DNA of 64,000 bases. It comes from Terriglobales bacterium. Its GTDB lineage: Bacteria > Acidobacteriota > Terriglobia > Bryobacterales > Bryobacteraceae. The translations under genes were made by a program, and so were the position numbers. Under the pieces are notes generated by a model. The model saw nothing but the letters and a program-made list of their open reading frames with translations, was not told where the DNA came from and ran no database searches. Positions 1-64,000 of this stretch are shown here, one piece after another. The DNA lies in assembly GCA_027485675.1 (NCBI GenBank), contig JAIXQP010000007.1, positions 310,001-374,000 on the forward strand, written 5' to 3'. The first letter of the stretch is position 1; every line of letters starts with the position of its first letter.

Positions 1-1
1 G

Positions 2-1201
2 AGTTTGCTGTGGCTCAGCGAGCGCGACGGTTGGAACCACGCGTATGCGGCGCCGCGCGAGGGGGGCGCGCCGGTGCTGTTGACGCCGGGGGCGGCCGAT
101 ATCGTGTCTTTGGAGGCGGTGGCGCCGGGCAGCGATTGGATCTACTACACGGCATCGCCGGAGAACGCGACGCAGCGGTATTTGTACCGTTCGTCGGTGG
201 AGCGCCCGGGGCCGGCGGTGCGGCTGACGCCGATGGATCAGCCGGGGACGCATGCGTACGATATCTCACCGGATGGCCGGTGGGCGTTCCATACTTATTC
301 GCGATTTGACCGGCCGCCGGTGGTGGACTTAGTGAGTTTGCCGGAGCACAAGCGGGTGCGGGTGTTAGAGGACAACGCGGTGCTGCGGGCGAATGTGGCG
401 GCGGCGCTCGATCCGCCGGCGGAGTTTCTGCAATTGGATTTGGGCAACGGCACGATGGTGGATGGGTGGTTGTTGAAGCCGCGGGGGTTCGACCCGGCGA
501 AGAAGTATCCGCTGGTGGTGCATGTGTACGGGGAGCCGGCGGGGGTGACGGTGACGGATTCCTGGATGGGGGCGCGGGGGCTGTTTCATCGAGCGTTGGC
601 GGCGGATGGGTATTTGGTGGCGAGTTTTGACAATCGGGGGACGCCGGCGCCGAAGGGCCGGGCTTGGCGGAAGGTGATTTATGGGGCGGTGGGGGTGATT
701 TCGGCGCAGGAGCAGACGGAGGCGGTGATGGCGTTGGGGCGTTTGAAGAGTTACGTGGACTTGTCGCGGGTGGGGGTGTGGGGTTGGAGTGGGGGTGGTT
801 CGAATACGTTGAACCTGATGTTCCGGTCGCCGGACTTGTTTCGGGTGGGGGTGTCGGTGGCGCCGGTGCCGGATCAGCGGCTGTACGACACGATTTATCA
901 GGAGCGGTATATGGGATTGCCGGAGCAGAACGCGGAGGGGTATCGGAGCGGGTCGCCGATTTTCTTTGCGGAGGGGCTGCGGGGGAAGTTACTACTGGTC
1001 CACGGGTCGGGGGATGACAACGTGCATATTCAGGGGACGCAGAAATTGGTGAACCGGTTGGTGGAGTTAGGCAAGGCGTTTGATTACATGGATTATCCGA
1101 ACCGGACGCATTCGATCTCCGAGGGGAAGGGGACGACGTTGCATTTGTACAGTCTGATCGGGCGGTATATCGAGGAGCATTTGCCGGCGGGGGGGCGGTA
1201 G
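2..1201 (+). CDS. S9 prolyl oligopeptidase / dipeptidyl peptidase IV family protein, C-terminal part (5' truncated by window)
   Basis: The reading frame is open to the window edge, so the gene begins upstream. The visible part of about 399 residues holds the end of a beta-propeller, with repeats of the kind 'LLTPG' and 'DISPDGRWAF', followed by an alpha/beta-hydrolase catalytic domain. Counting from the TTG at position 5, the nucleophile is Ser262 in GWSGGGS, the acid is Asp337 or Asp338 in GSGDDNVH, and the histidine is His369 in NRTHS; this order is typical of family S9. Such enzymes cleave X-Pro dipeptides from peptides in the periplasm or outside the cell. The export signal would lie upstream of the window. 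About 120 bases separate it from the next gene on the same strand, so co-transcription is uncertain. Family assignment is firm; exact substrate is not known. Confidence 0.9.
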   Translation, partial: SLLWLSERDGWNHAYAAPREGGAPVLLTPGAADIVSLEAVAPGSDWIYYTASPENATQRYLYRSSVERPGPAVRLTPMDQPGTHAYDISPDGRWAFHTYSRFDRPPVVDLVSLPEHKRVRVLEDNAVLRANVAAALDPPAEFLQLDLGNGTMVDGWLLKPRGFDPAKKYPLVVHVYGEPAGVTVTDSWMGARGLFHRALAADGYLVASFDNRGTPAPKGRAWRKVIYGAVGVISAQEQTEAVMALGRLKSYVDLSRVGVWGWSGGGSNTLNLMFRSPDLFRVGVSVAPVPDQRLYDTIYQERYMGLPEQNAEGYRSGSPIFFAEGLRGKLLLVHGSGDDNVHIQGTQKLVNRLVELGKAFDYMDYPNRTHSISEGKGTTLHLYSLIGRYIEEHLPAGGR

Positions 1202-1321
1202 CGGGGTGTTTGGCGAGTTCTCTCCGCAGCTAGCCTAGGCTCACGTTCATTTACTCCGTCCCTCTAAGATTGTAGTAGGTCACCAATCCGGGTGTTTTCC
1301 ACTTTGTGCTAGCCTGACGCC

Positions 1322-2569
1322 ATGTGCCACCGACAGAGCCGCCGAGCAGGCCGCGGTGTTGTCGAAGAGCTTTATCGGGCGTGGGCCGGTTTGGTATCCG
1401 GTTTCCTGTCGCTGGGGTGTCTCGCTCTCCTTGCCAGTGCGTGCCGTTCGCAGACCGCCCAACCGGCCCCCTTGACCCCAGCGCAACTGGAGACCCTGAT
1501 TCGCTCCCGCATGGACGAAGCGGGTCTGATGGGAGTTGCCGGGATCGTCCTGGTTGACGGCAAAGTGGTTTGGTCGAATGGCTTTGGCTACCGCGATGCG
1601 GATCGCTCCAAGTCCTTTACGGTAGACACGCCGATGAACGTCGCGTCCATCACCAAAACCGTCACCGGGGTAGCGATGATGCAGCTTGTGGCGGAAGGCA
1701 AACTGGACCTCGACGCCGACATCAATCGGTATCTCCCGTTCCCAGTGCGAAACCCCCGCTTCCCGGACACGCCGATCACGCTACGTATGCTGGCGACGCA
1801 CACCTCCAGTGTCAAGGACCGCTGGGAAGTCTACCGGGCCCAATACCGGTTTGGCGGCGATCCCGTGGAACCGCTCGCGAAGTTCCTGGCCGATTACTTC
1901 ACGAAGGGAGCCCGCCTGTGGTCGGAGGACAACTATCTGAAGAGCGCTCCGGGTGGCGAGAGGGAGTATTCGAACATCGGTGCGGGCCTAGTGGGGCACA
2001 TCCTTGAGAGGGTGAGCGGGGAGCGGCTGGATGTCTATACGAAGCGACGCATCCTTACGCCCTTGCGGATGTCGGCGAGCGGCTGGTTCCTGCGCGATTT
2101 CCGGCCTGGAGCGCTCTCGACTTTGTTCGTTGGACAGGGTGGATTGTCGATTCCGATTCCCCAGTACGGCGGCACGACCTATCCGGACGGCGGCGTACGG
2201 GCCTCGGCGAACGATCTTTCGCGCTTGTTTCGGGCGCGGCTGAATCGAGGAGCGTTAGAGGGGGTACGCATCCTGCCGGAGCGCGAAGCCGATGAGATGC
2301 TGCGTTTTCAGTTTAACGGCCCGACGTACCCGACGGGCTACGGTCCCGGCGAGGGGAACTCGGGTCTCTTCTGGCGCACCAAGTTCAAGGGCACACGGAT
2401 GGGGCATGGCGGAAACGACCCGGGCGTGCAGGCGGAGATGCTCACGAGTCTGGACCGGCGGGTGGCGGTGATCGTGATGTCGAATACCTCGGTCAGCGGC
2501 GAAGATGGCCGCGCCTTTGGCGAGATCTTTATGGCGCTGTGGGCGTATGGCGAGTCGCAGCGTCGCTGA
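1322..2569 (+). CDS. serine hydrolase, class C beta-lactamase / penicillin-binding-protein-like (PF00144)
   Basis: This is a 415-residue protein with the three catalytic elements of the beta-lactamase class C/esterase fold: Ser109-x-x-Lys112 in VASITK, Tyr216 in YSN, and a His362-Gly-Gly triad replacing the KTG box. The N-terminus carries a hydrophobic stretch ending in LLASAC, which could be a signal peptide with a weak lipobox, so the protein is probably exported or lipid-anchored. Family members include D-aminopeptidases, esterases and beta-lactamase homologues; the substrate cannot be read from sequence. The ATG at 1322 gives a long basic N-terminus before the hydrophobic segment, and a later start is possible. 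It stands alone between the peptidase and the toxin-antitoxin pair. Confidence 0.88.
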   Translation: MCHRQSRRAGRGVVEELYRAWAGLVSGFLSLGCLALLASACRSQTAQPAPLTPAQLETLIRSRMDEAGLMGVAGIVLVDGKVVWSNGFGYRDADRSKSFTVDTPMNVASITKTVTGVAMMQLVAEGKLDLDADINRYLPFPVRNPRFPDTPITLRMLATHTSSVKDRWEVYRAQYRFGGDPVEPLAKFLADYFTKGARLWSEDNYLKSAPGGEREYSNIGAGLVGHILERVSGERLDVYTKRRILTPLRMSASGWFLRDFRPGALSTLFVGQGGLSIPIPQYGGTTYPDGGVRASANDLSRLFRARLNRGALEGVRILPEREADEMLRFQFNGPTYPTGYGPGEGNSGLFWRTKFKGTRMGHGGNDPGVQAEMLTSLDRRVAVIVMSNTSVSGEDGRAFGEIFMALWAYGESQRR

Positions 2570-2737
2570 GTGAGGTCGAAACGGGTTCGGAGGTCTCAAG
2601 GGCCATCCCCTGGCGGCTTTGGGCACGCTTCAATTCAGGAAGAGCCGCATCTCGATTGTGAAGGCTGTACCAGCCGGGCCTTGCGGCCAGCGGTGAGGGG
2701 GCGCAAAACTGCCTGCACGTTTTGCTACGATGCAGGC

Positions 2738-2992
2738 ATGAAGAGGCAGACCTCCACGATTCAATATACGATTCGCGGCGTACCGCGGGAAGTGGACGTC
2801 GTTCTGCGGAGGAATGCGGCGAAGCGGAAGGTGAGTCTTAACCAGATGATCCTCGAGGAGTTGAGCGAAGCAGCGTTGGGCGCAAGGAAACGGGCGGACT
2901 TTTCGGATCTGGTGGGGACATGGACTCCCGATGCGGCCTTTGATGAGGTGCTGGCCACCGGGCGGCAAATCGACCCGGACAAATGGCGATGA
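2738..2992 (+). CDS. VapB-type antitoxin of a PIN-domain toxin-antitoxin pair
   Basis: An 84-residue protein read from the ATG at 2738. An upstream in-frame extension has no supporting features, and this start gives the usual antitoxin length. The N-terminal half (QYTIRGVPREVDVVLRRNAA, then KRKVSLNQMILEEL) resembles a ribbon-helix-helix DNA-binding domain of the kind that represses its own operon. The acidic, Trp-rich tail (about residues 55-84) is the likely toxin-binding part. Its 3' end overlaps the PIN toxin gene by 10 bases, the classical coupled arrangement. By analogy with the family it binds and neutralises the downstream RNase and autoregulates transcription. The family call rests on both the motif and the neighbour. 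Confidence 0.8.
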   Translation: MKRQTSTIQYTIRGVPREVDVVLRRNAAKRKVSLNQMILEELSEAALGARKRADFSDLVGTWTPDAAFDEVLATGRQIDPDKWR

Positions 2993-3378
2993 GAGTCGCC
3001 ATCGATACCAATCGGCTCACGGATCTGTTCCGGGGTGATGTGCAACTGGCGGAACGTTTGGGAATGTGCGACGAGGTTTGGATCCCGCTGATCGTACTGG
3101 GAGAGATCCAAGCGGGGTTCCACGGAGGAACCCAACGGCAACGAAACGAAGCCGTCTTACAGCGCTTCCTCGCGAAGGAGACAGTTGCCGTGCTCATGCC
3201 GAGCCGTCAGACGGCAGAGCACTACGCAAAACTCTTTGCACAACTGAAGCGCGCGGGTACTCCGGTGCCAGACAACGATCTGTGGATTGCGGCCCTCGTG
3301 CTCGAACGTGATCTTACTCTACTTACGCGGGACCGCCATTTTGAGAAAATTCCTCAACTGCCCCGTATGCCCGAGTAA
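2983..3378 (+). CDS. vapC: VapC-type PIN-domain toxin (ribonuclease)
   Basis: A 131-residue PIN-domain protein. The acidic residues expected of a Mg2+-dependent RNase are visible: Asp8 in AIDTNRL, Glu in LGEIQAG near residue 45, and Asp residues in DNDLWIAA and LTRDRHF near the C-terminus. VapC toxins cleave tRNA or rRNA when free of antitoxin. The gene overlaps the antitoxin by 10 bases; ATG codons at 2983 and 2989 are both possible starts, giving MAMRVAIDTN or MRVAIDTN. Both proteins of the pair look intact. Confidence 0.88.
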   Translation: MAMRVAIDTNRLTDLFRGDVQLAERLGMCDEVWIPLIVLGEIQAGFHGGTQRQRNEAVLQRFLAKETVAVLMPSRQTAEHYAKLFAQLKRAGTPVPDNDLWIAALVLERDLTLLTRDRHFEKIPQLPRMPE

Positions 3379-3395
3379 GCTGGCAGGGTCCGGTC

Positions 3396-3432
3396 GCCGA
3401 AGGATACGGTGTTCGAATAGAAGCCCTTCGGC
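3396..3432. terminator. stem-loop downstream of the toxin gene (possible terminator)
   Basis: GCCGAAGG at 3396-3403 pairs perfectly with CCTTCGGC at 3425-3432 across a 21-base loop, shortly after the toxin stop codon. There is no clear U-tract, so this may be a transcript-end hairpin rather than a textbook intrinsic terminator. Confidence 0.3.
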
Positions 3433-3514
3433 CTTTGGCGAGTGGTGAGTCTACCGCCATCCACACCCGCTTGGCCGAGCGGGTCCGGGGCCCGGAACGC
3501 TATCCTGAAGACGG

Positions 3515-3928
3515 TTGAGTCCAGTTACTGTAACAGCAAAGCTGATGGGGCGCCGGGGTCCGCTGCTCACGCCGTTCGTCATTGCGCCCGAAGCGCCTTG
3601 GCATACTCTGCGGGACCTGCTCGCGGACATCGTCCGGCAGCAGGTGGCGGCGTTTCGCGAACGGAAGAGCGAGGTGGCGTGGCTGCGGGTGCTCACTCAA
3701 GCGGATCTCGAGGCCGGGCAGGAGACTGGCCGGATCGTCTCCGGCGAGTTATTGCCTGATCCGCGGGTGCCGGACGCGGAAGAGGCGGTGGCGGTAGCCT
3801 TGCGCGCTTTCGCGGACGGTTTGTATTTCGTCTTCGTCAACGATGTGCAAGTGGAGGACCTGGACCAACCCATCGGGGAGGTGCGGACCGTTCTGTTCGT
3901 CCGGCTGACCCCGTTGGCGGGAGGATAG
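3515..3928 (+). CDS. conserved-looking hypothetical protein upstream of DUF4132 gene
   Basis: A 137-residue soluble protein without a signal peptide or membrane segment. It reads from a TTG at 3515 and ends immediately before the ATG of the DUF4132 gene; its last codons form the GGAGG ribosome-binding site of that gene, so the two are translationally linked. The sequence is mixed alpha/beta in appearance, with a hydrophobic-charged pattern (LYFVFVNDVQVEDLDQPIG near residues 108-126) that suggests a folded domain. No family was recognised. Its conserved coupling implies that it works with the large protein, perhaps as an accessory or regulatory subunit; that is inference only. The TTG start is the least certain point. 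Confidence 0.6.
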   Translation: MSPVTVTAKLMGRRGPLLTPFVIAPEAPWHTLRDLLADIVRQQVAAFRERKSEVAWLRVLTQADLEAGQETGRIVSGELLPDPRVPDAEEAVAVALRAFADGLYFVFVNDVQVEDLDQPIGEVRTVLFVRLTPLAGG

Positions 3929-6900
3929 ATGCCCATTCCCGAGGAACGCAACCGCCAACTAGAGCAGTTCGCCGTGGTGGACGGCGAGGATCAGCTGCGA
4001 GAGCGCGTAACAGCATTGCCGCCTGCGCTGGCTACCATCGGACTCGCCTTCTGGGAGGGCATAACGAGACCGTGGCACGACGGACGCGTGCCGCAGCGCA
4101 CACAGGAAAAGCGGGCGCTGGGCGAACTCGCGGCTGCCGACCGGCTCCGCCTGTTCGCCGCTTTGTTCCCTCCCATCGCCGACCTGGTAGAGGCCAACTG
4201 GCAGATGCAGGTGGGGCAGCCGTACCAAACCGGACTTCTGCGCAAGGCGTTTCGCGCTCCCAACCATCCCGAGTACACTCTCGCGAGCCGCATCGAATGG
4301 TTGGACCAACTGCTTCGGGCACTCGTGCTGTACCGCTACGATCTCGACTTCCTGACCGTATGGGGCGGCTACCTCCGATGGGGGAGCGCCGAGCATGCCA
4401 TCGGTCTGCTGTTGGCGGCTGCGTTGGACTCCGCGCACCCGGCGCGGGAGCGGACGCGGGCGACGCTGACGCAGATTGCTAACGGCGAGCATCCGGTAGC
4501 GGTTCCGGCGCGGTATGTGGTGACGGCGCTGCTCGGCAGCGCGAACCCTCAGGACTGGGAGGTGGTCGAACGCCTGCTGCTGGCGGCGCAACGGCAGGAG
4601 GGGCTCCGGCAGGTGGTTTTGGAGTCGATCGATTTTGCGCATCGCGATGCCTTCGTCAGAATGTTGCACGTGATGGACCGGGAGCAACTGAGCCGGTTCG
4701 CGGCCGTGGCGCGGGCCGTGGCGGTTTGGTTCGGTTTGCCGATCGACTCGGCGCAGACCAAGCTGATCGATCAACTTGTCCATGAGACGGCGGAGAACTT
4801 GGGGAGTGCTGCCATCCGAGCCGAACGGATTCGTGTGGCCAAAGGCCAAGAGCTTTATCTGGCGCTGTGGGCGCAGGCGTTTCTCGATGTGACGGTGGCG
4901 ACGGAGTTGGCCGCCGGCATGGCTGGGGATGCCGAGTTCGAGCGCCGCTACGCGGCGGCTTGTCTGCTGGTCCAAGCGGGGACCTTGGCCGCGGCCAAGG
5001 CTCTCCCCGTGTGGCTGCGGGACTCGGATCTGCGGATTGTGATGACCGCGGCTGGGGGACTGCCCACCTACTCAGCATGGAGCCACGTCATCAACGACGG
5101 TCATTCGGTGTTTGCGGCTTTGCAGGAGTTGATTGAGCGGGTTCCGGAGGAGCAGACTCTGCCGCCGGCGGTGTGGGAGTGGAACCGGATCAAGGTGAAG
5201 CGTTCCGCTGTGGCGGCACTGCTGATCGCCTTTCGGGGCGAGTTGCCGTTTGCCAAGTTGGCACCCTATCTGCCGGTGATGGATGCGGATGGCCGGCAGT
5301 CTCTACTGCGCACGCTGCAAAGTGCCGTGGAGAAACACAAGTCAATCGCGCCAGACGAGCGCGACCTGGCGCTGCTCCTGCTGGCCGACCCGAGCAACGC
5401 CGTACGGGAGCGGGCGTTTTCCATTTTGGGCTCAGCAACGCTGACGGGTGGGGAGGCCGAGTCCATTGAGCCGCTGCTAGGGCGAAAGGCCTCGGACTTG
5501 AGGCGGGGCGTGATCCGTTTGTTGCTGACGCAGAGCGTGGCGGACTGCCGGGCGAGCATCGCGCGGCTGGAGAGTTCCGGCGATGCCTTGATGCGGAAAG
5601 CAGCGGAGGAGATCCGGCACGAGTTGGAGCCGAAGAGCGTGCCGGCAGTTTCGTTAGTCGATGGGCTGGGGCTGTTCGACCCGGCGCAACGGACGAGCCC
5701 TGTGCCACCGCGGAGGGTGATCGAGGGTAAGGTATCGACCGCGCTGACGACTGTGGTGTTGCAGTCGCTGAACGAGTTAGTGGACTGGAATCGGGAGACG
5801 CCGATTGACTATCAGCATCCGAACGGGGAGACGGTACGCGAGTTGTTTGGGAATCTCTCGTGGGTGGATCCGGACAGGGAGTTTCCGCTCGGGGCGATTT
5901 GGCGGGAATGGCGGCAGGAGGTGGAGCGCGAACTGGGGGCGGATGAGCGGCAACTGGTGCAAGCCTTGGGGGTGGCGATGCTGGTGCCAGAACGGCACTG
6001 GGCCGAGGAGGCGAAGCGCACGGCGAACGAACTGATCGCGCCGATCGATCTCGGGTATCTACATCTAGTGCGGGCGATCCTGTGGTTTCTGGTGGCGGAA
6101 GGGAGCACGGTGGAAGCAGTCCATGGGATTTTGGACATCTTCGAGACTTATCTGGCCCGCCTGCTCCACCACTATGCTCCCGCGCAGCTCCGCGACAAGT
6201 TCCCGCCAACGTACTGGCGAGGCGGTTGCATCCCGTTGTTTCCGGTAGTGGTGGACTCCTGCCGGGACCGGCGGCCGGAGACCTGGGACAGGGAACTGTG
6301 GCAGCGGTATTGGCGGCTGTTGCGCTGGGTGGATTGCGGAATGCCGCGCGATGCAACCCGGCATCTTCCACCGTTGGCAGTGACGATGGCAGCGCATCAG
6401 GCGGGTGTGGCAACTGAGGCGGATGTCTATGAGCAGTTGATCGGCGAGCGGGGGCGTGGCGGGTCTAGCTTTCCGGATCTCAGAGCGATAACGGGCCGCA
6501 AGCCGCACCAGCTATTCGCCACCTACCCGATTCTGAAAGGTTTCGCCGATCGATGCCGGGAACGGATTCTGGAGGTGGAGCTGCAGCGAGGCGATCTGCC
6601 CACGGCGGCGAGTCCAGCGGCGTTGGCTTTGCGCAGTGTCTTCGGCGGGGAGTTAGCGCTGCGGCTTCTGACGTTGCTGGGAAAAGACAATTTGGCGCGC
6701 GGCTATGTTTGGGACAACGAGAGCCGGGCGGTGGTGTTCAGCCACCTTCTGCGCGTGTGTTTGCCTTCAGCGGAAGACTCCCCAGATCGGTTTGCCGAGG
6801 CGGCCAAGCGCAGCGGGATTTTGGAGAAGCGACTGGTGGAGTTGGCGGTGTACGCGCCGCAGTGGGCGGCCCACGTCGAACAAGCCACCGGCATTCCGGG

Positions 6901-8638
6901 ACTGGCCGATGCGGCCTACTGGCTCCACGCCCACACGAAGGACTCCCAGTGGCGGGTGGATTTCGAGATCCAGGAGCTTTGGTTCGCCGAAGTGAGTGAG
7001 CGGACGCCGATTCAGCGGCAGGAACTGCTGGAGGGAGCGGTGGACGTCGAATGGTTTCATCGGGTCTCCCGCACGGTGCCCCCGGCGGCCTGGAAGCTGG
7101 TTTTCGAAGCGGCGAAGTTTGCCTCCGGGGGCGCCGGACACAAACGGGCGCAACTGTTCGCGGCCGCGATTGCCGGCGAGGTGACGACGGCGGAGTTGAC
7201 CCAGCGGATCCGCGACAAGCGCCACCAGGACGCCGTGCGCGCCTTGGGGTTGGCGCCACTGGCGCAGGGCGAGGTCGCCCGCCGACAGGACATTCTGCGC
7301 CGGTACGAGATTCTGCAGGAGTTTCTGCGAGAGAGCAAGCAGTTCGGGGCGTTGCGGCAGACGAGCGAGGCGCTGGCGCAGTCGATTGGTCTGGCGAATC
7401 TGGCGCGGACAGCCGGCTACCCGGATCCGCAGCGGTTGTCCTGGGCGATGGAGGCGGTGGCGATTGCCGACCTGCGCACCGGGCGGCTGGAAGCGGTGGA
7501 TGGCGACGTGAAAGGCATCCTGGCGATCAACGCGGCGGGCGAGCCGGAGTTGATGTTCGAGAAGAACGGGAAGGCGCTGAAGGATTTGCCCGCTGCGGCG
7601 CGGAAGTCGCCGCTGTTGGCTTCGTTGCGCGCACGCCGGACGCAGTTGGCGCAGCAGACCTCGCGCATGCGGTTATCGCTCGAAGAGGCGATGATTCGGG
7701 GGGATCGGTTCACCGGGAAGGAACTCGCCGAGTTGGCTGAGCATCCGCTGCTCCGGCCGATGGTGGCGGCGCTGCTCTTTGTCGACGAGAGTGGCGCGGT
7801 GGATTGGTATGCGGCGCAGCGGGGCGCCGAGGGAACGGTTCGGATTGCGCATCCCGTGGACCTGTTGCGCTCGGGGCAGTGGCCGGCGCGGCAGCGGGAG
7901 TGCCTGGAGGCGCAGCGGGTGCAGCCGTTCAAGCAAGCGTTCCGGGAGCTGTACCTGGTCACCGACGCCGAACGTTCCGCGAAGACGCACTCCGGGCGCT
8001 ACGAGGGGAACCAGGTGAACCCCAGCCAAGGCATCGCGCTGCTGGGAAAACGTGGCTGGGTGAACGTGCCGGAAGAAGGGGTCCGCAAGACGTTTCATTC
8101 CGATAACGTCTCGGTGTGGGTGACGTTCCTGCAGGGGTGGTTCACGCCGGCGGAGGTGGACGGCCTGACGGTGCAACATGTGGTGTTCCGGGGCAAGAAC
8201 GATGGGCGGGATCTGGCGCTGGACGCCGTGAATCCCCGCATTTTCAGTGAAGCGATGCGGGACTTGGATCTGATGGTGAGCGTGGCGCACCGGGGAGGCG
8301 TGGATCCGGAGACTACCGCTTCGACGGTGGCGATGCGGACGGCGCTGTTGCGGGAGACGTTCGCGCTGCTCAAGATCAAGAACGTGCGGTTTGAGGAGCC
8401 GTATGCGTTCGTCGACGGCAAGCTGAGCAATTACAACGTTCATCTCGGGAGCGGAACCGTCCACCGGCAGCCGGGCGGCAGCGTGTGCCTGATTCCCGTG
8501 CATTCGCAGCATCGCGGCCGCGTATTTCTGCCCTTCGCCGACAACGACCCCAAGACGGCAGAGATCGTTAGCAAGGTGCTACTGCTGGCGCAAGATGACA
8601 AGATCAAAGATCCGACGATTTCGGAGCAGTTGCGGTGA
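3929..8638 (+). CDS. giant DUF4132-family protein (1569 aa)
   Basis: A very long cytoplasmic protein with no signal peptide. The first roughly 1150 residues are helical, leucine/alanine-rich and repeat-like, reminiscent of HEAT/armadillo solenoids. From about residue 1190 to 1370 the sequence fits the DUF4132 domain (elements such as RMRLSLEEAMIRGDRFTG, VDWYAAQRG, YLVTDAERSA). A second C-terminal conserved block follows (HLGSGTVHRQPGG, then VFLPFADNDPKTAEIVSKVL). DUF4132 proteins include E. coli MolR/YehI relatives and often sit near MoxR AAA+ ATPases, vWA and SWIM proteins in proposed conflict systems; none of those partners is in this window. The gene starts directly after the stop of the 137-aa gene with a GGAGG site. 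Molecular function is unknown. Confidence 0.82.
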   Translation: MPIPEERNRQLEQFAVVDGEDQLRERVTALPPALATIGLAFWEGITRPWHDGRVPQRTQEKRALGELAAADRLRLFAALFPPIADLVEANWQMQVGQPYQTGLLRKAFRAPNHPEYTLASRIEWLDQLLRALVLYRYDLDFLTVWGGYLRWGSAEHAIGLLLAAALDSAHPARERTRATLTQIANGEHPVAVPARYVVTALLGSANPQDWEVVERLLLAAQRQEGLRQVVLESIDFAHRDAFVRMLHVMDREQLSRFAAVARAVAVWFGLPIDSAQTKLIDQLVHETAENLGSAAIRAERIRVAKGQELYLALWAQAFLDVTVATELAAGMAGDAEFERRYAAACLLVQAGTLAAAKALPVWLRDSDLRIVMTAAGGLPTYSAWSHVINDGHSVFAALQELIERVPEEQTLPPAVWEWNRIKVKRSAVAALLIAFRGELPFAKLAPYLPVMDADGRQSLLRTLQSAVEKHKSIAPDERDLALLLLADPSNAVRERAFSILGSATLTGGEAESIEPLLGRKASDLRRGVIRLLLTQSVADCRASIARLESSGDALMRKAAEEIRHELEPKSVPAVSLVDGLGLFDPAQRTSPVPPRRVIEGKVSTALTTVVLQSLNELVDWNRETPIDYQHPNGETVRELFGNLSWVDPDREFPLGAIWREWRQEVERELGADERQLVQALGVAMLVPERHWAEEAKRTANELIAPIDLGYLHLVRAILWFLVAEGSTVEAVHGILDIFETYLARLLHHYAPAQLRDKFPPTYWRGGCIPLFPVVVDSCRDRRPETWDRELWQRYWRLLRWVDCGMPRDATRHLPPLAVTMAAHQAGVATEADVYEQLIGERGRGGSSFPDLRAITGRKPHQLFATYPILKGFADRCRERILEVELQRGDLPTAASPAALALRSVFGGELALRLLTLLGKDNLARGYVWDNESRAVVFSHLLRVCLPSAEDSPDRFAEAAKRSGILEKRLVELAVYAPQWAAHVEQATGIPGLADAAYWLHAHTKDSQWRVDFEIQELWFAEVSERTPIQRQELLEGAVDVEWFHRVSRTVPPAAWKLVFEAAKFASGGAGHKRAQLFAAAIAGEVTTAELTQRIRDKRHQDAVRALGLAPLAQGEVARRQDILRRYEILQEFLRESKQFGALRQTSEALAQSIGLANLARTAGYPDPQRLSWAMEAVAIADLRTGRLEAVDGDVKGILAINAAGEPELMFEKNGKALKDLPAAARKSPLLASLRARRTQLAQQTSRMRLSLEEAMIRGDRFTGKELAELAEHPLLRPMVAALLFVDESGAVDWYAAQRGAEGTVRIAHPVDLLRSGQWPARQRECLEAQRVQPFKQAFRELYLVTDAERSAKTHSGRYEGNQVNPSQGIALLGKRGWVNVPEEGVRKTFHSDNVSVWVTFLQGWFTPAEVDGLTVQHVVFRGKNDGRDLALDAVNPRIFSEAMRDLDLMVSVAHRGGVDPETTASTVAMRTALLRETFALLKIKNVRFEEPYAFVDGKLSNYNVHLGSGTVHRQPGGSVCLIPVHSQHRGRVFLPFADNDPKTAEIVSKVLLLAQDDKIKDPTISEQLR

Positions 8639-8683
8639 TCGAATTCGGGAAGTTTTGGCGCGTTAGGGATAGGAGAAAATGCA

Positions 8684-8860
8684 ATGCCTTCTACCCAAAC
8701 GATTCCCGCCGATGATGTGCTGATCCGCCTGGCCGCGATTTCGCTGCGCCGCCTTTGGGAAGACGAGAAACGCGCCGATTCGATCGGCGACCGGATTGAA
8801 CAGGACCTGCTGTGCCTTAAGCCAAAATGCCTTTCACGACGTGCCCGTGCACGTCGGTAA
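8684..8860 (+). CDS. short hypothetical ORF after the DUF4132 gene
   Basis: A 58-codon frame beginning at an ATG preceded by AGGAGA (8671-8676) at good spacing, 45 bases after the DUF4132 stop. The first 46 residues look protein-like (PADDVLIRLAAISLRRLWED); the last dozen are basic and lie antisense to the 3' end of the convergent DUF1501 gene. It could be the truncated start of a longer gene interrupted when the minus-strand operon was joined here, or a genuine small partner of the DUF4132 protein. No family recognised. Confidence 0.4.
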   Translation: MPSTQTIPADDVLIRLAAISLRRLWEDEKRADSIGDRIEQDLLCLKPKCLSRRARARR

Positions 8861-10202
8861 GCCGGAAGTCGCGGCCGGCGTACTTGTACGTCAGCTTCAG
8901 ATGATCGAGGCCCAATAGGTGCAGGATGGTCGCGTGGAGGTCGTGGAAGTGGACCTTGTTCTCGACCGAGTAGTAGCTGTAGTCGTCCGTGGCGCCGTAG
9001 GACAATCCGGCTTTGACGCCGCCCCCGGCCATCCACATGGTGAACGCTTCGGGGTTATGGTCGCGGCCGTCCGAACCCTGCGCCGTGGGCGTGCGGCCGA
9101 ACTCGCCGCCCCAGAGGACGAGCGTATCTTCCAGCAGACCGCGGGACTTGAGATCCTGCAGGAGGCCGGCGATGGGCTTATCGACCTCCGCCGCGTTTTG
9201 CGCATGGTCGCGCTTAAGATGCTCGTGCTGATCCCACTTGTAGGTGTGCGAAACCTGCACGAAGCGGACGCCTTTCTCGGAGAAGCGGCGGGCCATCAGA
9301 CACTGGCGGCCGAAGTCCTCCGTGATGGGGTTATCGAGGCCGTAGAGCTTCTTCGTCGCTTCGGACTCCTGGCCGAGGTCCTGGAGCTCCGGCGCTTCGG
9401 CCTGCATGCGGAAGGCGAGTTCGAAGGACTCGATGCGGCCTTCGAGAGCACGGTCCGGGCCGGTGAGGGCGAGCTGCTGCCGGTTGAGCTTCTGCGAGTG
9501 GTCGATCTCCTTACGCTGGATGGCGCGCGGGGTTTCCGTGTTGGTGATGAAGGGGATGCGGGCGTCGCGGGCGGGGATGCCGACCGAGCCGATGGCCGTG
9601 CCGGCGTAAGGAGCGGGCAGGAAGGCCGAGCCAAAATTGTTGGCGCCGCCGTGGCTCTGCGTGGGGCAGATGGTGAGGAAGCCCGGCATGTTCGAGTTCT
9701 CGGTGCCGAGGCCGTAGGTGATCCAGGAGCCCATGGCGGGGCGGATGAAGGTATCGGAGCCCGTGTGCAGTTCGAGCAGGGCGCCGCCGTGGCGCGAGTT
9801 TGAACCGTGCATCGACTTGATGAAGCAGAGGTCGTCCACACATTTCGTAAGTTCGGGGAAGAGGTCGCTGACCCAGGCGCCGGACTGGCCGTACTGCTTG
9901 AAGCCCCAGGGGGACTGAAGCAGATTGAAGGTTTCGCTCGAGACGACCTTGGGGCGGGCAAAGGGCAGGGGCTTGCCGTGATCGCGCTTGAGGAGGGGCT
10001 TGTAGTCGAACGTGTCGATTTGCGAGGGGCCGCCGTGCATGAACAGGAAGATCACGCGCTTGGCACGGGCTGGGAAGTGGGACGGGCGGACAGCGAGCGG
10101 GTCCGTGGCGGCGGCGCGAGCCTGTTCAAGACCGAGGAGGCCGGAGAGAGCGAGGGTGCCGAAACCGGCGGAGGCGGAATGGAGGAGTTGGCGGCGGGTC
10201 AT
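8817..10202 (-). CDS. DUF1501 domain protein (sulfatase-fold), Tat-exported
   Basis: A 461-residue protein that begins MTRRQLLHSASAGFG, a short twin-arginine-type signal followed by a hydrophobic run, so export is likely. The body matches DUF1501, an alkaline-phosphatase/sulfatase-like fold: the metal-site segments FLFMHGGPSQIDTFD (about residues 53-67), VSHTYKWDQHEH and LWGGEFGRTPTAQGSDGRDH are all present. Genes of this family almost always sit beside a PSD1/DUF1549/DUF1553 cytochrome gene, and here the partner lies 5 bases upstream in the same operon. Family members are abundant in Planctomycetes and Acidobacteria; the biochemical role is not established, although breakdown of complex or sulfated polysaccharides has been proposed. 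Confidence 0.92.
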   Translation of the reverse strand: MTRRQLLHSASAGFGTLALSGLLGLEQARAAATDPLAVRPSHFPARAKRVIFLFMHGGPSQIDTFDYKPLLKRDHGKPLPFARPKVVSSETFNLLQSPWGFKQYGQSGAWVSDLFPELTKCVDDLCFIKSMHGSNSRHGGALLELHTGSDTFIRPAMGSWITYGLGTENSNMPGFLTICPTQSHGGANNFGSAFLPAPYAGTAIGSVGIPARDARIPFITNTETPRAIQRKEIDHSQKLNRQQLALTGPDRALEGRIESFELAFRMQAEAPELQDLGQESEATKKLYGLDNPITEDFGRQCLMARRFSEKGVRFVQVSHTYKWDQHEHLKRDHAQNAAEVDKPIAGLLQDLKSRGLLEDTLVLWGGEFGRTPTAQGSDGRDHNPEAFTMWMAGGGVKAGLSYGATDDYSYYSVENKVHFHDLHATILHLLGLDHLKLTYKYAGRDFRLTDVHGHVVKGILA

Positions 10203-10207
10203 GATCG

Positions 10208-13200
10208 TTAGTTCAGGTAGATGAATTCGTTGGCGGAGAGCAGGGACTTCAGGAAGCTCTGCCAGGCTTTGACGGGATCGTTGGCCCAGTCCGGCTGGAT
10301 TTGGGCGATGAAGGTTTGCGCCTGGTCGATCTCGCCGGGGGTGGGCGGGCGGGAGAGGGCACGTTCGTAGGCGAGGCGGATGCGGGCGGGGTCGTCGAGC
10401 TCCTTCTGGGCGAGGAGGAACTCGGCGAGGCGGCGCGACTGTTGGAGCATGACGGAGCTGTTCATCATGAAGAGTGCCTGAGGGGCGACGACGGTGGAGT
10501 CGCGGTCGCCGTTGGAGGAGGCGGGGTCCGGCAGGTCAAAGGCCTGGAAGACTTCGTAGAGCGAGCTGCGGAGAACGGGGACGTAGATGGCGCGGATGGG
10601 GCGGTCGTAATCGACGGTGGAGCCCTTGGCGGTGTTGGCGACGTACTGGCGGTCTTTGTAGGAGAGGATGGAGCCGCCGGGGGAGTCATGGGTGAGGGCG
10701 CCGGAGGTGGAGAGGATCGCGTCCCTGATGGCTTCGCCTTCGAGGCGGCGGCGGGGCATGCGCCACAGGAGCACGTTTTCGGGGTCGGCTTCGGCGGCCT
10801 TGGCGTTGTAGTCGCTGCTCATCTGGTACGTGGCGCTGAGCATCATTTCGCGGTGCATGGCCTTGAGGGACCAGCCTTTCTCGATGAAGCGGAGGGCGAG
10901 CCAATCGAGGAGCGGCTGGTTGCTCGGCTTTTCGCCGAGGCGGCCGAAGTTGTCGACGCTGGGGACGATGCCGCGGCCGAAGTGCCAGCGCCAGAGGCGG
11001 TTGACCATGACGCGGCTGGTGAGCGGGTGATCGGGTTGGGTGAGCCACTGGGCGAGTTGGAGGCGGCCACTTTCCTGCGCGCCGATGGCGGGCGGGTTGG
11101 GCCCGGCGAGCACCTTGAGGAAGTTGCGGGGGACCTTCTGGCCGAGGGTCCAATGGCTGCCGCGCAGGTGGATGGCGAGGTCTTCAATCTGATCGCCTTC
11201 GCGGACGCCCATGGCGCGGGGGAACTCGGGGGTGGCCGCTTCGAGCGTCTTGAGTTCGGCGTCGAGGGTTTTGAGCTGCGCCTGGATGGCGGGGGCGAAG
11301 TAACGGCGTGCATCCGGCGGCGCGCGGAAGGGGCCGAACTTTTCGTGGAGGAATTCGTGCAGCGCCTTGAGGCCGGGGTCGGTGAGGTTGGGTTCGAGGG
11401 ACTGCTGGAAGAGCGTCTCGTAGCGGGCGGCGAGGGCTTCCGGGGTGGCGGGCACGGTGGGGAAGAGCTTGGCGGCGGGGGAGACCCAGGCCGAGAGCGG
11501 AGCCCCGGTGCCTTGGACCTCCCACGGGTAGAGGACGCTGGCGGGGGCGCCGCTGGAACGATCGAAGTAGTCGACGAGTTGATCGAGGAAGCCGGGATGG
11601 ACGTTGTAGCGCGCGGCCACCTGGACGCTGGTGAGTGGGGTGTGGGGCAGGGTGTGCCGGGCGATCAGGAGTTCGGCGAAGTAGGGGAAGCGGCTTGCGT
11701 GTTCGAGGCGGATGGTATTGGCGCCGGCCTTGAGGGGGACAATGGCGAGATAGCTCCAGCCCGGTGTTTCGGGGGAGGCGGCGCGGTTCTGCACCGGGGG
11801 GAGGCCGCGCTTGGCCCAGACGCCGTTGACGTAGAGGTCGGCGGTGCCGGAGCCCTTCTCGAGATCGAGGATGTCGATTTGGTACTGCCCGGGGTTGCGG
11901 ACTTGGATGGTGTAGTCGGCGAAGTAAGGGCCGGTGGAGTCTTTGGGGGTATTGGCCTTGTTCTTTTCGAGGGTACGGGGGATGTTGCCCTGATCAAAGG
12001 AGGAGGCTGCGCGGGTGATCGCCGAGGGGACGCTTTCGAGCGGGGCGATCTGAATCTGAGAGTCGCGCTGGAGATGGGCGGCGGCGCGCAGATAGGCGCC
12101 GACCTGGCGGCGGGCCAGATTAGCAAGCCGGTCGTTCTCCTGTTTGGTGAGGGTGCCGATCTGTTTGCGTTTCGCTTCGACCTTGGCTTCGTGGGCGGCG
12201 AGGCGGTCGCGGTCGGCTTTGGGGGCGAGGACGTACTCGTGCCACTTGGCGACAACCTTGAAGTTCTCCATGGTTTTCGAGGATTTGAAGATACCGGCGA
12301 GGGAGTAATAGTCGGCGTGGGAGATGGGATCGAACTTATGGTCGTGGCAGCGGGCGCAGCCGACGGTGAGGCCGAGGAAGGCGCGGGCGGTGGTATCGAG
12401 TTGCTCGTCGACGATGTCCATTTGCATCTTCATGGGGTCGTCTTCGGCGAGCATTTTGGCGCCGAGGGAGAGGAAGCCGGTGGCGGTCCAACGCTCGAAG
12501 GTGGTGGGGAGATCGTCGGTGGCGGGGAGGAGATCGCCGGCGAGTTGCTCGGTGAGGAACTGGTTGTAGGGCTTGTCTTTGTTGAGCGCGGCGATAACGT
12601 AGTCGCGGTAGCGGAAGGCGTTTTTGTAGACGAGGTTTTCGTCGAGGCCGTTCGAATCGGCGTAGCGGGCGACGTCGAGCCAGTGGCGGGCCCAGCGTTC
12701 GCCGTAGCGGGGGGAGGCGAGGAGGCGGTCGATGACTTTAGCAAAGGCATCGGGCGAGTTGTCCGCGAGGAAGGCCTGGACTTCGGCGGGGGTGGGCGGG
12801 AGACCGGTGAGATCGTAGGTGGCGCGGCGGAGGAGAGTGCGCTTGTCGGCCGGGGGAGCCGGGGAGAGGCCCTTCGCTTCGAGGGCGGCGAGGAGGAACT
12901 GATCGATGGGGGAGCGGGACCAGGCGGTGTTCTTCACCATGGGGGGCAGAGGCGCGCGGGGGGGCACGAAGGCCCAGTATTTCTGCGGGGTGGCGGGAGC
13001 GGAGGACACGGCGGCGTTGCCCCACGGCGCGCCCATTTGGATCCACTGGGCGAAGAGGGCGGCGTCGGCATCCTTCATCTTGGGTCCGGGCGGCATTTTC
13101 AGGGGGCCGGCCGTGTGGCGGATTACCTTGAGCAGCAGGCTATCGGCGGGGTTTCCGGGAATGAGAGTAGGACCGCGAGAGCCGCCTTGGAGGGTGAACT

Positions 13201-13384
13201 CGCGGGAGTCCAACCGGAGGCCGCCCATGATGGGCTGGCTGGCGGCCGAGTGGCAACTGAGGCATTGGGCGACAAGCAGGGGGCGGATGTTTTTCTCAAA
13301 GAAAGCGGGCCCATCTTCGACTTGAGCAGAGAGCGGCAGCGACGTCAGGCCGAGGGCCAGCGCGAGGAAACACCAGCGGAACAT
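10208..13384 (-). CDS. PSD1 and planctomycete-type cytochrome c domain protein (DUF1549/DUF1553)
   Basis: A 1058-residue secreted protein with an N-terminal signal (MFRWCFLALALGLTSLPLSA). A haem-binding CLSCH motif at residues 41-45 lies in the PSCyt1-type cytochrome domain. DUF1549 follows (SPIDQFLLAALEAKGLSP onward, with a second CARCH motif in GCARCHDHKFDP), then a middle beta-rich carbohydrate-binding-like region around residues 480-600, then DUF1553 (VNRLWRWHFGRGIVPSVDNF). Motif order and length are typical. Together with DUF1501 it forms a two-gene operon, read in the order PSD1 then DUF1501. The pair probably acts in the periplasm or at the surface; a redox role for the haem is inferred from the motif, and the substrate is unknown. 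Confidence 0.93.
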   Translation of the reverse strand: MFRWCFLALALGLTSLPLSAQVEDGPAFFEKNIRPLLVAQCLSCHSAASQPIMGGLRLDSREFTLQGGSRGPTLIPGNPADSLLLKVIRHTAGPLKMPPGPKMKDADAALFAQWIQMGAPWGNAAVSSAPATPQKYWAFVPPRAPLPPMVKNTAWSRSPIDQFLLAALEAKGLSPAPPADKRTLLRRATYDLTGLPPTPAEVQAFLADNSPDAFAKVIDRLLASPRYGERWARHWLDVARYADSNGLDENLVYKNAFRYRDYVIAALNKDKPYNQFLTEQLAGDLLPATDDLPTTFERWTATGFLSLGAKMLAEDDPMKMQMDIVDEQLDTTARAFLGLTVGCARCHDHKFDPISHADYYSLAGIFKSSKTMENFKVVAKWHEYVLAPKADRDRLAAHEAKVEAKRKQIGTLTKQENDRLANLARRQVGAYLRAAAHLQRDSQIQIAPLESVPSAITRAASSFDQGNIPRTLEKNKANTPKDSTGPYFADYTIQVRNPGQYQIDILDLEKGSGTADLYVNGVWAKRGLPPVQNRAASPETPGWSYLAIVPLKAGANTIRLEHASRFPYFAELLIARHTLPHTPLTSVQVAARYNVHPGFLDQLVDYFDRSSGAPASVLYPWEVQGTGAPLSAWVSPAAKLFPTVPATPEALAARYETLFQQSLEPNLTDPGLKALHEFLHEKFGPFRAPPDARRYFAPAIQAQLKTLDAELKTLEAATPEFPRAMGVREGDQIEDLAIHLRGSHWTLGQKVPRNFLKVLAGPNPPAIGAQESGRLQLAQWLTQPDHPLTSRVMVNRLWRWHFGRGIVPSVDNFGRLGEKPSNQPLLDWLALRFIEKGWSLKAMHREMMLSATYQMSSDYNAKAAEADPENVLLWRMPRRRLEGEAIRDAILSTSGALTHDSPGGSILSYKDRQYVANTAKGSTVDYDRPIRAIYVPVLRSSLYEVFQAFDLPDPASSNGDRDSTVVAPQALFMMNSSVMLQQSRRLAEFLLAQKELDDPARIRLAYERALSRPPTPGEIDQAQTFIAQIQPDWANDPVKAWQSFLKSLLSANEFIYLN

Positions 13385-13397
13385 GACTCCGATGCTA

Positions 13398-16300
13398 TCA
13401 CCGGCGTTGAACGGCGTGGGCGCCGAGGGTTTCCGCCAGCATGGCGACCGAGAGCGGTTTGGGCATGAAGGCGTTCATACCCGCGGCGAGGCACTCCTCC
13501 CGGTCGCCCGCCATGGCATGGGCCGTCATGGCGATGATCGGCAGGCGGCCGCCGCGGGCCCGATACTGGCGGGTGGCCTGGAGACCGTCGAGAACCGGCA
13601 TCTGGATATCCATGAGCAGCACGTCGAAGTCGTCTTCGCGTTCGGCGAGCAGGTCGAGCGCGGCCTGGCCATCGTTGACGAGTTCGACGTGGTGGCCGAG
13701 TTTTTCGGCCATGGCGCGGATGACGCGCCGGTTGACAGCGTTGTCTTCGGCGCCAAGAATGCGGAGGCGGCCCGCGGGAATGGAGAGCGCCGGGTGCGAG
13801 TCGAGGACGGGAGCGGGCGCCGGGGGCTGTTCGTAGCGGACGGTGAAGGTGAACCGGCTGCCGACTCCGGGGGTGCTGTCGAGAGAGATTTCGCCACCGA
13901 GCAGCCGGACCAGCTGCCGGCAAATGGTGAGCCCCAGGCCCGTGCCCCCATAGCTGCGGGAGACGGAGCCATCGAGTTGGCGAAAGGCTTCAAAGATCGC
14001 TTCCTGCTTTTCGGGAGGGATGCCGGGACCGGAGTCGGCCACCTGGAAGCGTAGAACGGGGACGTCGTCTTCGCGGGACTCCCCGCTGATTTTCAGTTTC
14101 ACGAATCCTGAGGCGGTGAATTTGATGGCGTTGCCGAGCAGGTTGAGGAGAATCTGGCGGATGCGGGTATCGTCGGCAAAGATTTCGGCGGGGACCGAAT
14201 CGTGAATCTCGCAGGTGAACGCCAGGCCCTTTTCGCTGGCCCGCACGTGCATGCTGCGGCAGACGCGCTGCGCAAGGAGCCGCGGCGAGAAGGAGACCGG
14301 GGTGAGCTCCAGACGTCCGGCTTCAATTTTCGACAGATCCAGAATGTCGTTGAGAATGGTCAGCAGGCCTTCGGCCGAATCCTTCACGATGCGGAGGTGT
14401 TCCTGGAGCTCCGGGGACTCGGCACGTTCGAGAGCCAGGCTGGTCATGCCGAGGATGCCGTTCATGGGCGTTCGGATCTCGTGGCTCATGTTGGCCAGGA
14501 ACTCGCTTTTGAAGCGGCTCGCCGCTTCGGCGCGTAGTTTTTCGGCTTCGAGTTGCGCGGTGCGCTCGGCGACGGCGCGTTCGAGTTGCAAACGGACCTG
14601 GGCGTTGCGATGGTTCCAGGACCGGGCGGTGAGAGCGGCGGCGAGGACCAGTGCCACTGCGGCGAGCCCACGGAACCAAAGCGTCTGCCACCAGGGTGTG
14701 GCGATCTCGAACGGGAGAGTGGTGACCGGCCCGGTCCAAACGCCGGCGCGGTCGGTGGCCTGCACTTCGAGCGCATGGTTGCCGGAGGGCAGGTTGGAGA
14801 CGGTCACATCCGGATTCACCGTCTCCGACCAGGGATCGTTCGGCGTGAGGCGGTAGCGATAGCGAATCCGATGCTCGCGCCCGTAGTTGGGCGTGGCGAG
14901 TTGAACGCTCAGCGAACTGGTGCCGGCCGGCGCGCGGAGTGCGGCCTGGCCGATTTGCCAGGTTTGGTCGCCGAGGCGGGCTTGGGAGATCGCCACCACC
15001 GGAACCACCGGCGTTTCGATGGAAGACTGGCGGTAGCGCGAGATGCCCCGGCTCGTGCCGATCCAGAGCGCGCCCTGCGGATCGGCGTAGATCGCCTCGG
15101 TGTTGGTGTCGTCCCAAATGAGTCCGTCGCGCTCGTCATAGTGGCTCCAGGACGAACCGTCGAAGGTATCGACGCCACGGTCGGTGCCGACCCAGAGATG
15201 GCCGCGGGAATCGTAGTGCAGGAAGTAAGCGAAGGTGGAAACGGGCCCTTGCCCGGCGTTGAAGTGGACGGCCTGCGGCGGGCCGGACGGGGGAAAGCGG
15301 AGACGCGTCAGGCCAAGGGCGGAGCCGTAGCCGATCCAGATTTCGTTCGACGGTCTGGGGCCGGCAAAGCGGGCGTCTTCGACGGCGATGGCCAAGACTT
15401 CATCATCGATCAGGCCATCTTTCTTGCCAAAGTGGCTCCACTGGCGCCCGTCCCAGCGGTAGAGCCCGCTCGAGGCTGTGAGCCAGAGGCGGCCGGCGGA
15501 GTCCTGTCGGAGGAGCCGGGCGTCGATGGGCGGCACCGGCAGGGGGACGGGAACGAGCGCGCGCCGGGCCCGGTCGATGCGGAACAAGCCGTCCGTTCCG
15601 CCGGCGGCCCAGAGCTGATCGTCACGGTCGACCAGGAGCGACTTAAAGCGGGCGAGGTTTTCCGGGATCGGAAAACGGGTGGTGCCGCGGGTGCGCGGGT
15701 CGAACTGCAGCAGCCCGTTGGGCATTAGGGCGAGCCATAACGAGCCGTCGGCGGTGCGCGCCATGGAGCGGATCAGGTCGCGGCCGGTGCTCGGTTCGAG
15801 TTGGAAATGCCATTGTTGATCCTGGAGCTGGCCGTGGTGGAGTCCGCCGCTTGTAGCCACCCACATGCGTTCCGGGCCGTCCGGAATGAAGTTCCAGATG
15901 CTGGTGGATTCCAGGCCCGAACGGTCATCAAAGTTCTCCCAGGAGTCGCGGCCAATCTGCCGCAACACGCCCACGCCGGGGACGGCCATCCACAGGCTGC
16001 CCTGGCCGTCAACGGTGGAGGAGACTTCACCCCAAACCCCTTGGGTGCGGCCGAGGATGCGGCAGGGGTTGGGGGCCGGCGTGGTGTGGCATTCGACGAG
16101 TCCGCGCCGGTCGCTGAGCAGGATGCGGCCTTGCTGATCGAGATGTAGCCGGCCTGCGCGCAAGGCCTTGATCTGCAGGCCGGGAAAGGGGTCGGTGAAG
16201 CGGGCCGCGCCCGCCGGGCGATAGCGGAGCAACTGATTGCTGCGTGCCCACAAGGCGCCATCGGGAGCGATGGTGAAGCTCTCCCATTCCGCCTCGGGCA

Positions 16301-16883
16301 GGCCGGCCTCCGGGCCGAAGCTGGTGACTCCTTGCGCGGTCTCCCGCCACAGCTTGCCCCGTTCGCCCCACCACAATGCCTGGCTGGGGACGTCATAGTA
16401 AACGCCGTCGACCGGGCCGCGGCGCCTCCAGCGGAGCGGTTGGCCCGGGCCGGACCATTGGGCGAGGCCTGCTGGGGAGGCGATGAAGACGCTGCCGTCC
16501 GGACCGGCGGCGAACGGTTGAGAGCCCGTGGCGCCGACGCGGGGGCCGAGGGCGACGGTTTCGGGCCGGAAGTTCACCATGCGGAGAACCTCCGTGCGGG
16601 TGCCGATCCAGATGGCACCGGAGGCGTCTTCAAACAGAGTTTCGATGTAGTCGCGGGTAACCGGCTGGCCCTGGGTTCGATGTTCGATAAAGGACCGGCC
16701 GTTGAAGTAGAACAGGCCGTTTTGCGTGCCGACCCAGAGGAAGCCGGCGCGATCGCGAACGAGGGCCTGGGCGCCGAGACTGTTGAGGCCTTCAGCGGCG
16801 CCGTAGTGGCGCACCGGGAGGTGCTGAGCTCTTACGCCAAAACTGGCTAGTAGCGCGATAATCCCAATCCGGAAACCGGACAT
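13398..16883 (-). CDS. hybrid sensor histidine kinase/response regulator with Reg_prop propeller and Y_Y_Y domain
   Basis: A 1161-residue sensor read from the ATG at 16883. A longer frame continues upstream but overlaps the preceding gene, so it is rejected. After a signal segment (MSGFRIGIIALLASFGVRAQ) come many periplasmic propeller repeats of the type 'GxLWxGT' (residues about 25-660), then a Y_Y_Y domain (RIRYRYRLTPNDPWSE), one membrane helix (FRGLAAVALVLAAALTA), a HisKA dimerisation box (NMSHEIRTPMNGILGM, phospho-acceptor His), a HATPase domain (NLLGNAIKFT, GTGLGLTICRQL) and a C-terminal receiver domain (LLMDIQMPVLDG). There is no DNA-binding output domain, so it signals to a separate response regulator. 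In related bacteria such systems sense polysaccharides or their breakdown products. The inducer is unknown. Confidence 0.92.
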   Translation of the reverse strand: MSGFRIGIIALLASFGVRAQHLPVRHYGAAEGLNSLGAQALVRDRAGFLWVGTQNGLFYFNGRSFIEHRTQGQPVTRDYIETLFEDASGAIWIGTRTEVLRMVNFRPETVALGPRVGATGSQPFAAGPDGSVFIASPAGLAQWSGPGQPLRWRRRGPVDGVYYDVPSQALWWGERGKLWRETAQGVTSFGPEAGLPEAEWESFTIAPDGALWARSNQLLRYRPAGAARFTDPFPGLQIKALRAGRLHLDQQGRILLSDRRGLVECHTTPAPNPCRILGRTQGVWGEVSSTVDGQGSLWMAVPGVGVLRQIGRDSWENFDDRSGLESTSIWNFIPDGPERMWVATSGGLHHGQLQDQQWHFQLEPSTGRDLIRSMARTADGSLWLALMPNGLLQFDPRTRGTTRFPIPENLARFKSLLVDRDDQLWAAGGTDGLFRIDRARRALVPVPLPVPPIDARLLRQDSAGRLWLTASSGLYRWDGRQWSHFGKKDGLIDDEVLAIAVEDARFAGPRPSNEIWIGYGSALGLTRLRFPPSGPPQAVHFNAGQGPVSTFAYFLHYDSRGHLWVGTDRGVDTFDGSSWSHYDERDGLIWDDTNTEAIYADPQGALWIGTSRGISRYRQSSIETPVVPVVAISQARLGDQTWQIGQAALRAPAGTSSLSVQLATPNYGREHRIRYRYRLTPNDPWSETVNPDVTVSNLPSGNHALEVQATDRAGVWTGPVTTLPFEIATPWWQTLWFRGLAAVALVLAAALTARSWNHRNAQVRLQLERAVAERTAQLEAEKLRAEAASRFKSEFLANMSHEIRTPMNGILGMTSLALERAESPELQEHLRIVKDSAEGLLTILNDILDLSKIEAGRLELTPVSFSPRLLAQRVCRSMHVRASEKGLAFTCEIHDSVPAEIFADDTRIRQILLNLLGNAIKFTASGFVKLKISGESREDDVPVLRFQVADSGPGIPPEKQEAIFEAFRQLDGSVSRSYGGTGLGLTICRQLVRLLGGEISLDSTPGVGSRFTFTVRYEQPPAPAPVLDSHPALSIPAGRLRILGAEDNAVNRRVIRAMAEKLGHHVELVNDGQAALDLLAEREDDFDVLLMDIQMPVLDGLQATRQYRARGGRLPIIAMTAHAMAGDREECLAAGMNAFMPKPLSVAMLAETLGAHAVQRR

Positions 16884-16891
16884 AGATCGTA

Positions 16892-16908
16892 GTATCGACA
16901 AACGATAC
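16892..16908. promoter_or_regulatory. short perfect inverted repeat between kinase and mutarotase-like gene
   Basis: GTATCG (16892-16897) and CGATAC (16903-16908) flank a 5-base ACAAA spacer, 9 bases ahead of the sensor-kinase ATG. It could be an operator or a small hairpin in the transcript leader; it may also be chance. Confidence 0.3.
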
Positions 16909-16915
16909 CCAAATG

Positions 16916-17890
16916 TTAGCTGGATTGGAACTCGATCTGTTTTCCACGGCGAGAAACGCCGGTAATCCGGGTGACCCGGGGCGGCAGCGAGCGTAAGAAC
17001 AGGGAGTAAGTTCGCTCCGCGGTCTGTCCCGCATCCAGGAAGGAAAGCAGCGGCCGCCCCAGCATCCGTCCCCGGCGGACGAGTTCCGGGTAGGGTTGGT
17101 GGAGTCCCGTGGTGCCGAACTCCAGGCCGCGGGCGGCTGGGCGCCCGTTGGCGACATCGCGCCAGAGGTTCAGCCACGGGTAGTCGCTTGTGTTCCACAG
17201 ATATCCGGCGATGAGTCCGGCGGTGGGGCTAGCGGCCGTGACCCAGCCGGTTTCGGCCTCAATGATGTAGGAGACAACGTTGGGGTTGGGATCGTTGGTG
17301 AGGTAGCGAAGATCGGCGGAGTGGGCCAAGGGCCAGGGAAGGGGATCCTGGTTGGGGGTGGCTTGGGCGAACCCGGCGCCGGCGTTGGCATCGACGAAGG
17401 TCTTTTCGTCGAGAAAGGGCGGGGCGATGGTGGGGTGTTGCACCATGTTGTAGACGCGGCCCATGGGGTTGCGGTTGGTGAGCCGTTCGCGCACGTGCAG
17501 CGTGTCGCCGACGAGTTCCAGTTCCCGTTCGAGGATGAAGTTGGCAAGCGGCAGGTGGGCGCTCATGGAGCGAGGCCCGGTGGCTTTCCAGAGCACGCGA
17601 GGGGCTTCGCCATGATAGGGCACGCCGCGGGCGGCTTCGGCCTCCGAGGGCGCGCCCCAGCGGTCGCAGCAGACGAAGTGGCCACGCAGGGGTTCGACTT
17701 TGGGGGCGACCGTTTGCACCCAATTGAAGGGATTCACAGGATTGCCGGTGAGCCGGAAATCGACGAGCGAGCCGCCGCGGAGGTCAAAGGAGACGGTGGC
17801 CTGCGGCGAGGTCAAGGTCAACAGGGCTGGACCGGCCGCCGGGGCGAGCGCGGCGGAGGCGAGCAAAGAGGCGGCGTGGCGGCGGGTCAT
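16916..17890 (-). CDS. secreted galactose-mutarotase-fold / PmoA-like hypothetical protein
   Basis: A 324-residue protein with a possible twin-arginine signal (MTRRHAASLLASAALAPAAG). The rest is beta-rich and reads like an aldose-epimerase or galactose-mutarotase-like sandwich: 'LLTLTSPQATVSFDLRGGSL' at the start of the mature part, an acidic and aromatic middle, and a conserved YNMVQHPTIAPPFLDEKT segment containing a His that could bind sugar. It overlaps the upstream SelA-like gene by 4 bases (ATGA), so the two are translationally coupled. A role in recognising or isomerising a carbohydrate in the periplasm is inference from the fold impression only. Confidence 0.6.
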   Translation of the reverse strand: MTRRHAASLLASAALAPAAGPALLTLTSPQATVSFDLRGGSLVDFRLTGNPVNPFNWVQTVAPKVEPLRGHFVCCDRWGAPSEAEAARGVPYHGEAPRVLWKATGPRSMSAHLPLANFILERELELVGDTLHVRERLTNRNPMGRVYNMVQHPTIAPPFLDEKTFVDANAGAGFAQATPNQDPLPWPLAHSADLRYLTNDPNPNVVSYIIEAETGWVTAASPTAGLIAGYLWNTSDYPWLNLWRDVANGRPAARGLEFGTTGLHQPYPELVRRGRMLGRPLLSFLDAGQTAERTYSLFLRSLPPRVTRITGVSRRGKQIEFQSS

Positions 17891-19062
17891 AGCTCCGACG
17901 ACGGTATCACGACGGCGCGGAGACGGGAAGCGAGGAGGGGGAGGTCCTCGGGCCGGAGGCAGGTGGGGTTGATGCGGAGAATACCGTCGGCGAGGGCGGA
18001 GGGATCGAGGTGAATGGCGGGGTTGCCGTTCTGGAGTTCGGCGAGAGCGGCGCGGGCGTTGGCGGCACGCAGGGCAAGGAGGGGGACGGGGCCGGGTCGG
18101 AGGGTGAAGGCAAGATCAGGTGTGAGTTGGAGAAGCTGATCGAGGATTTGCAGATGACGGGCGGTGCGGTCTTCGTCCGCTTCGGCGGCGAACAGTTCGA
18201 GGGCGGTGAGGAGGCCGACGATGGTTTCCTTGCCGACTTTGGCGGAGCGTCCGATGCCGTGGGTGGGCAGGCCGGGCAGGAGCTGCTTCTCGATCAGCCC
18301 GGCCGGCGGGTTCCAAGAGTTCCAATCGAGGTCCAGATCGAGGTTCTGCAGGATGGCCGACATGATGAGATCGCGGCGGCCACAAAGGATGCCGGAGCCC
18401 TGCGGCCCGTTGATGGCCTTGCCGCCGGAAAAGGCGACGAGATCGGCGCCCGTGGCGGGCAGAGCGCGGAGGTTGGCGGCGGGGGGAAGCTGGGCGGCCG
18501 CGTCCACCAGAACCGGAAGCTGATGCCGGTGCGCGAGGGCGACGACTTCGGCGAGAGGTGGTTGGGAGTGGGGGGTGAGGACGTAGAGAATGGCGGCCGT
18601 GGCCGGGGTGATGGCCGCGGCGATTTCCCAAAGCTCGGCGTCGCGGATGCCAGCTCCGGCGTAGCGATCGGGCAGACCGACTTCGACAAGACGGGCGCCG
18701 GCGGCGCGGACGGCATGGTCGTAGGCGTTGCGCTGGCTACGGACGACGATGATCTCATTCGGCATGCCGGCGGCGTCGGGGAGTTGCGCCATGCGGGCGG
18801 GATGGAGCCGGGCGAGGCAGGCGGCAGCGCCGAGCAATAGGCCGGCGGCGGCGCCGGAGGTGACCACGCCGGCTTCGGCGCCAGTGATGCGCGCGATGAC
18901 GCGGCTGGCGGCGGCCTGGAGTTCGGCCATGTCCACGCAGAGGCCGGCGGCTTCGGCCATCGCCGTGGTAACGACGGGAGAAAGCAGTCCGCCCGAAACT
19001 CTCGTCGAGGAACCTTTGGCGTTGATGATCGGGGTGACCCCGAGAGCGGCGTAGACAGACAT
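17887..19062 (-). CDS. SelA-fold PLP-dependent enzyme (SelA-like / glucosaminate ammonia-lyase-like)
   Basis: A 391-residue cytoplasmic fold-type I pyridoxal-phosphate enzyme. The likely PLP lysine is in FSGGKAINGPQGSGILCG, and the N-terminus (GVTPIINAKGSSTRVSGGLL) is characteristic of the SelA/DgaE superfamily, where many members are not selenium transferases but ammonia-lyases or aldolases acting on small acids. True bacterial SelA is longer, with an N-terminal tRNA-binding extension, which is absent here. Translation is coupled to the mutarotase-like gene downstream. It lies 6 bases after the nucleotidyltransferase gene, so it is probably co-transcribed with the lasso B1/B2 genes. The substrate is unknown. 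Confidence 0.75.
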   Translation of the reverse strand: MSVYAALGVTPIINAKGSSTRVSGGLLSPVVTTAMAEAAGLCVDMAELQAAASRVIARITGAEAGVVTSGAAAGLLLGAAACLARLHPARMAQLPDAAGMPNEIIVVRSQRNAYDHAVRAAGARLVEVGLPDRYAGAGIRDAELWEIAAAITPATAAILYVLTPHSQPPLAEVVALAHRHQLPVLVDAAAQLPPAANLRALPATGADLVAFSGGKAINGPQGSGILCGRRDLIMSAILQNLDLDLDWNSWNPPAGLIEKQLLPGLPTHGIGRSAKVGKETIVGLLTALELFAAEADEDRTARHLQILDQLLQLTPDLAFTLRPGPVPLLALRAANARAALAELQNGNPAIHLDPSALADGILRINPTCLRPEDLPLLASRLRAVVIPSSEL

Positions 19063-19068
19063 GCTTCC

Positions 19069-20100
19069 TTAGGATAGAAGCAGGCGGCGGGTTTTGGTAA
19101 GCCAGCGGTCGAGCTGTGAGGCGTCGCCGTGCCAGGCGCGGAGGTACTCGGCGGTGGGGAGGAAGGCGGCGCGGGCGGCGCCCAGGCGGAGAGCCCAGTT
19201 CGGCTGGGCGGTGATGTTCCAGAGCGGCCGCAGCGGTTGCCAGCGCTCGGCGGCCAACGCCCAGCGCCAGCGGGCCGGCCAGTCGATGGTGGACTCGATC
19301 TGGTGGCGAAGATCGGGCGCGAGGCCGATATCCCAATGCGCCCGGGTGGCGTCGTCGGCGGCGAGGATGGCGGGACCGAGGGCGAACTGCCGGGCGGCGT
19401 ACTGGAGCAGGTGGGGTTCGATCTGCCAGGCGGAAAGCAGCAGGGCGATATCGTGGGTCCAGATGCCGCGCGCTTCGAAGTGATGCAGACTCAGGTGGGC
19501 GGCCAGATGGAGAAGCTGGGCCGTGGGACGCAGGACGAAGGCGGGTGCGGAGGCGATGGTGATGGGTTCGGCCTGTTGCCAGAACCAGGCGGCGGGAGCG
19601 AGTTGCTGATAGCTGTTGAGATTCAGCACATGCCAGTGCAGTTCGACGGTGAGGTGGCCGGGCCTCCGGTAGGCGCGCTCGGTGCCGAAGGCGAGTTGGG
19701 CGCCGGGTCGGCGTTCGGGCGCGGGGGTGTAGCCGAGACCGGTGAGGACGTCGTGTGCCTGGGTCGCGTGCTCGGGGCGGACGAGCAGGTCGAGGTCGCG
19801 CATCGGCCGCAAGCTGGGCATGGGATAGAGGCGAGTGGCCAAGGCGGCGCCTTTCATTAACAGCACCGGGACTTGCGCCGCGGCGAAGGCGGGGAGCATG
19901 GTGTGTAGGTCCGCGAGGGCGGAGAGATTCAAGCGGGCGCTGCGGCGGTGTTCATGAGCCAACAGTTGCCGGATGGCGGGTTCGACGGGCGGAAGATTGG
20001 CGAGGGAGTGAAAGGCGAGCGGCGCCAATCCGTCGGTGCGAAGTTTGGTGACCGCGGCGGAGTCGTGGCAGGCGATGGTGAGGCGGTTGAGGAGATCCAT
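19069..20100 (-). CDS. nucleotidyltransferase family protein (PF14907 type) next to lasso B genes
   Basis: A 343-residue protein with the hallmark motif of this family at about residues 79-107: a hydrophobic strand, LMKGAALATRLYP, then LRPMRDLDLLV, where Asp102 and Asp104 would bind the metal. The C-terminal half is helical (HLAAHLSLHHFEARGIW). Proteins of this family occur in lasso peptide clusters together with HPr-kinase-like proteins, and also in polysaccharide loci; the transferred group and acceptor are not known. Here it follows the lasso B2 gene by 6 bases on the same strand, which suggests it modifies either the lasso peptide or a surface glycan. Confidence 0.88.
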   Translation of the reverse strand: MDLLNRLTIACHDSAAVTKLRTDGLAPLAFHSLANLPPVEPAIRQLLAHEHRRSARLNLSALADLHTMLPAFAAAQVPVLLMKGAALATRLYPMPSLRPMRDLDLLVRPEHATQAHDVLTGLGYTPAPERRPGAQLAFGTERAYRRPGHLTVELHWHVLNLNSYQQLAPAAWFWQQAEPITIASAPAFVLRPTAQLLHLAAHLSLHHFEARGIWTHDIALLLSAWQIEPHLLQYAARQFALGPAILAADDATRAHWDIGLAPDLRHQIESTIDWPARWRWALAAERWQPLRPLWNITAQPNWALRLGAARAAFLPTAEYLRAWHGDASQLDRWLTKTRRLLLS

Positions 20101-20106
20101 GACGGG

Positions 20107-20514
20107 TCAGGAGAACCAGGCGACGGGCGGGTAGAGCGCCGACTCTTCGATGCCGCCGGTGACGATGGCGGTACCGGAGCGGAGCCAGGCGTGGGCGGCC
20201 AAGCCAGCGCCGGAGCGACGGGCGCCCAGATAGAGGGTGCTCGGCACGCCTCGGCGGCGCAGCATCCACTTGGCGGCGACGGCCCGTTCGAGGCACGTGG
20301 TGTGCCACGGGAGGCGGACGGCCGCAGTCTGCAGGCCCCGCGACACGCGGAGGCTGAGATTGGCGTCGCGGGGGCTGGCCGCCCGGGGAGCTTCGCGTTG
20401 GCTTTGGCCGAGGGTCAGCGCGACGTAACGGAAGGGAGCCAGGCGTTGCGCCACGGTGGCGAGGATCAGGCAGAGCAGGCTCTCCCCGCGGAGGAGGAAG
20501 TTAGGCGGCAGCAC
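20107..20514 (-). CDS. lasso peptide biosynthesis B2 protein (transglutaminase-like leader peptidase)
   Basis: A 135-residue protein of the B2 family (PF13471, transglutaminase-like core). The catalytic cysteine is Cys74 in TTCLERAVAAKWMLRRRG and the histidine is His108 in AAHAWLRSG; the flanking PSTLYLGARR segment is typical. The expected third residue is not obvious, as in several homologues. B2 proteins cut the leader from lasso precursors, guided by B1. The start overlaps the end of the B1 gene by 14 bases, so the two are coupled. No precursor or cyclase lies beside it; the matching ones are about 17 kb away at 37-40 kb, which makes this a split cluster. Confidence 0.9.
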   Translation of the reverse strand: MLPPNFLLRGESLLCLILATVAQRLAPFRYVALTLGQSQREAPRAASPRDANLSLRVSRGLQTAAVRLPWHTTCLERAVAAKWMLRRRGVPSTLYLGARRSGAGLAAHAWLRSGTAIVTGGIEESALYPPVAWFS

Positions 20515-20797
20515 TGGCTACCACGCAGAGAAGATCTTCGGCGGCCAGGGTTTCGAGAAACTGTTCGACCTGGATGCGGCAGGTGTCCGGGTCGACGGTG
20601 TAAACCGATTCGAGATGTGAGCAAATGGCCCGGCCGGAGCGCGGTTGGGCCAGGAGTTGCCAGATGTGGTGCGCGGTACCGGCGAGGCCGTAATAGGTGG
20701 CGGGGTGGAGCCGCATCAGGATGGTTTCGCCGTCCACGGTATTGGCAAGCAGGCCGGGGCGCTGGATGAGAACGGTGTCGAACGAGAAAGCAGGCAT
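20501..20797 (-). CDS. lasso peptide B1 / PqqD-family RiPP recognition element protein
   Basis: A 98-residue protein read from the ATG at 20797 (MPAFSFDTVLIQRPG). This start gives the normal PqqD/B1 length; a longer frame upstream would run almost to the divergent wzi-like gene. The fold is the winged PqqD type: VDGETILMRLHPATYYGLAG is the beta-hairpin and first helix, and THHIWQLLAQPRSGRAI-like helices follow (here AHHIWQLLAQPRSGRAI). In lasso clusters such proteins bind the leader and present the precursor to the B2 protease. It directly precedes B2, with overlapping ends. Its partner precursors are inferred to be the five peptides at 37-38 kb, whose leaders carry the recognition motif. Confidence 0.88.
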   Translation of the reverse strand: MPAFSFDTVLIQRPGLLANTVDGETILMRLHPATYYGLAGTAHHIWQLLAQPRSGRAICSHLESVYTVDPDTCRIQVEQFLETLAAEDLLCVVASAAA

Positions 20798-20916
20798 GAT
20801 GACAAAAAGATAGTGGGCGGCCGAGGGATAAATCTCCCGGGAATGCCGGAATCGGACTGAGAGAAATCCGAGGGCGGAGCACCTATTCATGGAAGCTCCG
20901 AATCCTATTGCCGACT
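20798..20916. promoter_or_regulatory. divergent intergenic region between lasso B1 and Wzi-like gene
   Basis: About 120 bases between two divergently transcribed operons (lasso B1-B2-nucleotidyltransferase leftward, polysaccharide export rightward). It must hold promoters for both directions; no confident -35/-10 pair or operator could be assigned by eye. Confidence 0.35.
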
Positions 20917-22557
20917 ATGTCACTCCGTTGCGCACTGCTCATTTTTCTAGTGACGGTGGAACTGTGCGCGCAGCGCAAGGGGGCCGGCTTGACCTACGTG
21001 CCGATGGATAGCTGGGTGTATCCGGCGCTCGAGCGTCTGGCGGTGCGGGGCCTGGTGACCTTACAAGGGTTGACGCTGCGGCCGTGGAGCCGGCACGAGT
21101 GCGCTTCGCAGGTGCGCGAGGCGCGGCGGCAGTTGCAAGAGGCCGTGGGGCTCGAAGTTCCTGAACGGACGTCGCTTGAAGCGATGGTCGGAGAGCTCGA
21201 GCGCGAGTTCCCGCCGGACGTGGACTCGGGGGCGGTGCTGGTTTTCGAATCGATGTATGGGCGCAATGGCTGGCTGGCGGGGCCCTATCTCAACGACAGC
21301 TACCACTTTGGCACCACTTGGCAAAATGACTCCGGACGGCCGTTTGGCCGGGGGTATAACGCCGTGTTCGGATTCCGGATGCGGGCCGAGGCGGGCCGCT
21401 TTTTCGCGGCGATCCGCGGCGAACATCAGAAGGCGCCGGGCCGGGTCGCCCATCCGCTCGCGCTGCGGCAGTTCATGGCGCGGCTTGACGATTGGCCGAC
21501 GCTGCCTTCCACCGAGATTGCTCCGGCGAACGACTGGAAAACGCTCGAAGCCTACGCGGGGATGCGGATCAAGAATCTGGCGATCTCGGTGGGCCGCCAG
21601 GAGCTGTTCTGGGGGCCCACGGCGGACGCACCGTTCTCGTTTTCGACCAACGCGGCGCCGACGGGGAACGTGAAGATCTCGCTGCGCGAGCCGATCCGGC
21701 TGGGGGGATGGTTTCGCTACTTCGGGGCGATCCGTGGGGAGTTCGTGGTCGGCAAGCTGCTCGGCCACCAGTACACGGAACGCCCTTACTACAACGGGCA
21801 GAAGATCTCGCTGCAGTTGACCGAGAACTTCGAGATTGGGGCCACGCGCTGGGCGATCTTCCTGGGCGCCGGCCATCCGGTGACGTTTGAAAACCTTTGG
21901 CGGCACATCGCCTCCATCCGCAGCGGCAGTGCGGTGGGGATCCGGTATGCGCGTGATCCGGGAGACCGGAAGACCGGGTTCGACTTCCGCTACCGGTTGC
22001 CGGTGATGGGGCGGCGGGTTCAGCTGTATAGCGACTCCTACGCCGATGACGACGTGAACCCGCTCGCGGCGCCCCGGCGGGCCGCGATCAGTCCCGGCCT
22101 GTACTTTGAGTCCCTGCCCGGAATGCGGCGCATGGACCTGCGGCTGGAGGCGAACTCAACGACGCCCGTGGGTCTCGATGTGGGTCCGCAGTACACCTAC
22201 TACAACAATCAGTACCGCAGCGGGAATGCCCATCTGGGCCGGATCCTCGGCTCGCCCGTAGGGCGGAACGGCCGGCAGCTGCAGGTGCGGACAGCCTATT
22301 GGGCTTCGCCGCGCGAACGCTGGGAGTTTGGCTACCGCCACTTGAAGATCAGCAACCGGATGCTGCCGGCCGGGGGAACGCAGACGGCGGCCACCATCCG
22401 GTACACGCGGCCGGTGGGCGAAAACTGGCACGCCTCGGTCTTTTTTCAGGCCGAGCGATTCTGGATCCCTGTTCTCGGGGGTCCGCAAAGAAATTTTAGC
22501 GGCTGGTTCCAGATGCAATGGGAGCCGCGGATGACGATACAACCATGGCGCAAGTAA
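20917..22557 (+). CDS. capsule assembly Wzi family outer-membrane protein
   Basis: A 546-residue protein with an N-terminal signal (MSLRCALLIFLVTVELCAQ) followed by alternating aromatic beta strands typical of an outer-membrane barrel, ending in QMQWEPRMTIQPWRK. The segments YVPMDSWVYPALERLAVRG and the barrel part 'SVGRQELFWGPTADAPFSFS' fit the Wzi family, which in capsule systems helps anchor capsule polysaccharide to the cell surface. A TTG at 20908 is a possible alternative start; the ATG at 20917 fits the signal peptide better. It is the first gene of a three-gene plus-strand operon and overlaps the next gene by 13 bases. Confidence 0.85.
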   Translation: MSLRCALLIFLVTVELCAQRKGAGLTYVPMDSWVYPALERLAVRGLVTLQGLTLRPWSRHECASQVREARRQLQEAVGLEVPERTSLEAMVGELEREFPPDVDSGAVLVFESMYGRNGWLAGPYLNDSYHFGTTWQNDSGRPFGRGYNAVFGFRMRAEAGRFFAAIRGEHQKAPGRVAHPLALRQFMARLDDWPTLPSTEIAPANDWKTLEAYAGMRIKNLAISVGRQELFWGPTADAPFSFSTNAAPTGNVKISLREPIRLGGWFRYFGAIRGEFVVGKLLGHQYTERPYYNGQKISLQLTENFEIGATRWAIFLGAGHPVTFENLWRHIASIRSGSAVGIRYARDPGDRKTGFDFRYRLPVMGRRVQLYSDSYADDDVNPLAAPRRAAISPGLYFESLPGMRRMDLRLEANSTTPVGLDVGPQYTYYNNQYRSGNAHLGRILGSPVGRNGRQLQVRTAYWASPRERWEFGYRHLKISNRMLPAGGTQTAATIRYTRPVGENWHASVFFQAERFWIPVLGGPQRNFSGWFQMQWEPRMTIQPWRK

Positions 22558-24797
22558 GAGTGTTTGTTGGGATTGTGATGTTCGCAGCGGGCGTCTTCGG
22601 CCAATCGGCGGAGGGCTTGCCGGCGCTGGCAGACCGCTGCCGCGGGCCCTTGGGCGCCTCGCTGCCGGAGTGCCGGCAACTGCCGGCGTTTCTTGAGCGG
22701 AAGGCACCCGCGCCGCCCCCGGCCCCGGTGCAACGGGAGATGCCGCCGGTGGAGCTTCCGCCGGAGCCGCCGACGGAGTTTCAAAAATTCGTCCTGTCCT
22801 CCACGGGAGAGAGCCTGCCGATTTTCGGGGCACGGCTATTCGAAAAAGTCCCGTCGACCTTCGCGCCCACGGACCGCGCGCCCGTGCCGGCGGGCTACGT
22901 GGTGGGCCCCGGCGATGAGCTGCTGGTTCGCATGTGGGGGCAGGTGACGATGAATCAGGACCTGACGGTGGACCGCACGGGGTCGATCCATCTGCCGCAG
23001 GCCGGGGCGATCCGCGTGGCGGGCCTCGCCTACCGGGAGATGCCGGAGTTCTTGCGGTCGCAGTTGGGCAGGGTCTACCGCAACTTCGATCTCAACGTGA
23101 CGCTGGGCCAGTTGCGGAGCGTTCAGATCTTCGTGATGGGGCATGCGCGGCGGCCGGGGGCCTTCACCGTGAGTTCGTTGAGCACGATGGTGAACGCGCT
23201 CTTTGCGGCGGGCGGGCCGAGTGCGCAGGGTTCTTTGCGGCGCATACAACTGCGGCGCCGGGGACGCACCGTGAGCGAACTGGATCTTTACCAACTGCTT
23301 CTACGCGGGGATGCCGTGGGCGATGCGGCGCTTGAGCCGGGCGATGTCCTGTACTTTCCGCCCATCGGCCCGCAGGTGGCTCTGACCGGGAGCGTGAAGA
23401 CGCCAGCCGTCTATGAGCTGCGGGAGGAGGGTGAGTTGGGCGATCTGTTGGATCTGGCCGGCGGCCTGACGCCGACAGCAGACCCGGCGCAGACGCAGAT
23501 TGAGCGCATGGCGGGTCCGGCGGGGCGGCAGGTCCTGGCCCTCGACAACGGGTATGCGAAGACGGCGTTGCGCGATGGGGACCTGGTGCGGGTGGCGACC
23601 ATGACGCCAAAATTCGACCGGGTGGTGACGCTGCGTGGGCATGTGGCGACCCCGGGCCGCCTCCCGTGGCGCAGTGGAATGAAGCTGCGGGAACTGATTC
23701 CGTCGATTGAAATGCTGATTCCACGGCGGGATTGGGAACGCCGGAACCTGGTGGGCTTCACCGCCCCCGGAAAGCGAACGCCGGGCGCGCCGGGGAGCAC
23801 GGACCCGGAACCCGCCGGCACGCGGCCCGACGCGGCCGGGGTGCCGATCAACTGGTCGCACGCCGTGATTGAGCGGCGGAACGCGAAGGACCTGGGTGTC
23901 CGGCTGGTTCCCTTTCACCCCGGCAAGCTCCTGCTCGAAAACGATGAGCGCGAGAATCTGCCGCTCGAAGCGGGAGACGTAGTGACCTTCTACTCGCAAA
24001 CGGATCTGCGGGTGCCGCGAGCCGAGCAGACGCGGCAAGTAAAGCTGGAAGGCGAAGTGAAGGGACCGGGCACGTACACCCCGAACTCCGGCGAGACCCT
24101 GCGCCAGTTGATTGCCCGGGCTGGCGGATTCACGCCGGACGCCTACCTGAACGGCATCGTGTTCCGGCGCGAGTCCACGCGGCGGGAGCAGATGATTCGC
24201 AAACAGGAGTTGCTCGACGAGTACGAGCGGGAACTTGCCCGGGCGGCCCAGAACCGCCAGACCACGATGGACCCGAGCGACGGCGCCGCGTTCGCCGCGC
24301 AGTTGGACGCGAGCCGGCGGCAGTTGGAGGGGATGCGCAACCTCGAGGTCAGCGGGCGAATCGTGGCGTCCCTGACGCAGGAAGGCGGCGGGTTGGAGAT
24401 GCTGCTCGACCAGGAACTGGAAGATGGCGACGCGCTCTACGTCCCGGCCCGCCCGGCGACGGTAACCGTGGTGGGTGCGGTGTACAACCCCAACGCCATC
24501 CTGCATCAGGAGTCTCTTCGCGTGAAGGATTATCTCCGCCGCGTGGGAGGGGCCACGCGCAATGCCGACTGGAACCGGGCGTTTCTCGTCCGCGCCGACG
24601 GGACCGTGGTGCCGCATCAGGGGTCGGCGATCCGGCTGGCCCGCGGTGGATTCGATAGCCTGCCGCTGATGCCGGGAGATGCGCTGGTGGTGCCGGAGAC
24701 GCCGATGAAGGGTTCGGTCGTCCGTTCGCTGCGGGATTGGAGCCAGGTGTTTGGCCAATTGGCTTTGGGTGCGGCTGCGGTTCGCATCCTGCGATAG
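22545..24797 (+). CDS. SLBB-domain polysaccharide export protein (Wza-like)
   Basis: A 750-residue secreted protein starting MAQVRVFVGIVMFAAGVFG. After a proline-rich linker the Poly_export domain appears (GYVVGPGDELLVRMWGQVTM and HLPQAGAIRVAGLAYREM), followed by several SLBB domains (VTLGQLRSVQIFVMGHARRP, VALTGSVKTPAVYELREEG, VKLEGEVKGPGTYTPNSGET, VTVVGAVYNPNAILHQESLR). The last residues (VFGQLALGAAAVRIL) may contact the membrane. It would form the outer-membrane channel through which the exopolysaccharide leaves the cell. It lies between the Wzi-like and Wzz-like genes, overlapping the former by 13 bases and separated by 7 from the latter. Confidence 0.92.
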   Translation: MAQVRVFVGIVMFAAGVFGQSAEGLPALADRCRGPLGASLPECRQLPAFLERKAPAPPPAPVQREMPPVELPPEPPTEFQKFVLSSTGESLPIFGARLFEKVPSTFAPTDRAPVPAGYVVGPGDELLVRMWGQVTMNQDLTVDRTGSIHLPQAGAIRVAGLAYREMPEFLRSQLGRVYRNFDLNVTLGQLRSVQIFVMGHARRPGAFTVSSLSTMVNALFAAGGPSAQGSLRRIQLRRRGRTVSELDLYQLLLRGDAVGDAALEPGDVLYFPPIGPQVALTGSVKTPAVYELREEGELGDLLDLAGGLTPTADPAQTQIERMAGPAGRQVLALDNGYAKTALRDGDLVRVATMTPKFDRVVTLRGHVATPGRLPWRSGMKLRELIPSIEMLIPRRDWERRNLVGFTAPGKRTPGAPGSTDPEPAGTRPDAAGVPINWSHAVIERRNAKDLGVRLVPFHPGKLLLENDERENLPLEAGDVVTFYSQTDLRVPRAEQTRQVKLEGEVKGPGTYTPNSGETLRQLIARAGGFTPDAYLNGIVFRRESTRREQMIRKQELLDEYERELARAAQNRQTTMDPSDGAAFAAQLDASRRQLEGMRNLEVSGRIVASLTQEGGGLEMLLDQELEDGDALYVPARPATVTVVGAVYNPNAILHQESLRVKDYLRRVGGATRNADWNRAFLVRADGTVVPHQGSAIRLARGGFDSLPLMPGDALVVPETPMKGSVVRSLRDWSQVFGQLALGAAAVRILR

Positions 24798-24804
24798 GGG
24801 AGCT

Positions 24805-25950
24805 ATGAAAAAGACGGAATTGCTTTCGGTGACCGAACTGCTGGGCGTGCTGCGCCAGCGGTGGATGATGATTGCCGGCGGCGCACTGCTGGGCGCGCTG
24901 CTGGCGGCGGGTTACGCGCTCACCCGGAAGGACACTTTTACGGCCACGGCCGTCCTGATGGCGCCGCAACAGGCGCGTTCGTCGGCGCTGGCGGCGTTGG
25001 GGCAGGTAGGAGCCTCGACGGGCATCAGCATGCCGGAGTTGGGCCTGCGGAGTCCGGCGGATCTGTACCTGGGGATTCTCGGCAGCCGCACCATTGCGGA
25101 CGCGTTGATTGCCCGCTTCCACCTGATGGAACGCTACCAGGCAAAGACCATGACCGCCGCCCGGAAACGCCTGGCGGCCAAGGCCCGTTTCTCCGCCGGC
25201 AAGGATACGCTGATCCGGATTGCGGTGGAGGATTCGGAACCGCAGATGGCGGCCACGCTGGCCAACGCGTTCGTCGACGAACTGTACCGGCAGAACAGCC
25301 GTCTGGCCTTTACGGAGGCTTCGAGCCGGCGCCTCTTCTTTGAAAAGCAGTTGGAAACCGAGAAAGAGGCGCTGAACCAGGCCGAGAGCTCCCTGCGCCG
25401 GACGCAGGAGCGGACCGGCGTCGTGCAGATTTCGTCCCAGATGGACGCGAGCCTCCGCGCTATGGGACAAGTGCGGGCGGAGATTGCCGGGCGCGAAGTG
25501 GCGCTGCGGAGCATGGCCGAAAGTGTGACCGAGCAGAATCCGGACTACATCCGGGTATCAACCGAGCTGCAGGCGCTGCGCGGGCAACTGCGCCGCCTGG
25601 AACAGAACGACAGCGGACGCACGGCGGGAGATCCGTTGATCCCGGTGCGCTCGATGCCGGCCGCCGGCATCGACTACCTGCGGACGATGCGGGAGATGAA
25701 GTATCACGAGACGCTGCTGGACCTGTTGACCCGGCAGTACGAGGCCGCCAAGGTGGATGAGGCCAAGCAGGCGCCGGTGCTGCAAGTGGTGGACCTGGCG
25801 ACGCCGCCCGATCTCAAGTCGGGACCGCAGCGGACGATTATCACGCTGCTGGGCCTGGTGACGGGGGCCGTCTGCGGCGGCGCGCTGGGACTGCTCCGGC
25901 GGCGGCCTACGGTAGAGAGCAGACCGGCCGCGATGGCAGCGGCCGCTTAG
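24805..25950 (+). CDS. Wzz/GumC-type polysaccharide chain-length / co-polymerase protein
   Basis: A 381-residue inner-membrane protein read from the ATG at 24805 with a GGGGAG site just ahead. One membrane helix near residues 20-40 (MMIAGGALLGALLAAGYAL) and a second near 350-370 (TIITLLGLVTGAVCGGALGL) flank a large periplasmic coiled-coil region. This is the Wzz/PCP topology. There is no C-terminal tyrosine kinase domain, so any BY-kinase would be separate. It would control chain length and connect polymerisation to the SLBB export channel. The stop overlaps the convergent glycosyltransferase gene by 4 bases. Confidence 0.9.
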   Translation: MKKTELLSVTELLGVLRQRWMMIAGGALLGALLAAGYALTRKDTFTATAVLMAPQQARSSALAALGQVGASTGISMPELGLRSPADLYLGILGSRTIADALIARFHLMERYQAKTMTAARKRLAAKARFSAGKDTLIRIAVEDSEPQMAATLANAFVDELYRQNSRLAFTEASSRRLFFEKQLETEKEALNQAESSLRRTQERTGVVQISSQMDASLRAMGQVRAEIAGREVALRSMAESVTEQNPDYIRVSTELQALRGQLRRLEQNDSGRTAGDPLIPVRSMPAAGIDYLRTMREMKYHETLLDLLTRQYEAAKVDEAKQAPVLQVVDLATPPDLKSGPQRTIITLLGLVTGAVCGGALGLLRRRPTVESRPAAMAAAA

Positions 25951-27245
25951 GCCGCGCCAGCCACGGACCGCGGCCGTTCGATCTGTCGCCACACGGCGGC
26001 GGATCCCTGGCCGGGATTGGCGAGGTAGCGTTCCAGCCAGGGTTGCTGTTCGTGTAGGGCTTCCGCGGCGCTCAGGTTGTCCCACAACTCGGCCAACTGC
26101 GCGGCGTTCCGCGGCGTCCAGCGGGCGTAGAAGCCGCCGGGCGGGTCGATGCCGGCCGGGAGCAATTGCAGAACCGGCCGGTGGGCCAGCATCGCTTCGA
26201 GCATTGCCGTGGAGCCGAACGAGGCGACCAGCGTGGCGGAGGCGAGATCGTCGGCCAGCGAAACGCCACGCGGGGTGAAGGTAACAGCGGGGCCGAAGCC
26301 TTCGAAGTAAGACCGGTCTTCGAGCGGATGGAGCCGGATGCGGAGCGGGAGCCCGGTGGCCTCGGCCGCCTCGCGCAACTGGGCGATGACCATGCGGTGC
26401 TGGGCGGGGGAGAGGGAAGCGGCGTGGGTCTGCGAGAGAAAGAGCAGAGTGCGTCCGGGCGGCGGGGGCGGGGCGGGTACGGCGTAGCGGTCCAGGCGTG
26501 GCGCGCCGATGACATGCAGGGCGGAGGCCGCGGCGCCTTCCTCGAGATAGCGTTCCCGGAACGCCTCTCCCCACAGGAGATACTCGGTGGCGTTGGTTGG
26601 AAAGTACTCGAGGCTGGGCAGTCCATGCTGCAAGGTGATCCAGCGATCGGCGGCCTGCCCGAAGTTCAGGCAGAGGCCGGAGAAGTCATTGGGGGTAATC
26701 ACCGTGAGGGGGCCGGCGCACTGCTGGCGGATCGACTGCGCCAGGCGTTCGTAGGCGTAGGCGCGGCAGAGGAGCGCGCCGATGGCGGGTGAAAGCCGGG
26801 AGAGGCCGGGGCGCCAGGCATCCGGCGCGGCACGGCGCAGGCGCGCGTAGTCGGCGCGGGCCCGGGAGAAGTCGCGCGGAGACAGCAGGCGGAGCGCCAA
26901 CTGATCGACGTTGAGAAACGGCCCGGAGTGGAGGGCGCCGACGGCGGCCGGGCCGGCCAGGAGGGCCGGGCCTGGGCAGGTCTCGAGAAGAGGGCGGAGG
27001 GTGCCGTAGCCGCCTTCGGCGGCATAGTCGGTGACGAACAGATAGCGGAGGTTCCGGGGGACGTCCAGCATCCGAGACCAGGAGAGGCCGCGCCCGGCCA
27101 GGGCGAACGGATGCAGCGCCGCGCGCAAGGGCCGGGTCTCGACTTTGTTCCATAGATAGAACAGCGGCAGGCGAATGGAGTACAGCGCGCTGCCGCGGAA
27201 CGGGGCGAAGAGGGCGTTAGCTTGCTGCCATGGCAGCGGTGGCAT
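25947..27245 (-). CDS. GT-B-fold capsule/teichoic-type transferase
   Basis: A 432-residue cytoplasmic protein, last gene of the long minus-strand operon. The C-terminal half has the GT-B nucleotide-binding pattern seen in capsule and glycerophosphotransferase-like enzymes: ITLQHGLPSLEYFPTNATEY, LFLSQTHAASLSP, IRLHPLEDRSYFEGF, then SATLVASFGSTAMLEAMLA. The N-terminal half is poorly conserved. The ATG at 27245 (MPPLPWQQANALF) overlaps the end of the epimerase gene by 29 bases; a longer upstream frame would overlap more. Donor and acceptor are unknown, but the context indicates exopolysaccharide assembly. Confidence 0.7.
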   Translation of the reverse strand: MPPLPWQQANALFAPFRGSALYSIRLPLFYLWNKVETRPLRAALHPFALAGRGLSWSRMLDVPRNLRYLFVTDYAAEGGYGTLRPLLETCPGPALLAGPAAVGALHSGPFLNVDQLALRLLSPRDFSRARADYARLRRAAPDAWRPGLSRLSPAIGALLCRAYAYERLAQSIRQQCAGPLTVITPNDFSGLCLNFGQAADRWITLQHGLPSLEYFPTNATEYLLWGEAFRERYLEEGAAASALHVIGAPRLDRYAVPAPPPPPGRTLLFLSQTHAASLSPAQHRMVIAQLREAAEATGLPLRIRLHPLEDRSYFEGFGPAVTFTPRGVSLADDLASATLVASFGSTAMLEAMLAHRPVLQLLPAGIDPPGGFYARWTPRNAAQLAELWDNLSAAEALHEQQPWLERYLANPGQGSAAVWRQIERPRSVAGAA

Positions 27246-28152
27246 GGAATACCTCGGGAAGGGAGTTGACGGGTTCCGCGGCGAGGAGCCGGGCAAGACC
27301 TTCGTCCAGCGACACGGTGGGGCGCCAGCCGAGCAGGCGATGCGCGGCGGTGAGGTCGCCCCGCAGATGGGGACGGTCGGAGGCGCGGACGCGGGCGGGG
27401 TCCACCGTCACGGTAATGTCGCGGCCGGTGAGCCGCGCCAGGCTATGGACGATGTCGGCGGCGGTCCATTCGCCCGGGCCGGGCACATTGCAGACGCGGG
27501 CGGTAACCGGCGAGAGCGCCATGCGGGCGAGCGCCTCAGCGACATCGGTGACGTAGACGTAGCTGCGATAGGTGGAGGTATTGCCGAGCTGGATGCGGTT
27601 AGCGCCGGCGCGGAGTTGATCGCAGAGGACGGGGATGAGGTGGGGGTTCGTTTCGCCGGGGCCGTAGACGTTGAAGAGCCGGGCGATGGAGTAGCGCAGG
27701 CCGGAGGACTTCACCAGTTGCTCGCCGAAGTGCTTCGTGATGCCGTAGATCTCGCTGGGCGCCGGACGATCGTCTTCGTGGTGGTAGCGGTCCGTGGTGT
27801 CATAAACGGCGGCGGTGGAGGCAAAGACGAAGTTTGGCTTCGTTTCGCAAAATGACGCCGCGGCCAGGACGTTCTGGGTGCCTTCCACGTTGATGCGGAG
27901 GGTCCGGGAGGGCTCGCGTTCGCAGTCCGGTATGAAATGGAGGGCGGCCAGATGCACGACGGCATCCGGGCGGAACCCGCGCATGGCGGCCTTTAGCGCC
28001 GGGGCGTCAAGGATGTCTCCGACGTGGTCGTACGGGCCCGGGCGGCCCGTCGAGAGATTGTCATAGACCAGCACTTCGTGCCCGGCTGCGGCCAGACGAT
28101 TGGTCAGATGGGCGCCGACGAAGCCGGCCCCCCCGGTGATCATGATTCGCAT
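27217..28152 (-). CDS. NAD-dependent epimerase/dehydratase (UDP-sugar 4-epimerase-like)
   Basis: A 311-residue short-chain dehydrogenase-type sugar-nucleotide enzyme. The Rossmann motif ITGGAGFVGAHLTNRLAAAG lies at residues 5-24, and the catalytic Tyr-x-x-x-Lys is YGITK; a Ser/Thr-rich FASTAAVYDTTD segment precedes it. The length and motifs fit UDP-glucose/GlcNAc 4-epimerases, although dehydratases cannot be excluded. It supplies an activated sugar for the polysaccharide encoded around it. Its start lies inside the 3' end of the methyltransferase gene (92-base overlap), which is longer than usual for this operon. Confidence 0.9.
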   Translation of the reverse strand: MRIMITGGAGFVGAHLTNRLAAAGHEVLVYDNLSTGRPGPYDHVGDILDAPALKAAMRGFRPDAVVHLAALHFIPDCEREPSRTLRINVEGTQNVLAAASFCETKPNFVFASTAAVYDTTDRYHHEDDRPAPSEIYGITKHFGEQLVKSSGLRYSIARLFNVYGPGETNPHLIPVLCDQLRAGANRIQLGNTSTYRSYVYVTDVAEALARMALSPVTARVCNVPGPGEWTAADIVHSLARLTGRDITVTVDPARVRASDRPHLRGDLTAAHRLLGWRPTVSLDEGLARLLAAEPVNSLPEVFHATAAMAAS

Positions 28153-29053
28153 AATGCTCCTTCAGGGCGATGAACCAACCCTGCACCTGGTAGCGGCAGC
28201 GATCGAGCCGCCACCAGCGCAGACGCTGGCGGAAAAGGGATTCGAGACTGGCGAGATCCGGCGCGACGGGCGCGGCGGAGACGTTGGCCTGTTTGCGGGC
28301 CACGACGCGGAGGCTGCATTCGAGCAGCGGGGTTTCGAGCTCTTCGAGTTTTTCGACGGCGAAACCGGCGCGTTCGACCACATAGCGAAGGGAGTCCGGC
28401 AGGAACATCATGGGATGCGCCAGATGGATCATGCCGAGTCCGCGCCAGTGGCCACGGAGATTGGGGACCTCGACGAAGAGCGTGCCTCCTTCGGCGAGTT
28501 GGGCGCCGAGCGCCCGCAGGGTTTCGACGGGGTTGACGCAATGTTCGAGCACGTGAAACGCGGCGGCGTGCGTATAGGGGGCGGCGGGGCGGGGCAGATC
28601 CTCGAGGGAATTGGCGATGATACGGCCTCCGAGTTCGCGGCAGATGCGGTGGCAAAGCGTGGAGGGCTCCACTCCGGCGGCATCGACCTGAGGCAGCGTG
28701 GCGAGAGCGCGCAGGAAGGCTCCATCGCCGGCGCCGAGTTCGAGGACGCGCGAGCCCGGCGGGAGCAGTTCGCGATAGGCTTCGATGCGGCGCAGGGCCG
28801 TGTCGGCGGGGATGTTCTGGTGGGCGATGAGCCGGGCGCGGGAGGGGAAGTAGGTTTCGTAGGCGTGCTCGTAGAAGTCCGCGTAGGCGGCCGCGGTGGG
28901 GCGGGGATTGAGATAGAGCAGCCCGCAGCGCAGGCAGAGATCGGTGGCCAGGCCGAGGCCATGCCGGTCGTGGGCGAAGAGAGTACGGCCTTTGCGGGAC
29001 CCGCAGGCGTTGCAGCCAGTGGATTCGAGAGTCGGTTGCCAGCGGGAGGTCAT
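28061..29053 (-). CDS. class I SAM-dependent methyltransferase with N-terminal zinc-ribbon-like cysteines
   Basis: A 330-residue protein. The N-terminus has two CxxC pairs (CNACGS and CLRCGLLYLNPRP), a zinc-binding module common in sugar methyltransferases of polysaccharide loci. The SAM-binding motif I is VLELGAGDGAFLRALA, and AAFHVLEHCVNPVETL is the methyltransferase-type post-motif. It probably methylates a sugar or sugar nucleotide. The gene starts at an ATGA overlap with the asparagine synthetase stop. The C-terminal 30 residues (EHYANHDHRGGRLRRR onwards) are basic and lie over the epimerase start, so a frameshift or late stop there is possible. Confidence 0.85.
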   Translation of the reverse strand: MTSRWQPTLESTGCNACGSRKGRTLFAHDRHGLGLATDLCLRCGLLYLNPRPTAAAYADFYEHAYETYFPSRARLIAHQNIPADTALRRIEAYRELLPPGSRVLELGAGDGAFLRALATLPQVDAAGVEPSTLCHRICRELGGRIIANSLEDLPRPAAPYTHAAAFHVLEHCVNPVETLRALGAQLAEGGTLFVEVPNLRGHWRGLGMIHLAHPMMFLPDSLRYVVERAGFAVEKLEELETPLLECSLRVVARKQANVSAAPVAPDLASLESLFRQRLRWWRLDRCRYQVQGWFIALKEHYANHDHRGGRLRRRPSDQSSGRSRARSAGL

Positions 29054-30951
29054 GCGGCTTGTTCCTTGTAGCTTGTGAGTTGCTGCTGCCAGAGGGCCAG
29101 GGAGACGGGTAGCCAGTAGCTCTGTTCGGAGAAGGGCGCGGCCGTGGCGGCGCGCCAGGATTCGGGCTGGAGGTAGCGGGTGAGGAGGGGGTTCCCTTCC
29201 ACCTGATGGACGGCGGAGGAGAACCAGGTCTGTTCGGCCATGCCAAAGCCGAGCTTGGCGCGATTCCAGACGACCTGACCGGGCAGGCGGCTGGCCAAGG
29301 CGCTGCGGAGGGCGTACTTGCTGAAGCCGTCGCGGAAGCGGTCTTCGTCCGGCAGGTTCAGGGCGTACTCGACCAAGCGATGGTCGAGGAAGGGCACGCG
29401 GGCTTCCATCGAGACGCGCATGGAGTTGCGGTCGAGATGGCGGAGCAGCTGCGGCAGATTGAAGCGGGTGAGATCGGCTTCGAGACGATCGCGAAGGGAG
29501 CCTCCGGTCCACTGTTCGTGCCAATCGGCGGCGCGGCTGCGGTAGGCATGGAAGAAGTCCGGCCGGAGCAGGCCGGCGACCGGGCGGAGGCGGCGGAGCA
29601 GGCCGAAACGAAGCGGGGCGGGGAGCCAGGCGGCGGCGCCTTTGGCGAAATGGTGGGCGGTGGCGGAGAGGCCAATGGCCCGGGCGTTGTTCCAGAGGGC
29701 CGCGGGCGGGGCGTTGCGGAGAAGGACCGGCAGATGGACCCGGACGTATCCGCCGAGCAACTCGTCGCTGCCTTCGCCGGTCAGGATGACCTTGATGCCG
29801 TCGCGTTGCCGGATGTGGGCGAGAAGCGAGAAGGACGCAAAGATGGAGCTGTTATGAAACGGCTGCTCCTGGCAGCGGATGAGTTCCGCGAGGCCGGTCT
29901 CGAAGCTGGCGCGGTCGGCGGGGATGAGTTGCGCGTCGGTGTGGCGGAGAGTGGCGAGGGTCGCTTTGATGTTCGGCGACTCGTCGTAAGGATGGCCGGC
30001 GGGATAGACGCTCGAGTAGCTGCGCAGCCGCTGGCCCTGGGCGCCGAGCATTTCATCGGCGAAGGAGACGATGGCCGACGAATCGAGGCCACCGCTCAGG
30101 AAGCTGGCGACGGGAACATCACTCCGGAGCCGGAGGCGAACGGACTCGGCCAGATGGCGGCCGAGTTGGGTGCGATCGGCGGCGGGCAGACGGGGGATGC
30201 GGTACCAGCGGCGGGGCGATTGCGCTTGGCCGGCGTGAACGCGGACGGAATGCCCGGGCAGGAGTTGGCGAACGCCCGGATAGAAGGTCTGCTCGGTGTG
30301 GTCGGCGAGGCCGAACAGGAGAAAGTCCCAGGCGAGGGCGTCGGTGTCGCCATCGGGCAGCGGGCCCAGGGTGAGGAGCGGGCCAATCTCCGAGGCGGCC
30401 CAGAGCTGACCGTTGGGCAGGCTGCGCAGGTAGACCTGCTTTTCGCCGAACCGGTCGCGGGCGAGGAGCAGGGATTGCGAGGCGGGGTCCCAGAGGGCGA
30501 AGCCGAACATGCCATTGAGCCGGGGCAGAGCCTCCTCGCCCCAGATGGATCCGGCGCGGAGAAGGACTTCGGTGTCGGACCCCGAAAGAAAGGGGCCGGG
30601 CAGCGTTTCGCGGAGTTCCTGGTAGTTGTAGATTTCGCCGTTGAAGGCGAGGGCGTGGCCGGAGAGGGGATCGACCATGGGCTGATGGCCGGCGGCGGAG
30701 AGATCGAGAATGGAGAGCCGGCGGAAGCCCATCGCGGCGACGGCCGGTTGGACCGCGGTGCTGACGAACGGGAGATGGCTGAGGGCCGCGATGGTGTCGC
30801 GGCCCCGGAAGCGGGTGGAAGTGGCGGAGAGGGCCAGGTAGCCTTCGTCGTCCGGGCCGCGGTGGCGCAGGAGTTGCGTGGCCCTTTCAAGGCGGGCATA
30901 GTCGGCGCGGCCCAGCGGGCAGGCGCTGCTGACGGTAACGAATCCACACAT
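29050..30951 (-). CDS. asparagine synthetase B-type, glutamine-hydrolysing (class II amidotransferase)
   Basis: A 633-residue protein that begins Met-Cys2 (MCGFVTVSSACPLGR), so the glutaminase nucleophile is present, and has the conserved RHRGPDDEGY and GFRRLSILDLSAAGHQPM segments. The ATP-pyrophosphatase loop is SFLSGGLDSSAIVSFADEM. It is thus a canonical AsnB architecture, unlike the cysteine-less homologue at 38.4-40.2 kb. Within polysaccharide clusters such enzymes amidate uronic-acid carboxyls or other glycan acids; free asparagine synthesis is also possible. It lies 4 bases after the flippase gene and overlaps the methyltransferase start. Confidence 0.9.
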   Translation of the reverse strand: MCGFVTVSSACPLGRADYARLERATQLLRHRGPDDEGYLALSATSTRFRGRDTIAALSHLPFVSTAVQPAVAAMGFRRLSILDLSAAGHQPMVDPLSGHALAFNGEIYNYQELRETLPGPFLSGSDTEVLLRAGSIWGEEALPRLNGMFGFALWDPASQSLLLARDRFGEKQVYLRSLPNGQLWAASEIGPLLTLGPLPDGDTDALAWDFLLFGLADHTEQTFYPGVRQLLPGHSVRVHAGQAQSPRRWYRIPRLPAADRTQLGRHLAESVRLRLRSDVPVASFLSGGLDSSAIVSFADEMLGAQGQRLRSYSSVYPAGHPYDESPNIKATLATLRHTDAQLIPADRASFETGLAELIRCQEQPFHNSSIFASFSLLAHIRQRDGIKVILTGEGSDELLGGYVRVHLPVLLRNAPPAALWNNARAIGLSATAHHFAKGAAAWLPAPLRFGLLRRLRPVAGLLRPDFFHAYRSRAADWHEQWTGGSLRDRLEADLTRFNLPQLLRHLDRNSMRVSMEARVPFLDHRLVEYALNLPDEDRFRDGFSKYALRSALASRLPGQVVWNRAKLGFGMAEQTWFSSAVHQVEGNPLLTRYLQPESWRAATAAPFSEQSYWLPVSLALWQQQLTSYKEQAA

Positions 30952-30955
30952 AGAG

Positions 30956-32260
30956 TTAGTAGGCTTTCCTCCAGATTTCAGGCCGCCAGAACCAGACGAA
31001 CCCTATGACGATGCTGCTGCCCAGGGCGGCGGGATACCAGCCGCGGTGCACGAGCTCATAGACCCCTCCGCCGGCCACCCAGCACGCCAGCAGGCGCAAG
31101 GCGAAAGCCGGAGGAATTCTCGCGAACCACAGTTGCAGCAGCCAGGGAAAGAGCACGACGTTGGCCAGGGACCAGGAGCCGGCGACGCCGAGGAACGGCG
31201 TGGCGGCCGCGTAGAGCAGAGTGAAGGCCAGCTTCCAGCCGAAGACCGCGCGATGCCGATGGGCGGCGATCATGGCCGAGGAGATGATGCCCCAGCAGCA
31301 GGAGGCCAGCAGGAAGCCGGGCAGGGCGAGGACGATGGCCCACGAAGCGGGAGTCCAGGCTTCACCGAAGAGCAGGCTCAGCCAGAGGGGGCTCCAGCCG
31401 GCGAAGAGGGCGAGCGGATAGCCGGTGAGCCGCGTGAGCTGTTCGAGGTGGGTGAGGGTAATCGGAAGGAGGTCCGGATCGACCAGGCGTTGGCGGCCGT
31501 AGAGCGGCAGGCCGAGGCGGGGAATGGCGGCGGTGAGGAAGAGCGCTTGCCGGTAGAGCCGGAAGGCCAGTTCGACGTAGGCGAGATGGACCGGCGTCGT
31601 GAACCGGGCGCCGACCAGCGACGCGATGGAACCGGAGAGCACGCTGAGAACGCTATTGCCGATATTGGCGAAGGCGAAGCCGCGCACGCGGCGCCACGTG
31701 GCGCGCCGGAACTGCAGGCTTACGGGAACGGGACAGAGAACAAAGGCCAGCACACTGGGCAGGGCGCCGCGCAAAACGAGAGCGGCCAGGACGCCCAGCC
31801 GGGTCTCACCGGCCCAGGCGCCGGCAATGGAGACCACGGAGAACAGCACCGTTTCGAGCAGTTCCACCAACATGACGCGATGGAAGGCGAGGTCGCGTTC
31901 GAGTAGAGCGATAGGTACGGCGCGCCAACTGAGAAAGTACACCGCCGCGGCGGCGGAAAGGCGCAGGTCCATCTCCCCAGGAGAGAGGGCGAAGAGCAGG
32001 AGCGCGAGGGCAACGGCCATGGCGTGTTGGAGGGCGAAGAGACTTTCGAGATCCCACTCTTCGGGCTCACGGACCAGCCACGTGGCGAACCCCCGCGTCG
32101 CGAGGTCCGAGGAACTGACGTAGAGCAGGAGCGGCACGGCGAATTGGCCCCATTCTTCGGGGGTGAGGAGGCGCAGAAGAATCACGCCTCCCAAAAAGTT
32201 CACCAGCATGGCGCCGCCATAGCGGATGGCCAGCCAGAAGTAGCCCGCGGAAGCGATCAT
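30956..32260 (-). CDS. oligosaccharide flippase (Wzx-like, MATE/MOP superfamily)
   Basis: A 434-residue very hydrophobic protein with about a dozen membrane segments. It begins in the RfbX/Wzx style (AIRYGGAMLVNFLGGVILLRLLTPEEWGQFAV). Flippases of this family move undecaprenyl-linked oligosaccharide repeat units across the inner membrane for Wzy-type polymerisation. It lies directly downstream of the WecG-like gene, overlapping by 4 bases, and just upstream of the asparagine synthetase gene. With the ligase/polymerase-like gene, the SLBB channel and the Wzz-like protein it makes a complete Wzx/Wzy-type export route within the window. Confidence 0.88.
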   Translation of the reverse strand: MIASAGYFWLAIRYGGAMLVNFLGGVILLRLLTPEEWGQFAVPLLLYVSSSDLATRGFATWLVREPEEWDLESLFALQHAMAVALALLLFALSPGEMDLRLSAAAAVYFLSWRAVPIALLERDLAFHRVMLVELLETVLFSVVSIAGAWAGETRLGVLAALVLRGALPSVLAFVLCPVPVSLQFRRATWRRVRGFAFANIGNSVLSVLSGSIASLVGARFTTPVHLAYVELAFRLYRQALFLTAAIPRLGLPLYGRQRLVDPDLLPITLTHLEQLTRLTGYPLALFAGWSPLWLSLLFGEAWTPASWAIVLALPGFLLASCCWGIISSAMIAAHRHRAVFGWKLAFTLLYAAATPFLGVAGSWSLANVVLFPWLLQLWFARIPPAFALRLLACWVAGGGVYELVHRGWYPAALGSSIVIGFVWFWRPEIWRKAY

Positions 32261-33072
32261 GCGCGACGAGCTCCGCGGAGGAGTTCGCGGCCCAGGAGAA
32301 GCAGAAAGGCGGAGTTACTCGTGATGTAGCGCCAAAGGAGCCGGCGCGGTTCCTGAATCAGCCGCCAGGACCATTCGAGTCCGGTGCGTTGCATCCAGGC
32401 GGGAGCCCGTTCAACGTTGCCCGCCCAGACATCCATCGCGCCGCCGACTCCGATGCCGACCCGGCACCCGGTGGCCGGGAGATGTTCGGCGAGGAAGAGC
32501 TCCTGACGGGGCGATCCGAGTCCGGCAATGAGGAGTTCCGCGCCAGAGGCGGCGATGGCCGCCCGGATGAACAGGGGGTCGGCGAAGTAGCCGTGGTGGG
32601 TGCCGACGATCTGCAACGAGGGATTCTGCTTCGTGAGTTCCGCGGCACAGCGGGCAACCGTGGACTCCGTGCTGCCAAGCAGAAAGACGCGATGACCCTG
32701 AGCGGCGCAGTGGGCCAGGAGGGCCCAGGTGAGGTCGATGCCGGTGACGCGTCCGGGCAGGGGCTTGCCGAGCGCCCGAGCGGCCAGGATGACGGACTGT
32801 CCGTCGGCGACGATGAGGTCGGCGGCGGCGTAGGCATCGGCGAAGGCAGCGTCCCGGCGGACGCGGCTGATGTGGTCCGCGTTTAAAGTGCAGACAAACG
32901 TCGGAAAGGGCCAACGCAGGGCGTTGGCGAGGTAGGTTAACGCATCGTTCTGGGAAATGGCCGCCACAGGCAGGCCGAAGAGTTCAACTGCTGGAGCAAG
33001 TAGCCGTGCGGCCAGTGCCGCTTCCGATCGCGCCGGATTGGAAGTGGTGATAGATGGAACGGATGCGCGCAC
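32257..33072 (-). CDS. WecG/TagA/CpsF family glycosyltransferase (GT26)
   Basis: A 271-residue GT26-family protein: the NADHISRVRRDAAFADAYAA region, LIVADGQSVILAARALGKPL, RVTGIDLTWALLAHCAAQGH and LGSPRQELFLAEHLPATGCR with GVGGAMDVWAGNVERAPAWM are the diagnostic blocks. These enzymes transfer a sugar such as ManNAc(A) or a glucosyl-type residue to a polyprenol-linked intermediate. The start is uncertain: the GTG at 33072 overlaps the upstream glycosyltransferase gene by 89 bases, and no ATG is available closer to the first conserved block. Confidence 0.88.
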   Translation of the reverse strand: MRASVPSITTSNPARSEAALAARLLAPAVELFGLPVAAISQNDALTYLANALRWPFPTFVCTLNADHISRVRRDAAFADAYAAADLIVADGQSVILAARALGKPLPGRVTGIDLTWALLAHCAAQGHRVFLLGSTESTVARCAAELTKQNPSLQIVGTHHGYFADPLFIRAAIAASGAELLIAGLGSPRQELFLAEHLPATGCRVGIGVGGAMDVWAGNVERAPAWMQRTGLEWSWRLIQEPRRLLWRYITSNSAFLLLLGRELLRGARRA

Positions 33073-34084
33073 CGTTCACCTCCCACGTGAAGTTTTCAAG
33101 AATCGTTTGGCGGGCGACGGCGCCGAGGCGGGCCAGATCGGCCGAAGAGCAGCGGCGGATCAGCGAGATGAGTTCGGGGAGATTGTGGGGATCGAAGAGG
33201 AAGCCGTTTTCGCCGGAGCGAATGAGATAGCGGGTGCCGCCCGAAGCGGCTGCGAGGACGGGACGCCCGGCGGCCATGGCCTCGAGCGCCACGGTGGGGA
33301 GCCCTTCATAGGCGGAGGGGAGGACGAACAGGCCACAGCGGACGTAAGCCGCGGCGAGGGTTTCGTCGTCGACTTCGCCGAGGAAGTGGACGCGGCCCGA
33401 GAGGCCCAGCGAGTGGGCTTGGGCTTCGAGAGTGGCGCGATGGCCGCCGTCGGGACCGATGAGGGTGAGGTCGTGGCCCGGGAGCTCGGCGAGGGCGGCG
33501 AGCAGGAAGTCGACCCGCTTGACCGGATCGAGGCGGCCGACGAAGAGCAGCGAGTGGGGCGAGCCGGGCAGGGGAGACGGCGCGGCTTCCGGCAGGCGCA
33601 GGGCGTTCGGGATGACGCGGAAGTTCTGGGCGGGGGCGCCGAGGAGGATGGCATCGCGCTTGTCGTTTTCTGTGAGCGCGATGAGGGTGCCGGCAAGCTG
33701 GAGGCCGAGCCAGCCGAGGGTGGAATCGAAGACGCCCTTTTTGAGCGCGGAGGACCAGGAGTGGGCCGGGTAGTAGCAGTGGGCGGTGAAGACGGAGGGG
33801 ATGCCGAGCCGGCGGGCGGCGAGGAGGCTGCACGCGGCGAAAGGGCGGCGGGCGCCATGGGCGTGGATCACATCCGGCGCGAACCGGCGGAGTGCGAACG
33901 GCAGCGCCAGGGTCGAGGAGAGGCGCTGGACGGGAATATCGTGCCAGGCATCGGGGCCAGGGGTGCGGGTGAGGATCTCGACTTGATCCCCATAGGCGCG
34001 GAGTTCGCGGGCGAGATTGCCGACGTGTTGTTCGAGGCCTCCCCGCAGGGGAAAGAAGCTATTGGTGACCAGGGCGATCCGCAT
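32984..34084 (-). CDS. glycosyltransferase family 4 protein
   Basis: A 366-residue GT4 enzyme starting at the ATG at 34084 (MRIALVTNSFFPLRGGLEQH), which contains the acceptor-side GGLEQHV loop. The C-terminal domain has the nucleotide-sugar motif with the E-x7-E pattern (PSAYEGLPTVALEAMAAGRP). A shared 26-base overlap with the ligase gene and an 89-base overlap with the WecG-like gene indicate one transcript. It adds a sugar during assembly of the repeat unit; linkage and donor are not predictable. Confidence 0.92.
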   Translation of the reverse strand: MRIALVTNSFFPLRGGLEQHVGNLARELRAYGDQVEILTRTPGPDAWHDIPVQRLSSTLALPFALRRFAPDVIHAHGARRPFAACSLLAARRLGIPSVFTAHCYYPAHSWSSALKKGVFDSTLGWLGLQLAGTLIALTENDKRDAILLGAPAQNFRVIPNALRLPEAAPSPLPGSPHSLLFVGRLDPVKRVDFLLAALAELPGHDLTLIGPDGGHRATLEAQAHSLGLSGRVHFLGEVDDETLAAAYVRCGLFVLPSAYEGLPTVALEAMAAGRPVLAAASGGTRYLIRSGENGFLFDPHNLPELISLIRRCSSADLARLGAVARQTILENFTWEVNGARIRSIYHHFQSGAIGSGTGRTATCSSS

Positions 34085-35420
34085 GGGGCTCCTGAGAGGG
34101 AATCGAGATGGCGCGCATGGCGAGGCCGGCGAAGAGAAAGAGGGGAGCGGTGCCCGTGAAGCCGAAGATGCTCTCTGAGAAGAGCGCTCCGCAGGCACGG
34201 CCGAACAAGGCCGCCGCGAGAGCCGCGGCGAGAATGTTTTGCTGCGCAGTAGCGCCGCGGACGAGCGTGACCACCGTTGCGCCGAGAAAGCCCAGGAAGA
34301 GGAGCACGGAGAGGAGGCCCGCCTGCCCCATTAGGGCCATGTAACTGTTCTCGCCTACGCCCTCCGCGGAGACACCTTCGAGATGGGCGTAGCCGCCGGC
34401 TTGTCCGATGCCGCGGCCGAGTAAGTATTGGTCCAAGTTCTCGATAGCCTCCTGCATGAACTGTGTGCGCACGGAGGCGGAACTCTCCTGACCAGTTACA
34501 GTATTTGTCAAGAGTTCGGACCCAAGGGTACTTAGTACTAAGCCGCCGAAAATGGCCCAGAGCGCAAGGGAACCGATGCGGGCATGGTGCTCGCGGCGGA
34601 TCCATGCCAGCAGGCCGAGGGCGAGCAGCGTGGCAAAGATGGACTCGCGATGGACGGAGAGGGCAAGAGCGCCCATAAAGAGGGCAAGCAGCGGCAGCCA
34701 CCGGCGGCGCCCGGAGGCGACGAGGGCGGCGACATATACGACCGGGACGACGCTGGCTTGTCCGAGCGAGTGGGGGTCGCCGTAGAAAGAAACCATGCGG
34801 CGCATGCCGTGCATGATGTGGTTGGCCCAGAGGCCGAACTGGTTGCTGTTCTGGTCCGGTTGCAGACCTTTGACGTCAACGAGGAAGCCGCCGATCTGCA
34901 CGACCAGGCTCCAGAATTCGAGGGGGAGAAAGAAGAGTTCAAAGAAGCCGAAGGCGCAGACGACGCCATGGGTGATGAGGAGGACGCGGAGGAGGGAGGG
35001 CGCGGCGTCGACCTGAAGGAGACGGCCGGCGAAGTAGGCGAGCGGCGGCGTGATGAGATTGCGGAAGGCGCTGAACTGGGTTTCGGCGGAGATTTGCGTC
35101 TCGCCATCGCCGATGCCGAGGGCGAGATACAGCGTGAGCAGAACGGAGTAGGCGGCCAGGAGGAGGTCGGCCAGGTGCGACTCTCCGAGGCGGACGCGCT
35201 GGCGGAGGGCATTGCCGGCCAGGCTCATGCCGAGAAGGCCGTCCTTGATGGCGATGAGACCGCGGACCGTTTCCGCGCCCACGGCGAACTGGGCGTAGAG
35301 AAGGGGCGGGAAGAAGTTAGAAAAGGGCAGCCAGACGAGGAGAATGGCGGCTTGGCGGGCGGGATGGAAAAGCCCGCCGGCCGTGATGGCGGCAGCGAGG
35401 AGGGCGAAGAGGGGGCTCAT
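34059..35420 (-). CDS. O-antigen ligase / Wzy-like polymerase family membrane protein
   Basis: A 453-residue integral membrane protein with 10 or more hydrophobic helices and a large periplasmic loop (about residues 290-350, containing RTQFMQEAIENLDQYLLGRG and GENSYMALMGQAGLL), which is the arrangement of O-antigen ligase/Wzy polymerases (PF04932). It starts at the ATGA overlap with the sulfotransferase stop. A much longer frame upstream reads over the sulfotransferase and kinase genes and is spurious. It would polymerise or ligate the repeat units of the polysaccharide. Confidence 0.88.
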   Translation of the reverse strand: MSPLFALLAAAITAGGLFHPARQAAILLVWLPFSNFFPPLLYAQFAVGAETVRGLIAIKDGLLGMSLAGNALRQRVRLGESHLADLLLAAYSVLLTLYLALGIGDGETQISAETQFSAFRNLITPPLAYFAGRLLQVDAAPSLLRVLLITHGVVCAFGFFELFFLPLEFWSLVVQIGGFLVDVKGLQPDQNSNQFGLWANHIMHGMRRMVSFYGDPHSLGQASVVPVVYVAALVASGRRRWLPLLALFMGALALSVHRESIFATLLALGLLAWIRREHHARIGSLALWAIFGGLVLSTLGSELLTNTVTGQESSASVRTQFMQEAIENLDQYLLGRGIGQAGGYAHLEGVSAEGVGENSYMALMGQAGLLSVLLFLGFLGATVVTLVRGATAQQNILAAALAAALFGRACGALFSESIFGFTGTAPLFLFAGLAMRAISIPSQEPHADRPGHQ

Positions 35421-36241
35421 TGGGTATAGCCGAAGCGGGCGATGGTGGCAGCGTGACGGTGGGCGATCTGCGCGGATTGATCGGGGGTGAGGACGTCCCG
35501 CCAAGCGCCGGCGCGGCCTTGACGGAAGAACTTGGCGGCCTTTGCGGGTTTCTCGTCGAAGCCGCCAGCGTCCTCTTGCGCCCGCAGGCGCTGGAAGGAG
35601 CAGGCCTCGATGGCGGTGTGCAGCCGGGCTTCGTCGATGGAGTAGCCGCAGGCTTGAAGCAGGGCGGCGAAGGTGGGGCAGGGGCTGGCCAAAAGGTCTT
35701 CGTAGCGGGTGATGTGTACGGGGATGGCCGTCTGGTCGGCCCAGGAGGCGACATGGCCGGACCAGGAGCCGTAGAACTGCGGGAGTTGGGGCTTGCGTTC
35801 GGTGATGGTGCGGGAGGCGACATAGGTTTCGTCGGCGAGGATGGAGATGGTCTCGGCGACGGAGCGTCCACCATGGGCGGCGTACGAGACGGCGACATCC
35901 CACGGGTTGCGGATGATGTAGAGGACCAAGCTGGAATTGGCCGGGGTGAACAGTTGGGGATCGTATTGATCGTGAACCTTGAAGAAGTGGCCGGGCTGGC
36001 GATGGGCGACGCGGTCGTACCAAGCGTTGCGGAGCGCCGGGATTTCGTGGGGGAGGAGGAGGTCGCTTTCGCCGCCGAGGGCGTGGTCGAAGAGCGGGCG
36101 GGCCGCGGCGATGGGAATTGCTTTGAAGTCGTTCAGGGGGACCGTGGCTCCGGCGGGGGCGAGATAGTTGAGGAGCAACGCGCGGACCCAGGTATTGCCG
36201 GATTTGGGATAGGAGGCGATCCAAGTGAGGCGGCGTCTCAT
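35417..36241 (-). CDS. sulfotransferase domain protein (PAPS-dependent)
   Basis: A 274-residue cytoplasmic sulfotransferase. The 5'-phosphosulfate loop is WIASYPKSGNTWVRALLL at residues 7-24 and the 3'-phosphate site is LYIIRNPWDVAVSYAAHGGR. Such enzymes move sulfate from PAPS to hydroxyl or amino groups. The gene is coupled through 4-base overlaps to both neighbours: the lasso-type kinase upstream and the O-antigen ligase downstream. It therefore sits exactly at the junction between peptide and polysaccharide genes, and either the lasso peptide or the glycan could be its acceptor. Sulfotransferases have been found in lasso clusters, but the position does not decide between the two. Confidence 0.9.
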   Translation of the reverse strand: MRRRLTWIASYPKSGNTWVRALLLNYLAPAGATVPLNDFKAIPIAAARPLFDHALGGESDLLLPHEIPALRNAWYDRVAHRQPGHFFKVHDQYDPQLFTPANSSLVLYIIRNPWDVAVSYAAHGGRSVAETISILADETYVASRTITERKPQLPQFYGSWSGHVASWADQTAIPVHITRYEDLLASPCPTFAALLQACGYSIDEARLHTAIEACSFQRLRAQEDAGGFDEKPAKAAKFFRQGRAGAWRDVLTPDQSAQIAHRHAATIARFGYTQ

Positions 36242-37125
36242 GGCAGTTGAGCGATGACAGCGTCGGCGAGTTGGCCGACGGGGAAAGGACTTTGGGGACG
36301 GGAGATGCGGAGGACGCGTGCTTGCTGGGCCAGCGGAGCCAAATGGGGCGGGGAGGCGCCGGCGCCGCGGAAGGCGGGCACGAGGTTGGCGCGATAGACC
36401 TGATCGGCGAGAGCGCCGAGCTTGGCAAAGCCGGTGACCGGGGTGAGGGACAGTTGGCGGGGAGCGTTGGCGGTGAGGAGGAGGACGGCGCGGACAGGCA
36501 GCGGGGTGAGGTGCGCATCCCCCATGGGCACTTCGAACTTGGGGAGGTGCGGGCGTACGGCGAGAAGGCTGTCGGTGGCGATGGAGAGCTGGGAGGCGGC
36601 GTCGGCCCAGAGCTTGAGGCGGGGGTAGCCGGGATAGACCGTGATGGCGCCGGCCTCATCGGGGCCGAGGGCGCAGATATCGTCGGCGATGACGGGCATG
36701 CCGCGGCGGCGGAGTTCGGCGCAAAGGGTGGACTTGCCGGCGCCGGAGGGACCGGCCACGAGGATGGCGCCGGAGGGGGTAGCGACGGCGCTGGCATGGA
36801 GGACGAGCGCACCGCGCTGGTGCAACAGAGCACCAAACACGGAGCCGAACAGGAACAGGCGAATCGACTGCGGGTCCGCATTGGCAGCCGGTTCGATGAT
36901 GATTTGGCGGCCGCTACTGACGAAGTAGCGACCGACCGAGTCGAGGTGGAAGAGGTAGCCTTGCGGTCCAGCCTGGTAGCAGAGGCCGGACTGGCGGACA
37001 TCGTCGAGTTGGTTGGGGGTGGGCCCAACGAGGACCTGAACATCGCTGGGGCCGGCGGCCAAGGCAGGAAGAGAGCCGAGGTCGAGGGTGGAGCGGATTT
37101 GGAGTCCAAAGGCTTGGTAGCGCAT
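36238..37125 (-). CDS. HPr kinase-like protein, predicted lasso peptide C-terminal kinase
   Basis: A 295-residue protein homologous to the C-terminal half of HPr kinase/phosphorylase. The Walker A loop is LVAGPSGAGKSTLCAELRRR and HASAVATPSGAILVAG precedes it, as in other HprK-related proteins; PVIADDICALGPDEAG is the acidic Walker B-like segment. The N-terminal 110 residues are a separate small domain. In paeninodin-type lasso clusters such kinases (PadeK, ThcoK) phosphorylate the C-terminal serine of the precursor. Here the gene lies 7 bases downstream of precursor A1, and all five precursors end in serine, so that role is predicted. Translation is coupled to the sulfotransferase by an ATGA overlap. 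Confidence 0.87.
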   Translation of the reverse strand: MRYQAFGLQIRSTLDLGSLPALAAGPSDVQVLVGPTPNQLDDVRQSGLCYQAGPQGYLFHLDSVGRYFVSSGRQIIIEPAANADPQSIRLFLFGSVFGALLHQRGALVLHASAVATPSGAILVAGPSGAGKSTLCAELRRRGMPVIADDICALGPDEAGAITVYPGYPRLKLWADAASQLSIATDSLLAVRPHLPKFEVPMGDAHLTPLPVRAVLLLTANAPRQLSLTPVTGFAKLGALADQVYRANLVPAFRGAGASPPHLAPLAQQARVLRISRPQSPFPVGQLADAVIAQLP

Positions 37126-37146
37126 GAGAGGGTTACGAACTGAAGG
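37091..37146 (-). repeat. tandem duplication copy A (kinase 5' end plus end of precursor A1)
   Basis: This 56-base stretch covers the first 12 codons of the kinase gene, the 7-base gap and the last codons of precursor A1. By eye it matches copy B at 37364-37419 at 49 of 56 positions. The offset of 273 bases equals the distance between the stop codons of A1 and A2. Confidence 0.85.
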
Positions 37147-37294
37147 TGATGCCGTCCGGGATCGATCCAGTACCGGAAAAGGCTGTTTCGGTGATGGGCA
37201 GCTTTTCGAGTTGGGGCGGGGCCCACTCTGTTCGATTGACCTCTTCTTTGGCTGGGGTTTCCGGTGTGGGATGTTGTGCTTCGGGGCTAGTCAT
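37133..37294 (-). CDS. lasso peptide precursor A1 (predicted)
   Basis: A 53-residue peptide from the ATG at 37294; a GTG at 37321 would add nine residues that the other four precursors lack. The leader contains W-A-P-P-Q-L-E-K-L-P (residues 24-33), matching the YxxPxL-type B1-recognition motif with Trp in place of Tyr. The Thr at residue 37 fits the Thr(-2) rule. The predicted core from residue 39 is FSGTGSIPDGITFSS, with Asp at core position 9 and Ser at the C-terminus. Phe at position 1 is unusual; an 8-residue ring starting from the next Ser is the alternative. The kinase gene follows after 7 bases. The mature product is unproven. Confidence 0.78.
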   Translation of the reverse strand: MTSPEAQHPTPETPAKEEVNRTEWAPPQLEKLPITETAFSGTGSIPDGITFSS

Positions 37295-37363
37295 GGAATG
37301 CTCGTTGGGTTTGAGGGACACAGGGGCTCAGGAGGCAGCTGGGGCGAGGGCGCGCCGAACTGG

Positions 37364-37419
37364 GAGCGGATTTGGCGTCCACAGGCTTGGTGGCGCACGA
37401 GAAGGTTATGAACTGAAGT
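37364..37419 (-). repeat. tandem duplication copy B, fossil of kinase 5' end after precursor A2
   Basis: This copy follows the precursor A2 coding end. Read on the minus strand from the GTG at 37401 it gives VRHQACGRQIRS, against MRYQAFGLQIRS at the real kinase start, then diverges into an unrelated frame that stops inside the A1 start. It is a non-functional remnant of the kinase gene, left by a duplication of precursor plus kinase 5' end. Confidence 0.8.
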
Positions 37420-37567
37420 CGATACCGTCGGCGTCACTTCCCGTATTGGCAGCGGCTGTGCCGGCAACGGGAAGTTTGTCGAGTGCGGGCGGGGCCCAGT
37501 CTGGTTGAGCGAGGTCGTGGGCGACCGGCAGTTCTGGTGTTGGGCTCTGGGCTTTGGGATTGTTCAT
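37406..37567 (-). CDS. lasso peptide precursor A2 (predicted)
   Basis: A 53-residue peptide from ATG 37567, the same length as A1. Its leader starts MNNPKAQSPTPELP and contains W-A-P-P-A-L-D-K-L-P (residues 24-33). The Thr lies at residue 37, and the predicted core from 39 is AANTGSDADGIDFSS, with Asp9 (Asp7 is a further option for the ring) and a terminal Ser. Ala at position 1 is a known lasso first residue. The gene is followed by the remnant of the kinase start rather than by the kinase itself, showing that A1 and A2 arose by tandem duplication. Confidence 0.78.
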   Translation of the reverse strand: MNNPKAQSPTPELPVAHDLAQPDWAPPALDKLPVAGTAAANTGSDADGIDFSS

Positions 37568-37613
37568 TGGGTTCCGGTTGGGTTCTGGGGGCCCGCGGGT
37601 TGCGCCCGGTGGA

Positions 37614-37766
37614 TCAGGAGAAGAAGACGCCGTCGTCGCCGTTCTGGCTGCCCGTATTCGCGGTTTCGGTGACTGGTAGTTTCTGAAGTTCGGGCGGCGT
37701 CCAGGGTTCGGAAGCCGTCTCGGGCGGTGTCGTTGTTTCGGGGGATGAGTGGAGTGGATTGGTCAT
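37614..37766 (-). CDS. lasso peptide precursor A3 (predicted)
   Basis: A 50-residue peptide from the ATG at 37766. The leader has PWTPPELQKLPVTETA (residues 21-36), in which Thr35 occupies the -2 position. The predicted core from residue 37 is NTGSQNGDDGVFFS: Asp at positions 8 and 9, terminal Ser, 14 residues. Its ATG overlaps the stop codon of a 40-codon frame upstream as ATGA, so translation may be coupled to that frame. The start context CTCATGA is shared with A4 and A5. Confidence 0.77.
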   Translation of the reverse strand: MTNPLHSSPETTTPPETASEPWTPPELQKLPVTETANTGSQNGDDGVFFS

Positions 37767-37885
37767 GAGTTTTCGTGCCTCAGGAGAAAGATCGACCGGC
37801 TGCCCGCTTGCGACGCTTGGAGTCCTTCGTCTAGTGCGGATTCGGAGCCTGCTTCACCGGGTGGGTTGGGGGAGACGTTGTTCAC
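37763..37885 (-). CDS. small unknown peptide between precursors A4 and A3
   Basis: A 40-codon frame starting with GTG at 37885 and ending in a TGA that overlaps the A3 start (ATGA). It has the best ribosome-binding site in the array: AGGAG, 6 bases before the GTG, lying across the stop codon of A4. The peptide begins MNNVSPNPPGEAGSE, like the MNNP starts of A2 and A4, but then lacks the W-x-P-P leader motif and instead reads LDEGLQASQAGSRSIFLL. It may be a diverged precursor, a leader that couples A4 and A3 translation, or a relic. No family recognised. Confidence 0.45.
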   Translation of the reverse strand: MNNVSPNPPGEAGSESALDEGLQASQAGSRSIFLLRHENS

Positions 37886-37894
37886 GAGAAGCTC

Positions 37895-38053
37895 CTAGGA
37901 AAAAATGCCAGCGTCGTTGACGTTGGTCGGCGAGGCGGCGGCGGTGTCTTCGATCGGGAGTTTGTCGAGGTGGGGCGGCGCCCACTCTTCGGCAGCGACC
38001 TTAGTGGCGGGGAGGGCTTCGGGAGTTTGGTTCTGCTGGTTGGGATTGTTCAT
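37895..38053 (-). CDS. lasso peptide precursor A4 (predicted)
   Basis: A 52-residue peptide from ATG 38053. The leader has EWAPPHLDKLPIEDTA at residues 23-38, nearly identical to A5, so the two are recent duplicates. With Thr37 at -2, the predicted core from 39 is AASPTNVNDAGIFS: Ala1, Asp9, terminal Ser, 14 residues. This is the most canonical of the five by first residue and ring position. Its stop codon is embedded in the ribosome-binding site of the next small frame. Confidence 0.79.
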   Translation of the reverse strand: MNNPNQQNQTPEALPATKVAAEEWAPPHLDKLPIEDTAAASPTNVNDAGIFS

Positions 38054-38146
38054 GAGTTTGGGTAACGTCCTTGCTTCGTTCGATGAGTTGTTTGCGGAAT
38101 GGCGGGCGGCCCACTCAAGCTAGGCACGCCCGGCCGTGGTGGGCTC

Positions 38147-38305
38147 TCATGACAAGAACCCGGCGTCGGCGATGTCGTTCGGGGAAGCGACGGCGGTGTC
38201 TTCGATGGGAAGCTTGTCGAGATGGGGCGGCGCCCAGCCCACCGCGGGGACCTCGGTGGTGGGAAGGATCTCGGGTGCCTGGTTCTGTTCGTCGGGATTT
38301 GTCAT
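38147..38305 (-). CDS. lasso peptide precursor A5 (predicted)
   Basis: A 52-residue peptide from ATG 38305, the first precursor after the cyclase gene (105 bases between). Leader block GWAPPHLDKLPIEDTA at residues 23-38, Thr37 at -2, predicted core from 39 VASPNDIADAGFLS with Asp9, a further Asp6, and terminal Ser. Val at position 1 is unusual; an 8-residue ring from Ala2 is the alternative. No ribosome-binding site is evident, so expression probably relies on readthrough from the cyclase gene or on a leader within the 105-base gap. Confidence 0.78.
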   Translation of the reverse strand: MTNPDEQNQAPEILPTTEVPAVGWAPPHLDKLPIEDTAVASPNDIADAGFLS

Positions 38306-38410
38306 GAGTCTGTTTTGCGCGGGTCGGGTTGGTTGGGTATCTTGGGGCCGATTGTCTGGGGCCTTACTCCCTCATATGGTTCAGTGATGGGCTTCTCGTG
38401 AATTGTGGGA

Positions 38411-40198
38411 TCAGGCCGCCGATTTGCTCACGAGATTTTGCGGCGAGGTCGTGGCGTGTTCGAGGAAGAACCCGCCGGCGAGCCCGCAACAGATTTGAGT
38501 CGTGAGGTTCTGGCGGGTTTGCGGGTTGGTGGCCGAACAGGCGTCGAGGATCGCCCGGCGCAATCGCGGCACGTCGAGGGCCTGGGCGACGGCCGGTTGG
38601 CGGCCGAATCGTTCAAGGGCTTCCATGGCCGCCGGCTGGTTCGCCTGCAGCCGTTGGACGAAGTCGGCGCACTGGAGGCCGCGGCGGCGATTGAGTCGAA
38701 CGATATCCGGCAGCAGGCCCTCCATGGCGCGGCGGGCGGGCTCGCGGCCGGCAAAGAGGTTCGGGGGAATAGCCTGGCAAAGGCGGATGAAGCGGGGGTC
38801 GACGGTGGGGTCGAGGGCCTGGAGGCCATAGGCGCCGGCGAGAGATGTCCAGAGGTACCCGGAGTAGTTGAGGGTGGCCTGCAGCGAGAAGCGGCGGAAA
38901 TCGTGCGCCTGCCGGTATTGATCTTCCGCGTCGAACAGCAATGGCGCGAGGCCCTCGGCGGTGATGATGGAGGGTCGGAGCAAGCAGAACTGCTGCCAGG
39001 CACCGCGCCGGCGAAAGCTGCGGCCGGTCAGTTGCTGCAGCTTGGCTTTGAGGATGTTGCGCCAGGTGGGCGGGCCATGCCAGGACAGGGTGGCGTTGCC
39101 GCCTTGACCATTGAAAATGGCATGGTGGCCATAGGCCTGGGACTCTTCGAGGATGGCGAGGAGCCACACGGAGTTCGCGGTGGCGCGCGCGGCGCCCGTC
39201 AGCACAACGGTCCGCTGGATGGCGGCGACCGGGCAACGGTCTGCCGCGGAGACGAGGTGGTGATCGATGTTGGGGTGCCATTTCGCCACGGCGGTGGCGG
39301 CAGGGCCTTCATCAAGAAACCGGAAGGGATCGAACTTTCCGACGGGGCGGTGGGCCGGAACGGAGGTGAAGGCGCCGAGACGTTGGCCGGAACCGGCGAG
39401 GACGCGAGCGGCCGTCGCGGTGACGGCACCGGAATCGAGTCCGCCGCTTAAGGTGGAGGCGGGTTTCAGCACCGAGCGGACCCGGGTTTCGACGGCGCGC
39501 CGGAAGGTATCTTCAAACTGGAGCTGCAGGTCGTCGGCGGAGCCGCGCAGCGGTTCGACCGGTTCGTGGAGGTCCCAATACCGGATCTTGCGGCAGGAGG
39601 CGGCGGTCACTTCGAGGGCGTGGCCGGCGATGAGCCGATGGACGCCGCGAAAGCCGGTGTCGGCCGACTGATTGGCCAGGATGCTGAGCGAGAGGCCCAG
39701 ACTCTCCCAATTGACTTCGCGGGGCACGCCGGGAACGGCGAGGACGCCATTGAGGTTGCTCGAGCAGGCGAAGCGGCCGGGGACGTGATGGTAGAAAAGA
39801 CCGGCGCTGCCGAAGGGGTCGCGGGCGACGATCATGCGGCGGGTGCGATGGTTCCAGGCGGCGAACTGCCAATCGCCGTGGAGCCGGGTGAGGCAGCCGA
39901 GTTCGAGGCGGAGGAAGGCTTGGAAGGCGAGGGCAGCGTCGGAGATGGTGGCGGGGAGATGGAGCGCTAGGAGCAGTTCGTCGCGATAGTCGAGGCGGGC
40001 GTTGCCGACCCAGGTCCAGCCGCTGGCGGCATCGGTGAACAAACCGGAGTTGCGGCCGCCGGCGGGTTGGACGAAACCCAGCGAGATGCCGTCGGGGCTG
40101 ACGTGTTGGTCATTGGGCGTGCCGGGGGCGGCGACATTGGCCAGCATGGCGGCCAGAGGAGAAGGGCCTTCGAGAAGAGCGGCGCAGATGGAGTTCAT
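38411..40198 (-). CDS. asparagine synthetase homologue lacking glutaminase Cys, predicted lasso cyclase (C protein)
   Basis: A 595-residue AsnB-fold protein that begins MNSICAALLEGPSPLAA; there is no Cys2, so it cannot hydrolyse glutamine in the normal way. The rest of the N-terminal domain is degenerate but recognisable (RLHGDWQFAAWNHRTRRM and DPFGSAGLFYHHVPG). The ATP-pyrophosphatase loop STLSGGLDSGAVTATAARVL is intact. Lasso C proteins activate the side chain of Asp/Glu in the core as an acyl-adenylate and close the macrolactam, and they have this same loss. It lies directly upstream of the five precursors on one transcript, which supports the call. Confidence 0.85.
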   Translation of the reverse strand: MNSICAALLEGPSPLAAMLANVAAPGTPNDQHVSPDGISLGFVQPAGGRNSGLFTDAASGWTWVGNARLDYRDELLLALHLPATISDAALAFQAFLRLELGCLTRLHGDWQFAAWNHRTRRMIVARDPFGSAGLFYHHVPGRFACSSNLNGVLAVPGVPREVNWESLGLSLSILANQSADTGFRGVHRLIAGHALEVTAASCRKIRYWDLHEPVEPLRGSADDLQLQFEDTFRRAVETRVRSVLKPASTLSGGLDSGAVTATAARVLAGSGQRLGAFTSVPAHRPVGKFDPFRFLDEGPAATAVAKWHPNIDHHLVSAADRCPVAAIQRTVVLTGAARATANSVWLLAILEESQAYGHHAIFNGQGGNATLSWHGPPTWRNILKAKLQQLTGRSFRRRGAWQQFCLLRPSIITAEGLAPLLFDAEDQYRQAHDFRRFSLQATLNYSGYLWTSLAGAYGLQALDPTVDPRFIRLCQAIPPNLFAGREPARRAMEGLLPDIVRLNRRRGLQCADFVQRLQANQPAAMEALERFGRQPAVAQALDVPRLRRAILDACSATNPQTRQNLTTQICCGLAGGFFLEHATTSPQNLVSKSAA

Positions 40199-40204
40199 GG
40201 CGGG

Positions 40205-40978
40205 CTACCAGAGGTTGCGGTTGATGAGCAGCCCTTGACTGGGGAAGAGGGGGAGGAGGGTGAATTCGGGGTAGGTGGCGGTGAACTCGGCGAGGGCACG
40301 ATCAACGCCCCGGCAGCGGCGGTTGACATCGTCGATGACGATGGCGCTGCGCGGGGCGAGACGGGTGCGGAGCCAGGCGAGAGACTCGCACGTGGCGAGA
40401 TAGACATCGACATCGAGATGGCAGAGGGCAATGGGGCCAACGTCGACGCCTTCGGCGGCGGAGGGGAAAAAGCCGCGGTGGACCTGGGCGAAGGGAAAGG
40501 GGGAGAGAAGGTTGCGGACGCGATCGTAGGAGGTGTCGAGGAAGTCGTCCATGCGGAAGAGGTCGTCGTCGTCGGTAAGCGCGGAGAAGCCGCCGGTTTC
40601 AAAGGGATCGAAGCAGTGAAAGTTGCGAGGGGTGGAGCCGGAAGTGATGGCGTTGCAGAGATGGAGGGCGCTGCCGCCTCGCATGGAACCGACCTCGATG
40701 AAAGCGCCGGGGCCAACCTGGCGGGTGTAGTTCCAGAGGTTGGCGAGACGGGCGTGATCGAGGAGCGTGTGAAACTTGACCTGTGCGATGGAGGCCTGAT
40801 AAGCGGGATCGTGGAGCACCTCGACGTTGCCGGTGTCGATGGGCGGATGGAGCAGGCGCCGGCGCTCCGCGGCAAAGCGGTGGCGGCGGAGGGGGGTGCC
40901 GAGCAGATGGAGAACGTCCCATTTGCGCGAGTTGAGCTGCCAGCGCGTCAGATTGTCGGTGAACCAGTTGGCGACCAT
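40205..40978 (-). CDS. TylF/MycF-like class I methyltransferase
   Basis: A 257-residue SAM-dependent methyltransferase of the macrocin O-methyltransferase (TylF) type. The signature is GAFIEVGSMRGGSALHLCNA, with FHCFDPFETGG and the metal-ligand region LCHLDVDVYLATCESLAWLR followed by AIVIDDVNRRCRG. These enzymes methylate sugar or other hydroxyls with a divalent metal. It is the first gene of the long minus-strand operon, 6 bases upstream of the lasso cyclase. It could modify the peptide or a polysaccharide sugar; the position just ahead of the cyclase makes a peptide role attractive but unproven. Confidence 0.85.
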   Translation of the reverse strand: MVANWFTDNLTRWQLNSRKWDVLHLLGTPLRRHRFAAERRRLLHPPIDTGNVEVLHDPAYQASIAQVKFHTLLDHARLANLWNYTRQVGPGAFIEVGSMRGGSALHLCNAITSGSTPRNFHCFDPFETGGFSALTDDDDLFRMDDFLDTSYDRVRNLLSPFPFAQVHRGFFPSAAEGVDVGPIALCHLDVDVYLATCESLAWLRTRLAPRSAIVIDDVNRRCRGVDRALAEFTATYPEFTLLPLFPSQGLLINRNLW

Positions 40979-41046
40979 GGATTTTGTAAATCCGTAGTGT
41001 GGTGTTCAGGGGAATCCTCTCCCGAAATCCGATACGATACGGGCAT
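40979..41046. promoter_or_regulatory. divergent promoter region of the lasso/polysaccharide operon
   Basis: A 68-base gap between the first gene of the minus-strand operon and the plus-strand Gfo/Idh/MocA gene. Promoters for both directions must lie here or just inside the genes. No confident hexamer pair could be picked. A CGATACGATACGGGCAT stretch immediately precedes the plus-strand start. Confidence 0.4.
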
Positions 41047-42396
41047 ATGTCCAAGAATGGTGTTTCGCGGCGGTACTTTTTTCAGGGTTCGTTGTTGGCG
41101 GGAGCGGTGCCCCTCGGTGGGTTCGGCAGCGTGGCGTCGCTGCGGGCGCTGGGGTATCGGTCGCCCAATGAAAAGTTGAACATCGCCGGGATCGGGGCTG
41201 GGGGAAAGGGTTATACGGACCTGATGGGCTGCAAGAGCGAGAACATCGTGGCGCTGGCGGACCCGGACGAGGAGCGGGGCGCGCGGGGATTCAAAGAGTT
41301 CCCCAAAGCGACGCGGTACAAGGATTTCCGGCAGATGCTGGATAAGGAACTGAACAACATCGACGCCGTGACCGTGTCGACCCCGGACCATGTGCACGGG
41401 ATGGCGGCAATGTGGGCGATGTCGCGCGGGAAGCATGTCTATTGTCAGAAGCCTCTGACGCGGACCGTGTGGGAAGCGGGGGAGTTGGCCAAGGGCGCGG
41501 CGAAGTACGGCGTGGCGACGCAGATGGGCAATCAGGGTTACTCGAACGAAGGTGTGCGGCAGTGCGCCGAGATTATTTGGAGCGGGGAGATTGGGCAGGT
41601 GAAGGAGGTCCATGCGTGGACGAACCGGCCGGTGAAGTATTGGCCGCAGGGTCCGGACGTGGATCCGAAGCCGGGCCCGGTGCCGTCGACGCTTGATTGG
41701 GACCTTTGGCTAGGGCCGGCGGCCGCGCGGCCCTTCAGCCCGGCTTACGCGCCGCGGACGTGGCGCGGCTTTCCGGACTTCGGTTGTGGCGCGATTGGCG
41801 ACATGGCGTGTCACATTATGGGAACTCCGAACATGGCGCTGCGGCTGGGCGCGCCGGAGAGCGTGGAGTGTATCAAGCAGGTGGGCAAAGGGCCGCATAC
41901 CTTTCCGCAGCAGGCGGTGATCCGGTTCGATTTTCCAGCGCGCGGCGCGATGGGTCCCGTGAAGGTGTTCTGGCACGACGGACTGAGCGAGTTTCCCCAA
42001 TTCGAGGGGATTCCCAAAGGCGAGTTGATTGGCGATAAGGATGTGAACGGCAGCCTGTTTATCGGCGAGAAAGGTATGGTGACGACCGGTTGCTACGGCG
42101 AGCGGACGCGGCTGATGCCGGATGCGCGGATGAAGGATTACAAGATGCCGGCGCAGTCGCTGACGCGGTCGCCGGGGCACTATCACGATTGGATCCGAGC
42201 CGCAAAGGGCGGAGAGCCGGCTTGCTCGAACTTCAGCGTGGCGGGGCCGTTCGTGCAATGGATGCTGCTGGGCGTCATCGCGATGAAGTTTGAAGGTAAG
42301 CTCGAATGGGACGCGGCCAAGGGCCGTTTTTCGAACAACAACGAAGCCAACCGGCACCTGCGGCCGACGTTCCGCAAGGGCTGGGATTTTGTCTAA
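41047..42396 (+). CDS. Gfo/Idh/MocA family oxidoreductase, Tat-exported
   Basis: A 449-residue protein from the ATG at 41047. The N-terminus MSKNGVSRRYFFQGSLLAGA is a twin-arginine signal. The NAD(P)-binding motif is LNIAGIGAGGKGYTDLMG and the family EKP-like segment reads HVYCQKPLTRTVWEAGELAK. The C-terminal substrate domain (GCGAIGDMACHIMGTPNMAL) has the aspartate/histidine pair expected at the active site. These exported oxidoreductases act on sugars or cyclitols in Acidobacteria and Planctomycetes. It is followed 21 bases later by a TIM-barrel isomerase gene, probably in the same pathway. Confidence 0.93.
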   Translation: MSKNGVSRRYFFQGSLLAGAVPLGGFGSVASLRALGYRSPNEKLNIAGIGAGGKGYTDLMGCKSENIVALADPDEERGARGFKEFPKATRYKDFRQMLDKELNNIDAVTVSTPDHVHGMAAMWAMSRGKHVYCQKPLTRTVWEAGELAKGAAKYGVATQMGNQGYSNEGVRQCAEIIWSGEIGQVKEVHAWTNRPVKYWPQGPDVDPKPGPVPSTLDWDLWLGPAAARPFSPAYAPRTWRGFPDFGCGAIGDMACHIMGTPNMALRLGAPESVECIKQVGKGPHTFPQQAVIRFDFPARGAMGPVKVFWHDGLSEFPQFEGIPKGELIGDKDVNGSLFIGEKGMVTTGCYGERTRLMPDARMKDYKMPAQSLTRSPGHYHDWIRAAKGGEPACSNFSVAGPFVQWMLLGVIAMKFEGKLEWDAAKGRFSNNNEANRHLRPTFRKGWDFV

Positions 42397-42417
42397 TGCG
42401 ATAGGATGGAACGCAAT

Positions 42418-43248
42418 ATGAATCGACGTAACCTTCTCCAGATGTTGCCCGCCGCCATGGCCGCGGGATCGCTTCCCCTTGGGGCGGCGCCCAAGATCGA
42501 CTCCTCGGCCGGTTTCCGGCTGGGCGTAGCCACCTACTCGCTGCGCGGCTTTCTGCGTCCCAAGGCGATTGAGATGCTGAAGGTGTTGGACGTTGAAAGC
42601 ATCTCGCTCAAAGAGTTCCACGCCAAGATCAAGAGCGATCCGGCCGAGTGGGCGCAGGCGCGGAAGGACTGCGAAGCGGCGGGGTTGCGGATTGCCTCCG
42701 TGGGCAATATCACGATGACTGTCGACAACGATGAAGAGATTGAGCTGAACTTCAAGTACGCGCAGGCGCTGGGGGCGGAGGGCATTGTGATGGCGCCGAC
42801 CGTGGCCGTGCTGCCGCGGATTGAGAAGTACGTGAAGAAGTACAACATCAAGGCGATGATTCACAATCACGGGCCGGAGGACAAGAACTTCCCCACGCCG
42901 CAGTCGGTGCTCGATGCCGTGAAGGGCATGGACGAACGGATGGGCTGCTGCATCGACGTGGGCCACACGGTGCGGACCGGCGCCGACGTGCTCGAGTCCA
43001 TCAAGTCGGCCGGCAAGCGGCTGCACGACTTCCACATGAAGGACCTGCGGGATCTGTCCGACAAGGCGAGCCAGTGTGAAGTGGGCGACGGCAAGATTCC
43101 GGTGCCGGCGATGTTCAAGCTGCTGCGGCAGGTGAAGTACAAAGGCAACGTGAATCTCGAGTACGAGATCAACCTGAAGGATCCGCTGCCGGGCATGGTG
43201 AAGAGCTTCGCGTATATGCGCGGTGTCTTGGCCGGGATGCAGGCTTAA
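42418..43248 (+). CDS. sugar phosphate isomerase/epimerase (xylose-isomerase-like TIM barrel)
   Basis: A 276-residue protein from the ATG at 42418 (MNRRNLLQMLPAAMAAG), a twin-arginine-type signal; an ATG 12 bases upstream is also in frame but has no ribosome-binding site. The mature part is the AP-endonuclease-2/xylose-isomerase TIM barrel: IHNHGPEDKNFPTPQSVLDA, GCCIDVGHTVRTG (metal ligand Asp-x-x-His), LHDFHMKDLRD and VNLEYEINLKDPL supply the usual metal-binding residues. Located just after the Gfo/Idh/MocA gene, it likely isomerises the same carbohydrate. Confidence 0.9.
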   Translation: MNRRNLLQMLPAAMAAGSLPLGAAPKIDSSAGFRLGVATYSLRGFLRPKAIEMLKVLDVESISLKEFHAKIKSDPAEWAQARKDCEAAGLRIASVGNITMTVDNDEEIELNFKYAQALGAEGIVMAPTVAVLPRIEKYVKKYNIKAMIHNHGPEDKNFPTPQSVLDAVKGMDERMGCCIDVGHTVRTGADVLESIKSAGKRLHDFHMKDLRDLSDKASQCEVGDGKIPVPAMFKLLRQVKYKGNVNLEYEINLKDPLPGMVKSFAYMRGVLAGMQA

Positions 43249-44501
43249 GGCCGGGGCAGACCCTGTAGAAAGGGGATGAGGCCGGTCGTCAGATCGGCCT
43301 CGACCTGATCGGTGAAGACGGAGGTGGCGGGTTCATAGCCGCCTTCGGCAAAGCCGGCCTTCGTGGGCAGGTAGCCGATCCAGCCGTTGGTGTAGCCGAA
43401 ATAGAACGTCTGCGGGAAGGGCGATTGGCGGCGCACTTCGAGGGCGATAGCGCAGAAGAGTTCAACCGGGGCGCTCCAGATGGCAGTGTCGTTGATGGTG
43501 AGCAGGCGGATGGGGAGACGGACGAGATTGCCGCGCTGGTAGCGGGGGAGTTCGGGCGTCCACGAGAGCGAAGGCTTACGGGGGCTTTCAATCCAATGCT
43601 CATAGGCGGCGAGTTTCACGGTGGCGGTGGCGGCGGGCAGGCGTTGATTGGCGGCGAGAATGCGGTCGCCAAGCAGAACGTTGAACTGGGTGAGATGGCC
43701 GCTGCGGGGATCGGGGTAGACGCTGTAGATGGGGGCCAAGTCGCCGGCGGCGCCATTGATATATAGCATTGGGGCGCCGAGCTTCTGTTCTACGTAGGCC
43801 GCGACGATGCCCGGCGCGTCGCCCGAGATCTGGAGGAACTGGCCGTTGAGCACGGTGCCGTGCATGGCGTAGTTGGCGATGAGGGCGAGCGGAGAGCCGT
43901 CGGCTTTTTCGAGGCGCAGCAGGCCGATCTGGCGGTCAGCGGGGCCGTCGGGGTTGAGGCCGAGGGAGATGCGGCCGTCGACATCGCGGGCCCGGCGGTT
44001 GATGTTGGCAAGGGACATACCCGTGCCGGAGGAGAGGCGGGCGGGAGCGAGTTGGGCGAGGGCTTGCTTGGCGCCGGTGACCAGGGAGTCGATGATATAG
44101 GCGGTATATTCGGTGTCGACCGGATGGCGGGAGCGGCCCGGGAGAAGGACGGGATAGACACCGGAGGGTCCGATTTCGGGAGCGGAGTGGGTGTGGGTTA
44201 CGGTCCACCAGAAGTTGAGAGCGGGGACGCCCGTAGCGGTTTCCAGCCGGCGCGCGGCTTCGTCGTAGACCGACGGGGAGAACATGCAGAGGTCGGTGGA
44301 GACCAGGACGAACTGTGATTGGCCGTCGTCGAGGGCGACGATGCGGTGGTGGATGGGATCGTGGACGCCCGTGGACTGGCGGTCGGCGTAGCCGAGGAGC
44401 CACTTGGGCGTGGCGGGGGTGATGTCGACCTTGACGACGGCGGCGCGGAATTCAGCCGCGAGGGGCAGAGACAGCAGCAGAGTGAGGAGTAGAAGGCGCA
44501 T
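43245..44501 (-). CDS. neutral/alkaline non-lysosomal ceramidase-type hydrolase
   Basis: A 418-residue secreted protein with signal MRLLLLTLLLSLPLAAEF. The ceramidase N-terminal motif FWWTVTHTHSAPEIGPSG contains the zinc-binding histidines, and RAAVVKVDITPATPKWLLGY is the family opening; NYAMHGTVLNG carries another conserved histidine. It is shorter than full-length neutral ceramidases (about 650 residues), as are many Acidobacterial members, which may act on other amides. It ends 4 bases into the convergent isomerase gene, and its start overlaps the downstream end of the symporter gene by 50 bases. Confidence 0.88.
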   Translation of the reverse strand: MRLLLLTLLLSLPLAAEFRAAVVKVDITPATPKWLLGYADRQSTGVHDPIHHRIVALDDGQSQFVLVSTDLCMFSPSVYDEAARRLETATGVPALNFWWTVTHTHSAPEIGPSGVYPVLLPGRSRHPVDTEYTAYIIDSLVTGAKQALAQLAPARLSSGTGMSLANINRRARDVDGRISLGLNPDGPADRQIGLLRLEKADGSPLALIANYAMHGTVLNGQFLQISGDAPGIVAAYVEQKLGAPMLYINGAAGDLAPIYSVYPDPRSGHLTQFNVLLGDRILAANQRLPAATATVKLAAYEHWIESPRKPSLSWTPELPRYQRGNLVRLPIRLLTINDTAIWSAPVELFCAIALEVRRQSPFPQTFYFGYTNGWIGYLPTKAGFAEGGYEPATSVFTDQVEADLTTGLIPFLQGLPRP

Positions 44502-45690
44502 GGTGAATGAGGGTGAGAGCGGTGAGATGACCGGTGACGTTCAGAATCGTTTTGGCGAAGTCGGGGATGATGTCGACGGCCAGCAGGAGGCCGATGCCTT
44601 CGATGGGCAGGCCGATCGATTGGAAAACAGGGATCATGACCAAGAAGCTTGCGTTGGGGACGCCAGGGGTGGCGAAGCTCATCAAGGTGACGACGGCGGC
44701 CAACGTTAGGAGATCAACTGGCGAGAGGGTGATGCTGTTCCATTGGGCCGTGAAGAGAGAGGCAACGATCTGCGCGACAGGGGCGGCGGGGCGGAGGATG
44801 GAAACGGTGAGGGGCAGGACGAGTCCGGCGGTGGCGCGGGGATAGCCGAGGAGGCGTTCGGCTCCATCGATCAGGAGAGGCAGGGCGGCGAGTGAGGAGA
44901 GCGTAGGACCGGCGACCGACTGGGCCGGGGCAAGGGCGGCGGCGAGCCGGCGGAGGGGAACGCCGCCGATCAGGACGGCCACCGCGTAGAGAGCGATGGT
45001 GACCAGAATCACAATGGCGACCAACATGCCAACGTAAAAAGCGAGAGCGCCGAGCGCGTTCATGCCCTGCCGCGCGGCAAGCGACAGGCTAAAGGCGAAG
45101 ACGCCGGCCGGGGCCAGCCAAAGGACCCAACGGAGAATGACCAGCATCGCATCCGCCAGTGTCTGGAAAAGTTGGACGACGGGTTGGCGCTGCGGGGCGG
45201 GGAGACGGAGTAGGGCGAAGGCAACCAGCAGCGTGAAGATGATGAGCGGAAGCATGGCGCCGTCCGCCGCGGCCTTAATGGGATTAGCGGGGACCAGGCT
45301 GACGAGCCACTGCGAGAAGGGTGGCGGGGCGGCCAAGGCGGGTCCGCCGGTCTGCAGCGGGCGGAGCGTGGGCGGCCAGAACTGCAGGCCAGTGAGCGCC
45401 AGGGCCATCGTCATGGCGACGATGCCCATGATCAGCAGGAGGAAGACACGGCCGGTTCTGCTGCCGACGCGCTGGAGCATGGCCGGGTCGGCGACCGAGG
45501 TAACCGAAGAGAGGAGCAGGGCGACGACCAGGGGGATGACGGTCATCCGAATGCCGTTGAGCCACAGGGTGCCGATGACGTCCGTCGTTGCCGTAACGTT
45601 CGGGACGGCAGCCGGCTGGACGGCCGCCAGAAGGAAGCCGCTAGCGAGGCCGAGGAGGAGCGCTGCGAGGATGCGAACCGTCAAACTCAT
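44452..45690 (-). CDS. dicarboxylate/amino acid:cation symporter (DAACS family)
   Basis: A 412-residue membrane protein from the ATG at 45690 (MSLTVRILAALLLGLASGFL); a longer frame upstream runs across the divergent formate dehydrogenase gene and is spurious. About eight membrane helices are visible, with the DAACS features LWLNGIRMTVIPLVVALLLS, MLPLIIFTLLVAFALL, a serine-rich hairpin-like TLSSLAALPLLIDG and FATPGVPNASFLVMIPVFQS. It imports dicarboxylates or acidic amino acids with Na+ or H+. Its position beside formate dehydrogenase may be chance. Confidence 0.9.
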   Translation of the reverse strand: MSLTVRILAALLLGLASGFLLAAVQPAAVPNVTATTDVIGTLWLNGIRMTVIPLVVALLLSSVTSVADPAMLQRVGSRTGRVFLLLIMGIVAMTMALALTGLQFWPPTLRPLQTGGPALAAPPPFSQWLVSLVPANPIKAAADGAMLPLIIFTLLVAFALLRLPAPQRQPVVQLFQTLADAMLVILRWVLWLAPAGVFAFSLSLAARQGMNALGALAFYVGMLVAIVILVTIALYAVAVLIGGVPLRRLAAALAPAQSVAGPTLSSLAALPLLIDGAERLLGYPRATAGLVLPLTVSILRPAAPVAQIVASLFTAQWNSITLSPVDLLTLAAVVTLMSFATPGVPNASFLVMIPVFQSIGLPIEGIGLLLAVDIIPDFAKTILNVTGHLTALTLIHHAPSTPHSAAVSAPRG

Positions 45691-45745
45691 GCAGGATGGA
45701 GAACCCAGTATATGCAACTGCCTGTGATATAAAACAGGGACGATT
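45691..45745. promoter_or_regulatory. divergent promoter region of fdh operon and symporter
   Basis: A 55-base gap between divergent genes. The stretch GTGATATAAAAC at about 45724-45735 is AT-rich and could hold a -10 element; AGGGA (45736-45740) is the ribosome-binding site 5 bases before the fdh ATG. Confidence 0.4.
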
Positions 45746-48700
45746 ATGCCGAAGGACAGTTCGCGCCGGGAATTTATCAAGCGGTCGACGAAGGGAGCCG
45801 CGGTGGGCGGGGCCGTCGCGGCCACAGCGCCGGTCGCTGCCGCCGAAGGTTCGCCGAAGCTTCTCAAGACGGCGCATACGAACCAATCGACCTCCATTTG
45901 CCCGTATTGCGCGGTGGGTTGCAGCGTCGTGGTCCACACGCTCGGCGATAAATCCCGGAATGTGAAGCCGGCGATCGTCCACATTGAAGGTGATCCCGAG
46001 AGTCCGATCAACCGGGGGACCTTGTGCCCCAAGGGGGCATCGCTCGAGGAGTTCGTGCAGAGCGACCGGCGGTTGACGACGGTGCAGTACCGCGCCCCGG
46101 GCAGCCGCACGTGGACACGGATCAGTTGGGCGGAAGCGGTGACGAAGATGGCCCGCCGCATCAAAGACGCCCGGGACCATGGATTTGAAACGACCGATGC
46201 GCAGGGGCGCACGGTGAACCGGTTGGACAATATCGCCATGATCGGTGGCTGCACCGACACGAACGAAATCAACTACCTGCTGAGTAAGTTCCGGTTCGGT
46301 CTGGGGTTACTCTCCTACGAGAACCAAAGCCGGCTTTGACACGGCCCCACGGTAGCCAGTTTGGCTGCCACGTTCGGACGGGGCGCGATGACGAACGGCT
46401 GGACCGACGTCTCGAATGCCGATGTGGTGCTGGTGATGGGCGGCAATCCCGCGGAGAACCATCCGGTGGGCTTCCGCTTCGTGATGGAAGCCAAGCGGCT
46501 GCGGAAGGCGAAGATCGTATGCGTCGACCCCCGGTTCACGCGGACGGCCGCCGTCAGCGATCTCTACGTGCCGATTCGCTCGGGCACCGATATCGCGTTC
46601 CTGGGCGGACTGATCCACTACGCGCTATCGGAAAACAAGTACCAGCGGAAGTATGTTGAGCAACATACCAACGCGTCGTTTCTGATTGCGGAAGGGTTCG
46701 ATTTCAGCGAGGGGCATTTTTCGGGCTGGAAAGACGGAAAGTACGATAAGTCCACCTGGCAATATGAGCTGGATGCGCAGGGTTATGCGAAGGTGGATCC
46801 GGCGCTCGAGCATCCGCGCTGCGTATTCCAACTGATGAAGAAGCATTACTCGCGGTATACGCCCGACGTAGTGGCCAACATCTGCGGCTGCACGGCGGAA
46901 GAGTTTCTGAAAGCGGCGGCGATGATCACGATCGCGGCGGCGGAGGATAAGAGCGGCACGGTGCTCTATGCTTTGGGCTGGACCCACCATAGCTTCGCCG
47001 TGCAACTGATCCATGCGGCAGCCATGGTGCAATTGCTGATGGGAAACATCGGCATGCCCGGCGGCGGCGTGAACGCGCAGCGGGGCCATGCGAACATCCA
47101 AGGCTCCACCGACATGGGCGCCTGGAACATGTTGCCGGGATACCTTAAAATTCCGCGGGCGAACCAGACGAGCCTCGGCGAGTATCTCAAGGCGAACACC
47201 CCGAAACCGCTGCGGCCGAACAGTCTCAACTACTGGGGCAACACGCCCAAGTTCATGACCAGTCTGCTGAAGGCCTACTATGGACCCAAGGCGACGGCGG
47301 CCAACGGCTACGGCTATGATTGGCTGCCTAAAGTAGCCGAGGGTGCCGACCACTCCTGGGGCACCTTCTTCGATGAAATGAATGCCGGCAAGATGGAGGG
47401 CCTCATCAGTTTTGGGATGAACCCGGTAGCGAACGGGCCCAATACCCCGAAGATGATTCGGGCGTTGTCGAAGTTGAAGTGGCTGATTGTGGCCGAAAAC
47501 TTCGAGACCGAAACGGCGGCGTTCTGGCGGGCCCAAGAACTGGCCGGCAAGGAGTATCCGCAGTCGGTGAAGGCAGAGGAGATTGCCACCGAGGTGTTTC
47601 TGTTGCCGGCCGCGTGCTTTGCCGAGAAGGACGGCGCGTTCGTGAACTCCTCGCGTTGGCTGCAGTGGAAGGAAGCGGCTGTGGATCCGCCTGGCGAAGC
47701 GCGGCGCGATCAGGAGATTATTGCCGATCTGTTCCTGGCGGTGCGGGCGCTGTATGAGAAGGAAGGCGGCAAGGCGCCGGAGCCAGTGCTGAACATGCAA
47801 TGGAACTACGCCAAGCCCCATGCTCCGACCTTGCGGGAAGTGGCCCGCGAAGTGAACGGCGTTGACCTTGAAACGGGCAAGCAACTGAATGGGTTTGGCG
47901 AACTGAAGGACGACGGTTCCACCTCCTGCGGCAACTGGATTTACTCGGGGTCCTGGCCCGAGGCTGGCAATCAGATGGCTCGCCGCGGACAAGTGGACCC
48001 CACCGGGTTGGGCTTGTACCCCGAGTGGGCGTGGAGCTGGCCGGCGAACCGGCGCATCCTGTACAACCGCGCTTCGACCGATGACCAGGGGAAGCCATGG
48101 GACCAGACGCGGGCGCCATTGCGCTGGAACGGAAAGCGCTGGTCGGGCGACACCCCCGACTACAAAGCCGACGCCAGCCCGGAGTCGATGGCATCGTTCA
48201 TCATGCTGCCGGAGGGCGTGGCGCGGCTGTTCGCGCCAGATCTGGTAGAGGGGCCATTTCCGGAGCATTATGAGCCGGCCGAGAGTCCAGTGGACAACGC
48301 GCTGCATCCGAACGCCAACGCGAATCCGATGTTGAAGACGTACAAGAGCGATATGGACGCTTTCGGTACGGCCAAGGATTTCCCGTTCGTCGCCATCACC
48401 TACCGGCTGACGGAACACTTCCACTACTGGACGAAACATACGAGTTCCAGTTCCGAGCTGCAATCGAACTTCTTCGTTGAGGTTCCCGAAGAGCTGGCCA
48501 CGGAGAAGGGAATCGTCAGCGGGACGAAGGTGCGCGTATCTTCGGCCCGAGGCGATCTGGAAGGGCCAGCGCTGGTCACCAAACGCTTGCGGACGCTGAA
48601 GGTAAGCGGGCGCAAGGTGTATCAGATCGGTTTGCCCATTCACTGGGGGTTCGTGGGCAAGGTGCATGGCCCGTTGATCAATAAGTTGACGCCCAGCGCC

Positions 48701-48766
48701 TATGATCCGAATTGCGGCACCCCGGAATACAAGGGATTTCTCGTGAATCTGGAGAAACTCGGATGA
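45746..48766 (+). CDS. fdnG: formate dehydrogenase-N alpha subunit, selenocysteine-containing (in-frame TGA)
   Basis: One 1006-residue selenoprotein. Reading stops formally at a TGA at 46337-46339, but the same frame resumes as HGPTVASLAATFGRGAMTNG, exactly as in FdnG/FdoG around their selenocysteine, and a hairpin follows the TGA. The Sec residue is number 198. Before it are a twin-arginine signal (DSSRREFIKRSTKGAAVGG) and a 4Fe-4S site (CPYCAVGC, then TLCPKG). After it come the molybdopterin domains up to the C-terminal EYKGFLVNLEKLG. It is the periplasmic molybdo/tungsto-bis-MGD subunit that oxidises formate. ATGA coupling to the beta gene. The length is close to E. coli FdnG (1015). Confidence 0.9.
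46337..46369 (+). promoter_or_regulatory. UGA(Sec) codon with bacterial SECIS-like hairpin
   Basis: TGA at 46337-46339 is followed after 11 bases by GGTAGCC (46351-46357), loop AGTTT, and GGCTGCC (46363-46369), a 7-bp stem with one G-U pair. The position and size fit the bacterial selenocysteine insertion element found right after UGA in formate dehydrogenase mRNAs. Confidence 0.72.
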
Positions 48767-49581
48767 TCGTCGCCAAGCTCATCGATACGACGTTGTGCAT
48801 CGGCTGCAAAGCGTGCGAGGTCGCCTGCCAGGAGTGGAACGACCAGGAGTACACACTGGGGACGTTTGGCGGGACCTACCAGACGATGCCCGATCTTGAG
48901 CACAATTTTTGGAACTTGATCAAGTTCAATGAAATGGAACGGGACGGCGGCACCTCGTGGCTGATGTCGAAGTACCAGTGCATGCACTGCGCCGACGCCG
49001 GTTGCCTGGCGGCTTGTCCGGCGCCGGGTGCGATTGTCGCGCGAGCCAACGGCACCATCGACTTCGTGCACGAGAACTGCATCGGCTGCGGCTACTGCAT
49101 CACGGGCTGCCCCTTCGATGTGCCGCGGCTGAGCCCGGCTTCAAAGAAGGTGTACAAGTGCTCGTTGTGTTCCGATCGGACGGCCGTTGGCCTGGAGCCC
49201 GCTTGCATTAAGACGTGCCCGACGAACTGCCTGACGTTCGGCGCGCGGGACGAACTCGTGCGGATTGCCGAGGCGCGCAGCGAAGAATTGAAAGCGGATG
49301 GATTCGCCGACGCGGGGGTTTACAACCCGCAGGGCGTAGGCGGAACAAATGTCCTTTACGTCCTGAAACACGCGAGTGAACCGGAGGCCTATGGGCTGCC
49401 CAAGGATCCGCAGATCCCGTGGACAGTGAGCCTTTGGAAGGGGCCGATGAAGTGGTTGGGCACGCTCGCCTTCTGGGGCACGATATTAGGCGCCTTCTTC
49501 CATTTCGTGATCTACGGCCCGCAGGATCCCGCCAAACATGGGCACCCCGAGAAGGAGGATGCACCGAGTGACCCATCCTGA
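48763..49581 (+). CDS. formate dehydrogenase beta subunit, 4Fe-4S ferredoxin-type
   Basis: A 272-residue iron-sulfur protein from the ATG at 48763, which overlaps the alpha stop as ATGA. Cysteine clusters for four 4Fe-4S centres are visible: CIGCKACEVAC, CMHCADAGCLAAC, CIGCGYCITGCPFD and CSLCSDRTAVGLEPACIKTC. A membrane helix near the C-terminus (KWLGTLAFWGTILGAFFHFV) anchors it to the inner membrane. It passes electrons from the alpha subunit to the cytochrome b subunit. Confidence 0.95.
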   Translation: MIVAKLIDTTLCIGCKACEVACQEWNDQEYTLGTFGGTYQTMPDLEHNFWNLIKFNEMERDGGTSWLMSKYQCMHCADAGCLAACPAPGAIVARANGTIDFVHENCIGCGYCITGCPFDVPRLSPASKKVYKCSLCSDRTAVGLEPACIKTCPTNCLTFGARDELVRIAEARSEELKADGFADAGVYNPQGVGGTNVLYVLKHASEPEAYGLPKDPQIPWTVSLWKGPMKWLGTLAFWGTILGAFFHFVIYGPQDPAKHGHPEKEDAPSDPS

Positions 49582-50212
49582 CGAAATCCGGATTCCCCGG
49601 TTTGATGCCTATGAGCGCGTGATGCATTGGATGTCCGCGTTGAGCTTCGGCTACGCGACACTTACGGGCCTGGCGATCTGGTCGCCGAAGCTCTATTGGA
49701 TGGCCGCGGTGCTGGGCGGAGGCTTCCATATTCGCGGCACCCATCCGTGGTCTGGGATCGTATTCGCGGTGATGATCGGGGTGATGTTCCGGCGTTGGGC
49801 TGCGGGTATGAAGCTCGATGCGGATGACCGCGTTTGGCTCACCCGTCTGCATAAATACGCCACCCACGACCATGGCGCGCTGCCGCCTTCCGGACGCTTC
49901 AACGCCGGGCAGAAGATGCTGTTCTGGAGCCAGGTGGCCACCACCGTGCTGCTCTTTGCGACGGGCGTGGTGCTCTGGTTCCCCGAGTCGATGCCACGGG
50001 CGCTGCGGCTGGCTTCGATCGCGCTGCATCCTCTGGCCGCGATCGGTTCGATCTCCAGTATTCTCGTGCACATTTACATGGGCACCGCCGCCGTGCCGCA
50101 ATCGATGCGTGCCATGCTTCGTGGTTACGTGGTGCCGGAGTGGGCGCGGTTCCACCACCCGAAGTGGTACAAGGCGTGGCGGGCGTCGACGGCGCAAAAG
50201 GGGCCGGTGTAG
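49568..50212 (+). CDS. formate dehydrogenase gamma subunit, cytochrome b
   Basis: A 214-residue membrane protein. The GTG at 49568 (MTHPDEIRIPRFDAYERVMH) is the likely start: AAGGAGG lies 9 bases upstream, inside the end of the beta gene. Four membrane helices are visible, with histidines in YERVMHWMSALSF, FATGVVLWFPESMP and LHPLAAIGSISSILVHIYMG that would bind two b-type haems. It hands electrons to the quinone pool. It closes the three-gene operon. Confidence 0.92.
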   Translation: MTHPDEIRIPRFDAYERVMHWMSALSFGYATLTGLAIWSPKLYWMAAVLGGGFHIRGTHPWSGIVFAVMIGVMFRRWAAGMKLDADDRVWLTRLHKYATHDHGALPPSGRFNAGQKMLFWSQVATTVLLFATGVVLWFPESMPRALRLASIALHPLAAIGSISSILVHIYMGTAAVPQSMRAMLRGYVVPEWARFHHPKWYKAWRASTAQKGPV

Positions 50213-50684
50213 CGTCGCCGGGCAACTTCCGGTTAGATCTCCGACTCAGCCAAAGTCCATCTCCTTCCGGTATGCAGGGACAGGGTATTGACGGGAATCG
50301 GCGTGGCACGCGCGATGCGTTCGAGGGTGGCGTTGTTGGCCACACTCGTGAACAGGTTCAGGCAGACGAGCGAGCGAGAGAGCAATTGGTCGTGCGGCTC
50401 GTTGGGTAAGGGGGATAAGGAGCGCTTTGCGTTCTTAGCGGAATGTCGAAGAAATAGAGGCTCTATTGGCCCGCTCGCTCATATCGATCCCAGTCAAACC
50501 GTATCGACGGATCTTCGGTGGGACGACGCGGCCCGGCCCGATGGTGCGAACTGCCAGCCGCGGCGCTGATGAGGATAGGCGAAAGCTTACTGGAGGGTGA
50601 AGTAGGACTGGCATTGGGTTGGCGAAATGATTAATTCAGGTTAAAATTCGAAAACGTGAAAGCAACGGGAGCGTCGGCGAAAGA
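50213..50684. other. intergenic stretch between fdh operon and HPr-kinase-like gene
   Basis: About 470 bases with no convincing gene. Short open frames exist on both strands but have no ribosome-binding site, no recognisable motif and unusual composition (basic, low-complexity). The part nearest the next gene is AT-rich (TTAATTCAGG, then TTAAAATTCG at about 50630-50650) and probably carries its promoter. Confidence 0.5.
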
Positions 50685-51710
50685 ATGAAGATCGCAGTCG
50701 ACGCCCCCCGCTATTCCGTCTACGGCTACGACTTCGTACTGCAGGGGAACAGCACGGCGGCGCGGGACGGACTGGCTGAGGATTTCACTTTTTTTCGCGG
50801 AGAGTCAGCAGGTGTTGAGCCCGTTACTCTGGTTTTGAATCAGGACCGGCCGAACTATGCGGAGCTGCCCGAATGCGATGCCTCGGTATACACGCCGCGA
50901 AACGTCGTTTATCGCGACGGAGGCCGACGGATTCTCGATTTCGGCGGCCGCGGCCTGGGTATTTACGAGCCGGCAGTACGGCGGTTCACGATGACCAGTG
51001 AGTCCTCCGACTTGGTATACGAAGCGGGATATCTGTTTCTACTCTCGCAGATTGGCCAGGCGGCGGATCAGCGAGGCATGAGCCGCGTTCACGCGATGGC
51101 CATGAGCTACCGGGGGCGGGCCATTCTGGCGATGTTGCCCATGGGGGGAGGGAAGAGCACTTTGGCGGCGGCTCTTTTGAAGCATCGGGAACTGCGGATC
51201 CTCTCGGACGATTCCCCGTTTCTCGACCGCCGTGGCGGCGTTCATGCGTTGCCTTTGCGTCTGGGACTCCTTCAAGGGAGTGAGAAGGAGATTCCTGCCG
51301 ATCATGTGCGCAGGATTGACCGCATGGAGTTCGGCCCGAAGTATCTGGTGAACTATTCCTACTTTGCCGAACGGGTATCAGCGCAGGCCGAGCCCGGGAT
51401 GCTGTTGATCGGGCGAAGGACGCTGTCGACGCGCGGGCGATTGGAAGAGGTTGGATACCGCACGGCAATGTCCGCGATGATTCCCCACAGCATTGTCGGT
51501 TTGGGACTCTTCCAAGGGCTCGAGTATATTCTCGAACGGAGCACGGGCGAGCTTATTGGGAAGGTAGGTGTCGCGTGGTCGCGGGCGCGCAACGCCCACC
51601 AGTTGGTGCGCCGATCGCACAACTATGTGTTGCACATGGGGCGCGACCCGGAGCAGAACGCAGCGTTGATCCTCGAAGCGGCGGAACGGTTGTTTGCCAA
51701 GGGCCAGTAG
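50685..51710 (+). CDS. second HPr kinase-like P-loop protein
   Basis: A 341-residue protein of the HprK-related type. A serine-rich N-terminal domain precedes HAMAMSYRGRAILAMLP and the Walker A loop MGGGKSTLAAALLKH (about residues 150-165); LRILSDDSPFLDRRG is the acidic segment. It is longer than the lasso kinase at 36-37 kb and only distantly related. The Walker A has GGGKS instead of GAGKS. It is monocistronic or followed by a degenerate gene. No precursor peptide was found beside it, so its substrate is unknown. Confidence 0.8.
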   Translation: MKIAVDAPRYSVYGYDFVLQGNSTAARDGLAEDFTFFRGESAGVEPVTLVLNQDRPNYAELPECDASVYTPRNVVYRDGGRRILDFGGRGLGIYEPAVRRFTMTSESSDLVYEAGYLFLLSQIGQAADQRGMSRVHAMAMSYRGRAILAMLPMGGGKSTLAAALLKHRELRILSDDSPFLDRRGGVHALPLRLGLLQGSEKEIPADHVRRIDRMEFGPKYLVNYSYFAERVSAQAEPGMLLIGRRTLSTRGRLEEVGYRTAMSAMIPHSIVGLGLFQGLEYILERSTGELIGKVGVAWSRARNAHQLVRRSHNYVLHMGRDPEQNAALILEAAERLFAKGQ

Positions 51711-52130
51711 TGGAATCGATGCGCTGGCATCGATTCTGCGGTTGCCCTTTGTGCCGAGCGTCTCTGTGCGGCGCAGCGTGGCGGAAGTTCCTGGGAATGA
51801 TCTCGCTCTGGGCCTGGTGATTGAAGAGTGTTCGGGCGAGGATCTCCATGCGCTGGGGCGCGGGGTTCAATGGGCCCGGTTGTTGTTTTCGCGTCTCGGA
51901 GAGTGCGTGGTGGCGACGGCGCATGGGTTGGCGGAGATGGCGGAGATGGACCCTCACCGCGCCGATCGGCCGGCGTCGCGATTATCGCAGTGGCAGCCCG
52001 CCGCCGATTTCGAAGCTGGTGGCGGTGCGGCAGAACAACCTGCGCAATCAGCGGAGGTTCGCGAAGGAGATGGTGAATGCGCTGGGGGGCCGAACGGGCC
52101 CGGCGCCCGGCGCCGCGCCTGCAAGAGGCG
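51711..52130 (+). pseudogene. degraded gene, possible nucleotidyltransferase (PF14907-type) remnant
   Basis: Between the second HprK-like gene and the Ca2+ ATPase, protein-like fragments lie in shifting frames: ALGRGVQWARLLFSRLGECV in one and ISKLVAVRQNNLRNQRRFAK in another. The second resembles the helix that precedes the LKG motif in the nucleotidyltransferases of lasso clusters (compare the gene at 19.1-20.1 kb). At least two frameshifts would be needed, and the catalytic motif is not found. The remaining 340 bases up to the ATPase gene show nothing recognisable apart from a GC-rich CCGCGG inverted repeat near 52430. Weakly supported. Confidence 0.35.
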
Positions 52131-52470
52131 ATGCGGGTATCCTCGTTGCTGGACTTGTTGCTGTCGACGCCGAGCTTTCCTTCTGGCTGCGACCCGGAGA
52201 TGCGCTCGAGCGGTTGAGGTGTGCGCCCCCGCCCGCGGAGGCCTGTTGGGACGACTGCTACCGGCAAGCGAGTGGAGAACGCTTTCGGTTACCCGGCTTT
52301 GGCGAGCGCGGGCCGATTCCGCAGGCGGCTCGCCGAGTGGATGTTGCAGGCCCAGGCCCAGCACGAGCCTGCGCCATTAGTACCATGCCGAATACGAGCG
52401 AATAGTGCGCCGTGGGCGGGAGTCCCGCGGCAGGGTCCGCGGCGGGGCGCATCCGAACCCTTGGTGAGCG

Positions 52471-55242
52471 TCACTCTGTCCCCGGTGCGGACTTCGCCGT
52501 CGGGTGGACGGTGGGAGTGCTTAGACTCTGACGGTGGCGAATCATCTTCACGCCTTCCAGCACCGCGAGCGGAATGGCGCCTAGGGCAAGAAGGCGCAGG
52601 CAGTCAGTGAACGTCATCGGCGGCGTTTTCAGAAAGCTTCCGAATGCGATGTTGTGCTGGCTCATCACCTGGAGGCTAATCGAAAGGATCACCACGATGA
52701 TCAAGTTGGGGTTAGAGAAAAGCGAAATGCGCCAGATCGGCTTGGTCTCGCTCCGCGCTCCAAACGATCGCAACAGTTCGGCGAAGACGACGACGGTGAA
52801 GGCCGATCCTCGCGCACTGGCAAGGCTGCCCGTTTTCAGACCATCCAGAAACACGCCAACACCCAATGCCGCGGTGAGCGCTCCCGTCAGCAACATGGTT
52901 TGGAGAAAGGCCCGGTCCGTGATTCGTTCCAAGCGCGGCCGCGGCGGCCGACGCATCACATCCGGGTCCACAGCATCGGTGGCCAGGGCAAGCGCGGGCA
53001 ATCCGTCGGTGACAAGGTTGATCCAAAGCAGATGAATGGGAAGCAGGGGCGACGGCAAACCGATGGCGACACAAACGGTCATCAGGAGCAGTTCTCCCGT
53101 GTTGCCTGCCAGCATGTACTGGAGCGTTTTGCGAATGTTGCTGTAGATGCCCCGGCCTTCTTCGACGGCGGCGACAATGGTCGTGAAGTTGTCATCGGTG
53201 AGGATGATGTCCGCCGCTTGCTTGGTGACTTCCGTTCCCGATATGCCCATAGCGATGCCGATGTCGGCGCCCTTAATGGCGGGGGCGTCGTTCACGCCGT
53301 CACCGGTCATGGCGACCACGTCTCCACTAGCCCGCAGAGCGCGGACGATTCGCAGTTTGTTTTCCGCTGTCACGCGGGCGTACACCGAAATACCGGGCGC
53401 GCGCCGCTGCAAGTCCGATGCCGGCATCTTGTCGAGTTCGGTGCCGGTCACCGCCGCGCTGGCCGACGGGATGCCGAGTTCCCGCGCGATGGCAGCCGCT
53501 GTACTGGGGTGATCGCCGGTGATCATGACCACCCGGATCCCCGCGGCATGACACTTGGCGATGGCCGACTTGCCTTCCGGCCGAGGCGGATCGTACATCC
53601 CGGTCAGGCCGACGAAAACGAGATCACGCTCAACGACCGCGGCGGTGGCGTCCCCGGCCGAACCATTGAGGAGATCGGCATACGCGGAGGCGATGACGCG
53701 GAGAGATTCGTCAGCCATGGCGGACGTGTGTTGGAGTATCCGGTGGCGGTCTTCGGCTGTCATCGGGCGAACATCGGTTCCCGTGAAGAGCTGAGTGCTG
53801 AGGCTCAGCACGACGCCCGGGGCTCCGTTGACCAAGATGCGGAGCCCGCCGCCGGGCATGCGGCGAGTGACGGAACTGCGTTTCCGATCCGAGTCAAAGG
53901 GCAGTTCGCGGATCTTGGGGAAGCTCGTGTCCATTCGCTGCCGATTGCCACCGGCCTTCGCGCCAGCCACCAACAGTGCACCTTCGGTAGGATCTCCCAC
54001 TGTCTTCCAGGTGCCGGCATCCTCAGTCAGATGGGAGCTATTGCAGCCGAGAATGATATTGGCCAGTTCGCCGAGCGGCAACCGATGTTCCTCCCCGGCT
54101 TTCTTGCCTTCCCACTGCACTTCGCCGGCCGGTCCATATCCTTCGCCGGTAACGTGATAGATCCGTCCCCCCACCAGCAGCCTCCGCGCCGTCATCTCGC
54201 CCACGGTCAGCGTTCCAGTTTTGTCGGTGCAGATGACGCTGGTTGACCCGAGCGTTTCGACCGCCTCCAGTTTGCGAACCAGCGCGCCGCGACGAGCCAG
54301 GCGCAGTACGCCAATGGACAGCGCGACGGTCACCAATGCCGGTAGACCTTCAGGGATTGCGGCCACGGCCAGGCTGATCGACGTTAACGCCAGTTCGAGG
54401 AGCCCTGTTCCCCGAAGCCATCCGAGACCGAACATCAGGGTGACGATGCCCAACGCTGCCCAAAGCAAAGTTCGGCCCAGCGCGTCGAGTCTACGCTGCA
54501 AGGGGGTGCCCTTGTCCGCAACCGCCTCGTCCAAGAGTTGTGCAATCCGGCCGAGTTCGGTCTCCCGGGCGACTGCGACCACCACCGCCTCGCCGCGTCC
54601 CGCCGACACGCTGGTTCCCGAAAACACGAGGTTGCTCCGGTCCCCGAGCGGAGTATCCATTTGCGGCAAGGTAGCTGGATTCTTCGCCACGACGTCGGAC
54701 TCACCCGTGAGGGCAGACTCGATGCACTGGAGAGATGCCGTCTGCAGAAGGCGAGCGTCCGCGCCAATGCGATCGCCGGCTTCGAGCGCCAGGATGTCTC
54801 CTTTCACGATTTGCAGGGACGGGATGGATACCAGTTCGCCGTCACGCCGCACCGTGGCGTTGGGCGCCGTCAACCTCCTCAGAGCCACAATGGACTGTTC
54901 CGCCCGGTACTCCTGGTAGAACCCGATGGCCGCGTTCAGCACGACGATGGCGAGGATGGCGAAGGCATCCATGTGCTGTCCGAGAAACCCGGATATCGCG
55001 CCGGCCGCGACCAAAATCCAGACGATCAGGCTCTTAAACTGTCCAGCGAGAATCCGCCACGCGCTGACCCGCGCACCCTCCTTCAGTTCGTTTGGTCCGT
55101 CGCGTTCGAGCCGCTTTGCCGCTTCCGCCGCGGTTAGCCCGTCGATTGTGGAGTCGAAGGCATCCAGCACGTCTTGGGGCAATCGGCTGTGCCAGGCGGG
55201 ACGATCTGTGCTGTGCGGCGGCGGTGGGTTCTCAGTTGCCAT
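52471..55242 (-). CDS. Ca2+-type P-type ATPase (P2A)
   Basis: A 923-residue ATPase from the ATG at 55242, which has AAGGA six bases ahead; a longer frame upstream is not supported. Order: cation-ATPase N-terminal domain (VLDAFDSTIDGLTAAEAAKR), actuator loop TGESDVV, ion-binding M4 AIPEGLPALVTVALS, phosphorylation site CTDKTGTLTVGEM, hinge TGDGVNDAPAIKGADIGIAM, M5 LAGNTGELLLM and M6 LWINLVTDGLPALAL. Glu in PEGLP, Asn/Glu in AGNTGE and Asn/Asp in NLVTDG match the SERCA calcium ligands. It probably exports Ca2+ (or Mn2+) from the cytoplasm. Confidence 0.93.
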   Translation of the reverse strand: MATENPPPPHSTDRPAWHSRLPQDVLDAFDSTIDGLTAAEAAKRLERDGPNELKEGARVSAWRILAGQFKSLIVWILVAAGAISGFLGQHMDAFAILAIVVLNAAIGFYQEYRAEQSIVALRRLTAPNATVRRDGELVSIPSLQIVKGDILALEAGDRIGADARLLQTASLQCIESALTGESDVVAKNPATLPQMDTPLGDRSNLVFSGTSVSAGRGEAVVVAVARETELGRIAQLLDEAVADKGTPLQRRLDALGRTLLWAALGIVTLMFGLGWLRGTGLLELALTSISLAVAAIPEGLPALVTVALSIGVLRLARRGALVRKLEAVETLGSTSVICTDKTGTLTVGEMTARRLLVGGRIYHVTGEGYGPAGEVQWEGKKAGEEHRLPLGELANIILGCNSSHLTEDAGTWKTVGDPTEGALLVAGAKAGGNRQRMDTSFPKIRELPFDSDRKRSSVTRRMPGGGLRILVNGAPGVVLSLSTQLFTGTDVRPMTAEDRHRILQHTSAMADESLRVIASAYADLLNGSAGDATAAVVERDLVFVGLTGMYDPPRPEGKSAIAKCHAAGIRVVMITGDHPSTAAAIARELGIPSASAAVTGTELDKMPASDLQRRAPGISVYARVTAENKLRIVRALRASGDVVAMTGDGVNDAPAIKGADIGIAMGISGTEVTKQAADIILTDDNFTTIVAAVEEGRGIYSNIRKTLQYMLAGNTGELLLMTVCVAIGLPSPLLPIHLLWINLVTDGLPALALATDAVDPDVMRRPPRPRLERITDRAFLQTMLLTGALTAALGVGVFLDGLKTGSLASARGSAFTVVVFAELLRSFGARSETKPIWRISLFSNPNLIIVVILSISLQVMSQHNIAFGSFLKTPPMTFTDCLRLLALGAIPLAVLEGVKMIRHRQSLSTPTVHPTAKSAPGTE

Positions 55243-55399
55243 GGCGAATCCTTCGGACGTTGAAACGGCCGGGCCGGTGCGGGGCTTTCGCCGGTGCCGC
55301 CCGCGACAGGCGGACCGCTGCATCGATCGGATCGAAGAGGCCCCTTGGGCAGACGCTCTGGGCGGGTGCCGAGGGGGCTTCATTCACTCCCGCGTCGCC

Positions 55400-56404
55400 T
55401 CACGTCAACGCGACCACCATCTTTCCGAGGTTGTCCCCATCGAACAGTCCGAGGAAGGCGGCCACCGCCTGGTCGAGTCCCTGCACAACGGTTTCTCGAT
55501 GCTTTAATTTGCCCGCTTGGATGTAGCCGCCCACCTCTCGCTCGAACTCAGCTCGCTGGTCCATCCAGTCACTCACAATCAGACCCTTCATCGTCAACCG
55601 CTTGGTTGTGATGTTGAAGAGGTTCGACGGACCGGGCTGCGGGGTCAGGTCATTGTAGGCGGAGATGCCGCCACAGGCGATGATGCGGCCATGCATGCGG
55701 AGTGCCGACAGCGCAGCTTCGAGAGCGGGCCCGCCGACGTTATCGAAATAGACATCAATGCCATCCGGAGCCGACCGGCTGAGTTGAGGCAACATCGCGC
55801 CCGCATTGTAGTTAAAGGCATGGTCGAAGCCGCACTCGCGCAGCAGAAACTGAACCTTCTCCGGGGAACCGGCTGATCCGATTACCGTGCACCCTCGCAG
55901 CTTGGCTAACTGGCCGGCGACATTGCCCACCGCGCCGGCGGCGCCGGAGACGAAGACAACCTCCCCTGCCTTGACATCGACTAGCCTAAGCCCGGCCCAG
56001 GCGGTCATTCCCGTCATGCCGAGCGTCCCCAGGTAGACAGACAATGGCTGCAGCTCCCGGCTGACACGGTGCAGCTCCGCCGGTTGCGCGATGAAGTATT
56101 CCCGCCAACCGCGGCTGGAGACTACGGCGTCCCCCGGCTTTAAGGCAGCGGCTCGCGATTCGATCACCTCACCGACGGCGCCTCCATCCATCACTTTGCC
56201 CAGTTCGAAGCCCGGCACGTAGGACCTTCCTGCGTTCATGCGGCTGCGCATGTAGGGATCAACGGACAGGAAGAGATTGCGCACCAGCACCTCTCCTTCG
56301 TTAAGAGGCGGGAGTTCGGTGCTCGCCATCGTAAAATTGGCGGCTGTTGGCATCCCTACCGGATGGCTGGCGAGCCGAACCTCTTTGCTTTTGATCGACG
56401 ACAT
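55400..56404 (-). CDS. zinc-independent MDR NADP-dependent oxidoreductase (CurA/prostaglandin-reductase-like)
   Basis: A 334-residue medium-chain dehydrogenase/reductase without the structural-zinc cysteines. The NADP-binding region is VFVSGAAGAVGNVAGQLAKL (AAGAVG motif), and GMTGMTAWAGLRLVDVKAGE is the typical upstream part; VDPYMRSRMNAGRSYVPGFE is the family N-terminus. Such enzymes reduce the double bond of alpha,beta-unsaturated aldehydes and ketones from lipid peroxidation. It follows the nitroreductase gene by 15 bases and may act with the oleate hydratase in lipid-stress handling. Confidence 0.92.
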   Translation of the reverse strand: MSSIKSKEVRLASHPVGMPTAANFTMASTELPPLNEGEVLVRNLFLSVDPYMRSRMNAGRSYVPGFELGKVMDGGAVGEVIESRAAALKPGDAVVSSRGWREYFIAQPAELHRVSRELQPLSVYLGTLGMTGMTAWAGLRLVDVKAGEVVFVSGAAGAVGNVAGQLAKLRGCTVIGSAGSPEKVQFLLRECGFDHAFNYNAGAMLPQLSRSAPDGIDVYFDNVGGPALEAALSALRMHGRIIACGGISAYNDLTPQPGPSNLFNITTKRLTMKGLIVSDWMDQRAEFEREVGGYIQAGKLKHRETVVQGLDQAVAAFLGLFDGDNLGKMVVALT

Positions 56405-56419
56405 ACTGTTCTCCTCTGG

Positions 56420-57532
56420 CTATGACGGCAGCAGCACTTGTTCGACGGGACGACGCAACGAGCGTGGCATAGCGTTCGCGTAGCCGAAGCGAATCAATAA
56501 TTGGGGATTACCCGCGACAAGACCCAAACTGTTGCCCAATTGCGGCCGCAGGTGGCTCACCTCGATCGGCTGGTTCAAAAAGGCGGACTTCAGATTCAAG
56601 AGAGTCATGGTCAACGCCAGACGCTGGTAGACTTGGCCGGCCCGCACCCAGTCGGCCTTATGCTCGGACGCCGAACTGATGACGAAGGCTCCCGCCGAAC
56701 TTCGCAGTTTCTTGACGTCTGCATCGGCGAAATCTTGTGGCTTTGAGCCGTTGACGAACAGTTGTCCCAACCAGCGCGGCACGGCGGGACTTCCAGCGCA
56801 CGAAGAGAACAAGCCATCGAAGGAAGCGAGTACTTCCTTTTTGTCGAAACGCAGCCAGTGGATCAACTCTGCGCGGAATGGCTGGTCCGCATACTGGCCC
56901 AGCGTGGCCTGATGAACGTAGTCGGCCAGGGTGGACAGTCCTGCGCCGCTGGTGATCGTGTGAATGCCAATGCCGTGTTCGAGGGGCATCTGCTGAAGCT
57001 GATTGAGGTGACTTGCGCGAATGGCCTTTCCGTCGTACTCCGAGCGCGTGCACTGCCGCAGTGGAATGGCATCGAGCAGGGTGTCCGTTTGCGGCCGATC
57101 CTCGGTCAGGGTGATTCGGATAGAGTCGAGGGGGTCCGGATAAGCGACAGCGGGCGCATAGCCCACGGCGCGCGCGGCAAGGAGAAGGTTCTCCAAGGCG
57201 CACCCGAGGCTGATCCAGAGTTCGCGATTCGTTGGGTCGACAGCCGCGAGCCGGCGGGAGTAATCCGGGTGGATCTCAACCGCATTCGGCCGCAGGGCGA
57301 ACTTCCAGGGCTGCGCGTTGTGACCGTTGGCGGCAAGCGTCGCATACCGCAGCATGCCGAGCAGTTTGAGCGGAGTTGACGCGTTCAACGGCAAGGCTCT
57401 GCGGGGACGGGCCGCCTGCGCCTCATAGTCGACCCACGGAACGGATTCGCGCAGCGCATAGGCCGAGAGCGCGGCAATCCCGCCAGCCGAAACCAGTTTC
57501 AGTACGTTGGCGCGGCTGAGGGCGTTTCTCAT
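56420..57532 (-). CDS. nitroreductase family protein with N-terminal export/anchor segment
   Basis: A 370-residue FMN nitroreductase-fold protein. An N-terminal segment (MRNALSRANVLKLVSAGGIA, continuing as AALSAYALRES) looks like a twin-arginine-like or membrane anchor. The FMN-binding and family motifs LRYATLAANGHNAQPWKFAL, RELWISLGCALENLLLAARA and the C-terminal GLVAGNPQLLIRFGYA are present. It resembles the Acg-like/two-domain nitroreductases, whose role in many cases may be to bind flavin rather than reduce nitro groups. It starts in an ATGA overlap with the oleate hydratase stop. Confidence 0.87.
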   Translation of the reverse strand: MRNALSRANVLKLVSAGGIAALSAYALRESVPWVDYEAQAARPRRALPLNASTPLKLLGMLRYATLAANGHNAQPWKFALRPNAVEIHPDYSRRLAAVDPTNRELWISLGCALENLLLAARAVGYAPAVAYPDPLDSIRITLTEDRPQTDTLLDAIPLRQCTRSEYDGKAIRASHLNQLQQMPLEHGIGIHTITSGAGLSTLADYVHQATLGQYADQPFRAELIHWLRFDKKEVLASFDGLFSSCAGSPAVPRWLGQLFVNGSKPQDFADADVKKLRSSAGAFVISSASEHKADWVRAGQVYQRLALTMTLLNLKSAFLNQPIEVSHLRPQLGNSLGLVAGNPQLLIRFGYANAMPRSLRRPVEQVLLPS

Positions 57533-59100
57533 TTGAACGCCTTGAGCAGTGCTTCAAACTGAGCATGGTGGGACTTCGCATGGGGCGTCACCGCCGGGAC
57601 CTTTCGCTCGATACCCAACAATTCGTACACGGCCATTTGGGCCGCGCGAACGGAATACTCCACGGTGAAAACGACGTCCTCCGGAATCTCTACGAACTGG
57701 CTGACGAAGGCGAGGTTGTGCGAGCCGGTCGGAACTGGGAACGGCCGGTCGCCGAGTTCCCGGGGCATGAACATGCTGGTCAGGTAGGGCATCCTGCAGG
57801 GGATGCAGTTGGCCGTGGCCATGGTGGCGGGGTCGAAGCGCAGATGGCCGCAGAGCTCGTGCAGGATCTCGGCCCCGCTGCATTCCGTCATCGATTTCGG
57901 TACGAAGTTTCCAATACGATCCGGAAATAGTGAGTAACCCCAGAACACCTGGACATCGCGCGGCTGGTTGGCAAAGTGTGGCTGAAACGCCAGCACGATG
58001 GACATCAGCCAGTTGGAGTCCTTGAAGGTCACCAGTCCACCCGTACCTGCCTCATTCCCGCTGAACTGCTCCATCTGTTGGAAAAACGAGGGGTCCTGCA
58101 AGGTGACCGTGAACGACTCCCACCAAGCTTGAGCGATGGAACTGTTGAACACGGCGGGCCGGCCGAACTGAGGCCGCCCTTCGGCCAAGCGTTCCCATAG
58201 GGTCCAACCGCCGCTATCGGCCTTGGTCTTTTGGGGCGGCGCACTCGTCATCGAACCGAGACTGGATGCGTCCGTCATGGAGCCGTTCTGCAGGAAGACG
58301 AGATCCCCGTCCCGCACATCGATGTGTTCGCTCTGGCCGGCGCGCAGGCACTGCAGGCCCGTTACAACGAACTTGCCGCTATTGGTTTGGTGGTCGATAT
58401 CGGTGACCCGGCAGCCGGTGATGAGTTGAACACCTTGGCTGGCAAGCCAGCTTTGCAAGGGAACCACTAAGGAGTCGTACTGGTTATAAATCGTCCTCTT
58501 GACACCCGCTAACGTCTCGATGCGCGAGAACTCCAACAGGAAGCGAAGCAGGTAGCGCTTAAACTCCACCGCACTATGCCACGGCTGAAAGGCGAAGGTG
58601 GTCGACCACATGTACCAGAAGGGAGTCTCAAAGAAGTCTGGCGAAAGACAGTCGGTGATCCGTTTGGCCCCCAAGCTCTCTTCGGTGGCCTGACTGAGCG
58701 TTAGTAACTCGAGGCGATCTTGCATGGAAAATCCCATGGAGGCGACGGGTACTTTCGCCCGCCGCCGGTCGACCAGGCGTGCCATCGCATTCGACTGGTG
58801 AGACTCGTTGAACTCCATGGTTTCCTCGAACACGGACTTGCCGGGCCGCGTCAGCGAGGGTATCGACTTGTAGAGATCCCACGTGCATTCATAGTTGTCC
58901 GTTGTTACCATCCGCCCGCCACGCATGGAGTAGCCACGCGTTGGATCGCCCGCTCCGTCCAAACTCCCGCCTAGCACCGGCGCCGCTTCGAGGATCGTGA
59001 TGTTCCCGCCGGGGACGTTGCCGTCGCGGATCAGGAACGCCGCCGCGGCGAGGGAGCCGATGCCGCCGCCTACCAGGTACGCCTTCGACTGGCTGTTCAT
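57529..59100 (-). CDS. ohyA: oleate hydratase (FAD-dependent fatty-acid double-bond hydratase)
   Basis: A 523-residue protein of the myosin-cross-reactive-antigen family. From the ATG at 59100 the FAD motif is SKAYLVGGGIGSLAAAAFLI then NVPGGNITILEAAPVLGGSL. RGGRMVTTDNYECTWDLYKS and FNESHQSNAMARL are characteristic of oleate hydratases, as is the C-terminal YLTSMFMPRELGDRPFPVP. These enzymes add water to cis-9 double bonds of unsaturated fatty acids, detoxifying them. It is the upstream gene of a coupled group with the nitroreductase and the MDR reductase. Confidence 0.94.
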   Translation of the reverse strand: MNSQSKAYLVGGGIGSLAAAAFLIRDGNVPGGNITILEAAPVLGGSLDGAGDPTRGYSMRGGRMVTTDNYECTWDLYKSIPSLTRPGKSVFEETMEFNESHQSNAMARLVDRRRAKVPVASMGFSMQDRLELLTLSQATEESLGAKRITDCLSPDFFETPFWYMWSTTFAFQPWHSAVEFKRYLLRFLLEFSRIETLAGVKRTIYNQYDSLVVPLQSWLASQGVQLITGCRVTDIDHQTNSGKFVVTGLQCLRAGQSEHIDVRDGDLVFLQNGSMTDASSLGSMTSAPPQKTKADSGGWTLWERLAEGRPQFGRPAVFNSSIAQAWWESFTVTLQDPSFFQQMEQFSGNEAGTGGLVTFKDSNWLMSIVLAFQPHFANQPRDVQVFWGYSLFPDRIGNFVPKSMTECSGAEILHELCGHLRFDPATMATANCIPCRMPYLTSMFMPRELGDRPFPVPTGSHNLAFVSQFVEIPEDVVFTVEYSVRAAQMAVYELLGIERKVPAVTPHAKSHHAQFEALLKAFK

Positions 59101-59476
59101 CGCTGTCTGCCTTTCCACGCCACTTGTTTCATACCCAGGGGCCTGCAATTGGCGAACCAAGCCCATCGGCGCTCCGAACGCTCAGGAATGCTGGCATCGG
59201 GCGGCACGTGCCCTCTGCCCTTTGCCCTGTCGCCGCGACCACTACGGGTCAGTTGACCGCCATGCGTCAACGAGTCCGGCGGGGGGAGCGACCGCGACGC
59301 ACGGGATTCGCGCCTTTTAAAAGGGCTTCTTCCGGATGGGCGGCTTTGGCGCGTCCCGTGCATTGGATGGCGGCGTGAGGCTTCCAGAGTTTCCACGCGA
59401 GGATCCTGGTTTTCTTTAGCGAGCGGAAGTGGAAATCCGTTTGCCGAGAGTGAGCAACGAAGGCAAGGAAATCAAT
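59101..59476. other. divergent intergenic region with AT-rich palindrome
   Basis: About 375 bases between the divergent oleate hydratase and stress-protein genes. It contains the perfect palindrome CCTTTTAAAAGG (59313-59324), an AT-rich block in GC-rich DNA, which might be an operator or part of a promoter. No gene was recognised. AAGGAA at 59465-59470 is the ribosome-binding site of the next gene. Confidence 0.45.
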
Positions 59477-60013
59477 ATGTCCGAAACCAAAGCAATGGTG
59501 GCCGTTTATGCTTCGCACGATGGGGCGGAAGCAGGGGTGAAAGAACTCCAGCGCGGAGGCGTGGATATGCGTACGCTCTCGATTATCGGCAAAGATACCC
59601 ATACCAGCGAACATGTTGTTGGCTACTACAACACTGGCGATCGCATGAAGTATTGGGGCAAAGCGGGGGCCTTTTGGGGCGGCTTCTGGGGACTGCTCTT
59701 CGGGTCGGCGTTCTTCGTCATCCCGGGGATGGGCCCCGTGCTCATCGCTGGCCCCGTCATCACCTGGATCGTGGGCGCCTTGGAAGGTGCGCTCGTCGTC
59801 GGAGGCATTAGTGCGATCGGTGCGGGGTTGGTAGGCATGGGGATCCCGAAGGACAGCGTTATCGAGTACGAATTGGCGCTCAAGACCGACAAGTACCTGT
59901 TGATGGTCAACGGCACTGCGGCGGAAGTCGACAAGGCTCGAGCTATTCTCGAAAGCACTGGGGCGGTGAGCCCGGCGGTCTATTCCGGTGAGGCGATGGG
60001 TGCGAGCGCTTGA
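59477..60013 (+). CDS. general stress protein-like membrane protein (DUF1269-type)
   Basis: A 178-residue protein from the ATG at 59477 with AAGGAA ahead; an upstream ATG at 59429 would add basic residues without support. The cytoplasmic N-terminal domain (VAVYASHDGAEAGVKELQRG and MRTLSIIGKDTHTSEHVV) is followed by two glycine-rich hydrophobic segments (AFWGGFWGLLFGSAFFVIPG and VGALEGALVVGGISAIGAGL) and an alpha/beta tail (YELALKTDKYLLMVNGTAAE). This fits the glycine-rich stress proteins found in stress islands. Its job is unknown. Confidence 0.75.
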   Translation: MSETKAMVAVYASHDGAEAGVKELQRGGVDMRTLSIIGKDTHTSEHVVGYYNTGDRMKYWGKAGAFWGGFWGLLFGSAFFVIPGMGPVLIAGPVITWIVGALEGALVVGGISAIGAGLVGMGIPKDSVIEYELALKTDKYLLMVNGTAAEVDKARAILESTGAVSPAVYSGEAMGASA

Positions 60014-60176
60014 TGGTCTGCCGTGAGCCGAAAAAACGGGAAGCGAACGAAGCTGTCCCGTAGGGCAGTGACAACCTCCGTCGAAGGTTTCGCGCATTCC
60101 TTTGTGGGAAGGCACGCTGGCTTGCGCGCCACGGTAACCGCAGAGCCCTTCAGAAACCCGAGGACAAAGCAGCAGG

Positions 60177-60506
60177 ATGAATCGACCCATGAGAAAACAC
60201 GGAAAACCCCAACGAACGTATGCCCCCGTTGCGGTCGCCGAGAAGGGCGGCGGTCCCGGTTCGGCCGGCCAGTCCGGGGACACGCAGGGACTCCCCGCCA
60301 TGGCCGAGGCCGGCTCGGAAAGCGTGCAGGAACTGCTCGAAGAGGGACAGTATTTCGAGGCCGAGGTGCTTCTGGGAGGGGAGACGGCCAAGGATCCCGA
60401 TATCGCGGAGGTCCAGACGCACGAGCCTGCTGACGCCCCTCCATCGCGGGCACGATCGGACCAGGCATCAAGCGAGCGCAAGCCGTCTGGCCACAAACGG
60501 CAATGA
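60177..60506 (+). CDS. small acidic hypothetical protein
   Basis: A 109-residue frame from the ATG at 60177; ATG 60189 is an alternative. It is soluble and low-complexity at both ends, with an acidic, conserved-looking middle (VQELLEEGQYFEAEVLLGGE) that resembles small proteins of unknown function in stress gene regions. No ribosome-binding site is convincing. It lies between the stress protein and the export system on the same strand. It could be non-coding. Confidence 0.45.
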   Translation: MNRPMRKHGKPQRTYAPVAVAEKGGGPGSAGQSGDTQGLPAMAEAGSESVQELLEEGQYFEAEVLLGGETAKDPDIAEVQTHEPADAPPSRARSDQASSERKPSGHKRQ

Positions 60507-60714
60507 GCAACCGTGCCGCGAATCCTGTCCGAGCTCTGGCGCCGCCCATGGCCACGGAGGCGAGCCCTGAGGAACAGGGCCGCGGGCGGGAGCGTCACGG
60601 TCCCGGCCTCCTTGAGGGCCGGTACCCATCGCACGGCATCGGCGGCCGGAAGGCTAAGAACGACTGGACGCTGACCCGTGGAAGCGCCCGCGGGCCGTTC
60701 CGCAGCGAGGCTGC

Positions 60715-62124
60715 ATGAACTCCGAAACCGATTCCCCCGTGCCGTCTGCAACGCCGCCGCTAGAGTCCGCTGCCGTTTCGGCGGCCGCTTCTGTCAGTCC
60801 CGCGCCGGGGGTGCCAGGTAGCGCGGTGTTAACTGCGCACGGCGGCGCCTATCTCAAGAAGGCGGCAACGAAGTCCCGCCGGGCCCGCCGTTGGTTTTCG
60901 TTGGTGCTCATTGTCGGTGCCGCCACGGGGGGCGTCGCCTATTGGGTCGATCACCGCTCCTCCGAGGTGGTCCTCGTCAACCCCGTTCTTCTGCCGGTCA
61001 ACGAGACCATCGCGAGCAGTGGCTTGGTGGGCGGCGTCAAGGAATCCACCATTGGGGCGTCGTTCAACGGGGCTGTTTTGCAACTGCCCGTAAAGCTTGG
61101 CGACCATGTTCAGGCCGGAGAGATCCTGGCGGTCTTGAAGAACAACATCACCCAAGCGCAGGTGGCACAGGCGAAAACGGCCGTCCTGACTGCGCAGGCT
61201 CAACTAAAACAGAGTTCCCGGGGGCCACTGTTGTCGGAAGTGCAAGTCGCGCAAATGCAGATTAGTCAGGCGCGCGCCTTGGCCGCGCAGGCCATCTCGG
61301 AACTCGACCTGGCTCGCAAAACGCAAGAACGGACCCGGGCTTTGTCGACGGCGGGAATCGCCTCGAAGAGCGACATGGATAGCTCATCGTCCGCGCTGGC
61401 CGCGGCGGAGGCCAAATCCCGATCTGGCACCGCTGCCATTCGGCTGGCCGAGGCGCAACTGCAAACACTGCAGTCTACTCCGCGCAAGGAAGATGTTGAG
61501 TTGGCCCGCGACCGGCTCACCGAAGCCCAGCAAGCACTTCTCGTCGTTCGCCAACAGGCCGGCGAGGCCACCGTCAGCGCCCCGTTTTCCGGCACGATCA
61601 CCGCTGTCAATGTTGAGGTCGGCCAGAACGTTGACGCACTGGGCCTCTTTGCCTTGGTCAGCGATACGCTCGAAGTCCGTGTCGACTTGGACGAGAGCAA
61701 TCTGGCCGATCTTTCGCTTGGGCAGAAGGCGCTCCTGTCGGCGGCGGCATTTCCCGGCCAGGAGTTCGCGGGCCGGCTGAAGGAAATCTCTCCGTCCGTC
61801 AACAAGATCAGAGGCACTGTCTCCGTGAAGCTGGAGCCCATCGCACCGCCTGCCTGGCTCAGGTCCGGCCAGACGCTCAACGTGAATCTCGTCACGAATC
61901 AGTCCGCCATGCGTTTGCTGATCCCGGCCTCAGCCTTGCGGCGCGTCGGGGACCGGACCGTCGCCTTGGTGGTTCAAGGGGATCGGGTGATCGAGAAGAT
62001 TGTGCTCACGCGGCCGCCAACAGACAAAGGGATTCCGGTGCTCGCCGGCCTTGTATCTTCAGATCGTGTGGTGGTGAATCCCGGCAAGCTTCAGCCCGGG
62101 GAAGCGGTGCGGGTCAAGGAGTAG
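60715..62124 (+). CDS. HlyD/MFP-type periplasmic adaptor of an ABC export system
   Basis: A 469-residue adaptor protein. After a proline/serine-rich N-terminus comes one membrane helix near residues 60-80 (RWFSLVLIVGAATGGVAYWV), then a lipoyl half-motif (GAVLQLPVKLGDHVQAGEIL), a long coiled-coil hairpin (about residues 135-275) and the second lipoyl half with the beta-barrel (ATVSAPFSGTITAVNVEVGQ, LVSDTLEVRVDLDESNLADL). It links an inner-membrane exporter to an outer-membrane channel. The permease gene follows after 9 bases. Confidence 0.93.
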   Translation: MNSETDSPVPSATPPLESAAVSAAASVSPAPGVPGSAVLTAHGGAYLKKAATKSRRARRWFSLVLIVGAATGGVAYWVDHRSSEVVLVNPVLLPVNETIASSGLVGGVKESTIGASFNGAVLQLPVKLGDHVQAGEILAVLKNNITQAQVAQAKTAVLTAQAQLKQSSRGPLLSEVQVAQMQISQARALAAQAISELDLARKTQERTRALSTAGIASKSDMDSSSSALAAAEAKSRSGTAAIRLAEAQLQTLQSTPRKEDVELARDRLTEAQQALLVVRQQAGEATVSAPFSGTITAVNVEVGQNVDALGLFALVSDTLEVRVDLDESNLADLSLGQKALLSAAAFPGQEFAGRLKEISPSVNKIRGTVSVKLEPIAPPAWLRSGQTLNVNLVTNQSAMRLLIPASALRRVGDRTVALVVQGDRVIEKIVLTRPPTDKGIPVLAGLVSSDRVVVNPGKLQPGEAVRVKE

Positions 62125-62133
62125 CGAGCCGCG

Positions 62134-63393
62134 ATGACGATCTACTCGCTATTGCCCCGTCAGGTCCGATTCGAAAGCCAGCTGGCGTGGCGGCACCTTC
62201 GTTCGGGGGGCGGCCAAACGTGGCTGACCATCGCCGCCGTGGCCTCAGGGGTGATCATCGTCATTTTCATCATGGGCCTCATCTTCGGACTGCAGCGTCG
62301 GCTTACGGCCTTACTGACTGACGCCATCCCGCACGTCACCGTGCAAGTGCCCGAAGGGAAACCTATTCCCTATGCAGACTTGCCGGGGCGCCTGCCCGGC
62401 ACCAGTTCCTCTCGATCGGAGATCCAGGCACCCCAGCGAAAGAACATTGACGACTGGCGCACCGTCCTCGCGGTCGCCGGCACGATTCCCAACGTTCGTG
62501 CCGTCACCCCTGCCGTCGCCGGGCAGGGCTTCGCCTCCAAAGGGGCCAATCCTGTCGGTGTCTCGTTGATTGGGGCCGATCCTATGGAACAAGAGCTCAT
62601 CACGCCGGTGACGAAGAATTTGATCGGGGGGCACTACGATGGTTTGCTCGCGGATGAGGTCGTCATCGATTTCGAACTGGCCAAGGACTTGAATGTAGGA
62701 GTGGGCGACCGCATTCGCATCACCTCCATCTCGGGAGTCCCCGAACCCCTTCGCGTTGCCGGCGTCTATTCGAAAGGGCAAGGGCGGGGAAGCGCCTACG
62801 TCACGCTGCGAACCGGTCAGAGCATGTTGGGCATCGGCAACTCGGTCAATGTCGTCTACGTCAAGGTATTCGACATCTATGCGGCCGATGCGGTTGCCGA
62901 ACGGTTATCCGCGCTCCTCGAGTGCGAAGCCAAGTCCTGGTCCAGCGAGTTCCCCAACTTCGTTACTTCGCTTCAGGCGCAGTCGGCTTCCGCCTATCTC
63001 ATTTCGGGCTTCACGCTCATTGCTTCGTCCTTCGCCATCGCTTCCGTCCTCATCGTTTCCGTGCAACGGAAGGCCAAACAGATTGGCACCCTGAAAAGCA
63101 TCGGCGCGCGAAGCCGCCAGATCCTCTTGATCTTTTTGTTGGAAGGTCTTGGCATCGCGATCGCCGGCAGTGTGATGGGGGCGATTGCGGGAATCGCGAT
63201 CGTGTCGTTGCTGAGCTTGCCGAAACAAGCGGTAGCCCGGGGCGGCGGCCTTCCCGAATCCTTGTTCCCTTTGATTTTGGATCCGGTATACATTCTGGCC
63301 GCCATGGGCGCCGCCACTACCGCAACGGTGCTGGCTGCTTTGCTTCCCGCGCGGAGCGCCGCCAAGCTGAACCCCGTGGATGCCATGCGATGA
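62134..63393 (+). CDS. ABC exporter permease (MacB/FtsX-like)
   Basis: A 419-residue permease of the MacB/DevC kind. The first membrane helix (IAAVASGVIIVIFIMGLIFG) is followed by a large periplasmic domain (about residues 65-275) and three more helices (ISGFTLIASSFAIASVLIVS, FLLEGLGIAIAGSVMGAIAG, ILAAMGAATTATVLAALLPA). The SVQRKAKQIGTLKSIGARSR loop is the FtsX-type coupling segment. The stop overlaps the ATG of the ATPase gene (ATGA). Substrate unknown. Confidence 0.93.
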   Translation: MTIYSLLPRQVRFESQLAWRHLRSGGGQTWLTIAAVASGVIIVIFIMGLIFGLQRRLTALLTDAIPHVTVQVPEGKPIPYADLPGRLPGTSSSRSEIQAPQRKNIDDWRTVLAVAGTIPNVRAVTPAVAGQGFASKGANPVGVSLIGADPMEQELITPVTKNLIGGHYDGLLADEVVIDFELAKDLNVGVGDRIRITSISGVPEPLRVAGVYSKGQGRGSAYVTLRTGQSMLGIGNSVNVVYVKVFDIYAADAVAERLSALLECEAKSWSSEFPNFVTSLQAQSASAYLISGFTLIASSFAIASVLIVSVQRKAKQIGTLKSIGARSRQILLIFLLEGLGIAIAGSVMGAIAGIAIVSLLSLPKQAVARGGGLPESLFPLILDPVYILAAMGAATTATVLAALLPARSAAKLNPVDAMR

Positions 63394-64000
63394 GTGGCGA
63401 AGCCGGACGGCTCGTCATCGAAACAGTCGGCCTGAAGAAAACCTACCTCGGCAAGATGCCCACACCGGTGTTGTTTGGCATCGATTTACGCGTGGCCGCC
63501 GGCGAATTCGTCTCGATCATTGGACAGTCAGGCAGCGGCAAGTCCACCCTGCTCAACATTCTTGGAGCCCTTGACGTGCCGACCGAGGGGTTAGTCAAAA
63601 TCGATGGGGTCGACATTTCGACGCTAACCGAGGATGGACTCGCCGTTCTCCGCAGCCAGGTAGTCGGCTTCGTTTTTCAAGCCCACTTCTTGTTGGATGA
63701 ACTGACGTGCCTCGAGAACGCTGTCCTGCCGATCAGCATCCGGAACGGCTCACCGACGCTCGAGGAATCCGCGTGGATCACCAGTTTGCTCGTGCGCGTG
63801 GGCTTAGGCGGAAAACTGCACAAATACCCCGACACGATGAGCGGCGGAGAAAATCAGCGATGTGCCATCGTGCGGGCACTGGCGAATCGGCCTCGAATCG
63901 TCTTGGCCGACGAACCGACGGGAGACCTCGACAGCCATACCGGGGAGGAGGTTTTCCGATTGATGCGTCAGATGAGCAGCGAGATCGGAATCTCGTTCGT
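63390..64000 (+). CDS. ABC exporter ATP-binding protein (3' truncated by window)
   Basis: The first 203 or so codons of an ABC ATPase, beginning at the ATG of an ATGA overlap with the permease stop. Walker A is GQSGSGKST (about residues 45-53), the signature is MSGGENQR, and the Walker B/D-loop is IVLADEPTGDLDS. It belongs to the LolD/MacB-type family that drives export of lipids, peptides or antibiotics. With the adaptor and permease it forms a three-part exporter; an outer-membrane partner lies outside the window, if present. Confidence 0.95.
   Translation, partial: MSGEAGRLVIETVGLKKTYLGKMPTPVLFGIDLRVAAGEFVSIIGQSGSGKSTLLNILGALDVPTEGLVKIDGVDISTLTEDGLAVLRSQVVGFVFQAHFLLDELTCLENAVLPISIRNGSPTLEESAWITSLLVRVGLGGKLHKYPDTMSGGENQRCAIVRALANRPRIVLADEPTGDLDSHTGEEVFRLMRQMSSEIGISF

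Follow-up and report, generated by a model that had tools for sequence, protein, structure and literature searches.

The window, a stretch of 64,000 nucleotides from a Terriglobales bacterium (Acidobacteriota), carries lasso peptide genes interleaved with capsule genes. A minus-strand run from 40978 to 25947 joins a cyclase, an HprK-like kinase and a sulfotransferase to Wzx/Wzy-type polysaccharide genes (Table 1). The original prediction placed fourteen gene positions in this run; its coordinates and its single strand hold, but our count is 12 enzyme genes and five lasso-type precursor ORFs (17 in total). A further half of the locus lies outside the run. The Wzi-Wza-Wzz capsule export genes occupy 20950-25950 on the plus strand, and on their far side, divergent from Wzi, genes for the lasso RRE, the protease and NTP_transf_5 lie on the minus strand (20797-19069).

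Table 1. Features of the lasso and capsule locus in window coordinates. A slash in the precursor rows marks the presumed cut.
Feature	Position	Strand	Match or motif
TylF-like methyltransferase, first gene of run	40205..40978	-	PF05711, 4.1e-15
Lasso-cyclase-like asparagine-synthase homologue (C), without Cys2, SGGLDS	38411..40198	-	PF00733 above cut-off; NF033535 2.6e-51
Precursor A1: WAPPHLDKLPIEDT-A / VASPNDIADAGFLS	38147..38305	-	
Precursor A2: WAPPHLDKLPIEDT-A / AASPTNVNDAGIFS	37895..38053	-	
Precursor A3: WTPPELQKLPVTET-A / NTGSQNGDDGVFFS	37614..37766	-	
Precursor A4: WAPPALDKLPVAGT-A / AANTGSDADGIDFSS	37406..37567	-	
Precursor A5: WAPPQLEKLPITET-A / FSGTGSIPDGITFSS	37133..37321	-	
HprK-like lasso precursor kinase (K)	36238..37125	-	His, GxxGxGKS, DD motif present
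Sulfotransferase, 4-base overlap either side	35417..36241	-	PF00685, 9.7e-22
Polytopic membrane protein, candidate polymerase or ligase (Wzy/WaaL-like)	34059..35420	-	DUF2079 only, sub-threshold
GT4 glycosyltransferase	32984..34084	-	
WecG/TagA/CpsF glycosyltransferase	32257..32967	-	9.2e-59; TIGR00696 above cut-off
Wzx-type flippase	30956..32260	-	PF13440, 5.9e-21
Glutamine-dependent asparagine-synthase-like amidotransferase (AsnB), N-terminus MCG	29050..30951	-	TIGR01536 335.7 bits, cut-off 267.1
Class I methyltransferase	28061..29053	-	
NAD-dependent sugar epimerase/dehydratase	27217..28143	-	1.8e-50
Putative glycosyltransferase, last gene of run; stop overlaps Wzz stop	25947..27245	-	weak matches only
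Wzz-type co-polymerase	24805..25950	+	
Wza-type export protein	22560..24797	+	Poly_export, SLBB
Wzi-type capsule assembly protein	20950..22557	+	1.8e-82
Lasso B1 (PqqD-like RRE), divergent from Wzi	20501..20797	-	PF05402 above cut-off
Lasso B2 leader peptidase	20107..20514	-	PF13471, 7.9e-24
NTP_transf_5 nucleotidyltransferase	19069..20100	-	PF14907, 2.1e-45

The predicted lasso kit in the window is complete, comprising B1, B2, a cyclase-like C, five precursors, an HprK-like kinase, a sulfotransferase and NTP_transf_5. A W[AT]PPxL leader motif, Thr at position -2 and Asp as core residue 9 are common to all five precursors, each of which ends in Ser; the features by which lasso precursors are recognised (leader [Y/W]xxP motif, Thr(-2) and Asp/Glu at core 7-9) are likewise found in 5/5. 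A later in-frame ATG in A5 is a possible start. Provided the cut follows T-Ala, the cores of A1-A5 begin with V, A, N, A and F, respectively, an unusual set as this position is usually a small residue (Gly, Ala, Ser or Cys). Against the lasso models, C (NF033535, 175 bits, cut-off 525) and B1 (NF033536, 60.5 bits, cut-off 80) score below cut-off and B2 above it (NF033537, 85 bits, cut-off 33). The best relative of C outside the genus lies within a kin-B1-B2-C lasso cluster (genome G081, locus L030). AsnB was rejected as a lasso cyclase, being above the asparagine-synthase cut-off with an N-terminal MCG. NTP_transf_5 has a nucleotidyltransferase fold and a DxD motif (D102, D104) invariant in 26/26 sequences, and homologues of the sulfotransferase (40-45%) adjoin kinases in the lasso loci of G007 and G014. 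The motifs of the window kinase are those listed for lasso kinases in PMC10368454.

Among the parts of a Wzx/Wzy capsule locus, Wza, Wzz, Wzx and glycosyltransferases are all present. The gene first called a ligase encodes a polytopic protein matching only DUF2079, below cut-off, and may be either polymerase or ligase; its single-sequence structure model (pLDDT 43.8) was useless. We refer to it below as the polymerase. PGT and WecA HMMs found no initiating phosphoglycosyltransferase in the window, and we therefore call the locus Wzx/Wzy-type rather than complete; the enzyme may be encoded elsewhere in the genome. The window Wzz-type protein gave no match to a tyrosine kinase domain.

The run had been described as packed with 4-base overlaps or short gaps, and its junctions bear this out. 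The kinase and sulfotransferase genes overlap by 4 bases, as do the sulfotransferase and polymerase genes. Downstream, the distances (overlaps negative) are -26 bases from polymerase to GT4, +16 from GT4 to WecG, -4 from WecG to Wzx, +4 from Wzx to AsnB, -4 from AsnB to the methyltransferase, -83 from there to the epimerase (start uncertain) and -29 from the epimerase to the last gene. The widest gaps, about 46-130 bases, fall in the precursor region, so an internal transcription start is possible there. A consensus scan of 25900-41200 found no promoter-like site. Terminator-like sites in the scanned region numbered 11, against 8.0 +/- 3.4 in shuffles. The only one on the minus strand between kinase and polymerase, where a separate promoter and terminator would have spoken against a shared operon, is a weak site at 34806, within the polymerase coding sequence. 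These features support a single predicted transcription unit.

The block is found in 5/19 genomes of the genus, the window genome included. Gene order is the same in G084, G097 and G091 and also in G092, where the block is spread over two contigs; the core of precursor A3 is near-identical in G084 and G097. As predicted, peptide genes lead straight into polysaccharide genes: both 4-base overlaps of the sulfotransferase and the length of the polymerase-GT4 junction are identical in all five block genomes, in each of which the TylF-like methyltransferase lies 6 bases ahead of the cyclase. The three relatives whose copy is complete show 72-95% kinase identity, and the block genes give pairwise dN/dS values of 0.03-0.42. 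Junction lengths conserved at this divergence, together with these dN/dS values, indicate that the arrangement is beyond chance, and on sequence comparison the block genes are under purifying selection.

Kinase and Wzi genes are present in the same five and absent from the same 14 of the 19 genus genomes. G094 has lost the block, but a roughly 730-base spacer there still contains shreds of NTP_transf_5, B2/B1, Wzx/WecG, GT4 and kinase in collinear order, and its TylF gene is broken. Four genomes (G093, G094, G095 and G101) keep the cyclase without other lasso genes. The cyclase motif reads SGGLDS in 5/5 block genomes and SGGxNS in 4/4 of those keeping the cyclase alone. We considered a role for C outside the lasso pathway; the D-to-N change in exactly these four genomes and the G094 shreds argue for an orphan cyclase left by lasso gene loss rather than a non-lasso cyclase. 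The orphan reading frame nevertheless remains open. G097 also has a second Wzi locus, which lacks lasso genes. On sequence comparison, the lasso and polysaccharide sets of the block have been inherited and lost as one unit in the genus.

The linkage expected in relatives therefore stands within the genus, where the two sets were never found apart, but not in the wider family, where only 6/59 non-genus lasso loci are polysaccharide-linked. We accordingly rejected the idea that lasso loci are linked in general; with 53/59 unlinked, lasso peptides need no capsule operon in general. In G081, from another genus, the order PF00953-kin-B1-B2-C-3 precursors reaches a contig end whose last 54 bases match the start of a second contig (52/54), and that contig continues precursor-NTP-Wzi-Wza-Wzz-Wzy_C-Wzx, with a PF04932 Wzy_C protein after Wzz. 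We infer that the G081 lasso genes sit inside the export operon, across the contig join. Other linked loci are those of G025, G184, G186, G228 and G015; wider stretches, with unequal flanks, were examined for G025, G184, G015 and G228 because Wza was already known nearby. In other phyla a polysaccharide marker was found at 13/47 lasso loci, 3/33 non-lasso kinase loci and 2/20 control stretches, the latter hand-picked from long contigs and including one (L203) whose contig has a listed Wza (one-sided Fisher 0.036 against the 33, 0.017 against the 33+20). The HMMs for Wzx, Wza and glycosyltransferases were our own rather than from Pfam and miss distant members, so the linkage counts are lower bounds for loci and controls alike. 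All 80 loci were kept in the linkage and exporter comparison, and the family set comprises 66 groups.

On a kinase tree restricted to loci with at least two lasso genes and a kinase of at least 200 aa, polysaccharide linkage changes 15 times (gain or loss) and recurs in several clades. Such coming and going, and the minority state of linkage in the family, would suit lasso genes that merely settled in a capsule locus, as foreign genes readily do. However, this is improbable given 4-base overlaps conserved at 72-95% kinase identity, purifying selection, joint loss with collinear shreds and recurrence across clades.

The absence of a lasso ABC exporter was confirmed for the window with an MsbA-seeded HMM, and the two G081 contigs and the stretches from G025 and G228 showed none either. 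These absences would fit export of the peptide by Wzx and Wza instead of an ABC exporter, as the original prediction had suggested. That argument failed. An exporter is present at 2/12 sulfotransferase-positive and 26/51 negative loci (two-sided p 0.051) and, within the family, at 0/11 and 8/30 (two-sided p 0.083); exporter absence goes with the sulfotransferase, also at loci without polysaccharide genes. In other phyla most linked loci (11/13) have retained the exporter, and Wzx flippases move lipid-linked sugars. We consider Wzx/Wza export of the peptide quite unlikely.

The retained exporters also fit co-regulation without a chemical link. On this view the cell, growing on a surface or as a biofilm, would make the capsule and a phosphorylated lasso peptide (possibly with sugar and sulfate added) at the same time and release the latter as a signal or an antibacterial, the operon setting only its timing. 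Secretion is the usual fate of lasso peptides. In stationary phase, Paenibacillus alginolyticus shows a joint rise of a lasso cluster, a cluster for linear polyphosphorylated peptides (LPP) and an EPS gene (PMC13381572). By contrast, the window locus has no exporter, and co-regulation alone needs neither two-place interleaving of the pathways nor their joint loss. NTP_transf_5 also adjoins Wzi above chance, lying within 5 kb at 6/30 places listed against an expected 0.097 (five block copies excluded; distances read by eye among the matches listed; places not all independent). Co-regulation is possible, with clearly less than an even chance.

Kinase-NTP pairs adjoin Wzi at L276, L277, L278 and L268/L269, and no RRE, B2 or cyclase genes were detected beside them. 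Such pairs may thus serve the capsule and not a peptide, a point against our preferred explanation; the capsule or the proteins that assemble it would then be the targets of kinase and NTP_transf_5, with lasso genes using both enzymes secondarily. However, the kinases of these pairs are remote, scoring 68-82 bits with the lasso-kinase HMM. In the tree the window kinase falls among lasso kinases, and Ser is the last residue of all five precursors. We regard this explanation as very improbable.

Our preferred explanation, held tentatively and a little short of an even chance, is that one capsule locus also makes a family of lasso peptides tied to the capsule through a phosphoserine group, as a component of it or held in it rather than secreted alone. 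The shared operon, kept and lost as a unit in relatives, suggests that the peptides are made for the capsule; perhaps they are hung on it. The functional tie first proposed between peptide and polysaccharide genes is in this sense supported. By analogy with known lasso pathways, B1 and B2 would cleave after T(-2)-Ala, C would join residue 1 to Asp9 in a ring followed by a tail of 5-6 residues, and the kinase would phosphorylate the C-terminal Ser ending all five precursors. The phosphoserine may then receive a sugar or sugar-phosphate-type group from NTP_transf_5, in the manner of PsmN in pseudomycoidin, and this group is the putative link to the capsule of the same operon. A covalent link through the C-terminal phosphoserine is plausible. 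A stronger version, in which the lasso peptide is a capsule building block, seems unlikely: the kinase would make a phosphoserine and NTP_transf_5 extend it, joining the threaded peptide to the Wzi/Wza-exported polysaccharide and yielding a sulfated coat with a strain-variable peptide part. Counted against the preferred explanation were the unlinked family loci (53/59), the lasso-free Wzi locus of G097, the scores of C and B1 below NCBI lasso cut-offs, the unusual core residue 1 and the possible E. coli origin of the pseudomycoidin sugar (PMC9266682).

A covalent link would represent a new glycoconjugate class and would explain why lasso peptides are phosphoglycosylated. What kinase-type (paeninodin-like) lasso peptides do was unknown to the authors of PMC13381572; manufacture for the surface coat is a directly testable answer, and natural knock-outs exist.

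Like the Wzx/Wzy-dependent colanic acid locus of E. coli K-12, the window has Wza, Wzz/Wzc-type, Wzx, glycosyltransferase and candidate Wzy genes; it differs in its interleaved lasso genes and in that the window search revealed no initiating phosphoglycosyltransferase. In pseudomycoidin (psm) of Bacillus pseudomycoides the C-terminal Ser is phosphorylated and carries a hexose, PsmN acting on the phosphoserine (reviews PMC9266682, PMC8498205), although the sugar was possibly added by an E. coli enzyme, an alternative stated in PMC9266682. The psm cluster shares kinase and nucleotidyltransferase with the window, which adds a sulfotransferase and a TylF-like methyltransferase; capsule linkage is not described in the relevant excerpts of either review. 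BsfK-type clusters share lasso kinase, RRE, B2 and nucleotidyltransferase with the window, but have an ABC transporter, and BsfK phosphorylates Ser3 of BsfA, which ends in Asp, whereas the window precursors end in Ser (PMC10368454). Acidobacteriaceae precursors are mentioned in that paper, from whose main text the word polysaccharide is absent. RRE, HprK-like kinase and NTP transferase genes of LPP clusters likewise lie close to capsule loci, but these clusters lack a cyclase and use a signal-peptidase-like protease, where the window has C and B2 (PMC13381572). Closest are the paeninodin-like lasso clusters embedded in Bacilli capsular polysaccharide loci (PMC13381572, Nat Commun 2026), which share with the window precursor, cyclase, B2, RRE, HprK-like kinase and NTP transferase in a capsule locus and a Trp-type leader motif. 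Those loci belong to Bacillota, whose kinases form a separate group of the tree excluding the window kinase. As far as that paper describes them, the window differs in its Wzi/Wza, its sulfotransferase, its five precursors, its lack of an ABC exporter and in gene sets that overlap within one operon and are split either side of Wzi-Wza-Wzz. Lasso clusters in Bacilli capsule loci were thus already known; the present locus extends them to the capsule operons of a Gram-negative group, in which the two gene sets are inherited together and lost together.

The window (positions 310001-374000 of a 377-kb contig; genome 6.59 Mb) holds 12 enzyme genes and five precursor ORFs (A1-A5) in one minus-strand run. 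The original prediction of a single-strand run of lasso and polysaccharide genes was borne out, but it noticed only one side of the arrangement, missing the PqqD-like RRE (B1), leader peptidase (B2) and NTP_transf_5 genes. As these lie beyond Wzi-Wza-Wzz, divergent from Wzi with 152 bases between, and the other lasso genes lie at the opposite side, the capsule genes are bracketed by lasso genes. The AsnB of the polysaccharide part is glutaminase-type (N-terminus MCG), and its purpose is perhaps an amidated uronic acid. The PSCyt1 to SelA-like gene set (8817-18960) adjoining the lasso genes is also present in most genus relatives, beyond either the block or an orphan cyclase.

Features of the lasso-capsule block and of related loci
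Feature	Location	Coordinates	Strand
TylF-like methyltransferase, lasso-cyclase-like C, A1-A5, HprK-like kinase, sulfotransferase, polytopic candidate polymerase, GT4, WecG/TagA, Wzx, AsnB-type amidotransferase, methyltransferase, epimerase, putative glycosyltransferase	Window	40978-25947	-
AsnB	Window	29050-30951	-
Sixth ORF, decayed-looking precursor	Window	37763-37885	
Wzi, Wza/SLBB, Wzz (directly beyond the minus-strand run)	Window	20950-25950	+
B1, B2, NTP_transf_5	Window	20797-19069	-
PSCyt1/PSCyt2/PSD1 + DUF1501 pair, hybrid two-component kinase (13398-16814), DUF4432, SelA-like genes	Window	8817-18960	
NTP_transf_5 match	G097, C24	84017-84745	
Orphan cyclase, SGGxNS for SGGxDS, no lasso genes nearby	L025	8578-10365	
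Same	L027	2547-4229	
Same	L028	9805-10896	
Same	L029	3243-4358	
Wzi capsule locus with an adjacent pair of HprK-like kinase and NTP_transf_5 genes, no RRE, B2 or cyclase detected	L276	2793-7374	
Same	L277	10303-14591	
Same	L278	1438-4579	
Same	L268 + L269	15608-17875 + 242-1996	

A kinase (E <= 1e-8) was found in five of the 19 genus genomes examined, counting that of the window, and Wzi (E <= 1e-20) in the same five; the other 14 had neither. Further kinases, only distantly related, occur in two of the five (G084 and G097), and G097 also has another Wzi. An NTP_transf_5 match in G097 contains one in-frame TGA. The full gene order was kept in G084, G097 and G091, and is spread over two contigs in G092. 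In all five block genomes the kinase-sulfotransferase and sulfotransferase-polymerase junctions are 4-base overlaps and the polymerase-GT4 overlap is 26 bases, whilst the cyclase-kinase distance (213-1285 bases) tracks the number of precursors. In the pairs compared, dN/dS was 0.03-0.42 for lasso and capsule genes alike.

Four further genomes (G094, G093, G095 and G101) kept the cyclase without the block. The G094 cyclase-SelA spacer matches, one after another, NTP_transf_5, the B2/B1 junction, Wzx/WecG, GT4 and the kinase (blastn 66-89%; kinase remnant by tblastn, 3e-8). TylF is broken in this genome, and the cyclase motif, SGGLDS in all five block genomes, is SGGLNS. Taken together, these traces indicate that the ancestor of G094 carried the block, which then decayed as a whole. 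Similar remnants were not found by DNA comparison in G093, which has SGGFNS, as do G095 and G101. The orphan cyclases keep an open reading frame across the matched stretch and may be repurposed or slowly decaying.

Outside the genus, G081 provides the top matches to B1, B2 and C, as well as the kinase that lies closest on the tree. Its contig C469 carries a PF00953 glycosyltransferase, kinase, B1, B2, C and three precursors; the terminal 54 bases match the start of C410 (52/54), from which we infer that the contigs join. On C410 these are followed by a fourth precursor, closely resembling the others, and then by NTP_transf_5, Wzi, Wza, Wzz, a PF04932 protein and Wzx, with every gene on one strand. 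In G184, G186 and G228, B1-B2-C-kinase-NTP lie downstream of genes for WecG, an epimerase and GTs and share their strand; G015 has a similar order, and in G025 the kinase and B2 are divergent from Wzi-Wza-Wzz. Such linked loci, with polysaccharide genes near the lasso genes, are a minority in the family (6/59 non-genus loci, G081 included).

A genome collection was scanned with the kinase alignment. Among the best 80 of 137 relatives, 47 loci had at least two of B1, B2 and C, and a polysaccharide marker lay within ~10 kb at 13 of these, compared with 3/33 other loci and 2/20 control stretches. One-sided Fisher p values were modest, and ignore relatedness (0.036 against the 33; 0.017 against both sets). 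In the kinase tree, where 22 of the 85 rows are linked, the distribution of linkage requires 15 changes, of which starred branches force at least 10, against a shuffled mean of 19.6. Linkage turns up in separate groups of Acidobacteriota, cyanobacteria, Mesorhizobium/Desulfocapsa and Bacillota. Polysaccharide genes adjoin lasso kinase loci L109, L119, L130, L131, L135, L137, L139 and L145 (Bacillota, Desulfocapsa, cyanobacteria, Mesorhizobium).

The window indeed lacks an ABC exporter, but this is no sign of export by the capsule machinery. Lasso loci of other phyla mostly have an exporter when linked to polysaccharide genes (11/13, vs 14/34 unlinked). Exporter absence instead goes with sulfotransferase presence: exporters occurred in 2/12 sulfotransferase loci vs 26/51 without (two-sided p = 0.051) and, within the family, in 0/11 vs 8/30 (two-sided p = 0.083).

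In model searches B2 exceeded the NCBI lasso cut-off, and B1 and C matched NCBI lasso models with scores short of their cut-offs. The window kinase retains the His, P-loop and Asp-Asp residues listed for lasso kinases in the available text of PMC10368454. The NTP_transf_5 DxD is invariant in 26/26 aligned sequences. A structure search with its predicted model (pLDDT 85.2) ranked nucleotidyltransferases first (fungal nucleotidyltransferase-like protein, 8.9e-5; lincosamide and aminoglycoside enzymes, ~8e-4). FKRP, which transfers ribitol phosphate from CDP-ribitol, matched more weakly (E 0.018; CDP-ribitol complex among the matches listed).

All five window precursors end in Ser and share both the leader end W-[AT]-P-P-x-L-x-K-L-P-x-x-x-T-Ala and Asp at core position 9 (numbered from T(-2)). 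Genus relatives carry other precursor sets in the same frame, some cores in G084 and G097 having Glu at position 9; the core in G016, which belongs to a different genus, is textbook-like (T-R followed by GGVGSALE...). A small residue is usual at core position 1 of lasso peptides, and the occurrence of other residues after the cleavage site predicted here is odd. Near the place of the sixth ORF, G084 has a precursor with the W-P-L motif and Glu9.

Across 237 family genomes, with the five block copies left out and distances taken from listings, NTP_transf_5 lay within 5 kb of Wzi at at least 6 of the 30 Wzi places above cut-off (G081, G028, G159, G034, G058, G025), against 0.097 expected. At G028, G159, G034 and G025-C124 a distant HprK-like kinase adjoins this NTP_transf_5, and no RRE, B2 or cyclase was detected there. 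The kinase-NTP pair thus accompanies capsule genes more widely than lasso genes do. This may speak for attachment chemistry, or for the pair having its own role in the capsule.

For paeninodin and pseudomycoidin it is established, in the available text of PMC9266682 and PMC8498205, that a kinase acts on the C-terminal Ser and a nucleotidyltransferase adds hexose. By analogy, this chemistry within a capsule operon would supply a handle that could join peptide to polysaccharide through the modified Ser. In Bacilli, lasso clusters lying within capsule loci have already been described, their role being stated as unknown (PMC13381572, May 2026). Among the matches listed from the open-access literature, no report from Acidobacteriota was found that pairs a lasso peptide with a capsular polysaccharide, Wzx/Wzy, an exopolysaccharide or a sulfotransferase.

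What the first reader, a model, noticed from the sequence alone, without database searches (positions are those of the whole stretch)
37133..38305. Array of five unannotated lasso-peptide precursor genes
Five minus-strand frames of 50-53 codons share the leader block W-[AT]-P-P-x-L-x-K-L-P, then a Thr, then cores that differ. All are too short for standard annotation. They lie between a cyclase-type AsnB homologue and an HprK-like kinase. Predicted cores: FSGTGSIPDGITFSS, AANTGSDADGIDFSS, NTGSQNGDDGVFFS, AASPTNVNDAGIFS, VASPNDIADAGFLS. Seen: the motifs and spacing. Inferred: they are substrates of the cyclase here and of B1/B2 at 20 kb.
Basis: partly seen in the sequence, partly recalled or inferred. 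Interest (0 to 1): 0.88.

Follow-up and report, generated by a model that had tools for sequence, protein, structure and literature searches.

The report
Phosphorylated lasso-peptide precursors beside polysaccharide genes
Five tiny neighbouring genes in a soil or freshwater acidobacterium encode the raw material for knotted, probably phosphorylated, lasso-type peptides, and they share one stretch of chromosome with genes for an export polysaccharide, a pairing recently noticed in unrelated bacteria and whose purpose nobody knows.

Summary
The leader motif sits at -15/-12/-10, the register of paeninodin-family leaders. B1 at 20 kb keeps most residues that grip this motif in the solved PbaB1–leader complex, and B2 is the only PF13471 match in the genome. 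The kinase keeps the His-Lys-Asp-Asp motif of lasso kinases; an NTP-transferase and a sulfotransferase complete a tailoring set. Recognition block and core are under purifying selection; the leader N-terminus is nearly free. C keeps its SGGLDS loop only where precursors exist (5/5); four relatives lacking them have SGGxNS. Best reading: precursors of C-terminally phosphorylated, paeninodin-like lasso or macrolactam peptides, a new acidobacterial variant with a multi-precursor array, very short tails and a locus split around polysaccharide genes. Threading, sulfation and any polysaccharide link are untested.

The parts
38147..38305 (-). Precursor A1: leader MTNPDEQNQAPEILPTTEVPAVGWAPPHLDKLPIEDTA, core VASPNDIADAGFLS (D9, C-terminal Ser)
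37895..38053 (-). Precursor A2: core AASPTNVNDAGIFS
37767..37894 (-). Remnant of a sixth precursor (orthologue of a3 in G001): 72-bp deletion removing the Trp-Pro block and most of the core, start ATG to GTG, stop codon lost
   Evidence: (alignment)
37614..37766 (-). Precursor A3: core NTGSQNGDDGVFFS
37406..37567 (-). Precursor A4: core AANTGSDADGIDFSS
37133..37294 (-). Precursor A5: core FSGTGSIPDGITFSS (ATG start at 37294)
38411..40198 (-). Lasso C-type macrolactam synthetase (AsnB-like), SGGLDS loop intact
   Evidence: (NF033535 2.6e-51, below its cut-off)
36238..37125 (-). HprK-like peptide kinase; H110, GxSGxGK131S, D148-D149 conserved
35417..36241 (-). PAPS-type sulfotransferase (PF00685, YPKSGNTW motif), overlapping the kinase gene
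20501..20797 (-). B1 (RRE, PqqD-like); likely start at Met32 of the 129-aa ORF 20501-20890
20107..20514 (-). B2 leader peptidase (PF13471; NF033537 above cut-off); the only PF13471 match in the genome
19069..20100 (-). Nucleotidyltransferase-like protein (PF14907), the enzyme type paired with phosphorylated lasso peptides
40205..40978 (-). TylF-like methyltransferase, 6 bp upstream of C, conserved in synteny
20908..25950 (+). Exopolysaccharide export genes: Wzi-like, SLBB/Poly_export, Wzz-like
25947..35414 (-). Exopolysaccharide genes on the same strand as the array (glycosyltransferases, epimerase, methyltransferase, asparagine synthase, flippase, WecG-type, GT4, polytopic O-antigen-ligase-like protein)

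Best explanation
The five ORFs are precursors of paeninodin-like lasso (macrolactam) peptides. The RRE protein B1 (20 kb) grips the W(-15)xxP(-12)xL(-10) leader. The HprK-like kinase phosphorylates the invariant C-terminal Ser of the precursor. B2 cuts two residues after T(-2), that is after A(-1). C activates Asp9 (Glu9 in some relatives) and joins it to the new N-terminus, giving a nine-residue ring with a 5-6 residue tail. The NTP-transferase probably adds a sugar to the phosphate, and the sulfotransferase probably adds a further group. Several variants are made by one enzyme set, inside an exopolysaccharide locus with which the genes are co-inherited. Shown here: genes, motifs, selection and co-inheritance. 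Inferred from characterised relatives: every enzymatic step. Speculative: the sulfation target and the polysaccharide link.
For: Core position 9 is D/E and the last residue Ser in 16/16 precursors; two cores use Glu instead of Asp, as an isopeptide acceptor allows. pN/pS between orthologues is 0.80 in the leader N-terminus, 0.24 in the Trp-Pro-Thr block and 0.26 in the core. B1 has PbaB1 (9x90) as best solved relative and keeps Y39, L41, I48, L65, Y69, V71, Q79, F83, L87 and L92 of its leader contacts (contacts from PMC13381572). There is a single PF13471 B2 in the genome. Kinase H-K-D-D motif; literature PMC9266682 and PMC10368454. Gene order is conserved in five genomes. C has SGGLDS where the array exists (5/5) and SGGxNS where it does not (4/4), including L065, which nests inside the array-bearing clade. 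Kinase-sulfotransferase pairs with B1, B2 and C occur elsewhere in the phylum.
Against: The C protein scores far below the NCBIfam lasso cyclase cut-off (175 against 525 bits) and the kinase far below TIGR04352; both are divergent. The tail after the ring is only 5-6 residues, and residue 1 varies (V, A, N, F, S, D), so a threaded product is uncertain. B1 and B2 lie 16 kb from the precursors. No dedicated lasso exporter gene was found among the annotated genes of about 9-49 kb. No expression or mass data exist.
Confidence: 0.82

Rival explanations
1. Macrolactam but not lasso: C closes the Asp9 ring, but the 5-6 residue tail is too short to be held threaded, so the product is a branched-cyclic peptide.
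For: Cores are 14-15 aa with the ring at 9 in all 16 precursors, shorter tails than the characterised lasso peptides I know of (own knowledge).
Against: Bulky residues (F, L, I) at core positions 12-13 could act as stoppers; the enzyme set is that of threaded paeninodins.
Confidence: 0.25
2. Linear phosphorylated peptides of the LPP type: the kinase is the main modifier and no ring is formed.
For: HprK-like kinase, NTP-transferase and RRE are shared with LPP clusters, which also sit beside polysaccharide loci (PMC13381572).
Against: LPP clusters use a SipW-like peptidase and lack a cyclase. Here B2 and C are present, the leader carries W rather than the Y of LPP leaders, and C's SGGLDS loop is kept only where precursors exist.
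Confidence: 0.07
3. The kinase and sulfotransferase belong to the polysaccharide pathway and act on sugars, not on the peptides.
For: The sulfotransferase lies next to polysaccharide genes in the same apparent operon.
Against: Kinase-sulfotransferase pairs next to B1, with B2 and C in three of the loci (L140-L142), recur in other genera. The kinase has the lasso-kinase motif and every precursor ends in Ser.
Confidence: 0.15
4. Chance or decaying short ORFs with no product.
For: One of six copies is a remnant.
Against: Purifying selection on block and core, and conserved arrays in five genomes.
Confidence: 0.02

Closest known systems
Paeninodin / pseudomycoidin / Pba phosphorylated lasso peptides (Bacillota)
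   Same: W(-15)xxP(-12)xL(-10) leader, T(-2), C-terminal Ser, split B1/B2, C, HprK-like kinase, NTP-transferase; paeninodin-like clusters also sit in capsule/exopolysaccharide loci (PMC13381572, PMC9266682)
   Different: Acidobacteriota; up to five (six with the remnant) precursors; 14-15 aa cores with a 5-6 residue tail; variable residue 1; B1-B2-N and C-A-K on opposite sides of about 16 kb of polysaccharide genes; sulfotransferase; no exporter gene found; Ala instead of Gly at the PbaB1 Gly42 position
Bsf-type phosphorylated lasso peptides (Bradymonadales)
   Same: A, B1, B2, C, K, N set (PMC10368454)
   Different: BsfK phosphorylates Ser3, leader YxxPxL with Ile(-2), ring at Asp8
Caulosegnins
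   Same: Several precursors served by one enzyme set (PMC13352647)
   Different: Three precursors; not described there as phosphorylated or polysaccharide-linked
Linear polyphosphorylated peptides (LPP)
   Same: Kinase, RRE, NTP-transferase, polysaccharide context (PMC13381572)
   Different: Signal-peptidase-type leader protease, no cyclase, YxxP leader
Kinase-sulfotransferase-B1-2OG oxygenase-C cluster in G001:C202 and G017:C3 (L059, L058)
   Same: Kinase-sulfotransferase pair, B1, C-like protein, peptide ending in Ser
   Different: No PF13471 B2 found; adds a 2OG-Fe(II) oxygenase; different precursor

Membership tests
Lasso peptide biosynthetic cluster | Leader motif [Y/W]xxPx[LVIAFY] | tested here: met
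   5/5 in the window; 15/16 over five genomes (one has S for W)
Lasso peptide biosynthetic cluster | Thr at leader position -2 | tested here: met
   16/16; register fixed by analogy, cleavage not shown
Lasso peptide biosynthetic cluster | Asp/Glu at core 7-9 | tested here: met
   D/E9 in 16/16
Lasso peptide biosynthetic cluster | B1 RRE | tested here: met
   PF05402 above cut-off; NF033536 59 bits against cut-off 80; 9x90 and TbiB1 best solved relatives
Lasso peptide biosynthetic cluster | B2 leader peptidase | tested here: met
   NF033537 above cut-off; only PF13471 match in the genome
Lasso peptide biosynthetic cluster | C macrolactam synthetase | tested here: inconclusive
   AsnB family with SGGLDS; best NCBIfam model is the lasso cyclase but 175 of 525 bits
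Lasso peptide biosynthetic cluster | Threaded product | not testable with these tools
   needs chemistry; short tail makes it uncertain
Paeninodin-like phosphorylated lasso peptides | W at -15 with P(-12), L(-10) | tested here: met
   register from PMC13381572
Paeninodin-like phosphorylated lasso peptides | C-terminal Ser in precursor | tested here: met
   16/16
Paeninodin-like phosphorylated lasso peptides | HprK-like kinase with His-Lys-Asp-Asp | tested here: met
   H110, K131, D148, D149
Paeninodin-like phosphorylated lasso peptides | Gly at the PbaB1 Gly42 position of the RRE (conserved in Bacillota members, not strictly defining) | tested here: not met
   Ala in the four B1 proteins read (G017 not read in frame); also not the Asn of LPP RREs
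Paeninodin-like phosphorylated lasso peptides | RRE falls in the paeninodin clade of the RRE tree | not tested
   no RRE tree was built; I therefore call it paeninodin-like, not a member of the paeninodin clade
Linear polyphosphorylated peptides (LPP) | SipW-like leader peptidase, no cyclase | tested here: not met
   B2 and C present, no signal-peptidase family hit among scanned window proteins

The most novel reading that the evidence does not exclude
The variable lasso-type peptides, phosphorylated (and perhaps sulfated and glycosylated) at their C-terminal Ser, are parts or regulators of the exopolysaccharide made by the same locus, for example attached to the glycan through the phosphate. 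A peptide-polysaccharide partnership of this kind would have arisen or been kept in both Bacillota and Acidobacteriota.
Probability: 0.15. Interest if true: 0.88.

Novelty: new variant of a known kind. Interest (0 to 1): 0.56.

Why it matters
The function of paeninodin-like phosphorylated lasso peptides is unknown, and their habit of sitting beside capsule loci has been reported only in Bacilli, as far as I could find. A second phylum with the same pairing, conserved gene order in five genomes, and a relative that lost peptide, tailoring and polysaccharide genes together make the link testable. The array gives five natural substrates for one enzyme set, with unusual first ring residues (V, F, N) and very short tails, useful for probing the limits of lasso cyclases.

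Tried and rejected
LPP (linear) reading: rejected because B2 and C are present and the leader carries W. Eight-residue ring: would need L, R or T as residue 1 in some precursors and breaks the T(-2) rule. C as the asparagine synthase of the polysaccharide locus: a separate, better-scoring asparagine synthase (29050-30951, TIGR01536 above cut-off) is there. Promoter/terminator scan: nothing above chance. Weak precursor-profile hits in G003, G023, G040, G071, G074, G076 and G214 (E 0.001-0.09) were not treated as real; only the G003 and G040 contigs were scanned and they gave no precursor-like ORF. A search for precursors by motif in L140-L144 gave only one candidate (L144 at 15) and was not pursued. 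The JBC paeninodin paper is not held, so its details come from reviews. No structure prediction was run: it would not settle threading or binding.

Full report
OBSERVATION. All five ORFs exist on the minus strand as described. Their alignment has invariant W24, P26, P27, L29, K31, L32, P33, T37, A38, D47 and S52. A joint pattern (Trp-Pro-Leu block, Thr, acid ten residues later, terminal Ser) hits only these five in six frames of the window and none in 60 first-order Markov windows. The host genome (6.6 Mb, 97% complete) holds no other significant copy.

GENES AROUND THEM. C (38411-40198) is an AsnB-type protein whose best NCBIfam model is the lasso cyclase, but below cut-off. The kinase (36238-37125) is HprK-related. 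The sulfotransferase (35417-36241) overlaps it. B1 and B2 lie at 20.5-20.9 and 20.1-20.5 kb with an NTP-transferase (PF14907) behind them. Between the two halves lie exopolysaccharide genes: Wzi-like, SLBB export, Wzz-like, glycosyltransferases, a true asparagine synthase, a flippase, a WecG-type transferase and a polytopic protein. From the TylF-like gene (40978) down to 25947 all genes lie on one strand with small gaps or overlaps, so a single operon is plausible (inference).

RELATED LOCI. In the same genus, four more genomes carry the same locus in the same order, with 5 (G001), 4 (G017), 1 (G015) and 1 (G009) precursors between C and kinase. Named records matching these contigs by length are LNFE01000228, CAMDCN010000006 (Candidatus Sulfopaludibacter sp.), JAINDL010000030 and JADCJL010000100. 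Over 16 precursors, core position 9 is D (14) or E (2) and the last residue is Ser. B2 is found at 16-17 kb from the array in each (in G009 the array and B2 are on two contigs that share the two ends of the kinase gene). Of 19 genomes in the genus the same five carry the kinase orthologue, the asparagine synthase, the Wzi-like gene and an adjacent B2. The flanking genes are more widespread: the SelA-like gene in 16 of 19 and the oxidoreductase in 14 of 19. The five are close relatives, so this co-occurrence is not five independent observations.

LOSS AND DECAY. In L065 (Lake Pavin MAG, probably the same genome as G016) array, sulfotransferase, polysaccharide genes and B1-B2-N are gone, the kinase is a trace, and C remains with SGGLNS instead of SGGLDS. 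L065's C nests with G015 and G009 (support 0.996-1.0), so this is a loss within the array-bearing clade. G011, G006 and G012 also keep a C-like gene with SGGxNS and no array. Thus the loop aspartate is retained only where substrates are present: 5 of 5 against 0 of 4, from at least two lineages. In the window itself a sixth precursor has decayed: compared with a3 of G001 it has a 72-bp deletion over the Trp-Pro block and most of the core, a GTG start and no stop.

SELECTION. Pooled over orthologous precursor pairs, pN/pS is 0.80 for the leader N-terminus, 0.24 for the 15-residue recognition block and 0.26 for the core. The peptides are therefore maintained as peptides. Numbers are small and orthology rests on position and similarity.

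RECOGNITION. A 2026 study solved PbaB1 with its paeninodin-family leader and lists the contacts of W(-15), P(-12) and L(-10) (PMC13381572). Our Trp, Pro and Leu fall at exactly -15, -12 and -10. The window B1 has PbaB1 as its best solved relative (E 6e-8) and keeps 10 of its 12 contact residues (Y39, L41, I48, L65, Y69, V71, Q79, F83, L87, L92; T replaces I44 and E75); the discriminating Gly42 is Ala. This ties the remote B1 to these leaders. B1 probably starts at Met32 of the ORF.

TAILORING. Lasso kinases use a His-Lys-Asp-Asp motif and usually phosphorylate the C-terminal Ser of the precursor before cleavage (PMC9266682, PMC10368454); the kinase here keeps H110, K131, D148 and D149 and every precursor ends in Ser. 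NTP-transferases of such clusters lead to hexose on the phosphate in pseudomycoidin (PMC9266682). A sulfotransferase gene has been noted at Firmicutes lasso clusters (PMC8498205) but I found no report of sulfation. In 396 genomes drawn across the phylum, five of the closest kinase relatives (L111, L112, L114, L116, L118) have a sulfotransferase next door, and three of these loci (L140-L142) also carry B1, B2 and C. This favours peptide tailoring over a pure sugar role; it is not proof.

WHAT REMAINS OPEN. Whether a 5-6 residue tail can be threaded; which residue the kinase modifies; what the sulfotransferase acts on; how the peptide leaves the cell; and what it does. PMC13381572 reports that paeninodins and LPPs often co-localise with capsule loci in Bacilli and that their role is unknown. 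The present locus is an independent example in another phylum.

VERDICT. I file it as a new variant of the phosphorylated, paeninodin-like lasso peptide kind. Statements on the shortest known tails and on first ring residues rest on my own knowledge except Asn1 (metanodin, PMC12670498).

Noticed in passing
L065:10001-11788, L107:6551-8227, L108:9805-10923, L109:3240-4361: Orphan C-like genes without B1/B2/precursors, all with SGGxNS in place of SGGxDS; the G011 copy (L107) is a full-length open frame 48% identical to C, so it may be kept for another role.
   Followed up: partly
L059:7300-12930 and L058:6500-12100: Second RiPP-like cluster in two relatives: peptide ending GNGSTS, 2OG-Fe(II) oxygenase, PqqD-like B1, HprK-like kinase, sulfotransferase, C-like protein, no B2 found.
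   Followed up: partly
L140, L141, L142: Kinase-sulfotransferase-B1-B2-C clusters in other Acidobacteriota (in L140 B2 and C are further off); their precursors were not found with the W/Y motif.
   Followed up: partly
L145:2104 and L145:2672: Two related short ORFs ending in Ser (VQKKIWCTPVLIIADVS..., VQKQIWRTPLLIMADVS...) near C, K, B1, B2 and N: a candidate two-precursor cluster in another genus.
   Followed up: no
window 50685-51710 (+): Another HprK-related P-loop protein (TIGR04352 1e-5), 12 kb from the array; relation unknown.
   Followed up: no
window 3929-8638 (+): 1569-aa protein with DUF5724, DUF4132 and DUF7737.
   Followed up: no
window 16916-19062 (-): SelA-like/DgaE-like PLP enzyme and DUF4432 protein directly behind B1-B2-N in the same orientation; the SelA-like gene is present in most genus members without the lasso genes, so probably unrelated.
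   Followed up: partly
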